This document shows, in pieces, positions 1 through 64,000 of a stretch of 64,000 bases of DNA (positions within the stretch are counted from its first letter, which is position 1; the number at the start of each line of letters is the position of its first letter). The stretch is from Polytrichum commune. Lineage: Eukaryota > Streptophyta > Polytrichopsida > Polytrichales > Polytrichaceae. The notes under the pieces were generated by a model. It was not told the DNA's origin. It was given only the letters and a program-made list of their open reading frames with translations, and made no database searches. The position numbers and the translations under genes were made by a program. The stretch lies in the NCBI GenBank assembly GCA_950295325.1, contig OX485806.1, forward strand, positions 19,718,001 to 19,782,000, read 5' to 3'.

Positions 1-397
1 TTATTTTGAGTGTATGTAGTTTGTTGTGGTTCCAAGATTAGATACCAGAAAGACATGTCTTTTAAAAAGATTGCACTGCGTGCTCAAAATATGATAACCA
101 TTCTAGGCTCGATAGTGGATATAATTGGGGGGACCCACATAACGCGCACAGGAACACTTCACTTTCATATTGAACACAATATTCATACGAGCTCTGAAAA
201 TTATGAGGGAAGTGGCTATGGCCTGAATTTGGATTTGCTGACCATCTCGCATCGATTGGGTGTTCATATTCTAGGAGCAGGCTAGTCATAATAAGTAGCC
301 ATTCAAGAACCATCTACCTTACTCCAGATATATTAGATCATGCAGTGATCTAGCTTTTCAAGTTCCTCCAGAGCTGAAAATTGATTTTGTGCACCAG
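1..397 (+). other. Intron sequence of the reductase gene, with a dispersed repeat copy
   Basis: This stretch precedes the acceptor site (pyrimidine-poor but ending CACCAG) of the reductase exon and is read as its last intron; the upstream exons lie outside the window. Positions about 18-300 are a reverse-oriented copy of an interspersed repeat that recurs at 9280-9545, 49930-50445 and 50500-50760. Shared phrases concern a CCTAGAAT core, a GGAGCCA core and a CATAGCCACTTTCCTCAT-like stretch. No coding potential is seen. Confidence 0.55.
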
Positions 398-776
398 GTG
401 TTGTTCCCGTGGAATCGACATGGATTTCGAGAATGCGGGAGGCAAAATGTTGGATGCGGTTCTGGAGAACATGAACGTGTTTGGGCGCATTGCGGTTTGT
501 GGGATGATCTCTCAGTACAACAAGGTAGAGAAGGATGGTGTGACCAATCTTTACAACCTCATCAATAGAAGGATAACTATGCAAGGATTTCTGCAGTCGG
601 ACTTCATTCACCTCAGACCAAAATTTATGGAGCTCATGACGAAGTACTTGAAGGCAAATAAAGTGGTCTACATTGAGGATTTTGCGGATGGTTTGGAGAA
701 TGCCCCTGCGGCTCTGTGCAGGCTTATGAAGGGAGAAAATACTGGGAAGCAGGTCATCACTGTGGCAAAAGAGTAA
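398..776 (+). CDS. 2-alkenal reductase (NADP+-dependent double-bond reductase), C-terminal exon, partial
   Basis: The last about 125 residues of a medium-chain dehydrogenase/reductase of the plant double-bond reductase group, which reduces the alpha,beta double bond of reactive aldehydes and ketones with NADPH, in the cytosol. The exon opens after CACCAG and reads RGIDMDFENAGGKMLDAVL, the cofactor-binding segment of the family. Then come GRIAVCGMISQYN, a conserved nucleotide-pocket strand, and GLENAPAAL near the end; it stops after GKQVITVAKE with TAA at 774-776. Full family members have about 345 residues, so roughly two thirds lies before the window. Family positions usually YFENVGG read DFENAGG here. 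No break is seen. The family call is firm; the exact substrate cannot be told. Confidence 0.9.
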
Positions 777-1837
777 TTAAATTTGATTGTATCTAATAAC
801 TTGTTCTTGAAATTACAGAGAAGCACAAATTAGAGCAATATCTCCCATGCTGTGTCAATATTCCAAGGGATCTCAATTTAGAGCCTGAAATTTGATAATC
901 TGTCCGCAATGGCCATCGATGTTGTCTATGTGCGACAGATTTGCGTGTATGATTCTATGGACCCTAAGCTCAAACTTTTATGTACCAAGGAAACGATTCA
1001 TCCGTTTTTCTTTGGGCTGACAGGTTGGTGCCATTCTTGAGCCAAACACGTATATTGGTGGAAAGACACTATGTAATGATATGAAATGGAGAGACCAAAT
1101 GAATACAAATCCAGGCATTTTAAGATCAGTTGTTTTAATTGTTGTCCATATTCCTGGAAACTTTCCTATCTTGGTGATTTCACTTCATATGGCACATGGT
1201 GAAATATTTTTCTCCAAGGACGATTTGCTTGATAACGTAATGATATACTAATGACTAGATTGATTATGGTAAAATTTGAGGACATATGTAAGGAAAAGCC
1301 CAAGCATTAATGGACAAAACATCAAAAATTGACAAGGAGGTGTTTCTTGAAGGTATGTGCAATTGATCTATGAATGATCATCGCAGCCAAATGGTTGAGA
1401 ATTAGAAACAATCTTGGTGTCTTTAGAAAGAGCACAAGAAGCTTTACAAGGTAGATATTTAATCTAAATTAAATTAAATCATTTTTTTTCCCTTGTGTGG
1501 AAAATAAGCAAGATGTGAAGGAGATATTGATTATTTGTTTCTTGAACCTCTAATGTTACATAATGTGGGTTGATAACTAGTGTGCACCCACAATATAATC
1601 CTTGATGTATAAAGAGTGGATTCTCGTTATTAGTTTGGCCCACAATATTTGCCATGATTGGCATGACCCCATAGTAGCACATGAAGCTTATGTACATGAT
1701 CTACAGAATGTAAGATTTGTAACAACTTAAGGTTTGTTGATACTCGATATAAAACCGTTAAATACAAATCAAATAGGCTCAAGGACACAAATCGAAGGTT
1801 ATGGTTGAAATGTTCCAGACCTTGGACAATTGCCAAA
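777..1837. other. Intergenic 3' flank, nothing recognised
   Basis: AT-rich sequence downstream of the reductase stop. It must hold the 3' UTR and polyadenylation site, but I cannot place them. No coding exon or repeat structure stands out. Confidence 0.5.
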
Positions 1838-2650
1838 ATAACTATAGCTAACTAGATTTTTTTTCGATACATTTTAGGGAACAATTATAGTTAACTAGAA
1901 AAAATTTAAACCAATTTGAAAAACAACTAAAATTAACTAAAAAAATTTAAGACCATGTTCAAGAACAACTATAGTTAACTAGAAAAATTCTAAGCATTAT
2001 TATATTCAAAGAAGTTCGCCATTTGATTCGCTTTAGTTGAGGGTCTTTAATATGCTTGAGCCATTGAGGATCATCAAGAAACGCCTTCCTATGATCACTC
2101 ACAATGTTGGGTTCCAGAATGATCTCCATGTACACCACCAACACAAATAACACACTACACTAAATAAGATATTTAGTGTTTGATCATATTTAATGTTGTT
2201 ACCACCCTACCCCGCTCAACACTAATTTTCAATTTTTTGACAATTAGTGTTAGAAGATATTTGAAGATATGTTGGAATCCTCTTTTATCATTGTTTTTTT
2301 TTCATATTCTTATTAACACTAAACTCAAACATGTAACTTCCACATATTACCATAGTTGATAGTTTGTGTTTGAGTTTACATTTAATGTTACTTACTTTCA
2401 TAGGGTTATTGGTATTTAGTGTATCAAACACTAAATATCCTATTTAGTGTAGTGACACTACAACACTACAACATAATTCTATGGACATGTTATGCTCGAC
2501 TTTAGTTAAGTAAATAACTAGATATAACTATAATTAACTAGATTTTCCGGCAGACCAAATTTAAAACAACTATAGTTAACTACATTTTTTTGCAGATCAA
2601 ATCGCAAACAAGTATAATTATGAAAAGCAACTAGTTTACTGATAGTTGAA
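1838..2650. repeat. AT-rich short tandem repeat (about 40-45 bp units), split by a MITE
   Basis: Units built on AACTATAGTTAACTAG followed by an A- or T-run recur about four times at 1838-1990 and again at 2510-2650. The array is interrupted by unrelated sequence that includes the foldback element at 2153-2454. The units have diverged in sequence and length. No function is evident. Confidence 0.6.
2153..2454. mobile_element. MITE with CACTACACTAAATA termini (302 bp)
   Basis: The left end CACTACACTAAATAAGATAT is matched in inverted orientation by the right end at about 2420-2454, including a shared TTAGTGTTTGAT part. Each end is itself nearly palindromic, because TAGTGT and ACACTA flank an AT core. 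There is no coding capacity. One arm of the same family is present at about 47786-47825. The target duplication was not resolved. Confidence 0.75.
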
Positions 2651-2654
2651 TTAG

Positions 2655-3480
2655 TTGGTTAGTTGTTCAAGGTCTGAAATGTTCCCCCAATGCTCTCTGC
2701 ATGGATAGAAAAGCAAGACCCGAGTTACCGGATGTTCTCTCCACTTGCACATGAGCAACCGGTTATAATACTATGGCACTATGAGTACAAAATGTACATT
2801 ATTTGTAACATTATTCTTTTCCCCATGGAATTTCTGCAACATGGATGCACTTTGATACTCAAAAAAGAGAGGATAAATCACACAATTTTAATTCAATTTC
2901 AGCCTGCATCTAAAGTGGATGGAAAGACAGGGAGTAAACTTTACCAAGGCCCAAGAAAAGAACAACCTTTAGAGGCGTAAAAATGGACTTAGATAAGCAA
3001 GCGAGAGGAGAGTGGATCCTCTCGATGGTTATCTAGTCCATAAGTGATCAACTCATGAACATCATTCAAGTTTGAAATTATGGATGATATCACGCCTACA
3101 CGGATAAAACATTGGGACGAGTTCTCTGATATTCTGCTCTTGGAAGACCGATTATGTTATGTTATGTTACGTCCAATTGAAAATTCACATGAACTTGAAA
3201 CTCCGAACCACGATCCGGTTTTGTAAGAGTTCTGACTGTGCAGCTGAGAGTGGTCAACATTGCAGCGATTTTTGAACCTCGATGGTCGGTGAGTTTTGCA
3301 GTCTTTTTCTTCTATGAAGTTTGCACAGTCAATGCAATTAGAAGCAGATCATAAGCTTACTCTTTGGGGATAAGTTACAGAATTATGACTTGCAAATGTC
3401 GCATACTTCGTTGTAAGAGATGAGACAGAGAAAAGTGAGAGTTGGTGGGTGTTGAAAGTTTTTTACATGAGAGAAAGTAA
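2655..3480. other. Intergenic, upstream of TPC1
   Basis: A 96-codon open frame at 2690-2980 has no recognisable similarity and is probably chance. Nothing else is seen here. The distal TPC1 promoter may reach into this stretch. Confidence 0.4.
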
Positions 3481-3993
3481 AGAGTGAGAAGTTATCCGAG
3501 AGATTCCGATAGAGTCGGAGGTCATGTGCAGATGTTGAAGATCAGGGTCTCGGATGGTGGATGGCACCGACCAGAGGATACTCTCATTTGTCGCCTCCCA
3601 ATCCTTGGCATTCATCATCACTCGTACTCCACATGTACTCTTAAGTATAAAGTAAGCATAAAAAGAAGAACAATCATCGGCGGGAGGGTTTATCTCAAAA
3701 TAGCACATGGTCTCCAGAACGGAAAATCGGAGAAAAAGGTCGCAGGTCAAATAAAAAAACCCCCCAAAAAGATTTCTCGACCTGGCAGCTAATCTGCCAA
3801 ACAAGTTGGTTTTGGAAGGATTCGGAAGCAAGTGCACCGAATCAGTTTGCATTGCCGGAGTATCCCCCCCTCCCTCCCTTCCCTTGCGCGCGATCTCATG
3901 TAATTCTTACTTGGCCACATTGTTGCACTTGAAGGATAAGAGGATTGTAGGAGAGAGAGAACTAGTTGGATTTGGAGGGTTGGAGATCGAGTC
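3481..3993 (+). promoter_or_regulatory. Probable TPC1 core promoter and 5' leader
   Basis: A TATAAA hexamer lies at about 3648-3653. A pyrimidine-rich run of Cs and Ts sits at about 3867-3886, of the sort common near plant transcription starts and in leaders. Both are on the correct strand ahead of the ATG at 3994. The transcription start itself was not determined, and a leader intron cannot be excluded. Confidence 0.35.
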
Positions 3994-6900
3994 ATGGAGG
4001 ATCCATTGCTGCCCAGCAGCAGCGGTACACGGCGTCGAAGAGGTCAGGCCGACGGCCCTGAGGGATTGGCCAGCCAAGAGAGCGGAGCCGTGAATGTGTT
4101 GGTAGGGCGACGAGTGGGGGCGATCACCAGCGGCAACAAATATGAAAAAGCGGCTGCTATGGTGGACCAAGTACTTACGTCTCTCTCTCTCTCTCTCTCT
4201 GTCCGTCTGTCTATGTGGCTCCCGTATCGGCACCTGGCCTTTTTCTGTGACGAAGAATTTAGGTCAATTCTCTTTCGAGTTCCAAGAGTGCAGGAGCACC
4301 TGCCTCCTCCTTCTGATGGAAATCGTCCAGGTTGCATGCTGTCGTACACTCCTGCAAAAAGGTTTGGGTGTAATTTGAATACGCCCTTGGGGTTGCCCCG
4401 CCCCTGGTTATCCCCTCTCTCCCTCGCATCCTACGTTATACCTAGCCTACCGTCTTTTGTACAATCCGTAGCATTTGATCAACACCAAAGTTGGAATCAT
4501 CCAGCAGTCACGGAGTAGCTACGCAGCTGCTTTTGCCACGATTCATCAACTGTTCGTCCCAACTTCTTCTTCGTCTTCTTCTTCTTCTTCTTCGCCTACA
4601 ATTGAGTAACATGAGTACTTGAGCAGGTGAAGCGTTCTTTCTACCATGTGGAGAAGAACAATTAGTTGTTCTGGGCTTCTCCTCTCTCCGGAGCTTCATT
4701 CAACTCACAAGAATCTCTCCACTTAGATAGATAGAAATCAGGCAATGTCTCTTTGTGATTGGTCCGGGGAGCTGTGCATTGTGACGCCGTATATTCTTGC
4801 AAACAGGTTTGGGCGAAGAATTCAAATTTCAGAAGCTCATCTCCACTTTCCCCCTCCTTTGCCAAGATTCATCAACTATTCCTCCCCTTCTTCTTCGCCC
4901 TACAGTTGAGTATACTGAGCAGGTGAAGCGTTCTTTCTACCATGTGGAGAAGACGAAGAAGTTGTCGTTGGCTTCTCTCTGCGGAGCCTCATTTCACTCA
5001 CAATAATCTCACTACTTGGATAGAAATCAGGAAAATTCTTTTGGATTGGTTCGGAGAGCTGTGCACTGTGTCGACGATATTTGCAAAAAGGTTTACGTGT
5101 GCCCTCCCTCCCTGGGGCTTTTCCTAGCTGTCTTTTGTACTATCCTTGCCACGTTCTTTAGAGTTCAGAACCAGCATTTCTTCATTTGATCACATATGAA
5201 GATAGTTTTTGACCATTCTAGAAGCAGGTCGCTCTTAGCTTCATCTTTAATTTCCCCCTCCCCTCCTTCGAGAATTGAGCCAGCAGTTGACTGGGTAGCT
5301 ATGTAGCTGCTTTTATGCCAGGGTTTAAGTGCCCCCTCCCTTCCTCTACGTCCCAGTTGAGTACCTACAACTGAGCATTATATTGGAGCACTCACGACCA
5401 GGTGAAGCATTAATTACACTATGTGAGAAAATTCTCTTGGACTTTCCTCTCTCCTGACAACACCCTTAGTACTTAGATAAAAAATCAGGCCAATTCTTTT
5501 GGGTTGGTTCGGGGAGCTGTGCATTCTGAAAGGCGCCCAACCAGGTGGTATTTTCTCTCAGATTCTTGCAAAAATTCTTAGATTCAGCACCACCATTTCT
5601 TCATTTCTTAGTTTCACACGTGATCACATGAATTTAGTTTGTGACTTTTTGAAAGGCAGATATTCGCTTTTAGATTCAGTACCTTCACCTTCGAACTTAG
5701 TATTATCTCCTTTTCAAGCCAGCAGTCACTTGGTAATTTAGCTGCTTTTGCCAGGATTTATTAACTGTTCCTCCCTTTCTTCGGCTACTAAGTACGTCCC
5801 AGTTAGGCTTTTCTCAACAGAGCCTCATCTAAGTGACAAGAGCCTCACTAGATAGAAAACAATCAATCAATTTCTGCAAACGCACATTGAGCTTTGGAAA
5901 CTTCAATGAAATCACAAAATGCACCCCTAAAGTCTGTCCTGTGTACACCCTTCTTTAGGAATCCAATGAACATGCTCCAGCTGTGATTTAGTGTTATTTA
6001 AAGTGGGAAACCAATAGCAGTTGAAGAAGTTGAATTTCTTCCTTCACAGGCCGTAGTCCGATCCATAAAGGTACACATCACATGCAGATAGTTTTGGACC
6101 ATTTTAGGAAGCAGCTCGCTTTTTAAATTCATCTCCACTTTCAGACCAGTATCTCTGCTTCAAATTAGCAGTCACTGGGTAGCTGCTTTTGCCAGGGTTT
6201 AAGTGGCCCTCCTTTCGTCTAAGGTACGTCCCAGTTGAGTGAAACTACAAATTTGAGCATGTTTGAGCAGGTTTTAAGCATCATACCGTGTGAGAACAAC
6301 TCTTGGGTTTCTCTCTCTTGGAGCCTCACTCAGTTCACTGACAAGAGCTTCACTAGATAGAAATCTATCAATTTCTTTTTCTTAATAAAGCCTAAATCGC
6401 AGTGGAGTTATTTTCTTCCCTCAGGTTTATCCTGTTAACTTTAGCTTCGTTCAGTAGCTTTTCGCAATCAAAAAAAACGCTCTAGCTGTGATGTTAGTCT
6501 CTACTGAAATCCCATAGCATTTGAAAGAGTTGAATATTTTGCACAGGCCGTAGTCTGATCCACGAGGGTACACTTCACATGGAGATTATTCTGACCATTT
6601 TAGAAGCAGCTCGCATTTAGATTTCAAGCAGGTTGTCGGTTGCTTACTTTTCAAAGCCATCGGCATTAGACAGAGCAACCAAACAAAGCAGGGACTTTTC
6701 TCAAGTCCCAATGATCTAAAAACTTGTAGCTAAATTTTGTTCTTCCCTGAGGTTTATCCTGTCACCTTTAGCTTCATTCAAAAGCTTAAAGCAATCTAAA
6801 AAAATTCCAGCTGTGATATGTGTCTTTACGTGGGGAACCCATAGCAGCTTAAAAAAGTTGAATGTCTTCATAGCAATACAATCTTGATTTGGATGCCACT

Positions 6901-9900
6901 CTTTTTGTTGTCATCCCAGAAGAATGTTATTGTCGGAATGTGATGATTTTGAGATTTTATGCTCTACAGGCAGAGGATGGAGCTGGTCTACCAGGAGAGG
7001 TTCTGGAGCAGCCCAACTTTGAGGCAGCAGCCAAAATATACTTCACGTTCATACGTCTGGATTTTCTCTGGGACTTGAACCTTGCTGCCTTGCTCTTGCT
7101 CAATTTCTTTGAGGTAAGCCTACCTAGATACCTCAGATACGTATCTACAAGCGTTGGTCTTGTATGGTCTTCTTTTGATACCATTTGGGTATCTAAATGA
7201 GGATTTCAAAGTTTTTGATACCAGTAGGGCATGAGTTATTGACAGTATTTTTGTTTTTGATACCATTCGGGTCTATATACCATGCAAGAATTTTCATACC
7301 TAGGAAAAATTACCTTAGTATTAATGTGGTTTAGAATGGTAGTAACTCAAATAATAACTTGGGTATACAAAGATTCTCACACCTTGAGATACCCATCAAA
7401 TATCAATATTTGACTGGTATTACAATATTGATACTTACGGGTAGGTTGTTTGATACCAATATTGATGTTCATTGATGATACTGTGTATTCAACTATATAC
7501 CAGACCAACACTGGTATCTACCTATTGCAATTATTTGATGGTTGTTGGAATATCTAATCACGCACTTTTTGACATAATTTTTTTTCTGTTCTCCATATTC
7601 TAGGTGCCACTTTGGTGTAAAGGGAGCTTCCCAGAACCATGTGGAGAGAGATCAGTGTTTTTCCTTGGAGGCCTACCTTACTTGACTCGAGAAGAGTCAC
7701 TCACCTTTGAGGTTGATACACTCCTTTTTCAATTGATATCAGTAGGTGATTGGTTCAAAAGTTTCCTCATTAATATGCCAGAAATCAATGCTAGAAGAAA
7801 TCTTGTCAGTGCCTTCATCTCTTTTATCTACTTGTTTAACGATGGGTAGAAGTGGTGCAAAGATGCGATCTTCATAGAAGCATTGAAACCTAGAAGTTCT
7901 TTGAGTAATATGTCCGGAAGCTAACGAATGTTGCAATTGTGTTGTTCCTTTGATGAGATGGCGTTCATGATTTGACTTTGGCCCCTTTTTTTGCAGACAA
8001 TCATTCTTGTCATACTGGGGGTGTCCACATTCTTTCCTATTGCCTTCACTGGACAGAAATTATATTGGAGCAATCGACTTGAGATTGCTCGAGTAAGCCT
8101 TCTTCAATGCTGCTGCTGTTTCCTTGGGTTCAACTTGTTTAAGCTCATTCCCATTGATTTTCAGCAAATGATAATACAATACTTTTTTTTTGCAGGTGTC
8201 CTTCTTTGCCCTCTTGGCGTTGGACACAGTAGTGAATGCAATTTATGTGATTCCCTCTGGTTTCATTAGCAGCCTTCCCTTTCGGTTGGCTCCTTACCTT
8301 AGGGTTGTCATTGTGGTACTACACACTCGGTATGACCGCCTACCTTGCATCACAAATTTCCAAAGAGTGGTGCATAATAAAACTATCTGATGATATGTTT
8401 AATATTTATATGTAAAAAATTGCTTCATAATAGCATATTGTGGCACATATTGTATTATTATTTTTTTGAATAAAAATGCAATTATTACAACATTAATTAA
8501 AATTTTATGGTCTTATTTCAACATTTTATTGTTTTTGTACATGATAATTTTGCCTCTGAATATTTGTCATGTATTGATGCCCTGGTTGATTTGTTCAACT
8601 CAAGTGATCGTTTGATGGGGAACTTGTCTATCTTGCAGAGGTCTACGAGACACTGTGAGGACACTGATTGGAATTATACCTGATTTTCTTGACATCGCGG
8701 TAACCAAGCTTTTCTTTTCTCAACATGAAGTCATTCCTCAAGTTGTCAATAAATATTATTGCAATCCAAAGCTCGAGTTGTTTAATTAAGTGAAATATTT
8801 GATAAGTATTTGAGCTTGTCCACTTTTTGTGCAGGCACTCCTGGGTTTGTACCTGGCTTTTACAAGTTGGCTGGCATATATACTGTTCGAGGATACCATT
8901 CAGGGCAAGACTGTGTTTACGTCATATACCGTGACTTTATACCAGATGTCCATTCTGTTCACAACTTCAAATAATCCTGACGTTTGGTTACCTGCCTACA
9001 AGTAAGAACCTTATTCTATTCTAGCACCTCGACTCAAGTTTCTCCTTTTTGAAATCTAAAATCTCTCATTGGTGGAAAGCCAAGCCCGTCCCACTTCACT
9101 TCACTCTAGAGCTTGAGGGCCCACGTGACCAAGGAAGTTTGAATGGATGAACTCCTAACCTACATGGAGTCCTACATGGCATACATGTTTCATGTTCTAA
9201 GATAGATGGGTCTCAAATGGTTACTTTTCCAACTAGTCCACTTCTCCTAGGATATGAAACATGCAATTAGTACAAGATGGTTAGTAAACCCAAATCAAGG
9301 CCATTGCCACTTTCCTCATATTTTTTGGAGCTCATATGAATATCTTATCGTATAACAAAGTGAAGATTCATGTGCTCATTAAATGGTCATAGGTCCCTCC
9401 AATCATGTTGACTCTTGAGCCTAGAATTGTTATCATATTCTAAGCATCCAGTCCAATCTCTTATAAACACATATTATTGTGGTATCCACTCTTGGAGCCA
9501 TACCAAACCACAGACCACTCAAATATAGGTGTATGAATAAGAAAGTAACCAAATAAGGGTTGTCTACCTTATTGTAGTGTCACTCTCCATTCCTTCTGAC
9601 AATATGAGTGTCAAACTGATCAATGACTATGTTTCAGGTCATCACGCTATACTTCCTTGTTCTTCATCCTTTACATCTTATTTGGTGTATATTTCATCAT
9701 GAACTTGGTGCTTGCTGTCGTGTACGACAGTTTCAAGGGTCAGGTGTGTTTCCCCCTTGGTTCCCTCTTATAAATTGTCCTCTTACTGTTGTCAAGGAAT
9801 CCAACTTCTGATGTTAAAATTAAGGCTTGTAGACAAGATAGATAGAAACGCCAGCCTCGATTGGAGGCAAGCATGAATGGAGAGTCACTTTGCCTGCAGG

Positions 9901-12900
9901 CTACTGCCACCTTGTAGACAAGATTGTTTAGATGGGTACCATTCAGAGTTACTTCTATTTCCAATGAAAGATTTTGTGATTTGTTTTGCAGTTAGCTAGG
10001 CTACTGGTAAATGAAGAGGACAAGAGACAACTTGTTCTAGACGCTTGTTTCAAACTTCTTGATGACCAGGTATGGTTATTATTATATTTTTCAATAAAGT
10101 TATCCTTCAACTCCATGGGACTTTTCGACAAGAGTTGGTCCCCTATGATTTGCATTGGTTTTTATGCATATATAATCAGGAGTTTCTTTCCACTCGTGGT
10201 GCATGCTTGGAGGAAGTGCTTGAATTTGAATGAAGAGCAACCTGTTTTGGTTTATTAGGGTCAAACTCATTTTAGCACCTCTTGGCCTGTCAGAATGAGT
10301 TTGACCTTCAATGGACCATTATAGAATGTTCTTCAATCGAACCTCCACAAGACCTCCAAGCATGCACCAAAAACTTAGTAACATGGAAAGTGTTGTATGC
10401 AACATAACAAACTCCCAATCAAAAGTCGTGTTGAGCTCAAGGATAAATTTAATAGATGCATAAATTCTAAAATAATATTTTCTATGTATTTGTAGCAGTT
10501 GTGTATGGCTCTCTCTAACTTGTGCTCGGGTGTAGGGAAGAGGATATTTGGATGTCGCTCAGTGTGCTTATCTTTTCAGGGAGCTAAATAAATACAGGTC
10601 TATACTTTGTTTGCAACTACAAACTTCTTAGTGCATTTGTACTAGTTTATGGTGCTTGAAGATATGACATTTGATAATTTTTATTTTTATTTTTAATAGA
10701 AGCATGAGACTGTTGTTTATTGGTTGGTGTTTTTCTGTTTTACAAAAATATTAGGAATTGCCTTCTGATTGGCGAACTGCAGGACGTTACCAAAGATTGC
10801 AGATGATGACATGGAAGCAGTCTTCTACGCACTCGACGACAGTGGTGACTTCAAGGTTCATTAAATCCACCTGTATCTTGAATCATCAGTTGCATTCTTC
10901 ACAGAATCCTAGTTTAGTGGTTTTTCTAGTACTGACATCTAAATAAGATACACTAATGTCTTGCCTGACCAATTAGGACCAAAAAATAGACAAAGCGCAA
11001 CATGATGCCTGTGTAGCTAATTTATTGCCTTGCCTTGTGAACAACAGATAAATCGCGAAGAGTTTGCCGACCTCTGCAATGCCATCTCCTTGAAGTTTGA
11101 CAAAGCTGAGGAGGTATACCTTCTTCCTTGCTCTGTCGTCTGTGAATTTTCCTTGTTCTTAAAACTCACTGAAGGAACCTTATGTTTTATGTTCATACTT
11201 ATTAACATTATTCAGATCCATAACAATGCTTTGTGGGACTGACAATATTCCATGGAATATTCTCGGACATTCTTCACATTCAGTCTGAATGAGGGGAATG
11301 TTCTGTGGAATACTGTCAGTCCCACAAAACATTGTTATGGATCTGAATAATGTTATGTTATTCGTGAAGGCTTACTCTTATTTCAATTTCCCCCACAAAT
11401 TGCTGGTTGTTCGGGAGTCTATTGAAGGACTTTTGATTTAGCTTACAATTTATTTGTTATGTGGTTGCAGCCCTCATGGTTGGAGAGGTATCCGGCATTT
11501 TACAACTCCGGACAATTTGATGTCGTGAAGAACTTCGTGAGAAGCCGCCATTTTGAGAAGATTGTCATTGGAATGCTTCTCATCAATGCCATTGCAGTCA
11601 TCGTCGAAACCACGGTCTGTATCTCTTGCCATAGAACAAACCACATGTCATTCTTCCTTAACAACTATGTACCTATCCAGAAGAGATGGTGCTGTAATCT
11701 ATCCATATATTTTATTTAGAAGGAATTGCGTGAAAATGAGGACGAGCTGTACCTAAAAACCTGTAATCTCTGTTATAAGTTTACAAAATGTAAGGCAGAC
11801 AGACAGGGCGATGCTATCTTATGGGTTTTACGTGCCAAACATTTTGTCAGAGTTTTAAGTAAGCTTCTGAGTTCCTAAAGTATTCAAAAAGGCATGTATT
11901 GCAAGCCCATATGCTAACACCTAATATTTACTGCAGCTGGATATCGAGAACAGTTCATCTCAGCGTATCTGGCAGAATATTGAGTTTTCTCTTGGTAACT
12001 TTAATCCCTCAGCTTTGAGCTCTGAGCTTGTAGAATTTGTTGTAGTAAATTTTCACTCATGGAATGGGCTTGAAGGAGTGGTCTCAAATATTCAATTTGT
12101 TTTCGTGTTTTCCCAGGTTGGGTATATGTGATAGAGATGGCTCTCAAAGTTATGGTCTATGGATTCAACAACTACTGGCGCTCTGCACAAAACCGATTCG
12201 ACTTCATCATCACAGTGACTATAGGTCAGCCCCTTGTCTTACTTTTAAACAAGACACTTATCTCCTTCATGCTTATGATTTCTACAAGTTATATACAGCT
12301 GAACTAGCTATTTATTACTCTGTGGGGTTGTGTTTAAATTTTCTTATTGTGGACTATACCCAGTGGTTGCGGAGACTGCTGCCTTCTTCTCGCCAACTGA
12401 ACTCCCCTTTTTTAACAATGAAGAATGGCAAGTTTTCAACCCCGTCATGGTTTGATTTACTTGGTTTATTTAGGTTGAGAGCCCAGTCGCATATGTCTTT
12501 ACACTACAGTTGAAGGCCCATAACCACAAAAATTTCAATGTCAGTACCCATAGTATGGCCTTGGGATGAGTTTCAAGGGCCCTCACAATCTTCATGGTCA
12601 CGGCCCTAGGCCCTTGCCCATAGTGTAAATTGGCCCTTATTTAGGATCATTTCATGGGTTGTCTTAAAAAAAGAACAAAAAAATGTTTGATGCGCAGGAT
12701 CCGGTATCTCCTAATTGCACGTTTGCTCCGATTGACAAGATTGCTGGTGTTGGTGGAGCGTTACAAGGTCATGGTTGGCACTTTTTTCAAGCTCATTCCC
12801 AGCCTCACACCATACCTCGGGATCATTTTCTGTCTGATGTGCCTATTCTGCTCCCTTGGAATTCATGTACGTGTAACCCTAAACCATGACATACACTTTT

Positions 12901-15848
12901 TTGAGTTCCACTTTCCCATTGATGAATTTTACATGATTAAACATAAGTAAACGCTGATTTTATACTGTCAGGTTATTTTGTAGCGCTATTGAAGTACATG
13001 TTAAATTACAGGAGAAGCTTTGTATCTTCAACAGTGACCAAAAAATCTAGGGAGAAATAACACAAGTGGTTCACTTTAGGCCCCTTAATACTAGAGGTTG
13101 AGAACTTGAAGAAAGGAGCCTTCTCATTGGCGGATGGGAGCCTCTTATGCCTGCTTGTTCACCTAAATCCACTTTATACATGAGCTTCGCACTTGAGAGA
13201 TTGAAAATTTCACTGGGCTTATGATGCTTAGATGTGTCTTGGTGGATCCCATGTGGAACAACTACAACAAGCTCTTGGTCAATATTCCTAATCTACCTCC
13301 ATGCAAATAGTCTTTCAAGCATTTTCTGAGTCATCATGAATGCTTCTTTGTTTAATAGCATTCCCCCTTGATATCTCACTTTGAGCTGGCCACTTTTCAC
13401 TTTCTCAAGTATTGGGTGGCTTAAACCCCAAGGCCTTAACTAGGATCCCATGGGATCTCTGAGGTTAAACCACCAAAGGCCGGAATAGATCTCAGATGGG
13501 TGACCTTCCTTGCACTTAAATTCTGGTGCACCTTACCACCTATGGTCCACCCAATCATAGTCGGGGTATCTAGGTGTACCAAATATTTCAACCATGCATG
13601 TGGGAAACTAGGGACTTGCCTTTGGGGGAGATAGGTGTTGGCCGGCTTGTCCGCGGCCTTTCAAGGTGTTCACCTTCGAAAGGAGTGAGTAGTCTTTGAG
13701 GACCCTCTAATTCTCATAATGCCCGTTTCAGGATTACATATAGACTTAGACCAACTCAGAAATGAAGCAACACCATAATACACGCCCATGGCAACATCGG
13801 AATCATCTTTCTTTCTTTTTCTCAACGAATGAGAGCTTGTAAGACTGGTCAAGCTCTCATTAGTTTTGAGCTTTGGATGAAAGTTTGGCTACTCCAAGTA
13901 TCAAACTCCCGAAAATCATTGCAAAGTAAGAGCTCTCAACTCGAGCTCTAGTGTAAAAGGAGCCTTAGCGTGTAAAGCATTGAGAGGCTCCACGTAGGCC
14001 AGTGACCTGGACTTACTGTATGGTGGTTGTGAATTTCGCAGATTTTTGGTGGACTAGTCTATGCTGGAAATCCATTATTGGAGGAGACTTCGATGTTTGA
14101 AAACGAGTATCCACTTCTTTATAGTAGTTCCGATAGGGTGATTCTTTTTCTTTCTCTTTCATAGTCATGCTGTAATCCTTGTACAAAATTCGTAAAACTA
14201 AACACACAGGGAAGCATATTGTACACATATGACGTACTGCCCACGTGATAAAGAGACTGGTATTACTATTGTCTTTTAGAAGGTCTAGCCCTCGTCTTGA
14301 TATATTATCAGCCCAATCTCTACAATGTACCAAATTATTATTCTTAACTTCTCTCAGTTATTTGTTGCAAAATTTCAATGATTTTGCATCTGGCATGGTC
14401 ACGCTGTTCGACTTGCTCATCATGGGCAATTGGCAGAGCTGGATGGAAGTGAGTTTCAATGAGCCCTATTGGATTAGTAACCTTTGATTGTCATTCAATG
14501 TTTATTTATATTTAGCCTGTGGCCACAAGTGTTTACAAATATGTGGAGTCCTTTCTATGTACTAACAATTGAATGCAACTTCCAGAGTTATGTCACTTTA
14601 ACAGGGAAGTGGTGGACGATGTTTTACTTCTGGAGCTTCTATGTTATTGCTGTCCTCTTTCTTCTCAACCTGGTATGTATTCCGACTCAAATTTCATTTA
14701 ATCTATTTAAGAAAAAAAACACTGTCTCTGCAAATTGTGTAATTGTATGCGAAGTGAAAGTATGGAGCTTTGGGGCATTTTTTATTATTCTTTGTTAAGG
14801 AGAGTGGACCTATTTTAGACAGGAAAGAAGTGAGACTGGGCATTACACACAGTATTATTGGTGGTATATTGATGCCTGCATATTGAAATTTTACTACTAC
14901 AGATTGCAGCTTTTGTGTTGGAAGCATTCTTTGCTGAAATGGAGATGAATGCTTCTGAGAAGTCCTCTCAAGACGACAGTAGTAGTGACTCAGACCAGGA
15001 GGTCAGCTACCAACACTCACTCTTGATTTTTTTGTGTTGAAATCTAGAGTTTATGCAAACTGGGGTCTTTCCTGGTAGAACCTGTTTTTAAACCTACACT
15101 GAGCCTACAAAGTCAGCAGAATTTCTGACTCAATGTTTCTGCTACAATATTGGTTAGTATAGCTGGGTACTTAAAAAGCAGACATAGTAGAATCAGCCAG
15201 TAAAGAACTGAGGAAATTGGGGAGGTTTAAGGTGAATTTCTCCATTATGCACAAATGAATTGACAAAGAGTGCATCTCTATATAGCTGTCTTTTGGCCAA
15301 AGTCACACGCCTCCCCCTCATGTCACCAAAATTAGGATTCTGACACCACTTGAACGCTCCTTAAACATTATAAAATGTCAAAGTGGAGTAAAACTCTACC
15401 AAAACATGACTTTTTTGAGAGACTTTAAGGATATCTCTATTGTGCAGGCCCTATAAAGGCATATCCTCTCATTTCTTCACAGGCTTGTCTTCAATTTTCT
15501 TTTTGTCTTCTCTTTTATTTTGCAGGACAACAAGAAGGATGCACGCAGCAGAGCCAAAAGGTTAGTCTTTCAGAGGACTGCTGTAGAGACCTTTCATCTG
15601 TTTGCGCATGTGCAATACTATGTTTTCTTTGTGGGGAAATATTTATACGAACGGTTCTTAAGCCTTTATAGTAAGCACTGGTTTGCAATGTGCCGGTTTC
15701 TTGGATATGTCTATTTTAGAACTGAATATGGTAGTGTCTTTTATTTGGCAGGGCAAGGGACAGCAATGTGCAATCCCTTTTGAACCACATGCTCAGCGCC
15801 GAGCTAGAAAAGACAAAGTCCTTCGAGGAGCGTGTATCTCAAGCATAA
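3994..15848 (+). CDS. TPC1: Two-pore cation channel TPC1 (slow vacuolar channel), complete, 23 exons, 762 aa
   Basis: Tonoplast non-selective cation channel opened by depolarisation and cytosolic Ca2+. Exons: 3994-4170, 6970-7113, 7604-7711, 7997-8092, 8196-8329, 8639-8699, 8835-9001, 9638-9743, 9992-10069, 10536-10597, 10783-10855, 11048-11113, 11471-11614, 11937-11994, 12117-12224, 12364-12427, 12698-12866, 14042-14106, 14358-14448, 14586-14672, 14903-15001, 15526-15560, 15752-15848. All phases join (2289 nt). Order: EDPLL vacuolar-sorting dileucine (2-6); first six-helix repeat, about 75-315, with pore [11 protein letters not shown] (281-291); EF-hands about 340-415; second repeat, about 440-690, with voltage-sensor arginines R557, R560, R563 and filter IMGNWQ (648-653); acidic Ser-rich tail (704-719); short C-terminal helix. 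Length is close to Arabidopsis (733) and rice (about 757). The ATG starts MEDPL, as in other TPC1 proteins. EF loop 1 (from D355) has lost ligands; loop 2 (D396, D400, N404, E407) is intact. Confidence 0.96.
4171..6969 (+). repeat. TPC1 intron 1, built of degenerate tandem duplications
   Basis: The 2.8-kb first intron contains about five diverged copies of a 250-450-bp unit. The phrase GCAGTCAC...TAGCTGCTTTTGCCA recurs near 4503, 5283, 5722 and 6167, and related TTCATCAACT.TTC and GAGCTGTGCA phrases recur near 4545, 4770, 4868, 5060 and 5515. A second motif, GGCCGTAGTC.GATCCA, followed by a CATTTTAG(A)GAAGCAGCTCGC-like stretch, is found near 6048 and 6546. A CT microsatellite lies directly after the splice donor (4181-4200), and a TTC-rich run lies at about 4563-4593. 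Confidence 0.7.
7114..7603 (+). other. TPC1 intron 2 with a recurring GATACC motif
   Basis: Between exons 2 and 3 the phrase TTTTGATACCA recurs near 7173, 7214 and 7256, with further GATACC / GGTATC words to about 7520. Spacing is irregular, so this is a decayed local duplication rather than a clean array. Confidence 0.4.
9060..9560. mobile_element. Two repeat fragments inside TPC1 intron 7
   Basis: Positions about 9063-9250 resemble the left part of the GGGCCACTTCACAC MITE family (TCATTGGTGGAAA, then a CTTGAGGGCCCA phrase, then CATGGCAT.CATGTTTCATG). Positions about 9280-9545 are a copy of the interspersed repeat also seen at 1-300 and 49930-50760. Neither has target duplications that I can define. 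Confidence 0.55.
11203..11356. mobile_element. Foldback MITE in TPC1 intron 12 (about 154 bp)
   Basis: An almost complete hairpin. The left arm AACATTATTCAGATCCATAA... is repeated inverted at the right end, ...TTATGGATCTGAATAATGTT. The arms extend about 50 bp through a TTTGTGGGACTGACA(A/G)TATTCC segment. A second copy lies at about 60509-60655. There is no coding capacity; a TA or TTA target site is possible but not proven. Confidence 0.85.
12428..12697 (+). other. TPC1 intron 16: GC-AG intron with MITE fragment
   Basis: The exon ends ...GAAGAATG and the intron opens GCAAGTTT instead of GT. The acceptor is GATGCGCAG at 12689-12697. Only this junction gives the conserved reading [14 protein letters not shown] and keeps the frame (TG + G). 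GCAAGT is the usual extended consensus of plant GC donors. Positions about 12490-12636 resemble the right part of the GGCCACTT-type MITE family and end GTGTAAATTGGCCCTTA. Confidence 0.85.
13414..13700 (+). mobile_element. SINE-like element with 5S rRNA-derived head, in TPC1 intron 17
   Basis: The order AGGATCCCATGGGATCTCTG, AGGTTAAAC, then CAGATGGGTGACCTTCCT follows the internal control region of plant 5S rRNA (GGATCCCATCAGAACTCCG, AGTTAAGC, GGATGGGTGACCTCCTGGG) in order and spacing. The body then reads GGTGCACCTTACCACC and GGTCCACCCAATCATAG. The tail holds a CCTTCGAAAGGAGTGAGTAG-like stretch. Related copies lie at 30035-30301, 42290-42400, 48885-48990 and 49395-49500. It is diverged, so it is not a working 5S gene. 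Confidence 0.75.
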
Positions 15849-16303
15849 GTCAACCTCTGCTTACAAAGTAGTTAACCTCCAATTTGAGCAAATTGTTCAA
15901 CAAACAGCAGTTTATTTATTTGTTAGTTACAGTTTCTATGTCATTCAAAACTCTTGGTCTTAGGGTTAGGGTTCAATGGCTGCACTCACGAGTTCAGTGC
16001 ATTGATTGAAATAAGAAGAAACTGAAATTAAGGCTCCAGGTGAAAAGTTGTAGTGTATGTCAGACAGAAACTTGAAACACACAACTACAAATTTATAGGA
16101 GCAAGTGGGAGGGAATGCCAGCTTGCGGAGAACGCACAATTGGCAAACCATAAACTAGAAGTAGGAGTTGAATCGAAGTATGGGCACTTTCACATGTTGT
16201 ACAATGCCTCAGAAACAAGGTGATTTTTCAGATGTCTTAATGAGCAATTGGCTTGACTACATTTATTTCACATTTTTTCTCCACAAATTTGGGCTAATAA
16301 TTT
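15849..16303. other. Convergent 3' intergenic region between TPC1 and the calmodulin-binding gene
   Basis: Only 455 bp separates the two stop codons, so the 3' UTRs of the convergent genes must be short or overlap. A TTTATTTATTTG run follows the TPC1 stop at about 15910-15922. No clear AATAAA signal was identified. Confidence 0.5.
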
Positions 16304-17648
16304 TCAAGCCCTTGTGCTGGCAGGACAAGGAGTTGAGTGTTGACATGACATTATGCTTTCAAAAGCCTCCACCAGCACTCTCACCCTGTTGCCTTCACTA
16401 TACGGCCTCCTCGTGATCGCCTCCTCAATCGCGGTATCTGACCTAAAATCACGCTTTTTCAATGCATCAGCATGTTCAAAGGACACCTGAGTCGAGGTCC
16501 TCGAGTTTTTGGACTTCTCGACAATCTGCGTTGTCAAATTTTCACTAGTACCCATGTTGTTGAGTTTGCAACTGTCAGTGTTGGTCATTGAGACTTGGCA
16601 ACCAAGTAAAATCTTGTCTCCCACCGCAGCATTCTGACCATTGTCACTTCTCACCAACATTCCAGCCGATGTTTCCATATTTTCTGCAAGTTTGAGTCGC
16701 ACAATCAGCAGAACTACACTAAACATCTAATTTTCTGTGGCATCAGAATTAGTATGCCATGTTTAAGATAGATTGATAGGGAGTCAAGGTTGTCCATGGT
16801 GGAGAAGGCGTGGCCTTGGTGTGTTTTTGCAAGACAATAAGTGTAGTTTGATGACAACTAGTGTGGGCCACACTAAACCATATTACCTGTGACTGGAAGT
16901 TGTTTGGAACTCCTACTTATTTTGAACATAAATAGGGCTGAATAATTATATGTGACAGTGATTTGTTTACCCATTCTAGGAAGGGAACGTTTTAGTCACC
17001 AATTGTTTCGTTGTGAAGACGACCCAATGGAGAAACCCATCCTCATTCAAAACAAATCACACTTCACATTGGTCCCAACCTCGGGTAGGGGATAGCGCTC
17101 TATCCTGCTAGCATTAGTGGGTCTCTCTCGGAACCATTATCTTTGTCATTTTTGTATGGTTAGTCGTCATGGTGCCCACCACTGAAAAGTGGCAGTAGCC
17201 TGCAGGCGAAGGGGTTCTTCATTCACGCTTCCGGTTGTTTCTATACTATTTCTTGGGAAGATGAGTTTCCTGCCATGTGATTCAGATTACACATTCTAAT
17301 TTGGTACCTGGAGTGTCCACTGAATTCGTTGGCTCCTCAGACCTATTAGCAGTCTTCCTTGAAGTACTGTTGTGTGACAAATCTTCGCCGTTAGTACATG
17401 GCTTTCGAGACTGAGCTACCGGAGCCTCGACTTTCCTGCGTGCAGGGATTGGCAACAAAGCTGGTGTGATAGTTTTGATGTGTTGTTTATGATTTTCCTG
17501 AAATTGTTTCTTGTGTCTGTTATGCTTAGGGCAATTCGGATCAATGCTGATCATCCGCAACACGTCACCCAGATCAGTGCTCTCATCACTGGAAGATTCA
17601 CTCGACAGCTTCTCCAGCTCCACAGCGCCCAGTAGGGCTTCTGTTTCT
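16304..17648 (-). CDS. Probable plant calmodulin-binding domain protein, 3' exons
   Basis: Two exons join in frame on the minus strand: 17648-17308 (after acceptor GGTGGCAG, ending CCAG before GTACCAA) and 16683-16304 (after AACTTGCAG; stop TGA at 16306-16304). The donor leaves one base and the acceptor supplies two, making Glu. The joined protein is polar and Ser/Lys-rich and ends in an IEEAI..RP-SEGN-RVRVLVEAFESIMS segment. This resembles the C-terminal helix of the plant CaM-binding domain (PF07839 type, typically RKV..LVEAFE(S/T)V). Members bind calmodulin and are mostly of unknown role. The exact start of exon 17648 is uncertain, because acceptors a few bases downstream are possible. The family call rests mainly on the C-terminal motif. 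Confidence 0.6.
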
Positions 17649-17759
17649 CTGCCACCCTATTGCACGCAACACTCGTGTTTTTTTACTCTGCGGCGAATGA
17701 ACGTTCTTAAGCTGGGTTCCAAATCACTTGCGAGGAGGGAATCAGAAAAGCAGTGATGT

Positions 17760-18025
17760 TGGAATAATAGTTTATGGCTACCCAAAATGCAAATCTTCAG
17801 ACAGAATCGCAGTGGATTATGCAGCGTCTGGAGAGATTTTTGGGCATAATCGGTCAAGTTCCTAGTGTTTCCAAGTCCAACCAGTTACATGTTGACATCT
17901 ATCGGTTTTTCTTTATCAAAGTGGGGTATATTTTACAAATTCCTCTTAAAATGATGGGTAGTTTTCATGAAGTCTTGAACTTCAACCGGTTTTCTCTCGA
18001 ACTCAACCAGTTCGTCTGTTAACAA
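17760..18025 (+). repeat. Interspersed repeat copy inside the presumed intron
   Basis: The phrase GAGAGATTTTTGGGCATAAT, then CCTAGTGTTTCCAAGTCCA, then GAACTTCAACCGG and AACTCAACC(A/G)GTTC recurs in inverted orientation at 25975-26190. The two copies are collinear over about 250 bp. This is probably the end of a retroelement or an LTR remnant; no coding domain is attached. Confidence 0.6.
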
Positions 18026-18173
18026 GCAGCCGGGTCTCCCCGTTCATGGAGACTATGTTCCATTTCAAGTCCTACCAGCCGGTCAGCACCTACAGACGGC
18101 AGACTCAGACTTCCCAGCCTGGCTTCCAACCCCCATTTAGCAACGATCAGTGAACTTGATAAAATAAGGACTA

Positions 18174-18476
18174 AGATCATAACATACTCAGCTGATGAGT
18201 TGTGTTCATGGGCCCCACAGTAGATTCGAGAATAAAGCCTCCGGATGTTGGAATTCCATTGCTTTAGACTGACTCTGTAGTTAGGGCAGTTCAACACAGC
18301 TCATCAGCTGAGTAATGTTATGATGAAAATGGGTGAGTTGTCATAACATTGCTTAACTGGTGAGCTGTATTCAGTTGCCCCGACTTCAGATTCAGTCTCA
18401 AGCATTGGATTCCAACATCTGAATTGTGAGGCTCATGAACACAACTCATCAGCTGTGTAATATTATGGTTGAGCTG
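18174..18476. mobile_element. Two adjacent foldback MITEs (about 150 bp each)
   Basis: Copy 1 (18174-18326) has arms TCATAACATACTCAGCTGAT / ATCAGCTGAGTAATGTTATGA in inverted orientation. Copy 2 (about 18336-18476) has the same arms, more diverged. Both have the same interior: GGCCCC(A) near the left arm and GGATTCCAACATC or its complement in the middle. The interior runs in opposite orientation in the two copies. A third, more diverged copy lies at 23030-23195. Confidence 0.75.
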
Positions 18477-18839
18477 CTTTACAATGCTATGCATAACAAT
18501 TCTTCAACTTCCTTGTTAGTAACTGCTTCCAATGTAGAAGCTTATAATTCCAGCATGTCATACACTACAAACATATGAGTCTCTGGTTATTGAATTGCGT
18601 CACTGGGAAATTGTCCTACGGCAGTGGGAAGTCTGCAAATCTACCATTGCATATATCTTTCAGATGTTTAGTGTGGTGATTCCGGGCTCTTCTACTTAAG
18701 CTGCACTAATCCACCATCACCGCTACCAGGATTTGATCAATACCTAATTCTGGCCACCGCACTATGAGACTGTAGTCACAAACTAACTAAGATCCATCAC
18801 TTTAATTAGTCGAAGAATCCATCTGAAGCACGGAGCTTG

Positions 18840-19435
18840 GCTAAAAAAAATAACGATCTTCACGAGACTTCCACGGACTAGGTATTTGAAAAACACAGCC
18901 ACACACATAGCTTAAGCTTAAGCTTAATCTCAAGCTTGCAAGTTTGGTAATTTGCCAAGGATAAATAATTTGGACACTTAAATGTGACTAAACTAAACTG
19001 GTGAAGTTTTGGTTTCTCCTTTTCTCAGATAATTTTCAAGTTCAAGTTCAAGCCCGATATTGAACTTGTAGTCATCTGACTCGATGAAAATTCTATAAGT
19101 TCGAGTTTGGGCTTGAACTTGACAATCAATTCTAGAAGTGAAGAACACCTCCATGGACTAGGTATTTGAAAAACACAGCGACACATAGCTCAAGCTTAAG
19201 CTTGCAAGTTTGGTCGTGGGCCAAGCAGAAAAAAGCAGAGAAAAAATAAAACAAAAACAAAGTACCCCTAACTGTGCCTAATCAAATTGGTAGGTATTTG
19301 GTTTCTCCTTTTCTCGGATTGATTTTCAAGTTCAAACCTGCACTTGAACTTGTAGTCGTCGGACTTGATGAAGTTTCTATCAAGCTCAAGTTTGGGCTTG
19401 ACCTTGAAAATCGACCCAAATAAAGTAGTTGTGTG
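18840..19435. repeat. Direct tandem duplication, about 280-bp unit
   Basis: GGACTAGGTATTTGAAAAAC occurs near 18875 and again near 19156. Each is followed by AGCTTAAGCTT words, a CAAGCTTGCAAGTTTGGT phrase, a GGTTTCTCCTTTTCTC phrase and a TTTTCAAGTTCAA...GAACTTGTAGTC.TC phrase. The two units lie in the presumed long intron of the minus-strand gene. Confidence 0.75.
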
Positions 19436-19533
19436 TGGGTAACCCCAATGACTAGTAAGTGAACATGAATTCACTAGCTCTCACCTGCTGACCCGTTGAA
19501 TTTCTAATTAGCATGGGATCGATCCGAACTTGC

Positions 19534-20801
19534 CTCTGCACTAGCAGTACTGGAATTGCTGGCGTTTGATCCATCACTTTCACTTCCCGGATCACCCAAC
19601 CGATCCCGGTTTGTGAGTTGCTGGGTGCCATCACCTGGTGATGACTCATTGAATCCAGAACAAATTTTGTCTTTGCAAATCAAAATCTTCCTGGTGGGCA
19701 CCGGTTTCCGATTCAGAATCTCTGTTGCAGCTCTTGGTGTTCCTCGCAGTTGGACTGTTTGTCTGCATGCATTTATAACTTTGTCCACCCCCATGATCAG
19801 ATGGCAAAAACATTAAAATAAAACAAAAACAAAAAAATGGCAAGCTGATCTAGACTACTGTAACTTACTTCATGATCATGTAGTCATGGTGGGAAGGATA
19901 GTAATAATAATAATGGAGTATTACAAGTCTCTGACATCCTCCCTGATCAGTCACGGATTCCATCCCAGTCCCAGTTCTTTGGAAAAATGAATGTACTGAG
20001 ATTGTGTGTCCTCAGTTCACTCTGGCGCTGGCTTTTTGGCCTTTTGTCTCAATAAATCTATTTTAAAAATGAGAGAGAGAGAGAGAGTCCTCAAGTACCT
20101 AGAACTTAGAAGCTCTATCTTTGTCAGAATATGGAAGAGAAATGATTACAGGACCTCATCGTGTTGGAAATTAATGCAAACAGGCATGACTCATCCTCAA
20201 ACAAACCAATTTATACCAATCAAGTTAGCTTTGATGAAATAATGTGTCCGTTGAATACTTATTTATATGATCAAAAGGTGGTAGTCAGGACCTCTGACCT
20301 CGGAGGCCGAGTTGGAGTGGGTCTCAGAGGAGCAGGTCGAATCCTTTTAGGCTGCAGCTTTGTAACATTAATATTGCTGACAGTACTATAAGCAGTGTTG
20401 GATGGTACCCACTGAATTGCAGGAGGAATTACAAGTGGAGGACTAGTCCGGGAGGATTCGGCTGGAGAAGAAGTAGTACTAGTACTAGTACAGCTTATCA
20501 TGCATTCCGCTGCAATCATGATTATTGAACAAACAAAAATGAAATCAAAACTAAATTGCTGCTCTCTCTGCTCATGAATCCCAAGCTAAGCTCTTCCAAA
20601 AACCCACTTCACATTGCTGCTGCTGCTGCTGCTGATCTCCATGAGTTACAACTTAACATTTCATGGGTCTACCTACTTGATATGCATTCTCATGGGCGAA
20701 TCCATCATCGGTTTTCTTATCGACAAGTTCTGATCCGCTTGTTCTTGATGATCCGGCCTCTTCGGCCCTCTTCGCACTGTTGCTGTCTAGACCGGCGTTG
20801 C
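19534..20801 (-). CDS. Candidate 5' exons of the calmodulin-binding gene (model unresolved)
   Basis: Three minus-strand blocks look coding. 20801-20673 gives GNAGLDSNSAKRAEEAGSSR..., with two possible donors. 20509-20299 follows ATTGCAG and gives a Ser/Thr then Pro-rich stretch ending RPTPTRPPR. 19762 to about 19534 follows CATGCAG and gives RQTVQLRGTPRAATEILN..., with an acidic Ser/Asn end. The second and third join in phase (AG + A). The first joins the second only through the weaker donor TAG/GTAGAC. The third ends either at a GC donor (GAG/GCAAGT), which leaves the next known exon out of frame, or earlier at CCAG/GTGATG, which fits. An initiation codon was not assigned. Composition and splice signals support coding; the function is inferred only from the shared transcript. 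Confidence 0.4.
20067..20090. repeat. GA microsatellite
   Basis: A short (GA)n run inside the presumed intron between candidate exons of the minus-strand gene. Confidence 0.8.
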
Positions 20802-21014
20802 CTTTTCATATCTCAACTCTGAAGAGACAGGTTGCATCATAACTTAACCTGAGGAAGTTTCTGCAACCAATGGGGATCCCAGTATGAGACTAGAGTTTCA
20901 TAAATTTCCAGGGGAGAAATTAATATAAAATCCTCCTACTGCTCGTCGGTTCGTTTAATCAAGTGATTTTGCATCAACATAGAGAAGATTGAAGGGGAGG
21001 ATTAAAGTGAGAAC

Positions 21015-21725
21015 TTCAACCAATACTTGGATATGTAATTATACCATCGCGAGAAAGGGAAACGACTCCGAAGTAGGTCAGTCGCCGCAACACTTGAAAG
21101 CTTGAGAATGAAATTATAAAGCTCGCAGGCTCCACATGTAGGTTAATTAATTAGGTGAGTTCGCAACATTTAGATGATTGAGAGATGGAAGGCGGTTGGC
21201 TGTGTGTACACAAATTAATTAGAATCTAGCTAACGCAGGATCTTATTGCTGGTATGTCGAGTCATTGAACGATGTGAAAGTGGCACTTGAAGGTGAACTT
21301 GAAACGACATGTGGATAGTTATCCCAGAGTGATCATGAGAAGGGAAATGGCTTCCAAGTAGGTCAGTAGCCACAACACTTGGAAGCTTGAGAATATCATT
21401 TATAGCGCGCAGTCTCCACACGTATCGCCGCCACATTATTTAGATGCTTGAGAGATGCAAGGCAAGTTGGTTGTGTGTATACATGCATTCGAGAGGACCG
21501 ACCAGTCCCGATGTGAGATCGCTTCTTTGAAACCGGGGCACTAGAAGTGCAAGAGAAGAAATCAGTACCCTTCGCTTGTCGATCGGTTCATTTAACCATG
21601 CAAACCACGGCGGTGAGACGGTGTCACTTGAAGGTGAACTTGAACTAACATGTGGATAGTTGTATGTCGTGATGAGTGTGCACAAAGGCTCTCAAGTAGG
21701 GTATGTAAGTTAGTCACCAGAACCA
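21015..21725. repeat. Local tandem duplications upstream of the minus-strand gene
   Basis: GTAGGTCAGT.GCC.CAACACTT, followed by GAAGCTTGAGAAT or AAAGCTTGAGAAT, recurs at about 21073 and 21358. CACTTGAAGGTGAACTTGAA followed by ACATGTGGATAGTT recurs at about 21281 and 21626. The period is roughly 290-345 bp. The region lies 5' of the candidate first exon, so it could include the promoter. Confidence 0.65.
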
Positions 21726-22990
21726 ATGTTCAAGATTGAAGTCTTCAATGCCTTTCAAACGCAATTTGGCCCTTCAAAATATATCTCTCTCAAAACAGCC
21801 CTTCATATCGCAACCCCACATTCAAAATGAAGATGTCACTTGAAGTCCTCAATATAATTTGCTCACCACAAAAACCAACAAGCGTAGGGCATTGTCACTA
21901 CAAGGAGTGGAGTAATAAACGCTTGGGAATGGACTCAAAGTTGGCAGCTGCCAAGTAGGTTAAGGTTAGTCATTGCTATACTCATGTATAGGAACCTTGT
22001 TGGAGAAGACTACTTCTCCTTTGCACTACATCATTTATGGTATTTAGTGTCACATGCATAATAGTGTCACTTACCCTATTTTGAGGCATGGGCTACGTTA
22101 CATTGATGATTAACAACTTCACCATAATTGTCATTGCTGACACTTGGCATTCAAGTGCACTTACTAATATCTTGGCATGAGCATGTTCAATAGTGTTATG
22201 AGGTGCATGCCTACATTACATAATGGTCTACAAGTTGACTAAAGTGTACATAAATGACACTTGCCATTAGTATTCTCAAGAATATCATCCTCTTGCATAC
22301 TAAAATGCAAATGCATGACACTTGCCATTAGTACACTCAAAAATATCTTCCTCTTGCATATTAAAACACAAGACTATCATCTAACATATCCCAATGTGCT
22401 ACTCTAGATTTTTTTTCACTTAAAGAAGTTACTTATGTTGACAAATGGAGTCATATTGGCAAATAGCGGGGCATGACGCTTTGAGACCTCTAGGCATCTA
22501 GTTTAGGCCCTTTGCAAATAGTGTACGTGACACTAAATACTATGTGCAATCACCAAAAGTCTAAAATTAACCCCCATGTGGTTGTATGGACTCACTTCAT
22601 TTTTGTCATGACACGGATTCTTGTGTTTGGACACAAGAAGAGAAGAAAAACTACCAATTTCCTATTGCTCATTGATACGTTCTACCATGTGATGAATCAC
22701 ACACGCAGAGGAAAATGCCACTTGCATGTGACCTTGAACCGACATGGACATGCACACAAGGGGCACCTTCTTCGAGAAGGCTAATACTCCTTTGCACTAG
22801 TGCAATCACAAGTTTGTGGACGAAGCGTACTTCACTTTTGCCATGATGTGGATCGCTTGTTTTTGTTTCCTTTCGCTAAATTGTTTTGGCATGGGAGAAG
22901 GGTTGTACTAGTGCTAACTTAATGACTCAAGATTTAAGGCCGGACCGGACAAACAACTCAATTGAATTATGGGATTGAGGTCAACCAAAT
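21726..22990. repeat. Non-coding region with one short tandem duplication
   Basis: GACACTTGCCATTAGTA recurs at about 22257 and 22317, each time followed by CTCAA.AATATC.TCCTCTTGCATA, giving two units of about 60 bp. The rest of the stretch shows nothing I can name. Confidence 0.55.
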
Positions 22991-23029
22991 CAAGCCGTCC
23001 TCCTTACCGCCATCCCCTTGAAGTCATAC

Positions 23030-23195
23030 ATAACATTACTCAGCGTTCAGCTCTCATTCTCTGGGCCTTCTATACAGTTAGATGCTCGAAATGTTACGCA
23101 GGGTGACTTAGATTCAAACTGTGCTCCCAACATCCCACTGTTATATTCTAAGGGACCACATCGCTGAGTAATGTCATGTAAAAACTCATGTGCTT
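23030..23195. mobile_element. Foldback MITE, third copy of the 18174 family
   Basis: The left arm ATAACATTACTCAGCG is matched inverted by CGCTGAGTAATGTCATGT at the right. The interior keeps a CCCAACATCC phrase related to the copies at 18174-18476. It is more diverged than those. Confidence 0.6.
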
Positions 23196-23289
23196 CCACA
23201 TGATTAAGAAAAGAACTCGAAACCTCCAATCTTCTCGTCATTCAAAATGTAAGTAAGTAAACAGATGAGTTGCATCATAAAACTAAATC

Positions 23290-23510
23290 GAACTCATGGA
23301 ATCACGCACAATGAGAGGAAATCGTCGCATTCGAGTGTAGCTCTCATCCATCTCACATTAAAAAAACCTTGACTCCTTATAGGTTTATAGGTTTGTGGTT
23401 GCGTCATCTGAAATCAGTTCCAGAAGACTCAATTCGCGGTGTTTGAAGCTAATTCCAGTGTCAAGTCAGCTAAAAGTTGTAACCTCTGTAACCTCCACAC
23501 ATTAACCCCG
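23290..23510. repeat. Diverged partial copy of the 24316 MITE family
   Basis: GAGTGTAGCTCTCATCCATC, then AAAAACCTTGAC and a T.CCGGTGTCAA-like phrase followed by AACCTCTG, match the left and central parts of the element at 24316-24580. The right arm was not found. Confidence 0.45.
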
Positions 23511-23756
23511 GGATAATCCCCAGAGACCATCGACAATATAAGTTACATGGTGACCCATAATCTGCAAAGTCCAGGAATCCTGTTAAAATGTGCAACAGAA
23601 AGTAACCACCGGAAACGACAAGAGGAGATTTCTAGTTACACACAACCTGTAAGCAGGGGATACCGATAATCTGATCCCTTGAATCAGAACCTCCGCTTGA
23701 CATTTACTTAGATGCTTGTGTGGAACTGGGTGCAGCCAGTCGGTGAAGGGGGAACC

Positions 23757-24110
23757 ACACATGTTCAAAAACGCGGGTCTTTGAAACGGAAGTCAGTGGG
23801 TGAAGGTAAGAGAATTTTGGCCTTGACATGTGCCTTGTTATGAGGATCTTGGTCTCAAGGTTGGTCCCTTTTGTTGGGTTAAAATCCACCCGTTCTCAAT
23901 TTCAACCAAAACCTCCGGTTTTGAGCAAGTTATAAAAACCGGTGTTTGTAATCGGAGTTGTTAACATACAATTTTGTGCAATAAGAGAGGCCCAATCAAC
24001 CTTGAGACCAAGCTCCCCAAGGTTAGGGACATATCAAGGTTGTGATGCTTTTACCTTAGCTTACCGAACTCTATTTCGAAACTGGCATTTTTGAACGTGT
24101 TTGTCCTCCA
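23757..24110. mobile_element. Foldback MITE, about 350 bp
   Basis: The left arm (TTGAAACGGAAGTCAGTGGG, TGAAGGTAAGAGAATTTT, CCTTGACATGTGCC) is matched inverted by the right arm (GGACATATCAAGG, GCTTTTACCTTAGC, TTCGAAACTGGCA). The inner parts carry TTGAGACCAAG and its complement. A second copy lies at 26795-27160. Target duplications were not determined. Confidence 0.7.
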
Positions 24111-24315
24111 CATGAGTGTTGCGAATAGAGTTAAGTGCACCAAAGATCAAGTGGGTCCCAGGTCCCAATACTAGAGTCTAAATTCTAGTAAATTCGTCTT
24201 AATCGGCACATTATACTTGGAGATGGTCTCCTATATGAATGAATCCATGATGAATCATGGGCAACTTCTCACTGGTTCAAGGAGTTTCACTGAAATTTAA
24301 TTTGGGTAAGCTTAT

Positions 24316-24585
24316 TATGTCTTCGAAGGAGAGAGGGAATTATTGTACATGAGCGTACCTCTCATTCATTCAATATAAAAACCTTGACCTCATAGAGCTT
24401 TTGTTGCTGATTCATCCGATGACGCCGAACAATCTACTCCGCGATCCTTAAAATTACTTCTGGTGTCAAATCCACTAAATAGAGTAACCTCTGGGCTGCA
24501 CACTATTTCAAGGCTTTTCATGTTGGATGAATGAGAGGTGTGCTTGTATACGATCATTCCCTTCCTCTCTTCGAAGAGCGATTCC
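24316..24585. mobile_element. Foldback MITE, about 265 bp
   Basis: The left terminus TCGAAGGAGAGAGGGAATTA, continuing ..CCTCTCATTCATTCAATAT, is matched inverted by the right terminus ATGAATGAGAGGTGTGC...CCCTTCCTCTCTTCGAAG. The arms are about 55 bp. No coding capacity. Confidence 0.75.
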
Positions 24586-24664
24586 GGGTTTTTTTAGAGC
24601 TTGCACCCCACACCCAGCCATTCAGTGTTGATTAATTATTCTTCCGAGGCATTGTCGGTCTCTC

Positions 24665-24870
24665 TCTCTCTCTCTAATATGCTGACAGTTATCCTTCGGT
24701 GAGATCTTGCTTGCGAATTTGATGCCAATCGAATCTGACAAAGCTGTGTGTGGACAAGATTGCTAGGCACGTGAAGCTAGACTGCTTAATGGATTGGATT
24801 GGTGGGTGGGTGGTTGTATTGGATTGGATTGGATTGGTGGGTGATTGGTTGGATGTTGGTGATGGGTCTT
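24665..24870. repeat. CT microsatellite and (TTGGA)-type minisatellite
   Basis: A (TC)n run at about 24660-24675 is followed at 24786-24865 by repeated TTGGATTGGATTGG and GGTGGGTGG words, a degenerate TTGGA array. Confidence 0.75.
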
Positions 24871-25269
24871 AGGGCACATTTCCAACTATGTCAAGGGCCA
24901 CCCCTAAGCAAGATAGACTTTATTGATATTGGTCAAGCTTAGGCCGGTTTGTTTACATCTAGACAAGCATTTTTGTGGCCTTGTGTCTTTGTGTGGAGTT
25001 GGGGGGAGAGAGGAGTATGAGATAGTACATTTGTTTTGTTGTCAAGCATGCAAATTAGAATGTGGTCATCATGATCGTATTTACTCATTTTGAAGTAATT
25101 TCCAAGCACATGAGTTTCATGGCGTCAGTGAAAGAAATATGCAAATCTGTTATTGTGGTAGACTTACGAATTTTTGTTATGCATGATACTTTTTCACTAA
25201 TGCAAGAGAATTGTTGAAGACTTGTATGCTTGTTGTGGGTGGTGCTTTCATTCTTCTACTGAAGAAACT

Positions 25270-25965
25270 TGACATAGTTGCCTACAATCCCAAACAACAT
25301 AACTAGTGATGGAAGTCGAAAACATTATATGTTTCTCAAGTGGCAACATTGTCGAAATCCAAATCGAGGTTGTAGCCACTTTCCCTCCATTCTCCTCGTA
25401 ATTATCGAAGCTCGTATGAATTCCTTATCCATTACCAAAACAACGAAGATTCTCTTTCTTCTCCATTTTAAAGCACAGGCTGTCAACTCCCCCGTCATCA
25501 AAATCCAACTCCCACCTAAAACTGTGTCAAGGCTCAAGACCCAATTCTTGCTCTTTGGGTAGGATTGGAACGCATGATTTTGGCGCGGTGGGCCGTCAAG
25601 TTTTCTCTCTCATTCTGTGGTTCTCGCCAACTTGGCCAAACACACATATGATTCATATGGTCTTAGAGCAAGCTTCATATTTGCATGCACATCCACCTTT
25701 CTTTTCCAACTATCCTTTTAATCCTTCCGAGGATGTATGCAGACCATATGATTCAGCCTCACCGTGGACTTATTTTGGATGGTTTCGTGGCTCACGCAAT
25801 TCAACCATGTCACGGCTATGTCCGGGAGTTTATTTATCGCGATTCAACCAGGAGCAGCGTGTCGTTTGTTCAGTCTTGCCTCCTCATACTACACTCCGAT
25901 CCATACATGGACCTTGCAACTCCTGGTAGCAACTCTCGTCACAAGTACCTTGTCCAATTAATAGT
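25270..25965. repeat. Repeat mosaic related to other parts of the window
   Basis: About 25360-25480 (GAGGTTGTAGCCACTTTCC...CTCGTATGAATTCCTTAT) belongs to the interspersed repeat seen at 9280 and 49930. About 25740-25860 (CAGCCTCACCGTGGA, ATTTTGGATGGTTTCGTGG, CAATTCAACCATG) matches 54835-54910. A 124-codon open frame at 25555-25929 runs through this repeat and is not considered a gene. Confidence 0.5.
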
Positions 25966-25974
25966 GGCCATGAA

Positions 25975-26650
25975 AACCAGCTGCTACTTACAGATGAACC
26001 GGTTGAGTTTTGAGTGATAGCCGGTTGAAGTTCATGACGTCAGAAAAATCACCGATCGTTTTGGAGGAATTTAGAGAATATACCTCAGTTTAATAGAGAA
26101 ACACTGAAAGATAGATATTAGCATGTCAACAGCTGGACTTGGAAACACTAGGATCTCCACCAATTATGCCCAAAAATCTCCCCGGACACTGCACAGTGCT
26201 GTATGAAAATTAAGGAATCACGCATGGCCTCGTCGAAGTTGGAAGTCGTGAACTCAAGAAACATGTCGACAACCACAGTACTATTTCAAGGAGAAACAGT
26301 GGATTGTTTCGACATAACATTTTTAGACCACTGCCGATCTGCGCGAAATCCGTCGTCTGCATTCAAAGTCACATGTTACACAGCATGCATATGGATAAGC
26401 CAATTTTCAGAAATCTGCACAGGAATTGCTTCGAGCTCCACCTACCTACTATTCCCTACAGATGACCCCGAAATTTCATCGCAATCTGGTCTGGTCTGGT
26501 CGGCTATGACTGTTGTAGCAGCATGTGATCGAAATCGGGTCCAGAACTCAAGCGGCCGTTTGCAGGATTTCTTAAATTTCCTGACAACTGAAGAGTCAGG
26601 AGAACTACAGTAGTAGGTAACTCGTGCGACAAGTTAGGTCAAATCCGGCC
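25975..26650 (-). repeat. Inverted second copy of the 17760 repeat, with unique flank
   Basis: Positions 25975-26190 read on the minus strand are collinear with 17760-18025. The adjoining 26200-26613 contains a 136-codon plus-strand open frame (26203-26613) with no domain or motif that I recognise and no second copy in the window. It may be part of the same retroelement, read in the opposite sense. Confidence 0.5.
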
Positions 26651-26794
26651 ATTCTAATTGGGTTTTTTACCCACCTCGATTATTATTATTACATGTGACA
26701 CGAATGAGGGAACTTGATACTGTACATGCTCCTACAAATTTTACTTGCCCCAAATGTTCCGAAGTCACTCAGTCGTCCAAGTACCTGCAATAAG

Positions 26795-27160
26795 GGGGTC
26801 ACGCACGTTAGGAACCGTCGGTTTTGAAATGGGGAGCTCAGTGGGTCAAGGTAAAAGAATTTTGACCTTGACATGTGCCTAACTTTGGGGTGCTTGGTTC
26901 CATGGATGTTTCCATTGCTTCTCGAGGTAGGAATATTCAATTTGAACTCCGACCTATGAATCATCGGTTTCAAGACCTCGTGAAATCTACATCTTAGTTT
27001 GAAGTTGAACACGAGCATTTCTACTCGAAGAAAAAACAGAAGACCAACCTTGAAACCATTGCCAGCTCCCTAAGGTTAGGCACATGTCAAGGCCGCCCAA
27101 TGTTCTTTTACCGTGGCCGATCAAACACTTTTTCAAAGACGGTGGTTTCATATGTATGTG
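26795..27160. mobile_element. Foldback MITE, second copy of the 23757 family
   Basis: The left arm (CGGTTTTGAAATGG, CAGTGGGTCAAGGTAAAAGA, CCTTGACATGTGCCTAA) and the right arm (TTAGGCACATGTCAAGG, TTCTTTTACCGTGG, TTTCAAAGACGGTGG) are inverted copies. The centre differs from the 23757 copy. Confidence 0.7.
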
Positions 27161-28340
27161 ACTCTCACATGAAAGGTGGGGATCCCATTTATAATGTGCA
27201 TGGAATTTTTGGAATGAGAACAACATACTCCAATGAGATGGGGAGCTAAGGACTTTCACATCTAACTTGACCGATACATAAAGGACGTGGAGAGCTACTT
27301 ACCAACATAGAGTCGGGTTTTGGTTCATAGCAACTATTGTAACGTGGGGGGCAGTGGGGAGTTGTGGTAAAAGTATGTCCCTCCCAAGTTTGTTGTTGAT
27401 TCATTCCAACTGGGTCCCAATGGACTAAGTCAAGTCTCTCACCTTTTCTTAGAGGCCAATCAAATCAAGAATAAATTTTACATCTTTTCTATACATTGTT
27501 TCCTATCATATTTCACCCTCCTCCATGGTAATTGCCATGAAACTTTGCCCTAGAGAGTCACAACCCATGCCTCCCTTGCAAACGGTGGTCTACATTCCAC
27601 ATAGCTTAGCCTAAATTGTTTATAAAGTTTAGTGTCACATAATTTGTATAATGGGTCCCACTAAATTGTCTAAATCACTAGTAATGTCATGTCCAATGCT
27701 TGTCAACATGACACAAGGTCATCAATAGAATTATTCTTACCTCGCTATTAGGTAAATGGTTCTAAGACCGCCACTTTAAGTATTTTATATATTTACTATT
27801 GTCATATCCACAAAAATTTAGATGATCGGTGTCAACAATCAAACAGGGACTACACACACCACAATGTTTCTTGTTGGAAACCTACACAAAAACAAATTTG
27901 GGTAGTTAATTCAAAATCATCACAAGAGCTTGATGTTAAGTCAATATTGAAACATAGTTTATTCACAAAAATTTAGGGTGTTAATTTTGGATGATGATTT
28001 TGGGTAGAGAAACGATTTTAGCATGCTTTATCTTAACTCTAAATATTTGAGTTGAGAGGTATGTTTGTAGACTGAGTGGTTGATCACACCAGCCACTTTT
28101 GGCACCATCCATCAGCATCTCTAGCTGTAATAATGTGAAAAGTCGTGGACCAACATCTATTTCTCAACATAATCCCCAACAATTTCACGGCTATAAGTGG
28201 ACAGAAAGTTTGGTGTCATTGGGGCCTGAAATGCAACCCTCCAAATTTGTGACTAAACATTCTAGTCCTACCAAGGGGACTCCTCCTAGGTTAAAGTAGG
28301 ATCTATGGTTTTAATTCATATGTAAAATCAATTTTCATAG
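27161..28340. other. Nothing recognised
   Basis: AT-rich non-coding sequence. No open frame of note, no terminal inverted repeats and no second copy within the window were seen. Confidence 0.4.
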
Positions 28341-28736
28341 TACACTAAATATTGTATTTTGTGTCATACGGTATTTTGTATCATTGTAGTAACTTTTCTG
28401 ATGATACTTCTTATAAATAAGTTTACAAATACTAGCATGGATGATTGTGATTTGGATGAAATCCATGCCAATTACTGAAACATACTATTGTATATTCTAT
28501 ATCCCAACATTTATGTGATGAAATATTGCCATGGATGATTAAAAGTTGGATGAAAAATCACTCTCTAAGTGACAGTATTTGCAACATTGTAAATCTATAA
28601 TGCCCAGATTTTTCGACATGGAATGACAAATAATATTACGTTTACATTTAGTGTTGGTGACTCTACACATGCGATTTATGATTGGTATTGAGCAAGACAA
28701 ATAGAATTGGTGACACTCAATACAATATGTATCATA
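28341..28736. mobile_element. MITE of the TACACTAAATATTGTAT family
   Basis: The left end TACACTAAATATTGTATTTT is matched in inverted orientation by GACACTCAATACAATATGTA near the right end. The interior carries AATTGGTGACACT, TTGCAACATTGTAAATCTA and GGAATGACAAATAAT, shared with the elements at 40451, 55727 and 62550. Confidence 0.75.
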
Positions 28737-30034
28737 GTCTTTGAGCTATATATGAATGAGGGGTACGCTCATGGGCATTAACCTCCCTTGGCCACAATGT
28801 GCGGCCTTTTTTTAGGAGAAGGACAAAGGACCATCTAGTTTCTCAAATTATAGTTGTCAAACATTAGAGTTGTTTGTAAAGAGAAGGAGATGAAACCATG
28901 GGTTTTGTCCCAAACCTTGAGTTTATGAGAATTAACACAAAGTCATCTAAGCTTTCTTAATGCTTAAATTGTCATACGCAAAGAGTGATGTCAGGTTATT
29001 AAAATCAACTCTCTATCTTGTCCTACTTGCATAGGCCGATCCAGCATTTGAGACGGTGGGTCCCATGCTCACACCTTCTTTTAGACCCTAAAATTCTTTG
29101 AACTTTTTGATAGATGAAAAGAAGAAGTCCAAAAATTTCACCCAACTTTCAAAATAGGCTGCATCGTATGACGAACTAAATAACTTTTCATGGAAAGTTT
29201 TCTCAAAGAAGGATCAAACCCAGAGTTCCATCCCTCTTTGAGAGACTTTTACAAATAACTTATATGTAGAACACTTGTGACATGAGACACTACAGTAGAG
29301 GGCCAAATATACTTATTGAAATTAATCATTTCTTTGGGAAAATTACACTTATCAAAAAATAGCTTCGGAGAGCACCAGGAGAAGCTCTAGTCACTCTATT
29401 CATTTACATTGTAGTTAGTCCGAACCCTTAACAAATATCAAATTCATCTCTTTTTTTTTTTCTGCGATAGGTATTGAGACTATATTTAACAAACAATGTT
29501 GCAAACAAAAAAGAGAAAATATATTCATATGTAAGAATGACCAAAAAGAAACAAAAAGAAAGAAAGACAAATTTGATGTTGTCACCGGCGTGAATTGTGG
29601 TGTTTCTCCATTTTCGAGCTGGTCCAAGTCTGTATGTAATCCTAAAACAAGCATTACAAGAATCAAAGATCCTCGACAACTATTGCCTCCTTTTGAGGGC
29701 GAATATTAGTGTTGAGGGGGTATTAAAATTGGCACCAAACCCCGCCAAACCTTTAGATTTAGAACCATGGTTCTCAAATTTTCAAATAACTTGAATTGAT
29801 TCAAAACTGTGGTTCTTATAGATTCAAAACCCAATCAAATGTCCTTCTCAAAAATTGTCGGTTCTTTGTCAGTTCTTTCATGAAAACCTCTAGATCTTTG
29901 AATTTTTTTGAAGTAAACTGGAGGTTATTCTATAATGAAAACTCTCAAAACCTAAGAACCAACTGTTCTTTGCTTTTAATTGGTTTTCAAAAACCGAAAC
30001 CGGAGGTTAGTAACAAAATCAAATATCCACCTAA
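28737..30034. other. Nothing firmly recognised
   Basis: Non-coding, AT-rich. A poly-T run lies at about 29450-29461. Short open frames here have no family resemblance. Confidence 0.4.
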
Positions 30035-30301
30035 CACTAGCAAATACCTTGAATGGGTGTGGACAAGTTGGCAAGCACCTACCTTCCCCAAAGGCAAGCT
30101 CTGAGGTTCCCACACGATTGGTCCAAAATATCTGGTTCACTTGGATAACCCCACTATGATTGGGTGGATCATAAGTGGCAAGGTGCATCAGAATCAAGTG
30201 CTAGGAAGGTCATCCATCTTAGTATTATTTTGACCTTAGGCAGCTTAACGTCAGAGTTCCCATGGGATCCAAGTTAAGGCCTTGGGTTTAAGCCACCCAA
30301 G
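30035..30301 (-). mobile_element. SINE-like element with 5S rRNA-derived head
   Basis: Read on the minus strand from 30301: GGGTGGCTTAAACCCAAGGC, then GGATCCCATGGGAACTCTG, CGTTAAGC, AATACTAAGATGGATGACC and TTCCTAGCACTTG. It follows the 5S rRNA order GGATCCCATCAGAACTCCG / AGTTAAGC / AGTACTAGGATGGGTGACC closely. The body (ATGATCCACCCAATCATAGT) and CTTTGGGGAAGG tail match the copy at 13414. This is the best-preserved 5S-like head in the window. Confidence 0.8.
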
Positions 30302-30594
30302 AACGAGCATTCAATATGTATCGGTGTGCTTGGAAGCATGCCATTGATAAGTGAATTGTTTTTAGATAGGGTCTTTCTTTGCTCTAACAAATCTACACGA
30401 GGTCTAGATTGGGCATGTCATTGTAACAAAACGGTTGCTTGGAACGTGTTGTGTGGGACCGTATCTTCTACTAGAGTGATATGTTTGCATTGGTTAAAAA
30501 TACATGGCCCCCAAAAACATGCTATAAAACTCACGTAACAACTCTACGGAGATCTAGATTGACAATGTCAATTCAACAAAGGAGTTGTTTGGAA

Positions 30595-30741
30595 TATCAT
30601 TTTTTTTTTTTTTTACCATGTCTCGACTACATCGATTATCCCAATTAGTGTGTGTTACTAAGCAGCGTTACACAATGCAATAACTTCTTACTCATGAATT
30701 TAATTTGTACTCACAAAAGTTCAATAGGCACTAAAGGGGAC
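30595..30741. mobile_element. Partial foldback MITE, 31402 family
   Basis: GATTATCCCAATTAGTGTGT, then GTTACTA.GCAGCGTTACACA, matches the left arm of the complete element at 31402-31622. The interior ACAAAAGTTCAAT is shared with the copy at 57226. A T-run lies just before it (about 30600-30614). Confidence 0.6.
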
Positions 30742-31401
30742 AATCAGTGTCGTGATATCAAACCAACCTACTTTGTGTAAAATGTGTGTAGAATGGGCCT
30801 TGTCAAATCGACCCCTTTTGAGTCAAATACGTGTAAAGTGGGGCCTTGTCAAATAGTGCTTTACGTCCTTGTTGTGGAGAGTGAGAGGATATTAGATAAG
30901 GCCCATGCTGGGCGGTTAGGCTACTTGCTTGACTAGGCACCAAAGGGACGTGTTATTTGGGACCATGTTTGAATAAGTTATTATAACTATGTTGAATAAG
31001 TTATAATATGTACTAGTGTACACCCACATGTCGGACATGGTGAGCTTATGTGCCATTCAAATAAAATCGGTGGCAAAGTGCATGGGTTAGTGAACCCCAC
31101 CTTATGACATGTCAAGCGGAGTATTTAAATGAAAATATTAAATCGACCACATAGTTTGTTAGACCAACCACAAACACGAGTCACATGACTTGTCGAATTT
31201 GGGTTTCATTGCACACATGAAGAGGAGTCAAGATATCAGCTTCAGTGTTCAAATTAATAAACTTCAACAACTTGGAAAACTTGGATGAGGAATCGTAGCC
31301 TAGCTGACACCTTACATATTCACAGTGGTCGTTTTGACCAATGTGTGGTCGATTTAATAATCCCCTATTTAAAACTATAAACGTATTAACTACTATTATG
31401 A
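30742..31401. other. Nothing recognised
   Basis: Non-coding, with a short direct repeat of GGGCCTTGTCAAAT near 30796 and 30841. Confidence 0.4.
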
Positions 31402-31622
31402 TTACAATGATTGTCCCAATTAGTGTGTGTTACTACTCAGAGTTACGCAGTGTTGTAACTATTTAACGAGAACGTAATATTTGACAACCAAAGCCCATGC
31501 ATGTTCTATGATGTCCGAACACCCTATTGAACATTTGTAAGTAGACATTAAACTCTTGAGTAAGACGTTATTGCACTGCGTAACTCCGAGCAGTAACATG
31601 TACTACTTGGGATGATTAATGT
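31402..31622. mobile_element. Foldback MITE, about 220 bp
   Basis: Left arm: GATTGTCCCAATTAGTGTGT, then GTTACTACTCAGAGTTACGC. The right arm is its inverted match: GCGTAACTCCGAGCAGTAAC, then ATGTACTACTTGGGATGATT. The arms are about 50 bp at roughly 85% identity. Related copies or halves lie at 30626, 39168-39557 and 57226-57380. Confidence 0.8.
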
Positions 31623-32440
31623 ACCTATATTGAATTCATGGAATCGATTTGGAATTGATTCCTTCAAATCAACAACAAAACATTGTGAGTTGTTTTTCTT
31701 CAAACTTTTGAGTTGTATGGCGATCTATTAATAATTTGTGATTATGAATAAAGAAAATGAATAGTTCACTCATTTCCCTTTTTTCATGGATGAAACCGCC
31801 AAAAACCCCCTTAAATCTTAGAAATTGGATAAAATTGTCAAGTTTGTGATTAATATGTATAAATTTGGATGAATTGCTGAATGATCGTTCATGTGGCTAT
31901 GTCACTCCAATGAGTGTAGCCAGTGCTCCTCTTTTGAAAATTTGAAGGGGAGAAGAAAAAAATTAAAAATAACACATTTGAGAAATTAGCAAGAGTTTTG
32001 ATCAAACTAGGATTTAAGTATATTTCGACTTATGCATGAATTTTGGACATTTCTAGCTGTCAATATGATGTACACTAAACCGTAAAATTACACAAATATG
32101 ATGGTTGACAAACATGGAATACAAACATTCAAAGTTGTGATTATCGTGTTGTTGCTTTTGCAGTTGTCTTTTGATGTTTTTGCCCAACAAGTGCACATCC
32201 CTTATTAATTTTGGACAAGCAGTTTGTCTAGATGTACTTAAATGTCAATATGTCCATGCTTTGGGTGTGGGCCAATATTGCAGCCATCTATTCAATGCAT
32301 CAATCTAGGCCAAGGTTGGCACCATGCGGTTTGTTACAATTTGGGTTTTTCATAGTTTTTCTTTGAAACCCAATCATCTGAGGTCCAGTAAAATCCGATC
32401 TTATTCGGTTTTATTGCACACAAGTTGAGATTATAGGGCG
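31623..32440. other. Nothing recognised
   Basis: AT-rich non-coding sequence without a visible repeat or coding signal. Confidence 0.4.
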
Positions 32441-32690
32441 GAGGGCGAATACATGTGGCATCAAGTGGAATAAAACCATGGTTTTATTTGCATTAAAACC
32501 TAAAATCCAATGCATTGGCCTAGAAAAAGTTGGTTTTTCTCCACCCTCGTTGATAACTACTAGTTGGAATACATATGGTGGCAGCTGGAATAAAACCATG
32601 GTTTTATTCGCAAAAATCGGGTCTTTTGCAGTAAAACCAAAAACCCAATGTAGCATCCGGAGAAAAAAATAGGTTTTTTCCACCCTTGGT
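32441..32690. repeat. Tandem duplication, about 120-bp unit
   Basis: GTGGAATAAAACCATGGTTT, followed by TATTTGCA.TAAAACC and CCAATGCA, recurs as CTGGAATAAAACCATGGTTT, followed by TATTCGCA and CCAATGTA. Each unit is also followed by GGTTTTT and TCCACCCT.GT. Confidence 0.7.
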
Positions 32691-33204
32691 CTAGGCTAGG
32701 GTGGGTGGCATGGTAGGTTGACTTGGTTGGTAGGTAGGTAGGTGCTCAACTCTTGAACTAGGATGTCAATATTCAACCACAAGGTGGCTATGAAGCTATA
32801 AGGGAGGCCGCCAATTAGCGCAACATAACAAATGGGGCGACAACAAATTTATTCATCCTTCAACCTTTTTTCCCAAAAACTAGGTGGTGATGGGTTGGAT
32901 TTTAAAGAGGCAATGCACAAGGAAGAGGGTTGAATGAGATTTTGGGGAACAAGACATGGATTTTGGCACCACATTTTGGTGCAGCAGAGACGTTTAGTGG
33001 CTCAAGTTTCAAATTCGGCATGTCCTTGCACTTATCAAATCTAGGTGAGTGGCTCTCTAATCTCTACTCCCCCTCTTGTTGTTTGAATTATGGTATAGTG
33101 CCCACATTGGATTTTGGTTTAACAGTAAGTAACGTTTGGATGCCAAATTTTGTCCCCCCTACCGTTGGGCTCTCGGCCCAAGGGACCTCATTTCCTAGCC
33201 GCCT

Positions 33205-33580
33205 ATAGTGCTTAATCGATAAGGGATCTCTTTGCGCGCACAATGCAAACTAAGCAAATTGAACTAAGTGAAGATTTCTAGAATCTTTGGTTGATTTCAA
33301 TGTTGTCTTTGAACAAGGGAGCTAGAATAAGGCCACCTAGAGCACTAGATTGCTAGGAGAATTCTCTTGTGCACAATGTGATCGGAGGAGATTGAGCTAA
33401 GTGTGGATTTCAACATCTTGGATTTAGTGCAATGCCAACTTTTTGAAACAAGGGAGCTAGACTTGCAACCACCTAAAGTGTTGGATTGCCTACAAGATCT
33501 CTCTTGCGGGCAACGTAGTCAGAGTAGATTGGGTTGAGTGAGGATTTCAAGAATTCGGGTTCGGTGCAAACACTGTGATC
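33205..33580. repeat. Tandem repeat, three units of about 135 bp
   Basis: Each unit carries GGATT(G)..TA..AGAT/AATTCTCTTG, GCGCACAATG or its variants, GAGATTGAGCTAAGTGTGGA or similar, and GAACAAGGGAGCTAGA. Starts are near 33208, 33343 and 33478. The third is truncated. Confidence 0.7.
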
Positions 33581-34312
33581 TATCTAGTACGAGCATGAGG
33601 AAACGTAAGTTGAGGTTCACGAGTTTATGCCATTGATCCCCCCCCCCTCCCTCCCTTCCCCCGGGTGCACAAACATTCTCTATTCTTGTTTAGATCCCAT
33701 CACGTCTATGGAGGATAGGCTATAGCCACAAAGGCATGTTCTATGATTGTGAGGACAAATGGCGTGATAGACGTCATGAGGAGCCTATCACACCCATGTC
33801 CCCAACCCACCGTTTGTCATCCACATGTTTTCATGGAGCGTACATCATGGTTTTTACTACTTCATGTCACCCATGCCCCCGCCCTGACCCCATACATACT
33901 TACACCATACCCATGCATACTATTCAAAATGATAAGTGGAAGTTTCAATTAGAACATGGGGACAATCGAACGTTGCAACCTATTGCGAGCAACGTCGTTT
34001 GTTGCTTCGGCATTGTACATTTAATGAGGAGTTGGTGGTTCCATATGTCCCCCATGACAAGTAGGGGTTTTGGATTACCCCAGGCAATTCTTGATGTGGT
34101 TATATTACTAGTATAAATATGTATATCTTATTATATATATGAAGTTTTGACTTGCATTGTTCTTCTACATGTGTTTTTTACTCTACAAAACCTATGTTTA
34201 CTAAAATGTTTGCTATGTGACATGTTTGACCGGATTTTGTACCATTTTGTGTCAATGCGGACACACACCTTTTTAATTCCTACAATCTTATCTTGTAATG
34301 ACCCTAAGATGG

Positions 34313-34603
34313 GGGATCTGCCTAAAAACCCCCATCGAGCGTGGCTCGGAGGCTAGGTTCGGGAGGGGGTGGCAGGGTTGGGATAAAACATGCCCCCTAT
34401 TTTTTTAATTGGGTGGGGCCTTATTTGATCTCATAAGGGGCTCCCTAGGGTAATTTGGGGCCGCAGGACCCAAATTTAGCAAAAAAAAACCAAAAAAAAG
34501 TCACCAAGGGGCTAAAACGGGGAGGGCCAGAAAAATGAACCCCACCGAACCTGGCCTCCGAGCCTGACACCTGCAACGCTCGTCGGGGGTATTTAGGGAG
34601 CCC
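34313..34603. mobile_element. Mutator-like MITE (291 bp) with 9-bp target duplication
   Basis: CTAAGATGG flanks both sides (34304-34312 and 34604-34612). The ends GGGATCTGCCTAAAAACCCC and, inverted, GGGCTCCCTAAATACCCC continue into matching GACGAGCGT / CGAGCGTGG and GGCTCGGAGGC.AGGTTCGG arms. A 9-bp duplication is the hallmark of Mutator-like elements. No coding capacity. Confidence 0.85.
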
Positions 34604-35234
34604 CTAAGATGGGTACCTTATTTTGACAATCGGGTGGACGGTGGTTTCTTTTTTTTCCTTGGTTTCCCTCCAAGGTCAAGACTTTTGGAGTTGTTTTGTG
34701 TTTACATACATCCATGTGTTGTAGTCTTTTGTGAAAGCAGTATTGAAATAATTAATGTTGTATTATAATGTTCTGAAGACAACTAACATCTAGTTTATGT
34801 GGTTTGTCGAATGTGCCGAAAGCAACAACAAAATAAACGGCCATCAAACACGGTTGCCCAAGTTTGATGGCCATTTGGAGATGTGCTTTATTGGTTTCTT
34901 GCTTTAGGCGGTATTGTGCATGTTCCAACAAATGGTATTTGGTGAGCCCCCTTAATTTGGGAGTCAATATTGACTACAATGCCAAATGTGTGATGTGGCT
35001 GACTCAACACCATAAAGTTAAGAACAAAAAAAAAGCCTCACTATATCATCTCAAAATTGGGGTCCATTTGGATAATATTAGTCCAATGTTGTTTGAAATA
35101 TAGATGGACATGATGTTGGTTTTGAAGATTAGAACAAAATTGGGTCTATGTTAGCTCGGTTATTGTTACTATGATGTTGTTATAATATATTTTGACTTAA
35201 TGAAACATTTTCCCAACTGAGTGGCCTTGATTTA

Positions 35235-36032
35235 GGGTCGCTTCACACTATGGCCGAAGGTCGAGAGGCCGTTGATTCCCACCAATCAGATTGCAAGAAA
35301 CCAAAAATTTGGCCTCTCGACCTTTGACATTAGAGGCCAAAGTCCAAAGTCCAAAGGTCATCGCTTTGCAAAATGCCTACATGGCAGTACTTTTTGATCA
35401 AGGCAACGGACTCTCAAAGGAAGTTTGGGTCAAACATGAATGGACATCCAAAGTATGGTCGAGAGGCCGTCGGTTTTCTTTCACAAAAAATTTAAAAATT
35501 TTGACAAGGTCTTGGCGGTTAGATTGGAGGGAGGTTTTTTGGACAAAGAATAAAGTGGGATGCTCCTTCTTCCTTTGGACTTTGGGCTTGGCCTTTGGAG
35601 GATTCACATCATGCCCAACCGAAGGCTCCAATTCCTATATTTTATTGGCTATTTCCAGCCCATTTCCTTGGACTCTCAACAAAACCTGATCATTCAATCC
35701 CACGGCCTCTCGACTTGGACGGCCATATGGCTCACGCACATGGACCAAAAACCCGCCGCCCAGGCTGCGCCCCCGTCCCGCTGCACACAGAAGCGGCGCT
35801 TCTTTGGGGGCTCGGGAGAGAGGCCTCACGCGAGTTGCCTGGGCATGAGGCGGAGCACATCCACAGCCCAACCTAAATAAAAAAGCCTCTACTTGGAAGG
35901 GTTCCAGCATCCATCCGCTGGTGGATGGGGTGGATGTAAACTCCACATCCGTCCGGTCTTCCCACAGACCTGGTAGGCTGCGCCCCCTGCTCAGGCCGGC
36001 CATGTGCTCTCGCCAATAGTGTGCAGCGTCCC
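35235..36032. mobile_element. PIF/Harbinger-type MITE (798 bp) with GC-rich interior
   Basis: The left end GGGTCGCTTCACACTATGGC and the inverted right end GGGACGCTGCACACTATTGG are flanked by TTA (35232-35234 and 36033-36035). An internal inverted pair, GGTCGAGAGGCCGT near 35259 and ACGGCCTCTCGAC near 35702, marks a second layer. About 35700-36030 is far more GC-rich than its surroundings. Several overlapping open frames of 60-151 codons there reflect the GC content; none resembles a known protein. Confidence 0.7.
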
Positions 36033-36416
36033 TTATAAGGTGAGGGAGAAACCAACCGAGTGCCGAAACCTTGAAGAGCAAGAAATGCACCCGGAGTGGC
36101 TTGGGTTACTTATTTTTGGTATAAAGAATAGTGTGCTTTTCAGGGCAGCCATTTTGAGTTTGGATCAAAATTTGGAAAATTTGTGAATTGTTTTGGAAAC
36201 TTCAACCGATTACACCATGAAGCTAGAACAGCAGTATCCTAGAAGTGCCACCACTCGAGCATGGAGATACTTTCAAAATAGTGGGCACTTCATGGCAAAT
36301 GGAAATCCAAGAATATTCAATTGAATATATCAATGCCAGTTTTTGCTTTCAATTGAACATGATTTTCCTCACATTCGGCTTGAGGTAGACATGTTTAATG
36401 TGGGTACTTATGTTTA

Positions 36417-36915
36417 GGGCCACTTCACACACGCGCCAAGAGCCGTGACCATGAACTTGTGAGAGCCCAATTGAAAGTGTCCGAAGGCCGTCCCAATACA
36501 CCTCCAAGATCATGTAGTGTGGTCACGGATCCTCAAGTGTAGTGTGAAGTCATATGTGACCGAGTCCTCAACCAAATGCTACTTCAATGAATTTATATTC
36601 ATGCGGGTTCTCACACATGATAAAATAGAACAAATCAATGGTTGTCAGCGTTCGGAGTGCTAAGGTCTCCCGGTTTTGTGTTAGACCTACCTCCAAGAGG
36701 CGGTTTTTGAAAACAGTCCAAATGACCATGAAAGATGATCCATTTGATGCCCCGTAGGAATCCATGTAGACTTTACATCCACCCTGCGTTCACATACTCT
36801 GTTCGTCCTCCAAGCGTAGTGTGAAGCGAATTTGAACCAGCTCCGCCTTTTCCACCAATGAGTGTGCTTGAAGTGTACTGGTCATGGGCTCTTAGTCCCG
36901 TGTGTGAAGTGGCCC
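36417..36915. mobile_element. GGGCCACTTCACACAC MITE with TTA duplication (499 bp)
   Basis: The left end GGGCCACTTCACACACG.G is inverted at the right end as TGTGTGAAGTGGCCC. TTA flanks both ends (36414-36416 and 36916-36918). Interior marker phrases are ATGATCCATTTGATGCC, CTCCAAGAGGCGGTTTTTG and TTTTCCACCAATGAG. Confidence 0.85.
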
Positions 36916-37103
36916 TTAATTTGACACCTATATATGAATGGTATGTGGTTTGTGTGACTCTAAGAATGGAAATTCAAAAACCATTAAAAATTTTTAATTT
37001 AAAAAAAAAATTGTGTTTAATGACAACAAAACTGGGAGGAGTCAAGACCTATGTGACCATTTAATAAGTAAATGAGTTTTCACTTTGATAATGAATATGA
37101 CAA

Positions 37104-37132
37104 ACATATATATATATATATATATATATATG
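37104..37132. repeat. TA microsatellite
   Basis: An uninterrupted (TA)n run of about 28 bp ending in TATGAGC. Confidence 0.9.
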
Positions 37133-37554
37133 AGCTCCAAAAGTTACGAAGAAAGTGACAACAACCTCTATTTGGATTTGCTTACAATCTCATAGCAATC
37201 ACATGTTTTGTATCCTTAACAAAAGTGAACTACTTGGAAATAGTAACCATTTAAGGCACATCTATCTTATTTGACTTAATTGTCTTGCAAAATGTCATAT
37301 TGCTCGTCACGGGCATTTCAATTTTCGGCCCCACCTCAATTATTGAAACAAACTATTGGTTGTCTTTGGTGGCATGACCATCTCCCTTGTCAAATTTGAA
37401 ACGCAACAATGGGTAATGAACTCCAAATGAATGGAAATGGAGATTTTTGGAAATTTGTGCAAAAGCATGAACCCTACTTTTAAAAGCATCGTGGTTAGGT
37501 TCAAAAGATCGTGTGAAAATTTAAAGTCCCTTTTATGTTGGGCCTCCCTCGGCA

Positions 37555-37835
37555 CCACGGGCCTTGGCTTGGTGGTTAGGGCTCATGGCCCCCAATGAGG
37601 AGGTTGTGGGTTCTATTCCCCATGCCGGCGTGGTGCTCACCACCTTAGTCCACCCAACTATGGTGGGGGGTCCTTGGACCTTGTTGTATGGGTACCTCAA
37701 AGCCCTTTGGGGGGATACCATGTCCGGTATCTTCAAGGCACTAGTGGCTAGCTAGGAACTAGTATAGTGTGTCACTATAGTGTCCATCCTCGAAAGGGGA
37801 GAGTAGTATTGTCCCAATGTCCCCTTGTCCAGTGG
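37555..37835 (+). mobile_element. SINE-like element with tRNA-like head
   Basis: GGCTTGGTGGTTAGGGC fits a pol III A box and GTGGGTTCTATTCCCC fits a B box (GGTTCNANTCC type), about 35 bp apart, as in tRNA-derived plant SINEs. The body (GGTGCTCACCACCTTAGTCC, ACCCAACTATGGTGGGG) and the tail (CATCCTCGAAAGGGGAGAGT) are the same as in the 5S-headed elements at 13414 and 30035. No poly-A tail or target duplication was defined. Confidence 0.7.
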
Positions 37836-39117
37836 GCATCGGGTCATTGGCATTACGAACGGACACTTTATTCACGCCAACCCCTTGCTAAAAAGGGACC
37901 GGAGTTTCTGTATATGTGTATTTGGGCCTCCCTTACAAAATGAATAGTTCTTAGTTTGGAACTTGTTCATCTCGTGCCTTTGAATTGGCAATTGGAAATC
38001 TTCCAAACTTGCAATCCCATAGATGGAGTGTCAACTTATCTCATTAGTTAAAAAGATTTGTTGTCAGGGGGCCCATGGATATCAATGCACCTCTTGAGTA
38101 AGTTCCCGTAATTCTACGTCATGAGCAGCTGACCATTATTTATGGCCATATTCAGTGGCAATTTCGGTATTTGCAAGAGTTGACAACCTCATTGTGCAAT
38201 CCACTTTTAGAAAGAAAGGGAACATCACAACGAGGCTGAAGAATGTTATTTATGATTTTGGTTCACAACACCTACAAAAGGGGGGGGGGGTAAAACCCAA
38301 CGTTTCCCATGTTTGTTGCCAATTGATTTCAATTGAATTCCACTAGACTAGATTAGGGCGTCTTACCAAACATCATGCATCACTAGAAGAAATGTGCAAA
38401 ATCTACCACTATTGATAGATTTGCAAATTTTCTAGTGACACATGTTAATCACTAAGGACTCGTATGCTTATGGTGTATACCTATACGATCTTTTTCAACG
38501 ATTTGTGGGGGAAGGGATGTTGCATGAGGCAACCTTCACAATGATTGATGCATGTGTGGTGTTGACACATTGCTAGTTGAGTCATACATCTTGTTGGTGG
38601 TTGTTGTTATGTAAAATAAGTATACCAAAATTCAACATAACAAGTGTTGATGATATTGTTACTCGAAAATTATCATTTTTGGTTGTTGTTGCCAATATCT
38701 AGAGAATTTCAACACACTAAAGAATGTATCGTTTGGACATCATATACAAGTGGTGTAAGGGTTTGAAGTCTTAATTATAGGTCAACCTACATCAAATCTT
38801 CATACAATGTACATCTACATAATTAATATGTACATATTATCCAAGATTTCAAAGTGTTAGTTTTAGGTCAGGTGTTGGTTATGGGCAAAGTTGCCTTAAT
38901 AAATAATACACAACCCTTGATCTAATGGCCTAATTTTTAATCCTTAAAAGCACACATTGTGTGGTGCCATTGAATGTGTTTGCCTTCAAAAGGAGGCAAC
39001 ATCCTTTGAGCCCCTTAAGTTAGGTATTGCATTACTTGTTTTGGGATTGCATAAGGAAACATGGGTATGGAACAGATATTTTTATGTCTACATTCACTTC
39101 TCCTAAGGTAGTAAACA

Positions 39118-39735
39118 TACAAATATTATGAGATGATTAGCAAATCCAAATCAAGGTCGTAGCTACACTAATTATCCCAATTAGAGTGTGAGATACTAAT
39201 TCCGCAAACACACACTATTTTGCCAAGTCTCAAATAAGTGAGGATTGAATTTTTCACTAAGTTCATTTCCCATGCATTTCAAGAAAATCATTGTGTGCTC
39301 TAAGGTGCTTATAGAGCGATGAAAAAAATCATATGCAAACACATCTTTGTCAAAAAAAAAAAACAATGCCAAGATGACAAGTGCCAACACTTTTAATGAA
39401 TAATGTCGATAAGAGTAGTATTTTCATAGAATAGTGTCAGGATGAACAATGATTCCTAGATCTTTGGGTAGCACTAATTTCATAGCGTAAAGAAATTTAG
39501 TAACATCACGGTTAGTTTCCCACGCTTGCTATTAATCCTCCCTCACTAATTGAGATAACCAGTTAGTTTCCTCGTGACATGTAGAACTCATATGAATGCT
39601 TTATTCATTGTCAAAGTGAATATCATTTATTATTCTAATGTTATCATGTACTATGTCTTCTTAATTATTATGTTGATGTTGAACCTAGAATAATTAACAA
39701 TTTTAAGCATGGAGTCCATTCTTTATTAAACAAAG
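39118..39735. mobile_element. Interspersed repeat interrupted by a foldback MITE
   Basis: About 39118-39165 (CAAATCAAGGTCGTAGCTA) and 39558-39735 (CTCATATGAATGCTTTATTC, GAACCTAGAATAATTAACA) are the two parts of an interspersed-repeat copy. Between them, 39168-39557 starts CACTAATTATCCCAATTAG and ends CACTAATTGAGATAACC, an inverted match related to the 31402 family. Confidence 0.5.
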
Positions 39736-40450
39736 AAAGAAAAGAAAAGAAAAAATAACGCCCGTACATAGTACCGGCATGAATATGAGCCCGTTGTCCG
39801 AAAACTTAACCCATTTTACTGGGTTGTCATTTAAGGATTTATGCCTCCTTGTTATTAAACAAATGTATGATGTGTGCCCGCTTTTAGATTAGCATAAAAG
39901 CACACCTTGGTCAAACATAGGTGTCAAATTAACATAAGTATTGAATTAGGAATGGCGGTGTGGTAAAGACACTAAATACCATCGACGGTGTAGTAAGATC
40001 GGCGTAACTTATCTTATATGTTCCTTTACATTTTAAGGTGAATTTGACTCTTGGAGGTGCGCTAGGGAGATTGACTTTGGCCAAAGCAAAGAACGGGTCC
40101 TCTCTTGTTTCACCAAAATCGGGGGTTGTGGTCCTTCTTGAACACAAAGCACTAGGCAAAGCCTCGGTAAAATTTCATTTTATATTTAAAAAAAATTTAA
40201 GGTCATGGAGATCCCCAATCAATTGCATGACTTGAGGAATATCGCTCCCGAAATCCGCCGTCGATTTTATTGGGTTAAGACAATTGCAACTAGTAACAAA
40301 ATTTTATTTTGATGAAAACGTTTTGTGCTCAAAGTGATCTTGAATCATGAAGCGCACGAATTTAGTTTCGACATTCGTATTCACTACATACTAGGGCAAT
40401 GGATGATAACATTTTTCAACATGTTGTGCTTTCTCTCGTTGTCAAGAAAT

Positions 40451-41349
40451 TGACTAAATATTGTATTTCGTGTCATATGGTAGTTTATGTCATCATGGTA
40501 ACTTTTTTCTAACAATACTTCTTATGAATAAGCTTACAACTATAGTCATCCCAACTTACTCTATGTTCATCCACTTTCGGTATATTGTTCATTCTAACAT
40601 TTTTGGAATGAAACATTGTCATAGATGATTGAAATTTGGATGGAAAACCACTTAGTAAGTGATAGTCCTTGCAACATTGTAAATTTGGAATGTCCAAATT
40701 TGTTTACAAGGAATGACAAATAATGTTAGGTTTATGTTTAGTATTGACACTACACGGGCGGTTGACAATTAGGGCCACTTTACACCTAAAGGTCGGGCCA
40801 ATTCATTGTATAAGAGGTTTGAAATCCTCACTTGTGATTGGCCAAAAGGCTGAAATCAACCCCAACCCCTTTACACCTTGAGGCCAGGCTGATTTGGTGG
40901 TATGAATTTTTTTAATCAAAAAATGCATGGTCTGAAACAACCCGAGCTCATTAAATTGGGTGCACTCAAAATGGAAGGCCAATGTCATATTTCAATATAA
41001 AATATTCATTTAAAATAAAATATGATTTTTTTAGCGAACCATATCCATTGAATTATGTGGAAATCTGAACGGCTCTATGCTAGATTATGCTAAATCCGTT
41101 GGATTATACAAGATATATTGAATCGGCCTAGCTTCTTGACCCTAAGGCCTTTACATATGGAAAAATTGGCCCCCATTATAATCTTATTATATTGTGTAGT
41201 TGAGGCCGGCCTCCAATCCAAAAGGGACTGAAATTTCATGCAATCGGCCTCAAGGGAAATTGGCCCAGCCTCTAGGTGTAAAGCGGCCCTTAGTATCGAG
41301 CACGACAGATAGAATGGTGACACTATATAAATTACTTATTTAATGTAGT
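40451..41349. mobile_element. TACACTAAATATTGTAT-family MITE, split by a nested element
   Basis: Left part 40451-40771 and right part 41290-41349 together match the element at 28341-28736 (TGCAACATTGTAAATTTGGA, AGAATGGTGACACT). They are interrupted exactly where the 28341 copy reads ATTGGTATTGAGC. Confidence 0.75.
40772..41289. mobile_element. GGGCCACTTTACACC MITE nested in the 40451 element, TTA duplication
   Basis: The left end GGGCCACTTTACACCTAAAG and the inverted right end GGGCCGCTTTACACCTAGAG are flanked by TTA on both sides (40769-40771 and 41290-41292). Removing it restores the host MITE reading seen at 28341. Interior phrases include CGGCCTAGC and GCCGGCCTCCAATCC. Confidence 0.85.
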
Positions 41350-41466
41350 CCCCACATAATTAAAAAAAAAATCCAAACATGAAATGTCTTCAGCTTTCAA
41401 ATGCAATTCTTAGTGGCCAACACTTGCCTCTTCACGAATAAGCTAAAATTTGCCGCGTAGTACTAA

Positions 41467-41975
41467 GGGCCACTTCACACACGAGACTGAGAGCCCGTGA
41501 CCATTACACTTCAAGCGCCCTCATTGGTGGAAAAGCGGAACCGGTCCAAGTTCACTTCACACTACACTTGAGGGACCAACGGAGTATGTGAATGAAAGAT
41601 GGATGCAAAGTCTACATGGATTTCTACATGGCATCAAATGGATCATGTTTTATGATCACTTGGACTATTTTCAAAAACCCCCTCTTGGAAGTAGGTCTAA
41701 CACAAAACCGGGAGATCATGGCACTCCGAATGTTCATAACCGATAATTTATTCTATTTTTATCATGTGTGACAACCCGCATGAATAGACATTCATTGAAA
41801 TAGCATTTGGTTGAGGACCCGGTCATGTATGACTTCACACTATAGTAGTGTACACTTGAGGGTTCGTGACCACACTACATGACTTTGGAGGTGTGTTGGG
41901 AGTGCCTTTGGACACTTTCTTTTGGGCTCTCACAATTTCATGGTCACGGCTCTTGGCTTGTGTGTGAAGTGGCCC
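41467..41975. mobile_element. GGGCCACTTCACACAC MITE with TAA duplication (509 bp)
   Basis: The left end GGGCCACTTCACACACGAGA and the inverted right end ending AAGTGGCCC are flanked by TAA (41464-41466 and 41976-41978). It runs in opposite orientation to the copy at 36417, with the same interior phrases. Confidence 0.88.
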
Positions 41976-42284
41976 TAAGCTACAATTTATCGCGTAGTTC
42001 TAACAAGAACATGAAATGTAGTGCACATTATACTCTCTTTTAATAGTGATACGATCTCGCAAGGTAGAGAGATAGATAGAGACGATGCCAACCTTTTAGG
42101 GAAGGATTGGTTTTTTGGGAAGCATGAGGCTATGACACCTTGCTAGAATGGGGATTGGCAAAAAATAGTTCCTTAGTGGGTTTCTTAATTAGTGGTTTAC
42201 ATGTAAGATGGGGGTTGGTGGTTGTATAGTCTTTGTTTGTTTACGTGCGGTCCAAATTCAAGACCAAGTTGAACCCGATTCCAA

Positions 42285-42405
42285 CCCGATAGCACAAGAA
42301 TTCCAAGGTTAGCTAGACATTGAATATTGTTAGGATGGGCGACCTTCCTGGAACTGGGTTGTCGGTGCGCTCTACCACTACGGTGCATACATAGTAGGAT
42401 TTCAT
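42285..42405 (+). mobile_element. 5S rRNA-like head fragment of a SINE
   Basis: GCACAAGAATTCCAAGGTTA, then GCTAGACATTG, AATATTGTTAGGATGGGC and GACCTTCCTGGAACTGGG follow plant 5S rRNA positions from the internal promoter to the 3' part. GGTTGTCGGTGCG continues as in the 5S 3' stem region. It keeps the GGATGGGCGACC box well. Confidence 0.65.
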
Positions 42406-42708
42406 GTTAATTAGATATTGTCAATCAAATATGCGTGGGAAATCTAAATTTGCTTAACCCTTAGAGGTTACCGGGTGTTTCTTGAAGGCGTGATAACACA
42501 ACCCCTACAAGGCCAAGCTTTTTTCACATAGTGACACACATTCTTCACATGCTAAATTTTTGAAGGTTGCAAGGATAGACTGGTGCAAATACTTTGTGTT
42601 TATGTATGTACCCATATACATAAATTCACAATTTTTACAATTGGTGTCTTCAAATAACTTGTTGAACTCCATGTAAACATTTTTCAGTTTCAAAAGGGGA
42701 TAAATTTA

Positions 42709-43940
42709 GGGGATCGCTATTTCCACACCTTTTTTGGCTAGATTCACACCTTTTTGCCGGTTCGGTTACCGTGTCACTGAGGCGCTATATATGAGATTCC
42801 TCATGGTGTATCCGGACCGTTGATCCACCAAGGCCCATCCAAGGGCCTCAATGATCCTAGGTGGCGGTGGGGTGGGGGGCGGGGGTGGTGCTTGCCACCA
42901 AGGCGGGGTGGGGCCATGGGCCTCATGTCTTTTTTGGGGAGGCCAGATTTAGGGTGGTGTCGGGCCTAGTGGCTAGGCGGGCCCAGTGGCTAGGCCTACT
43001 TACTAAATAACTAGTTGGTTAGCCTTACTCTACTTACTAAATGACTAGTTGGTTAGCCTTACTCTACTTACTAAATGACTAGTTGGTTCCCCTTACTCTA
43101 CTTACTAAATGACTAGTTGGTTAACCCTTACTCCACTTACTAAATGACTAGTTGGTTACCCTTCCTCTACTTACTAAATGACTAGTTGTTAGGGATGATA
43201 CATAGATTATGTAATGTAGGTGACACTAAGTAGGATAGTGTAATCTTATTATATCTCAACACTTATAGGTGTCCATACCTAACTTCAAGTAATAAGTAAT
43301 AACCAACTATTATTACTATTAAGTAATAAGTAAGGGTAACCAATTAGTCATTTAGTAAGTAGAGTAAGGGTAACCAACGCTGCGGAAAGGAAGAAGAAGA
43401 GAGGAGGAAGGCTTTAACCCTAACCCTAACCTCTCAGGTGACGTGGCCGCCTGAGAGGGCGTCATTTCGGGAAAGGGCTATAGGCCCTCCTCCTCGACTA
43501 GTCATTTAGTAAGTAGAGTAAGGGTAACCAACTAGTCATTTAGTAAGTAGAGTAAGGGTAAACAACTAGTCATTTAGTAAGTAGAGTAAGGCTAACCAAC
43601 TAGTTATTTAGTAAGTAGAGTAAGGCTAACCAACTAGTTATATAATAAGTAGGCCTAACCACTGGGCCCGCCTAGCCACTAGGCCCGACACCACCCTAAA
43701 TCCGGCCTCCCCAAAAAAGACATGAGGCCCACGGCCCCACCCCGCCTTGGTGGCAAGCACCACCCCCGCCCCCCCACCCCACCGCCACCTAGGATCATTG
43801 AGGCCCTTGGATGGGCCTTGGTGGATCAACGGTCCGGATACACCATGAAGAATCTCATATATAGCACCTCAGTGACACGGCAACCGAACCGGCAAAAAGG
43901 TATGAATCTAGCCAAAAAAGGTGTGGAAATAGCGATCCCC
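42709..43940. mobile_element. Long-TIR foldback element (1232 bp) with internal tandem repeats
   Basis: TAAATTTA flanks both ends (42701-42708 and 43941-43948). The termini GGGGATCGCTATTTCCACAC and the inverted GGTGTGGAAATAGCGATCCC lead into arms of over 290 bp with the same GC-rich block (CCTAGGTGGCGGTGGGG). The arms pass into about five left and six right units of a 35-bp repeat (CTTACTCTACTTACTAAATG ACTAGTTGGTTA). The right array is broken at 43377-43496 by a GA-rich and GC-rich segment that includes three CCCTAA units. The 8-bp duplication fits hAT; the termini resemble Mutator-like MITEs. Confidence 0.85.
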
Positions 43941-43948
43941 TAAATTTA

Positions 43949-46620
43949 TCACAAATCAAGATCACGTAGCTTGTGGTTGAAACCTCTTAGATTATGAACA
44001 CAAGTGGGTTTAAGATGTATAAAAATATGAGAGTCGATTAGTATTTAACATTAGCAAGCAATCAAATCATAAGCAATCTTTTCATGGATGCTTAAAAAGT
44101 AATGAAAAGTAAGGATTTTTTTTTAGTAAATATTTCTTTGGCTATACTTGATGAGATTGATGTCTATATGTTGAATTTCAATGACTTATGGTTTGATGTG
44201 CATTTCATATCATTTGTAAATGTTTGAATGTGTTGAAATCATTTTTAAGACATAATAGGGGCCAAGTCATGTAAAAAATGCACGAATCATTTCTATGAAA
44301 CCTTGCTTACAAATTCATATTTTTGGAAATTGGAATTTGGACATTAGAACCTCTTTGGAAAATGGTTTTGTGATTCCGTTGCATTCAATTAGGGGAAAAA
44401 CATTTCATCAAATTTACATTAATTTTCAACGTATTTTAAATTGAAAAGGATCGCTTCTAATAGAATTTTTTTTATTGATTTTTGGTAATATGTATGTATG
44501 TACATCGGTTATTTCCATACAAAAAATGAAGAAAAAAATCATTTCGATTGCATCTTGTAGTCTAGATTTTGGATAAGGCGAAACCCATGAAAACACTCAA
44601 TGAAGACTTAAAAGGTGGTTCTTGTATCGTCCAGGTGTCTCAAATAAATTTAATCAAGGTAATTATAGGTGTATTTTAGATGGTGTAGGATTTAGGCTGA
44701 CAATTCATTCATTTATACAAACAAAAGTTGTGGGAAATCTCTTGACTTCGATACATGCACTTGGGATTGTTTCGCACCTCACTTTATTTAACCATTCAAT
44801 AGTTGCGTACTGAGTTTATTTTTATTGGACCTTGTGCGTCCTCAATCACAGGTACAAGCATTGACAATACCTTGCATAAAGTATCAATTTTAGTCTCTTT
44901 ACCAAAGCCAAGAGCACTTTGGCATAGTCAATAGTCTCGTATTATTTGATCATTTTTAATGCAACTTGAAAAAATCGTACAGTCACACTAGTCATAGTTG
45001 CTATATTATTTAAGAAATCCTTTAATTGTGAAGTATTGTCAAAATATCCCTTTCATCGAGGTAACACCACAACATCCAATTTCTATTCCAAGAGTCATTG
45101 AAAGCAATATACCAAGAGGGTAAAAAGATCATGGACCAATTCTTTATGCTATCCTTTTTAATCATAGGCTCAGTCTCTTAATTATTTTTGTTAATCCATA
45201 ATATCTCATGCACTCATCTCATTTATTAGAATTTACTATGAGCGAGTGAAGTTAAGTTCCTCAATTAGACCTTCTTATTTTGGTCATTCACAACTTAGTA
45301 CTCAAATCAATCTCATTATTGTCAGCATTTCCTTGGGCACATGCCAAATTATGAATTTCAATTAGACATCCATGGAGCAAAACAATCATCAAAGACTCTC
45401 ATGATAAGAACTTCTTCGTCTCCATCCTCTCTCAGTATGTCCTACAACAAAATTTATCACATGTTCAATCAACAAGCAATTGTCTCTCATATACGAGACT
45501 ATTGCTACACAATTTTTTTTCGTTTTCGAGGAATCTCTCTCAATAAGGATTCTTAATTGACTTACAATCATGACAAACTCTATGTTGCATATGCCCTACC
45601 AGGTTTTTGACTGGCAAACAATATTTTTTTTTCAAAATTTACCTGAACTCAGTTTTGGTTCAACATAGACCATTGACTACACACTAATACCAACAAAGAA
45701 CATATACACTTTTAGTAGGCACCCACAAGATGCATGAGAGACAATAGACCAACCATCATAATCACTTTGGTTGGCTTTCATCTAATTCTTCAACAAACAA
45801 TTGACACAACCACTATAACTGCTCTCATACAATCTCTTAATAATCAAACACATTCATGTACCACCTTCCCTTCTCAAGACTAAAATCACACAAGTTCACA
45901 TATGGTTCAAAGACCATTGTCTTGGATATGAAGATTGATTCACAAAACAAGCAGAAGTTCACTTTGAGTTAAAACTCACAATCACAATATAATTTATTTA
46001 GGATTGATGATCACTCTCAAGTTCCAATTAATATTGTAAAATTGGTTTGAGGAATCACCCCTCAACCCAAATTGAAGAGCTTTACCTGCATTCCTACGCT
46101 GGAGTAAGTTTAATCTACAAAGATCAATGCTTGATCCTTCTTGAGCTTGAATGTATTCAAGTCAATTGCCCACAGAAACTCAAGAGGCTCGAGATCAACC
46201 TCTCTTTCTCTCTCTCTCTCTCTAGATAAGAGCTTGTGTTCTTTCCTACAACTACACCTTCTCCAAACAAACCATAGTCCTTTCCAACCCTTCTCTTTTA
46301 TGGTACAGTTCATGGATGACAAGTTTACATGGAGTCCTTCATGACATGTTATGAATAAGGGTGCATGGTCTACTGGAACTTGCGTCAAACCCACCTCCAA
46401 AAGGTGGGCTTGATGCAAATTCCAAAAGATCATAATTTTTTTAATAATTTTTTTCCAGCAGGACAGATGTCAGGACAAGTTGTAGGGTGGATTCCAAAAC
46501 TAATTCCAGGACAGACAAACACCACCAAGTAATTCTCTTAAATTGATAAAATTTGAGACATATTATACTAAACCGAATCCTTCCCTCTTTTTCCGCCAAC
46601 AAAATATCCTATGGTCCCAT
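43949..46620. other. No gene or element recognised
   Basis: AT-rich and non-coding. A CT microsatellite lies at about 46200-46224. No long open frame and no inverted terminal repeats were seen. Confidence 0.4.
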
Positions 46621-46626
46621 GACATG

Positions 46627-46770
46627 ATTCATTCTCACTGCACACTATGCTTGAGGGCCCAAACCCACATAAAATGACTTTCCCCACACCCATGGTATGG
46701 CCTTTGGATGAGAGTCAAGGGTCCTCACCATTGCAAGGTCACGGCTCGTGGCTCATGTGTGAAGTGGCCA
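46627..46770. mobile_element. MITE fragment, right end of the GGGCCACTTCACAC group
   Basis: Ends CATGTGTGAAGTGGCC and contains CACACTATGCTTGAGGGCCC and CCCATGGTATGGCC, which also occur in the fragment in TPC1 intron 16. The left terminus is missing. Confidence 0.55.
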
Positions 46771-47103
46771 GGAGAGAGACTGAGAGAGATTTATTTAAAA
46801 AATAGTTGTCCCCAATCCACTCATATTTTTGGTCATTCTTTCATGCCCAATGATCACACCAATATCACAATGCGGTGCTAACATGACCTGTTTCTAATTA
46901 TGGCAACTCCACGTGCTCTAAGGCATTTCCTACCAAATTCTCGAGAGGTCATCGCCCACCGTAATGGACTTGTGCATTGATTCCATGAAATGAGGAAAGA
47001 AATAAAGACATAAAGACGACTCTGATGTTGCCACTGGCATGAATTATGGTGTTGCTTCTTCGTCCACGGGTTGGTCTAAGGGCCACTTCATACACGAGAC
47101 TGA

Positions 47104-48324
47104 GGGGCGGTTTACACTATGGACCATGAAGTTGGACCAGGGCTCTGCAAGGCAGCTGATTGGTTCTTGAAGTTGTCCCGGGACAACTTCGGTTTACACT
47201 AAGGAAAAAATGGCAGAGGGACCACGGAGGTTGAGGTCCCCAAAATATAATTTTTAAGGCCTAATAAATGCACTGACATGGTCCAACGGGTTTTTCGTTG
47301 AGAGAGGCAAAAGAGGTGGTCTGGTAGGAAAAGGCAAGGGCCCATGTCAGAGAAATGCCATTTCACGAATGTTTTAATGAATCTAGCTTTTTTGTGCCTT
47401 AATTATATTATAGCCCATGAGACATACTAGCACTACCTTGCCCTACCCTTTAAACCCGCTTACACGTGTTTCATCAAACAACGCGGGACATCTAGAACTC
47501 AAGAATTCAAGTGCAGATTTGTTTTTTTGGTCTACCAGCTGCAATGTTTGGAATTTGGAGGCGTGTAATATACCATTGGAAAGGTCTTGAAAATACCTTT
47601 CCAACGGTATATTACACGCTCCAAAATGTTTAAAACATACAGTTGAAAAAGAAATAAGAAAATACATAGTCGTTTAGTGACTGTAGATCAGGGTGGTCAA
47701 AAGAAGCGCAATGGGAAATCTTCTAACATTAATTATCAAAGAATTGAAATTTAGTGTTGAGGAAGGTTGGGTGGTAACAACATCAGATATAATCAAACAC
47801 TAAATATCCTATTTAGTGTAGTGAAACACAAGGTACATGTCACATGTAAATTACATTGAACATGTACAATTGCATCGCTCATTTTTTTTTTGTAAAAATT
47901 GTTGTGAGAAGATTTGCAAGCCACATCTTCGACACATTTAACAAAAGTGAAGACAGTTGAAGCCCAAGAGATGACAAGAGAATGATCAAACTTTAAGGTG
48001 AAAAGAAGAAAAAACTAATTGACAAGATAAGTGAAGGCATGTGTAGGCAAGTGAAGGCAAATTGAAGTCAACAAAATGCTCAAACTTCATTTTCCCCCAA
48101 AACTGCCCTTTTTGGGCTTATATTAAAAAAATCAGCACATCCACTTCTTGCCGCATGGTCATTCTTCATGGTCCACATTCGGTTTACACCTAGTGAAGGG
48201 CCCATGAACCATGAAAACTAATATTTTAGTAACTCGGACCATGGAAGTCGTCCCATGAAGTTGTCCCACGCAAAATAGACCTCTTACGTGGGACGACTTC
48301 ATGGTCCATAGTGTAAACCGCCCC
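47104..48324. mobile_element. GGGGCGGTTTACAC element nested in the 47080 MITE, TGA duplication
   Basis: The termini GGGGCGGTTTACACTATGGA and the inverted TCCATAGTGTAAACCGCCCC are flanked by TGA (47101-47103 and 48325-48327). The arms continue with GGACCATGAAGTTGG.CC. A related element lies at 58585-59136. This copy is longer because about 47370-47930 holds further inserted sequence: a 65-bp hairpin and one arm of the 2153-type MITE. No coding capacity. Confidence 0.85.
47557..47622. repeat. Near-perfect 66-bp hairpin
   Basis: GCGTGTAATATACCATTGGA then AAGG is followed, after an 11-base loop, by CCTTTCCAACGGTATATTAC then ACGC. The flanks GGAATTTGGAG and CTCCAAAAT extend the stem. It lies inside the nested element. 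Confidence 0.85.
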
Positions 48325-48884
48325 TGAGAGCCCGTGACCATTCCACTTCAAGCACTCTCATTGGTGGAAAAGGCGGAGCCGGTCCAACTTCGCTTCACAC
48401 TACGCTTGAGGGACCAACGGAGTATATAAGTGAATGTAAGATGCATGTAACGTCTACATGGATTCTTACATGGCATCAAATGGATCATGTTTCATGGTCA
48501 CTTGGACTATTATTTAAAACCACCTCTTGAAGGTAGACCTAACACGAAACCGGGAGACCATGGCACTCCAAACGCTCACAACAGTTGGTGTATTCTAATT
48601 TATCATGTGTGAGAGCCCGCATGAATAAACATTCATTGAAATAATATTTGGTTGAGGGGCCCGGACACATATGACTTCACACAACACTTGAGGGTCCATG
48701 ACCACACTCCATGATTTTGGAGGTGTGTTGGGACAACCTTTGGACACTTTCTTTGGGCTCTCACAATTTCATGGTCACGGCTCTTGGCTCGTGCGTGAAG
48801 TGGCCCTAAGTTTCTATGTAATTTCAAACGGGCATTGTGAGCATTAGACCCCCCCCCCCCACCTCTTGCATGAATTACTACCTC

Positions 48885-49000
48885 TTTTCGGAAGGTGAAC
48901 ACCTTGTATGGCCATGGATAAGCAAGCCGGTCGGCCGGCACCTATGGTCCCCAAGGGCAAGCCACTAGGTTTACCACGGGGAGGTCACTTCATTGTCAAG
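48885..49000 (-). mobile_element. SINE tail fragment
   Basis: On the minus strand, ACCTAGTGGCTTGCCCTTGG, then ATAGGTGCCGGCCGACCGGC and GGTGTTCACCTTCCGAAA match the 3' part of the 5S-headed SINE at 13414-13700 (GGACTTGCCTTTGGG, ATAGGTGTTGGCCGGC, GGTGTTCACCTTCGAAA). Confidence 0.6.
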
Positions 49001-49394
49001 TTGACACCACGTGCGGACAAAGTTTGCTACCCCTAAATTACATGCCATATATAATTTTAAAATTTATGATATTTTTTCTACATATACATAACCATTGATA
49101 GTATCTTTTGTATACTTTTTTGAAATTTTTAGTCATCTTTTTTTTAGTAATTGTTTTAGTTCAATTTTGTGTCATTCTAGTTAGAAATGGTATGTTTTAT
49201 GAAAAAAACAAATCATCAAATTTAGTTACCACTTTTGACTATGTCATAGGTACTGTGTATATATACTCATGAAAAACATTTGATAAAATTTTGACCCATT
49301 TTGGTGGTGCAACTTACCAAAAGAAGATTTTTTTGGTCGCACGTGGTGTTCAACTTGACAATGGAGTGATCTACCTGTGAGGTTTCCACATAGT

Positions 49395-49500
49395 TGGTTG
49401 AAAATAGTCGGTTTACCCATGTACCCTCACATTAGTTGGGTGGACCATAGATGATAAGGTGCATTGAATATCAAGTGCTAGGAAGGTCACCTAACTTAGC
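49395..49500 (-). mobile_element. SINE body fragment, 5S-headed family
   Basis: On the minus strand, GGTGACCTTCCTAGCACTTG, then CAATGCACCTTATCATCTAT and GGTCCACCCAACTAATGTG match the head-body junction of the copies at 13414 and 30035. Confidence 0.65.
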
Positions 49501-49639
49501 CTCAAATGGATTCCATGATTAAATAAATAAGTAAATAACCAATACCAAGCAATCCGACCTGAAATTGAGCCCGTTGGTCCTACCCTCCTCAAGAGTCCTC
49601 TTGGTGCATCGTGAGGTTTACCGCCTACCTTGCAGTGGG

Positions 49640-49780
49640 TGGGTTCTTGGCTTCCTACCTACCTAGCTAGTAACTTTCCGTCAAGTAGAGAGAAGATTAC
49701 ACAACGGGAATCTAACCGCCAACCACTCCATTTGGAAATGGGTACCTCTCCACTATCACCTAATACTTCAGGGTCATGTC
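49640..49780 (-). mobile_element. Possible tRNA-derived SINE head
   Basis: On the minus strand, GTGATAGTGGAGAGGTACCC resembles an A box and GGCGGTTAGATTCCCG a B box, about 30 bp apart. The sequence does not fold into a convincing tRNA, so it is read as a SINE remnant. Confidence 0.4.
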
Positions 49781-49929
49781 GGACCGAGATTCCACGATTA
49801 TAGGATGTGTGGCCCTATTTTGGTAACTTCCAACTCAAATAAGGTAAGGGGGGTCTTGAACATATGCTTTTAGCTTTGCAACTAGTTCTCAAAAGGTATA
49901 TTGGTTTGGAAAGGTTTTTTTCTTGACTA

Positions 49930-50770
49930 GCCCACTTCCCCTAATTGAAATTGAGGCCATAGCCACTTTCCTCATAATTCTCAAATCTCATAAAATATAT
50001 ATCATGTTTATATCAAAGTGATTCTCATGCTCATAAAATGTGTTGAAGGTGGAGCATTACTTTGCTTGTAGGCATAGAAATGTAAAACTAGAAAGAATAA
50101 AGTTGTAATAAGCATGCAAGGATGGTCCATAGTGGGAGAAGAGTTACCCCATATTGTTTGTGTGAACCATGTTGAAAATGAGCAATAAAGGGCAAGGCAA
50201 GGGGTGAGGATGACCATCTCGCTCCAAGCACTGTTCATATGTCTTTGTGTATGTGTTGTTTCTTGTGCAATCTCATCTCTTGTCCTATTAAGTTCCAACA
50301 AAATGGTCGTGTATGGACCCCTACCCCCTCCAATGATGTTGAATATCGAGCCTAGAATAATTGTCTTATTTTGAGCATATAGTCCAATCTCTTTTACACA
50401 TGACTTTTGGTATCCATTCTTGGAGCCACATCTAACCACATACCACTCAAATACATGTTTTCAAAATTAGGATATGAAATAAATAATTAGTGCAACATTA
50501 GTAGCAATTCCACATCATTATTTGTAGTTGTTTCTTCATAATTTGTAGGGATTATGTGAATATATTATTCATTATCAAAGTGAGAATTCTCTTTCTCATA
50601 AAATTTTCACATAGGCCTCCTCCGATTATGTTGACTAGTGAGCCTAGAATAATTGACAAATTTTCCAAGCGTAGTCCAACCTCTTTCAAACACATGTTTT
50701 TTGGTGTCCATCTTTACCTCCATCCCTACTCATGCACCCATTGAGATATAGGTAAACGTTTAAGAGGATT
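49930..50770. repeat. Two adjacent copies of the interspersed repeat
   Basis: About 49930-50445 and 50500-50770 share, in order, a CAT(A)GCCAC or GCAATTCCAC phrase, a region ending ATCAAAGTGA.AATTCTC, GAGCCTAGAATAATTG, and AGTCCAATCTCTTT followed by CACATG and a GGTGTCCAT / GGTATCCAT phrase. Other copies are at 18-300 (inverted), 9280-9545, 25360-25480 and 39118-39735. No terminal structure was found. Confidence 0.6.
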
Positions 50771-50959
50771 TACCAACTTAGACACTCTTACCTTACATAT
50801 TTGAGCTATGGATTGGCTTGGAAATTCCCTCTTCCATTGCATATATGTTATTCTAAGTGTCAAAGTCAGAGTAGAGATGCAAATATAATGAAACTCCAAA
50901 GTGACAACTCTTCTGCTCTTTAATGAACACATAGGCCCTACCAATTGTGTTCATGATTT

Positions 50960-53560
50960 AGCCTAAGATGATGTGTATGTTTTGAGCACATAGTTCAATC
51001 TCATTGTAGTGAACTACTTTGGACCTATACAGTCCCAGCATGTTGCACCCATCCATGTTAATAAATTTTGAGACACCCCACCCCCTAAGCCTATGCAACT
51101 ATATCCCCTCCGTACCCATGTGTACCCACCATAAGCATGTATGTCAATGCCCATGACCTCCCACTCATTGTAACATGTATCTATTAATGAGGGCCCGTGC
51201 CCGACACTGGTTAGGTGACCATATCATTTAATATAAAAATTTGAAATTAAAAAAAATGCATTTTTCATTTTACATTAATGATTGTCAATGATACTCTAAA
51301 TCTCTTGAGAATAAAGCTCGTGTAAAGACAATTCTCAAAGCACTCCAATCTTGCTATCCTGAATGTTGAGTGTGTTAGGTTGATCCACGCATCTCGAGAA
51401 CCTCACTTGACCCTCCCAAGTGACATGGGCCCCTTCAAAATGGACAGTGGTGAATGTTAACATTTTGTCTTCAATAACCAATGACTTGTGTTGCAGTCCT
51501 TAGAATAATGCATTTAGTGTTCTTGTTGAAGTATGTAGTTGCCCACCTTGGAGAAAAGTTGGAGTTGAAAGTGGGTGCTTCTACCTTTTGTGTTGTGAAG
51601 CCTTTACCCCAAATTTTTGTGATGTGATGAATATTATTTGGCTACACCATTCATGATCTTTAGAGTCACTTATTGTTTGAAGTTACACAAGACTACAACT
51701 TTTTACTAAGAAGGTAAAGCTTTACCAAGTAAAAGTCATTAATGTTGTAATGTTTGGTAAGTTTTGAGTGTAACTCAATACTGAGTTTCAAAATATTGCA
51801 ACCTACGGTAGTGATTTCAATAATATCTCAATTTATCCAATTAAATCTTAGTTTTTCTAGTTATGTCTCATTCGATATAGAAGTTGTCCTTCATTTAAGT
51901 CATCCACATGTCCCGCATCCAGTGTCCATAGAGATTTTTCGCATGTACAATTGGTTGAGATCCTAGTGGCGTTCCAAGGTCCACATGTTTTCCAATCTTC
52001 AAAAGAGTAGTTCTCATACTCAACCGGTTCATGTATAACAATAGGTTGGTTCTTCCCGTTCATTGCTTGCATGCATGGGAGGGCGGGTTTTTTCCAGCGG
52101 CTTGAACCATCTCACACTTGCAACAAAAAAACATTGTCCCTCCATGTACATAGATTGGTTTCATTACCTTTAATATTTCTAAATCCAACTAGACTCTACT
52201 ATATGTAAGACTCGAGGACTCCACCTTGGGAGGTTTAATTATTCTAAAAGGTGAAGGGAAGTTACCTACTAGTTGGAACTATCATGTTACACGATGTTCA
52301 CCTTGTAAGTAACAACCACTAGTTGAGAGCACTTAACTTACCCCAAAGGCATGGAGGGAGAGCTGGTAACTACAATAATCTCCCTCTTAAGTATGCACCC
52401 CTTTAAGTACACAACCGCTTAAGTACGCAATTTTTTTGACAAAAATCAGGGTTCATACTTTATTGTTTGAACATGTCATAGAGAGTCATTTGTCATAAAT
52501 GCATGAATTTTTTACTCTTGACATTCATTGTCAATTTGTTAATGATTTGTTGAAACGTCTCAAACGTTCGTCACAATTCATCATACATTTGTCCAACTTC
52601 GTTCGTTGATGTCAAAAACAGTAGAGCTTCAAAGCCTTCAAAGTCGGTTGCACTTTCATATTCAAGAAATGTCTCGATAGGCTTGGTTTTGTCATCGATA
52701 GGTGGTTCTTCTTCAATTTGCATTGTTTCCATAACTTTCTGGATGGCACCTTCATTGACTTCATAATCCCGCCCCAACGTCCACTTGCTCGGCGCATTCA
52801 AGTTGCTCAACTTTGCAATGATCTCACATCATTGGGCTTCGGTCAAGCGGGTTGCCTCAAGTTTCATCCATTTCCTGTTGCGATTCATCGAATTAGAGGG
52901 TCTAGAAAACGATATGTGTAAAGAACGCACCTACCAACTAAGTGCGCACCAACGGCTATGGTTCAAAGTGCATACTTAACCGGGAGATTATTGTAAATGC
53001 TTGAGGACTAGTTGAGGGGAGCTTCAACTCTTAGTTCCTACAAGTATATAAGGCTCAAGGTTCGGTGATCATGCCTTTTCTTTTTTCTTTTTTCTTTTGA
53101 GACGTTACACCCATGACCCCCCCCCCCACTCCCACCTATGCCATGTTTGCCACCTTGGCTTCATGCTTGCCACCTCCCCCAGGTTTCCTCCATCAATCCA
53201 ACCATTTGCACTTGTAGTCCCCCCCCCCCCAACACCATTCATTTATATGTGGTTACATTTTTATTTTATTTTATTTTATTATTTTTAAGGGAAGTTTTAC
53301 ATGTGGCATTTTTTCCTTCTTTGGATTGGTTGAGCAGTGGGAATTGTGGGGCGACGGCCTCATCATCACCATGCCTTATGTTGTATATAGATATGGTTAT
53401 GGTGTACATACCTAACTATAATCCTTGATATACCACTCAATTACCTGTTCCTAATTAAGGACAATGAATAGATAAGGCACATACGCCTTACTTTTAATTG
53501 CACACACATGAGCATCAAGCCATAGCCAATTTTAAAATTGCTTTCGCCAACATGTCAAAC
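50960..53560. other. No gene or clear element recognised
   Basis: AT-rich, non-coding. C-homopolymers lie near 53118 and 53220. A 79-codon frame on the minus strand (52571-52810), acidic with EEEPPIDDKTKPIETF, has no recognised family and no supporting splice signals that I could define. Confidence 0.4.
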
Positions 53561-53573
53561 TCCAACTCCCTTA

Positions 53574-54754
53574 GGGGGGACGTTAAATACCCCCCCACGA
53601 ACTTTTCGGACTGTCAGATCCGGGCTGGGGCAGCCGCCCGTCCAGAAAATCTGGATTTTCTGGACCCGCCCGAAAATTGCTGCCCGCCCGCCCGATTTCG
53701 AAAAAACCATTGCCCTTGCATTCTTGAAGGCCACTTACTCACAAATCCCATATTGAGTGCACTTCACCTTCAAGGGCCAAAATCCAATATATATGTTCAC
53801 TTCCATTGAGTAAATAAGCAATTGACTGGGGTTTCATTATCAAAGTGACACCGTCAATAAAACATGTAATTAACTTGGAAGTCAAAAATATTACAAAACC
53901 CTCACTAGCACTGAGGTTATAATTTTTGTGACTCACAATTTGAAATTGTCTTTGTCATTCTAAAATCACACTTAAATTTAGTGTGCTGATTTAGTATGTG
54001 TATTTTATAATATTTTAGGTAACGCCGTCTACGTTCACAAGTATTCATACGCATTCAAATGAATCAATTATTAGAATTAATTTCCAGATATTAATTATTA
54101 GAATTAACTCACTGGAATTAATTCCAATAATTAATTAATTACAGTAAGTACATTTTATAATCAATTAGGTTTACTTAATTTGGTAAGCATAGTTTCTGAT
54201 TTATTTGGGATTAATGAAGATTAATGAAGATTAATTAGACTTAATTATATTTAATCACAGTTGATTCATTTGAATGCGTATGAATACTTGTGAACGTAGA
54301 CGGCGTTACCTAAAATATTATAAAATACACATACTAAATCAGCACACTAAATTTAAGTGTGATTTTAGAATGACAAAGACAATTTCAAATTGTGAGTCAC
54401 AAAAATTATAACCTCAGTGCTAGTGAGGGTTTTGTAATATTTTTGACTTCCAAGTTAATTACATGTTTTATTGACGGTGTCACTTTGATAATGAAACCCC
54501 AGTCAATTGCTTATTTACTCAATGGAAGTGAACATATATATTGGATTTTGGCCCTTGAAGGTGAAGTGCACTCAATATGGGATTTGTGAGTAAGTGGCCT
54601 TCAAGAATGCAAGGGCAATGGTTTTTTCGAAATCGGGCGGGCGGGCAGCAATTTTCGGGCGGGTCCAGAAAATCCAGATTTTCTGGACGGGCGGCTGCCC
54701 CAGCCCGGATCTGACAGTCCGAAAAGTTCGTGGGGGGGTATTTAACGTCCCCCC
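53574..54754. mobile_element. 1.18-kb palindromic element with 494-bp arms
   Basis: Arms 53574-54067 and 54261-54754 are equal in length and identical wherever I compared them. They are separated by a 193-bp AT-rich spacer made of TTAATGAAGA and AGAATTAA words. The ends are GGGGGGACGTTAAATACCCC and its inverse. TCCCTTA flanks both sides (53567-53573 and 54755-54761), extendable to TCCCTTAGG if two terminal Gs belong to the duplication. It is classed as Mutator-like on duplication length and ends. The identical 65-codon frames in both arms are a product of the palindrome, not genes. Confidence 0.9.
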
Positions 54755-54769
54755 TCCCTTAGGGCAAGT

Positions 54770-55720
54770 TCAATATCCATTTGAACGTTGGCCGTTGTTT
54801 ATTTTTTGGGTATCTTGCAAGGATGTAAATGGGTTGTATTTGGCCTCATCGTGGATGAATTTTGGATATATTTGTGGCTCAAGCAATTCAATCATCAACT
54901 ACGTCCAATATTTATTTTGATGTGACATGCTATTTAGGGAGTAGCATATTGCTTGTACACTTCTGATGTAGGCTTGCTCATACATGCTCTCCGGTACTCT
55001 TGGTAACACATTTGATCACAACAAATATCTAATTCAATAACTTTTTACGCATCTCCACCTTGTAGGTGATGCAAATTTTCATTTTCCATCGACCCATGCT
55101 GATGTTGTTTGTTATGGTCCACCCAATCGTTGTGGGGGGGGGGGGGGGAGAAGGAGGGGGGTTTGCTTCAACTAGACATTCAAAAAATGTGTGAATGTTG
55201 GCTCCAAACATAGCATCACATAGCTCCTTGGCTACATTCCATGGGACCATGTATCACATGAGTATAACTCTCCTTTAATTCAAGGATCCCTCATTTATGG
55301 GGAACATTCAAGCTCTGAATTGTGAACTTTTGACAAGCAATTGTAAATTATCATGATTTGTTTAAAATTTCATTCTTTGGAAAGAAACATCATATAACTA
55401 CTTAGTAATGTTATGAAAGGGCCTTAATTAGCCTAGCACAAGAATAATACTAGGCAATAGGGTTGCCCCAAATGCGGTTGTTACAAAGTGTTTACTCCAT
55501 AAGTATGGCAATACCCAACATTTGGGGGAAGAGCCCAGGAAGAGACTCTGTGATCTTCGATATAGGAGTTATCATCCACTTTTGCACACGTTGGAGACAT
55601 CGAATTTCAACCCATTTCAAATTTATAATAAAGATTTGTGTGGACTGCATTAGGTAAGCTTTAAAGTAGGGAATCGATACACGTAGACAAAATTTGAGCA
55701 TAAACCCTCATTTTCACCCT
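54770..55720. repeat. Repeat fragment, poly-G tract and unassigned sequence
   Basis: About 54835-54910 matches the repeat at 25740-25860. A run of about 16 Gs lies at 55133-55149. The rest is AT-rich without a recognised feature. Confidence 0.45.
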
Positions 55721-55726
55721 TTTTAA

Positions 55727-56122
55727 CTACACTACATATTGTACTTAGTGTCACCAATTCTATTTGTCTTTCTCAATACTAATTGTAAACTGCCCATGTA
55801 ATGCCACCAAACACTCGATGCAAACCCAACATTATTTGTCATTCCTTGCGAGCGTTGTAGATTTACAATGTTGCAATTACCATCATTTACTAAGTGTTTT
55901 CTCATCCAAATTTCAACCATCCATCTCAATATTTCATTATATGAATGACAGGATGCATAATATATCCAACATTGTTTCGATAATTGGCATAGAACTCATT
56001 CAAATTTCAATCATCCATGGCAATATTTGTAAACCTACTCATAAGAAGAGTCATTGAAAAAGTTGCTACAATGACATAAACCATCATGTGACACTACATA
56101 CAATATGTAGTGTATTGTAGTG
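55727..56122. mobile_element. MITE of the CTACACTACATATTGTA family
   Basis: The left end CTACACTACATATTGTACTT, then AGTGTCACCAATTCTA, is matched inverted by the right end (TGACACTACATACAATATGT, then AGTGTATTGTAGTG). The interior is shared with 28341, 40451 and 62550 (ACATTATTTGTCATTCC). Confidence 0.8.
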
Positions 56123-56447
56123 TTGCTTCTTGGACACAAAAGGTTTCATGGGTTGTTGTAGCCAATCTCGTTGACAACATTACGAGGGGGGGAAGGATCT
56201 TAGGAACCCTCCAAATTCATTATAGCAAGGTTCTAGACCTTATGATTCAATGTAGGGTCAAGTTCCATGGAGCGAACGGGGCATCATGGTCCATAATACT
56301 CTCATGGCTTCATGGGTGAGAATGTGATTATTAAGATTCATGGAAGGGTTACCCCCACCCCCACATGGGTTGCTTGGATACGAGGATCCCAAGTTGTGAG
56401 GCTCATCAACCACGCCACCGGTGTGGTCAAAGTTGCCAATAAATTGT

Positions 56448-56921
56448 GGGCTATTTCACACATGAGCCAAGAGCCGTGACCATGAAATTGTAAGAGCCCA
56501 AAAGAAAGTGTCCCTAGGCCGTCCTAAGACGCCTCCAAAATCATGTAGTGTGAAGCCATATGTGATCGGGCCCTCAACTAAATGCTATTTAAATGAATAT
56601 CTATTCATGTGGGTCCTCACACATGATATAATAGAATATATATCAATGATTGTGAGCATGTGGAGTGCCATGGTCTCCTGATTTTGTGTGAGGCCTACCT
56701 CCAAGAGATGGTTTTTGGAAATTATCTGAGTGACCATTACACATGATCCATTCGATGCCATGTAGGAATCCATGTAGACTTTACATCCATCTTGCATTCA
56801 CTTACTATGTCAGTCCCTCAAGCAGTGTGAAGCGAGCTTGGAGCGGCTCCGCCTTTTCCACCAATGAGAGTGCTCGAAGTGTAATGGTCACGGGCTCTCA
56901 ACCTTGTGTGTGAAGTGGCCC
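56448..56921. mobile_element. GGGCCACTTCACAC-family MITE (474 bp)
   Basis: Left end GGGCTATTTCACACATGAGC, right end TGTGTGTGAAGTGGCCC, and the standard interior (GAGGCCTACCTCCAAGAGA, TTCCACCAATGAGAGTG). The flanking triplets TGT and TGA do not match, so the duplication has decayed or the ends are slightly misplaced. Confidence 0.75.
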
Positions 56922-56950
56922 TGAAGTTACCCCTCCTAGGAACTTGAGCC

Positions 56951-57065
56951 TTATACATATGGGTTGGGGCGAACCAACCCATACACTTGTTCCTTGGAGG
57001 CAAGGGTTTAGCCATCCAACAAGGAACGAGTGTACGGGTTGGTTCGCCCAAATCTATACATATGG
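56951..57065. repeat. Short foldback element, 115 bp
   Basis: TTGGGGCGAACCAACCCATA followed by CACTTGTTCCTTG is matched inverted by CAAGGAACGAGTGTACGGG followed by TTGGTTCGCCCAAAT. The outer flanks TATACATATGG and CTATACATATGG are direct, not inverted, copies of each other. The loop is about 20 bp. Confidence 0.75.
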
Positions 57066-57225
57066 AGGTGTCCAAACTCTTCAATATTCCTTGATTACCT
57101 ACACTTTGTGAGCTTGGTCGGAAGTGCGTACTAAAATTGAAATTCTTCAACGGTTGATCAATGAGAAATAGAAAGATGATATCCATGTTACCTTAAGTAT
57201 CCATTAACCCCTTGGGTTAGAGTAC

Positions 57226-57380
57226 CGATTATCCCAATTAGTGTGTGTTATTATTTGCACACAAAAGTTCAATTTAATAGGTTGTTCAGATGTCATAGAA
57301 TATAAATGACTTTGCCTGGTAAAATATTTAATTTTTCACTAAATAGTCACGGCACTGCGTAACTCCGAATACAGTAGCTC
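57226..57380. mobile_element. Foldback MITE copy, 31402 family
   Basis: CGATTATCCCAATTAGTGTG, then TTATT, leads to an interior with CACAAAAGTTCAATTTAATAG. It ends in CACTGCGTAACTCCGAATA, the inverted arm of the 31402 element. Confidence 0.65.
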
Positions 57381-57828
57381 TCTAGCACCTTGATCATAAA
57401 ATAATTAATTTTAAAGATGCCTAAATTTTTGGGAAACTAATTTTGTTGAGTGTCCAAAAAAAGAAATAACATTCAAAGAGTGCCTAAAATTGCAATAATG
57501 CAAGTGACAAAGTCTCTCACAAAGACCATTCCGTATAACTCTCAAACAAAGCAAAACCATGACATACACGTAAAAGACAAATTTTAGGGTAAGGAATGTT
57601 GGTTAAGGGAAGTGTTTAGGTTAATCGTAGTTGCCATAGATGAAATTAGGAAAACCATCCATGAATTGTAGAAATGACTAGAACGAATGTCTAAGTTACT
57701 TTAAATTACTTGTTGAATCTGCGCAATACTAGAATATTATTTTTTGGGTTGCCTAACTTACTTTCGCACTTTAATCAATCATTAGACAAAAAGGTGTCCA
57801 AGTTGCTAGAGAGCTACGGTAGTAATCA

Positions 57829-58328
57829 GGTCCACTTCACACACGAGCCAATAGAGCCGTCACCATGCAATTGTGGGAGCCCAAAAGAAAGTGTCCAATG
57901 GCCGTCCCAACATACCTCCTAAATCATGTAGTGTGGTCACGGATCCTTAGTGTAGTGTGAAGTCATATGTAACCGGACCCTTAACCAAATGACATTTCAA
58001 TGAAATCCTATTCATGCAGGTCCTCACACATGATAAAATAGAATAAATCAACGGTTGTGAACGTTCGAAGTGCCATGGTCTTCCAATTTTGTGTTGGACC
58101 TACCTCCAAGAGGCGGTTCTTGAAAATAGTCCAAGTGACCATGAAACATGATCCATTTGATGCCATGTAAGAATCCATGTAGACTTTACATCTATCTTGC
58201 ATTCACATACTCCATTGGTCCCTTAAGCATAGTGTGAAGCGAACTTGGACCGGCTCTGCCTTTTCCACCAATGAGAGTGCTTGGAGTGTAATGGTCATGG
58301 GCTCTCAGTCTCGTGTGTGAAGTGGCAC
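57829..58328. mobile_element. GGGCCACTTCACAC-family MITE (about 500 bp)
   Basis: Left end GGTCCACTTCACACACGAGC, right end CTCGTGTGTGAAGTGGCAC, with the same orientation and interior as 36417 and 56448. The terminal bases differ from the family and no duplication was found. Confidence 0.75.
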
Positions 58329-58417
58329 AAGCTCAAGTTTTTAAGAAATATCATTTTTCTTTGGTGTGTGCTTTATAAAGTGGTGGCCATGAAAGAGTGG
58401 TGGTTTGGGGGGTGGGG

Positions 58418-58431
58418 GGGGGGGGGGGGGA
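58418..58431. repeat. Poly-G tract
   Basis: A run of about 14 Gs within a G-rich stretch starting near 58408. Confidence 0.85.
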
Positions 58432-58584
58432 TCTTTGGATGGAAATGGCAGTTGGTAGTTTCCCTTATTATGGTTGTGGCCAAGTTTTTTGGGAGACCGG
58501 GGATCATTATTTCTTTAAATGCACAATCACCTACAAATGTGTGGAGATGGGAGGCACATGGAAGTTATACTCCCAACCCACTCG

Positions 58585-59136
58585 GGGTCGGTTTACACCA
58601 TGGACCATGAAGTTGGACCATGGAAGACGGCCAATTTTCATGGGTTGACTTCATGGTCCAACTTTCATGGTCCGATTTAAAAAAAAATCAACTTAAAAAG
58701 TTTTTGGGTCCCTCACTAGGTGTAAATCAAATGTGAATCAAGAGGAATGACCATGAACCAAAAAGTGAATGTGTTGATTTCTTTAATATATGTCCAAAAA
58801 GGGCAGTTTTGGAAAAAAAATTCAAGTTTGACCATTCTTTTGTCTTCTCTTGTCTTCAGCTTCTCTTCCCCCCAAAAAAATATTATAATAATATATTTCT
58901 ATGCCATGGGCCCTTGCCTTTTTCTACCCAAACACCTCTTTTACCTCTCCCGTTGGACCATGTCAATGGATAATGTAGGCCTTTAAATATGCCTTCTGAG
59001 GACATCGAACTCCATGATCACTCTAACATTTTTTCTCTTGGTGTAAACCGAAGTGGTCCCAGGACGAGTTCAACAACCAATCGCATATTATACGAGGCCT
59101 TGGGATGACTTCATGGTCCATGGTGTAAACAATCCC
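58585..59136. mobile_element. Second copy of the GGTTTACAC element
   Basis: The left arm TCGGTTTACACCATGGACCA, then TGAAGTTGGACCATGGAAG, is matched inverted by ACTTCATGGTCCATGGTGTA then AACAATCCC. The interior matches the 47104 element in inverted order (CAAAAAGGGCAGTTTTGG, CCATGGGCCCTTGCC, GGTGTAAACCGAAGTGGTCC) without the extra insert. The target duplication is unclear. Confidence 0.75.
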
Positions 59137-60508
59137 TCAGAAAGGGCCATGGAAACCTTTCAGTCTACTCTGGCGTCTTTTTGACATTTGAGGCTTGTGA
59201 CTTAGGGGGGGTCACTGGCAAAAATCGTAGAAGCAATGTGCGATAAAAAAAAAGAGGGTCTAATATATTCATTGTAGATAAATTTTGCAAAAAATGTACA
59301 TATAATATAGGAGGTTTTGAAATAATGAAACATGTTTACATGTAAAACACCATCGCATGTAATGGCTTCTTTTAACTAGTCGGTACATGTAAAATAGCGT
59401 GGAAACAATAACTAGGGGTAGCGGGTCTAGGGTAGGGTCTGTGCTAGTGAATGAAAAGAGGTAATCTTATGCTGAAAAGCTTGGATGAATGACTTCGCAG
59501 GCCGGTTGGCTTGAACGCTACTAAACCAACATATCCAATGTGGAGTAAATGTTCTCTACCTATGTGCCGGGAGGGAAAATTTCAACACGTTGTTTGAATT
59601 GCAATCTTCTTTAAAATTTTCTTTGGCTATATAAGTAAAATAGACTATTTTTAAATGATTCCCCCCAAAATGATAATTATTGATAGCATGTATTAAAATA
59701 CAAGCATTTACCTTTATTTAAAAAAAATACCATACCTTAAAATCTTTTTTGCAAGGTAAATAGCCCCCCCGATAAATAAGTCTTGAGTGCACATGTATGC
59801 ATTAATATAAGAGGGAGTGATCCCCCCCCCCCGAGGCTTGTGAAAAGATTAAGGATTTGACCATTTCAGTGTACATGAAGAGCTCCATCCCATGGATTTT
59901 TTGGAGATAGAAAAATTGCTCCCATGTTTAGTCATGTAAACCATTGGCCTCGGATGGTGTTTCACACTAGATGACTTAGCCTTGTGGAACTCATGTTGAT
60001 GTAAATCTGAACATATTTACGTAAATTTGGACATATTGTCTAAATGTAGACTTTTTGGTTGTTCCAATTATATGGACGAATTTGTCAACATACTTATGAT
60101 ATATTTGAATTTCATGGGAGATATGTGGATTTCCTAGTGAATACTTGGATGTTATGCTATCAAGATATGATGGAAAGATCAAATACCTAATTTATGATGT
60201 TAAATCTATATAATTAAATGTTGAATAATGAAAATATTGAAAGACTATTGTAATATTAGCATAATCAACTAAACATATTCTATCGGAGGATCCTACCATA
60301 TAATCCTATAAGAGGATCTTACAATCAAATTCAACATGTCGTAATTATGGACTTGGACTTAGTCTAGTTTTACTTAGATATCAGTTTGGACTATGGTAAG
60401 TTGGACCGAGATAAAGCCAAGGCTACATGCGTTGAGCCCCACTAGTTTCCCAATGGAGTATCATGGATGAGTTTGGTACTCATTGGTGTAAGATAGAGTT
60501 GATTGCAT
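59137..60508. other. No gene recognised
   Basis: AT-rich, with C-runs near 59766 and 59822. No inverted terminal repeats or coding frames were seen. Confidence 0.4.
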
Positions 60509-60655
60509 AACATTATTCAAATCCATAACAATGTTTTGTGGGACTGACAATATTCCAAGGAATATTCATAGGTATTTCCCACATTCATACTGAATGTGGG
60601 AAAACCATGGAACACTGTCAATCCCACATAACATTGTTATGGATCTGAATAATGT
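60509..60655. mobile_element. Foldback MITE, second copy of the TPC1 intron 12 element
   Basis: The arms ACATTATTCAAATCCATAAC and the inverted GTTATGGATCTGAATAATGT, plus TTTGTGGGACTGACAATATTCC, match 11203-11356 closely. The loops differ. Confidence 0.85.
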
Positions 60656-62395
60656 GCAGTGCTTGTATAAGTGTTCCTGTAGTTGAATTAAATGGACAAA
60701 GGATCAATGATGGGTATTAATTCTTAGCACCCTTGAGGGGTCCCGGTTTTGGGATCTCCCTTGGTGTGGTTGTGCTTCACTAGCCAAGTAATCGAGTGTT
60801 CAAATTTTATTCCAAAAACAACATAGAAAAAGAAAAGAAGACCAAAGGTGTTGGTTGAAAGGCACAACGAAAACACGAGGTACATTCTTCCCATCACGAC
60901 TAGACAATTAAAATGGCCCACACTAATTCTCCACCCACACCGTCTCTCAAAATGACATTCAAGTGAAACAAGTCCTCGTCATTCCATCTAAGTTACGTGG
61001 CCGTATTGTGTGCACTACTAACTCCACAAACACTTTGGACTCTTGAATAAAGTTAAGAATCGTCTGCTCAAACCAACAATTGTAAATCACAAAGATTGTC
61101 ATTTCAAGTTTCAAAATCGAATAAAAAAAATGCACACAAGTTATAAGCGTTCAAAATGGAACCTCTTCACACCAGGCCCTCCTAATTATGTTCAATCTTG
61201 GATACAAAATGCTTTGTATACATAGTGCAAAGCCATTGTAACACATGTCATCTTGGTGTCCGTTCTTAATAACAACCTTACTTCATACCAATCAAGAAAA
61301 GGGTGACCACATAGTTAGGCCCATATACCCTAATTTTTTGGCTCGAGTATCAACACAGCCGAGTGGATTCCATTTGTGTTCCTACATCCCTAGTGATCGC
61401 TCGAGTGGCCAAACAATATCCTACAATAAACAATTTATAGACAAATTGAGATAAGCTCAAAACAAACGACAACCCTAGAAACACGTTATGAGATAATTTG
61501 GAAGTGCATCTCGTAGTCCTGGATTCTTTGATGAAGATGCAAATACCACTCTCCATACTACACTACATTTATTTCGGATGCTTCTTGCTCCGCACCGCCT
61601 TCTAGGAAGCATCGGTAGGATTGTGGGTAGTGGTGCATTTTTTTTATTCTATAGGTCGGACATGGCATTATAAAATACATTTTAAGATATTTTGAAACAT
61701 TTTTATTGAAAATCATTGAAGACATCACTCCGTGAGGTCCTTTATACCAAATCATTGTTGAAAACATTCTCCTCTTCTAGGATCAGTTCTTCAAGCTCTT
61801 CTCTGCCCAAGTATGATCCCAAAATGTGTTTGGATCGTCCCCCGACTTGAAATCCGTATTCTGATATTCGTCAGTTTGTGTGGCAAGGCTTAGGGCTCAG
61901 GTACTATTGTTGAGTTTAAATGTGCTAATGCTATATGGTAATATGGAATAATTAGCGAAGTTGCGCGTGCCTGTATTCACCCTACTAGCCTGGACTGACT
62001 ATGGTAGTTAAAATATAGTTAAAAACATCAAAAAATACTCAAAATTTGCTGATTATTTCAAAGTGCACTTTTCAAAAATTAGTTATAAATAATAATAATA
62101 AAATACACCCCTAATGGTGGGTCTTGGGCAATGTTGTTCTTGAGCTGAAATCGGCACAAAAATCTCATTTGCAAAGATGTCAATGGCTGAGGTACGAATT
62201 GGTCCCATGCAGTAAAAATGTTGTCAATGGGCTCGTGTGTTAATGACCGTGGTTGTCTTCACAAAGAGTTTGCCATCCTTGTTGCTTTAGTGGTCCTATC
62301 TATTTATTTATTTTGGGAAATTTACAACGAGCCAAGGAATTCATGTAAGTTTCCTTTGTTCTTCGCAAAATCTTTCATGTTTTAAAAATGCTTGT
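60656..62395. other. No gene recognised
   Basis: Non-coding AT-rich sequence. Short open frames lack family resemblance, and no element ends were found. Confidence 0.4.
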
Positions 62396-62540
62396 ATAGT
62401 AGGGAGTCGAATCTACGTGTAGGGAGGGCCCAACATAGAATTTCTAAGTGCTTAGGGTGCTAGCCCAGGAGGAATGGAAGCCAAATAGATTTGAACCTAA
62501 CACCTCATGGATCCCAAACCATGCCCCTAACCATCATGTG
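62396..62540 (-). mobile_element. tRNA-derived SINE-like head
   Basis: On the minus strand, ATGATGGTTAGGGGCATGG resembles an A box and GTTAGGTTCAAATCTATTTG a B box, about 36 bp apart. The following TTGGCTTCCATTCCTCC does not match the body shared by the 37555 and 13414 elements, so this is a separate family or a diverged copy. Confidence 0.5.
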
Positions 62541-62548
62541 TGCACATA

Positions 62549-62920
62549 ACTACACTAAATATGATATTTAGTATCACCAATTCTAATCGTCTTGCTCAGT
62601 ACTAATTGTAAACCGTGATGTAGTGTAGCCAACACTAAATGTTAGCCCAACATTATTTGTCATTCCCTGTACATATTTTTGGGGATTATAGATTTACAGT
62701 CTTGCAATTACTATCACTTACCAAGTGAATTTTCATCCAAATTTCAATCATCCATCAATCCATTTCATCACAAGTTATTGACATGCAGGAGAAGGTAAGG
62801 GTTTGGCCAATGGATGAGCTCATCCATCATCCATGACAATATTTGTTCACTTATTCATAAGAAGTGTCATCCCAAAAAAGTAACCATAGTGACATAAAAT
62901 ATAATACTTAGTGTAGTAGG
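62549..62920. mobile_element. MITE of the CTACACTAAATATGATAT family
   Basis: The left end ACTACACTAAATATGATATT, then TAGTATCACCAATTCTAAT, and the inverted right end (GACATAAAATATAATACTTA, GTGTAGT) enclose the family interior (CCCAACATTATTTGTCATTC). The interior also contains TGTAGTGTAG.CAACACTAAATG. Confidence 0.75.
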
Positions 62921-63573
62921 CAATGGAGTTCTTGGGTAACAAAGTTACTGCACAAATTAAAGTTACATCCAAAATAAATGGACCTCACAATGTGGGTCTT
63001 GGGTGTCAGTTTCACGCATGTGTGAGGCCACAATGGCTCAAATGACTCCAAAGTAAAAGCACTCACCATTGTGTGGTGGCTTTTTTTTATACAATTGAGA
63101 TCTATGTCATTTAGAAGTGTGTGCGCAATGGAACTTTGAGCCTATGGCATTTTGTGTCAAACCCAAGTGCGTGCTAGTACACACATTCCTAGTAGTGTGA
63201 GATGTGAAACACCCGATTAGTGCGAAATGATTATGGTAGGCTTGCCTAATTCAATGTTTGGTCCTAAATGGACACATATATCTGAGTGGTGTATGGTTGA
63301 GTGTAAATTTAGGAACGGACATAAAAAAAGACACGTATCGTAAGCATGCTACTAACCGTGCACATTTGACTTTGATGTTTTATTTTTTGAGGTGGGTAGC
63401 AAAAATTTCCAAATTTAGTATTTGAATTAAATTAATGGCTCACTTAATATTAGTGTTGAAAAGTAAAATGGAAATTTTTATTGAAAAATCATGGCCTTTT
63501 CATAGTTCTTTATACAACTATATTGGGCATTGGAAATTAACTACCTTAACCACTAACCGTGCACTATCAATGT

Positions 63574-63819
63574 TCATTCAACTTTTGCTAGAGGCGTTAC
63601 AAAAGAAGCTCTTTTTCTGGCAAACACGACTATTGGACGTTGTTGATTTTTAAGCTTCATTTCTTGTTTTTTCTCAACCTTATTTTCGGTTGGGCATTCT
63701 TGTTTTTCTTTCTTCTTCAATTCTGCTACCTTCTCCTTTTCAAGTTGCTTCCGGATTTTTTCATCATTCTTCGCTCCACTTGCATGAGTGATTTTGAGCT
63801 TCGTCAGGCTTACAGGGAT
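63574..63819 (-). CDS. Unassigned Lys/Glu-rich open frame, possible terminal exon
   Basis: An 82-codon frame (81 residues plus stop) on the minus strand runs from after a stop at 63820-63822 to TGA at 63574-63576. It has no ATG at its start. It is strongly charged (KNDEKIRKQLEKEKVAELKK and a VEKKQEMKLK stretch), predicted helical or coiled, and ends in a QQRPIVVFARKRASF segment. Such a composition is less likely by chance in this AT-rich setting and could be a 3' exon of a gene lying beyond 64000, or a fragment of a retroelement gag. I do not recognise the family. Confidence 0.25.
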   Translation of the reverse strand: MPVSLTKLKITHASGAKNDEKIRKQLEKEKVAELKKKEKQECPTENKVEKKQEMKLKNQQRPIVVFARKRASFVTPLAKVE

Positions 63820-64000
63820 TCACTCTAGTGTGCTACTCCATTGACCAATTTTATGCAATAAGTTACTGTTGTAAACCATCTACCTCTATATGTTTCCACT
63901 GGCATTTTAACTTCCTTCAAACAAGTAGATTATCCCGATGATATATTCAAAGCAAAGCTCATACACATGCAGTATCACAAGATACATTATCGAAGAACAA

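Follow-up and report, generated by a model that had tools for sequence, protein, structure and literature searches.

Head exchange is known for animal SINEs, among which AmnSINE1 carries 5S and tRNA heads. SINEs derived from 5S rRNA (SINE3) were reportedly described by Kapitonov and Jurka in 2003, and the AngioSINEs of Seibt et al. 2020 are said to be plant SINEs with tRNA heads and a common 3' domain. 5S rRNA-derived SINEs are reported from fish, moths and Aspergillus, i.e., from animals and a fungus (PMC3272025, PMC8010984, PMC5063351), and AmnSINE1 is also named (PMC3234267). A 2024 study of Cassandra states that acquiring a 5S-like promoter is known "for SINEs in animals" (PMC10853983), Kojima 2024 repeats a speculation that Cassandra arose from a SINE3 landing in an LTR (PMC10886601), and a further paper states that SINE3 5S sequences occur in plants, citing the Cassandra paper for it (PMC3095306). 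Our literature search found no plant 5S SINE or plant SINE3, and nothing relevant on moss SINEs, Polytrichum or Dualen.

A 5S-headed SINE family in Polytrichum commune

We analysed a 64,000-nucleotide stretch of Polytrichum commune (moss) DNA (the window), for which a preliminary description had proposed a SINE-like family with a 5S rRNA-like head, here called S5. Both near-complete copies in that description are real, although copy A does not end at 13700 but at ~13815, and copy B, placed at 30035-30301, continues past an insert to 29559 (Table 1). The three proposed fragments also match S5; those at 49395-49500 and 48885-49000 are read as one copy together with a piece that had not been listed (47010-47080), and the limits of the third, 42285-42405, have been corrected.

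Table 1. Features of the window. The S5 profile was built from 15 genomic copies, copy A included.
Feature	Position	Strand	Evidence and details
S5 copy A, full length	13414..13815	+	profile model 1-401 at 13414-13814, E 1.6e-134
Copy A parts	5S head ~13414-13529, followed by the central domain, the 3' part and a (TTTC)n tail		body profile starts at 13530
Copy A candidate TSD TTTCTCAA	13401..13408 and 13818-13825		score 8 (L001); placed by eye, 5 nt upstream of the element
S5 copy B, full length, two pieces	29559..30298	-	30298-30040 (model 1-260, E 4.7e-75) and 29746-29559 (model 211-401), S5 profile; ~293 bp insert between them, with inverted ends (by eye)
One S5 copy (model 76-399), three pieces	47010..49500	-	S5 profile; 49500-49380, 48977-48799 and 47080-47010 (E 2.7e-27, 2.4e-23 and 7.5e-13); split by inserts at ~48978-49379 and 47081-48798
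S5 fragment, head and body start (model 9-193)	42253..42441	+	E 3.6e-15
S5 body fragment (model 234-331)	38957..39057	+	E 4.4e-10
Weak S5 central-domain fragment	55113..55195	+	E 0.001, central profile
T copy, tRNA-like head; motifs resembling an A box and a B box	37551..37637	+	by eye
T copy, central domain common to S5	37638..37776	+	strongest at 37639-37677; 0/3,000 shuffles
T copy, LINE-derived 3' part with stem-loop end	37777..37908	+	z 18.7 vs LINE 3' end
T copy TSD TTGGGCCTCCCT	37538..37549 and 37922-37933		12/12 identical

Our data confirm that S5 is a SINE of ~400 bp and not a Cassandra LTR. A 5S head followed by a body and a (TTTC)n tail, with target-site duplications (TSDs), identifies it as a SINE, and the family, with ~3,000 copies, is larger than had been reported. 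The 35 copies examined (15 loci of ~3.3 kb and 20 of 681 bp) share a single fixed start, GGGTGG, and a single fixed end with a TTTC repeat, ATTCACGCCGGTGGCAACATCGGAGTCGTC(TTTC)n; matches read in two genome searches numbered 35 of 41 and 15 of 40. A TSD score of at least 7 was reached by 15 of 34 copies, compared to 3.5% of mismatched flank pairs (permutation p 5e-5), while 19 fell below the passing score; L040, whose 5' end is incomplete, was left out of this test. One copy (L094) is inserted within another S5 copy. Divergence from the consensus is 12.7% for the 35 top copies and 15.8% for motif-sampled copies (38 of 40, two being too short), indicating that S5 is an old family. The motif sample comprises 40 of 100 listed places with the body motif, there being 172 further places. 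A 5S head was detected by profile in 36 of the 40 and remnants of one by eye in two more; a tRNA head was found in 0 of the 40, the motif used being one that excludes T's own variant (T is the tRNA-headed SINE described below).

Origin of the S5 head and 5S chimeras at single loci

The head had been described as containing a diverged plant 5S rRNA internal promoter, and it scores above every shuffle of the host 5S gene. Against that gene, the heads of copy A and copy B scored 45.1 and 40.9 (maxima over 2,000 dinucleotide shuffles of it, 25.1 and 22.1), and that of the fragment at 42253 scored 28.1 (maximum 19.0; 0/2,000 as high). The head consensus scored 52.6, the best of 3,000 shuffles being 23.9, and is identical to 5S at 82 of 113 positions. 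The Rfam 5S model recognises individual copies poorly: the sole match in the window is copy B (24.6 bits, E 1; gathering score 38), and 5 of 20 loci matched at E of at most 1. The head contains promoter-like 5S segments. S5 has one internal TTTT, which could terminate pol III transcription, and T has none.

The Rfam 5S model also revealed dispersed 5S copies elsewhere in the genome; 19 of the 29 matches were read, the remaining 10 being near-intact (98-109 bits). Three double-5S loci (L053, L054 and L066) were considered as Cassandra-like and rejected, being read as TFIIIA-like genes. At five single loci, full-length 5S (positions 1 to 118 or 119 of 119) is fused to LINE-like or SINE sequence; in an uncontrolled count, four of these loci have candidate TSD-like flanks. 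L057 and L061 are 5S::LINE joins of separate origin, made at different points of the LINE. At L056, 5S is followed by a complete tRNA-headed SINE, with a TSD-like repeat (10/11) around the whole; this composite has one match genome-wide, at that single locus. The five chimeras suggest recurrent template switching onto 5S rRNA, and the 5S::LINE and 5S::SINE joins appear to be instances of ongoing head capture.

A tRNA-headed SINE with a related body

A tRNA-like head on the S5 body had been proposed at 37555-37835. The head and the shared body stand; the copy, here called T, spans 37551-37908 plus a short tail, and the 3' half of its body, with CTCGAAAGG, is derived from a LINE. ARAGORN reported no tRNA in the window. 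Genome-wide, the T junction has 738 matches (control, 1), and the copies are dispersed with one fixed start, one fixed end and a (TATC)n tail (15 copies); all 15 copies read have TSDs, compared to 0.5% in the control. T is a young tRNA-headed SINE, its divergence having been computed between copies of equal length. The final 132 nt of T match a long-ORF LINE at its 3' end: the LINE-end profile detects T at E 1.5e-13, and the copy in the window at 37774-37907 (E 4.5e-12). Among LINE-type matches, 16 of 24 were read, and a PDB comparison of the LINE C-terminus gave nothing useful. A stem-loop was present in 6 of 6 folded 3' ends.

The heads of S5 and T are unrelated, while their bodies are similar. 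The S5 body profile detects the T copy in the window at E 2.9e-4 and the central-domain profile alone at E 0.0019. No shuffle scored as high for the whole body (0/2,000), the 3' part (0/3,000) or the central domain (0/3,000; 25.9 vs 25.4 for the best shuffle, a narrow margin); the likeness is weaker over the last 90 nt (64/2,000) and the last 60 nt (5/2,000). The central profile gives 13.5 bits on T, and LINE ends and reversed controls give at most 1.4. Since the 3' half of the T body is LINE-derived, what S5 and T share specifically as SINEs lies mainly in the central domain. The two heads meet this shared domain at almost identical positions (ACCACCT..GTCCACCC); by eye, a linker of ~11 nt follows the tRNA part of T. 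A pattern search for tRNA-headed copies with an S5-type body motif gave 0 matches, so no intermediate was found.

The evidence for a LINE-type 3' end in S5 consists of its likeness to T and the stem-loop. Compared directly with T's LINE, S5 was matched in score by 2,006 of 3,000 shuffles, and the LINE-end profile gave at most 1.0 bit on S5; the 3' part of S5 was not significantly similar to that of the L056 subfamily (245/3,000 shuffles).

Discussion

We propose that S5 is a 5S-headed SINE, that T is a younger tRNA-headed SINE with a related body, and that the heads were replaced by template switching; as a whole, we consider this explanation quite likely. It is improbable, by comparison, that no head exchange occurred and that 5S and tRNA each joined related LINEs, the common body reflecting parallel recruitment. 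The 3' part of T is clearly LINE-derived, and separate 5S::LINE joins at different LINE points exist (L057, L061), both of which fit parallel recruitment. The central domain, however, adjoins the heads in S5 and T and is absent from T's LINE; in the one LINE family compared, 607 and 1,263 of 3,000 shuffles matched the 3' end as well as this domain did, although another LINE could carry it.

Cassandra elements carry 5S in their LTRs and are widespread in land plants (PMC10886601), and S5 might accordingly be what is left of a Cassandra-type TRIM, either a solo LTR or another remnant. The preliminary description had suggested looking for paired LTRs and a Met-tRNA primer site, and we found neither: each of the 35 loci has one S5 match and no LTR pair. 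A 12-mer that we take to be the Met-tRNA primer site was absent from the 15 larger loci with at most 1 mismatch. More than one S5 match occurs at 10 of the 40 motif-sampled loci. These are single copies in pieces, a copy nested in another (L094), internal duplications at L101 and L110, or additional short fragments at L102 and L108; within stretches of 661 bp, none consists of two copies flanking an internal region. S5 ends are not the TG..CA of an LTR, and its candidate TSDs are mostly 7-18 bp, not the 5 bp of Cassandra-type TRIMs. With no LTR pairs at the 35 loci, no primer site at the 15 larger ones and SINE-type ends, the Cassandra reading is very improbable and we reject it. Least credible of all is that the body represents a separate mobile element which landed beside 5S-like and tRNA-like sequence; dispersed 5S copies do exist in the genome, but the head-body junction is constant across 35 aligned copies, 36 of 40 motif-sampled copies have a head and the TSDs lie outside head and body, and we reject this reading.

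Under template-switch head replacement, S5 would be transcribed by RNA polymerase III from a 5S-type internal promoter in its head. A LINE reverse transcriptase recognising the 3' stem-loop and simple tail would insert copies of S5 RNA elsewhere in the genome, leaving TSDs. S5 and T may differ in their heads because the reverse transcriptase moved from the SINE RNA to a different pol III transcript as template, replacing the head. T would be mobilised by the long-ORF LINE with which it shares its 3' end, and jumps onto full-length 5S rRNA appear to recur in the Polytrichum commune genome. The earlier reading of head exchange between pol III promoters on one body is supported; the exchange itself we infer from sequence, and either head may have been first. 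Given an old 5S-headed family and a younger tRNA-headed family with related bodies, plants too seem able to swap SINE promoter heads.

A broader proposal, on which we are evenly divided, is that land-plant 5S SINEs arise by repeated jumps of LINE reverse transcriptase to 5S rRNA, that one jump founded ~3,000 copies, that 5S and tRNA heads were exchanged and that S5 is the missing SINE3 behind the 5S of Cassandra. If true, S5 would be the missing plant SINE3, the proposed source of the 5S part in Cassandra LTRs. With a plant 5S SINE, a SINE3 origin of Cassandra becomes testable.

Like SINE3, S5 has a 5S-derived head with a putative internal promoter, a body, a simple tail and TSDs, with no coding part seen; the likeness is one of features. 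Unlike in SINE3, the host is a land plant, the body is shared with a tRNA-headed SINE in this genome, and a LINE partner was not found. Cassandra TRIMs resemble S5 in being plant retroelements with a 5S promoter, putative in S5, and without a coding part (PMC10886601, PMC10853983). S5 differs from them in its SINE-type tail and TSDs and in that no LTR pair or primer site was found. AmnSINE1 is similar in that 5S and tRNA heads occur on related bodies, as does L056 with 5S followed by a tRNA-headed SINE; unlike AmnSINE1, the S5 head is 5S alone and the T head tRNA alone, the composite occurring solely at L056. The AngioSINEs likewise share modules among plant SINEs. S5 and T differ from them, as they are said to be built, in having heads from different RNA classes and a shared central domain.

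A 5S rRNA-headed SINE family

We found that the 5S-headed, SINE-like sequences proposed for the window in a preliminary description do form a family (S5). Copy A as query returned 41 matches, itself included, the others being 80-83% identical (40 scored of 1,758 first-look candidates), and the 35 that were read, copy A among them, share a length of about 402 bp, a single start (GGGTGGCTTAAACCC) and a single end (CACGCCGGTGGCAACATCGGAGTCGTC) followed by a (TTTC)n tail. On average the copies diverge by 12.7% from the consensus and by 20.5% from one another (38% at CpG sites, 10% elsewhere). Target-site duplications (TSDs), suggested earlier as a check, are detectable: flank pairs score at least 7 in 15 of 34 copies versus 3.5% of mismatched pairs, with 19 copies below that score, and the mean is 6.4 versus 4.3 (permutation p 5e-5). 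TSDs are clearest at L015 (14/14) and L013 (12/12), and at L094 one S5 copy is inserted within another with an overlap of ~11 model positions, as expected of a TSD. Two copies (L101, L110) carry an internal tandem duplication (~model 81-267), possibly a subfamily. Sequences first listed as fragments are S5, but several prove to be pieces of one copy into which other DNA later inserted.

The consensus head aligns along the host 5S gene (taken from loci L051 and L052) at 82/113 positions and scores 52.6, a value reached by none of 3,000 shuffles (best 23.9). Both contain GGCCGGAATAGTACT and AACTCTGA, and the host gene may not be the donor. With the angiosperm 5S sequence, from which the host gene departs, the head has in common a GGGTG start and CCGGATCCCAT (82/110). 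Individual heads are decayed, with an E of 1 or better to the Rfam 5S model at 5 of 20 loci and the gathering score reached at none of the 20.

The S5 body motif CCACCCAATCATRGTGG occurs 272 times in the genome (control 0). Among 40 bodies read of 100 places listed, a profile detected the 5S head in 36, some truncated; its last bases were discernible by eye in L097 and L109, and it was not seen in L076 and L091. None of the 40 had a tRNA head, the motif being an S5 variant that excludes the tRNA-headed family (T) by design, and a direct genome pattern search for a B-box ahead of this motif gave 0. Mean divergence in 38 of the 40 copies was 15.8%, which together with the motif count suggests, roughly, 3,000 S5 copies.

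A body shared with tRNA-headed elements

Searching with the window T copy yielded 40 matches (of 1,475 candidates), each with a rounded identity of 100%. The first 15 are 354 or 358 bp followed by (TATC)n; those of equal length differ from each other by 0.4%, and all 15 have TSDs (control 0.5%). Box motifs TGGCTTGGTGG and GGTTCTATTCC were recognized by eye, and the T junction pattern has 738 matches (control 1).

S5 and T have unrelated heads, their score being equalled or exceeded by 503 of 2,000 shuffles. Their whole bodies align with z 6.3 globally and 6.5 locally (0/2,000 shuffles as high), the central domains score 25.9 (shuffle mean 13.2, maximum 25.4; 0/3,000) and the 3' parts 24.1 (maximum 21.8; 0/3,000); the last 90 nt (64/2,000) and 60 nt (5/2,000) are weaker on their own. 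On T the S5 central profile reaches 13.5 bits, while LINE ends and reversed controls stay at or below 1.4; this profile also picks up the window T copy (E 0.0019). The earlier proposal of a common body is supported, with the refinement that the 3' half of T is LINE-derived: its last 132 nt match one LINE 3' end (z 18.7), and a profile of 32 LINE ends detects T (E 1.5e-13) as well as its copy in the window (E 4.5e-12). We found no match to this LINE for S5 (2,006 of 3,000 shuffles as good; LINE-end profile at most 1.0 bit) or for the S5 and T central domains (607 and 1,263 of 3,000).

The LINE was reached through the chimera L057, which as query gave 40 matches, 24 covering its 3' stretch only; the 16 of these that were read have variable start points and encode a conserved C-terminus upstream. 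In a protein search (150 scored of 3,213 candidates) the open frames reached 2,169 aa, and one natural copy, L135, matches Exo_endo_phos_2, RVT_1, RNase_H and, unexpectedly, PCIF1_WW (E 3.5e-9). Sixteen further LINE 3' ends read ATTCACTCCGG, stem-loop, CCGGAGTTCT, then TTC repeats in most. The stem-loop lies at the same place in 6/6 folded 3' ends, with z from -2.0 (S5) to -6.9 (LINE). One paper assigns the 3' stem-loops of LINEs a role in their recognition by the RT (PMC5135761).

At L056 we observed a T-type SINE subfamily whose 3' third is unlike that of T. Its 5' part is identical to T in 217 of 226 aligned columns and its stem-loop is another, CACGCTGATC..GGTCAGCGTTG, which suggests tail exchange besides head exchange.

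5S chimeras

We surveyed 19 of 29 Rfam 5S matches, at 17 loci. L051 and L052 are 5S genes, and five are chimeras running from 5S position 1 to 118 or 119 of 119 into other sequence; this count leaves out six loci without assigned structure (L055, L059, L062-L065). Candidate TSD-like flanks are 10/11 at L056, enclosing the whole 5S and SINE unit, 8/8 at L057, three positions overlapping the aligned 5S start, 11/11 at L060, 15/18 at L058 and only 6 at L061, whose join falls at CATCCA, present in both 5S end and LINE. Genome-wide, the 5S::T junction pattern has a single match. These structures are consistent with template switching in the course of reverse transcription.

Locations of features
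Feature	Location	Description
Window	C4:19718001-19782000
S5 copy A	window 13414..13815 (+)
S5 copy B	window 29559..30298 (-)
T copy	window 37551-37908 (+)
Insert in S5	window 29747-30039	inverted ends, by eye
Insert in S5	window 48978-49379	inverted ends, by eye
Insert in S5	window 47081-48798	inverted ends, by eye
L057, L061		5S to LINE 3' region, joined at different LINE points
L058, L060		5S to ATTCACGTTGATGC-type tails
L056	C2:11360423-11361141	5S to a complete T-type SINE whose 3' part differs
L135	C3:4491800-4499300	LINE; open frames 354 and 1,699 aa
L053	C2:59433300-59434250	TFIIIA-like gene
L054	C7:14287800-14288750	TFIIIA-like gene
L066	C4:54347559-54348281	TFIIIA-like gene
Chlorophyll-binding-family cluster	C2:29388478-30911038
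Chlorophyll-binding-family cluster	C4:5552659-5568151
Chlorophyll-binding-family cluster	C5:1751760-1846160

Genome setting

The 408 Mb genome comprises 64 contigs, seven of chromosome size (C1-C7; 42-78 Mb). Among 47 scored of 15,430 candidates, twelve 5S genes are near-intact (98-110 bits), scattered on five chromosomes (C1-C3, C5, C6); given this fraction, an unseen 5S array may exist. C5 carries a tandem array of apparently intronless Lhcb genes, whose protein has its best single-domain PDB matches in 8htu (461 bits) and 7xqp, presumably moss (Physcomitrium) structures; the first row was 9vfj, a large two-domain chain (best domain 284 bits). The Lhcb genes mark the host as a land plant, and these matches together with the seven chromosomes point to a moss, perhaps from the Polytrichum group. 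The weaker C2 and C4 clusters may, as a guess, be ELIP genes, which are expanded in desiccation-tolerant plants.

Comparison with known systems

Among the matches listed, the full-text literature yielded no plant or moss 5S SINE. The plant tool AnnoSINE has a classifier that provides for 5S heads (PMC8825457), and therefore an unpublished plant annotation may exist.

Three TFIIIA zinc-finger genes, as read by eye (L053, L054, L066), each hold two tandem 5S-like units ~184 bp apart (Rfam 37-52 bits), and locus L067 has one such stretch in common with them. These units look like a duplicated P5SM exon, the plant 5S mimic of TFIIIA splicing control. The window insert at 47081-48798 has a TTA duplication, like PIF/Harbinger-type elements. 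L135-type LINEs are abundant, and their conserved C-terminus has a Cys/His and PD..E..K-like pattern by eye, and therefore perhaps a second endonuclease; in this putative feature they would resemble Dualen, a LINE with a second endonuclease.
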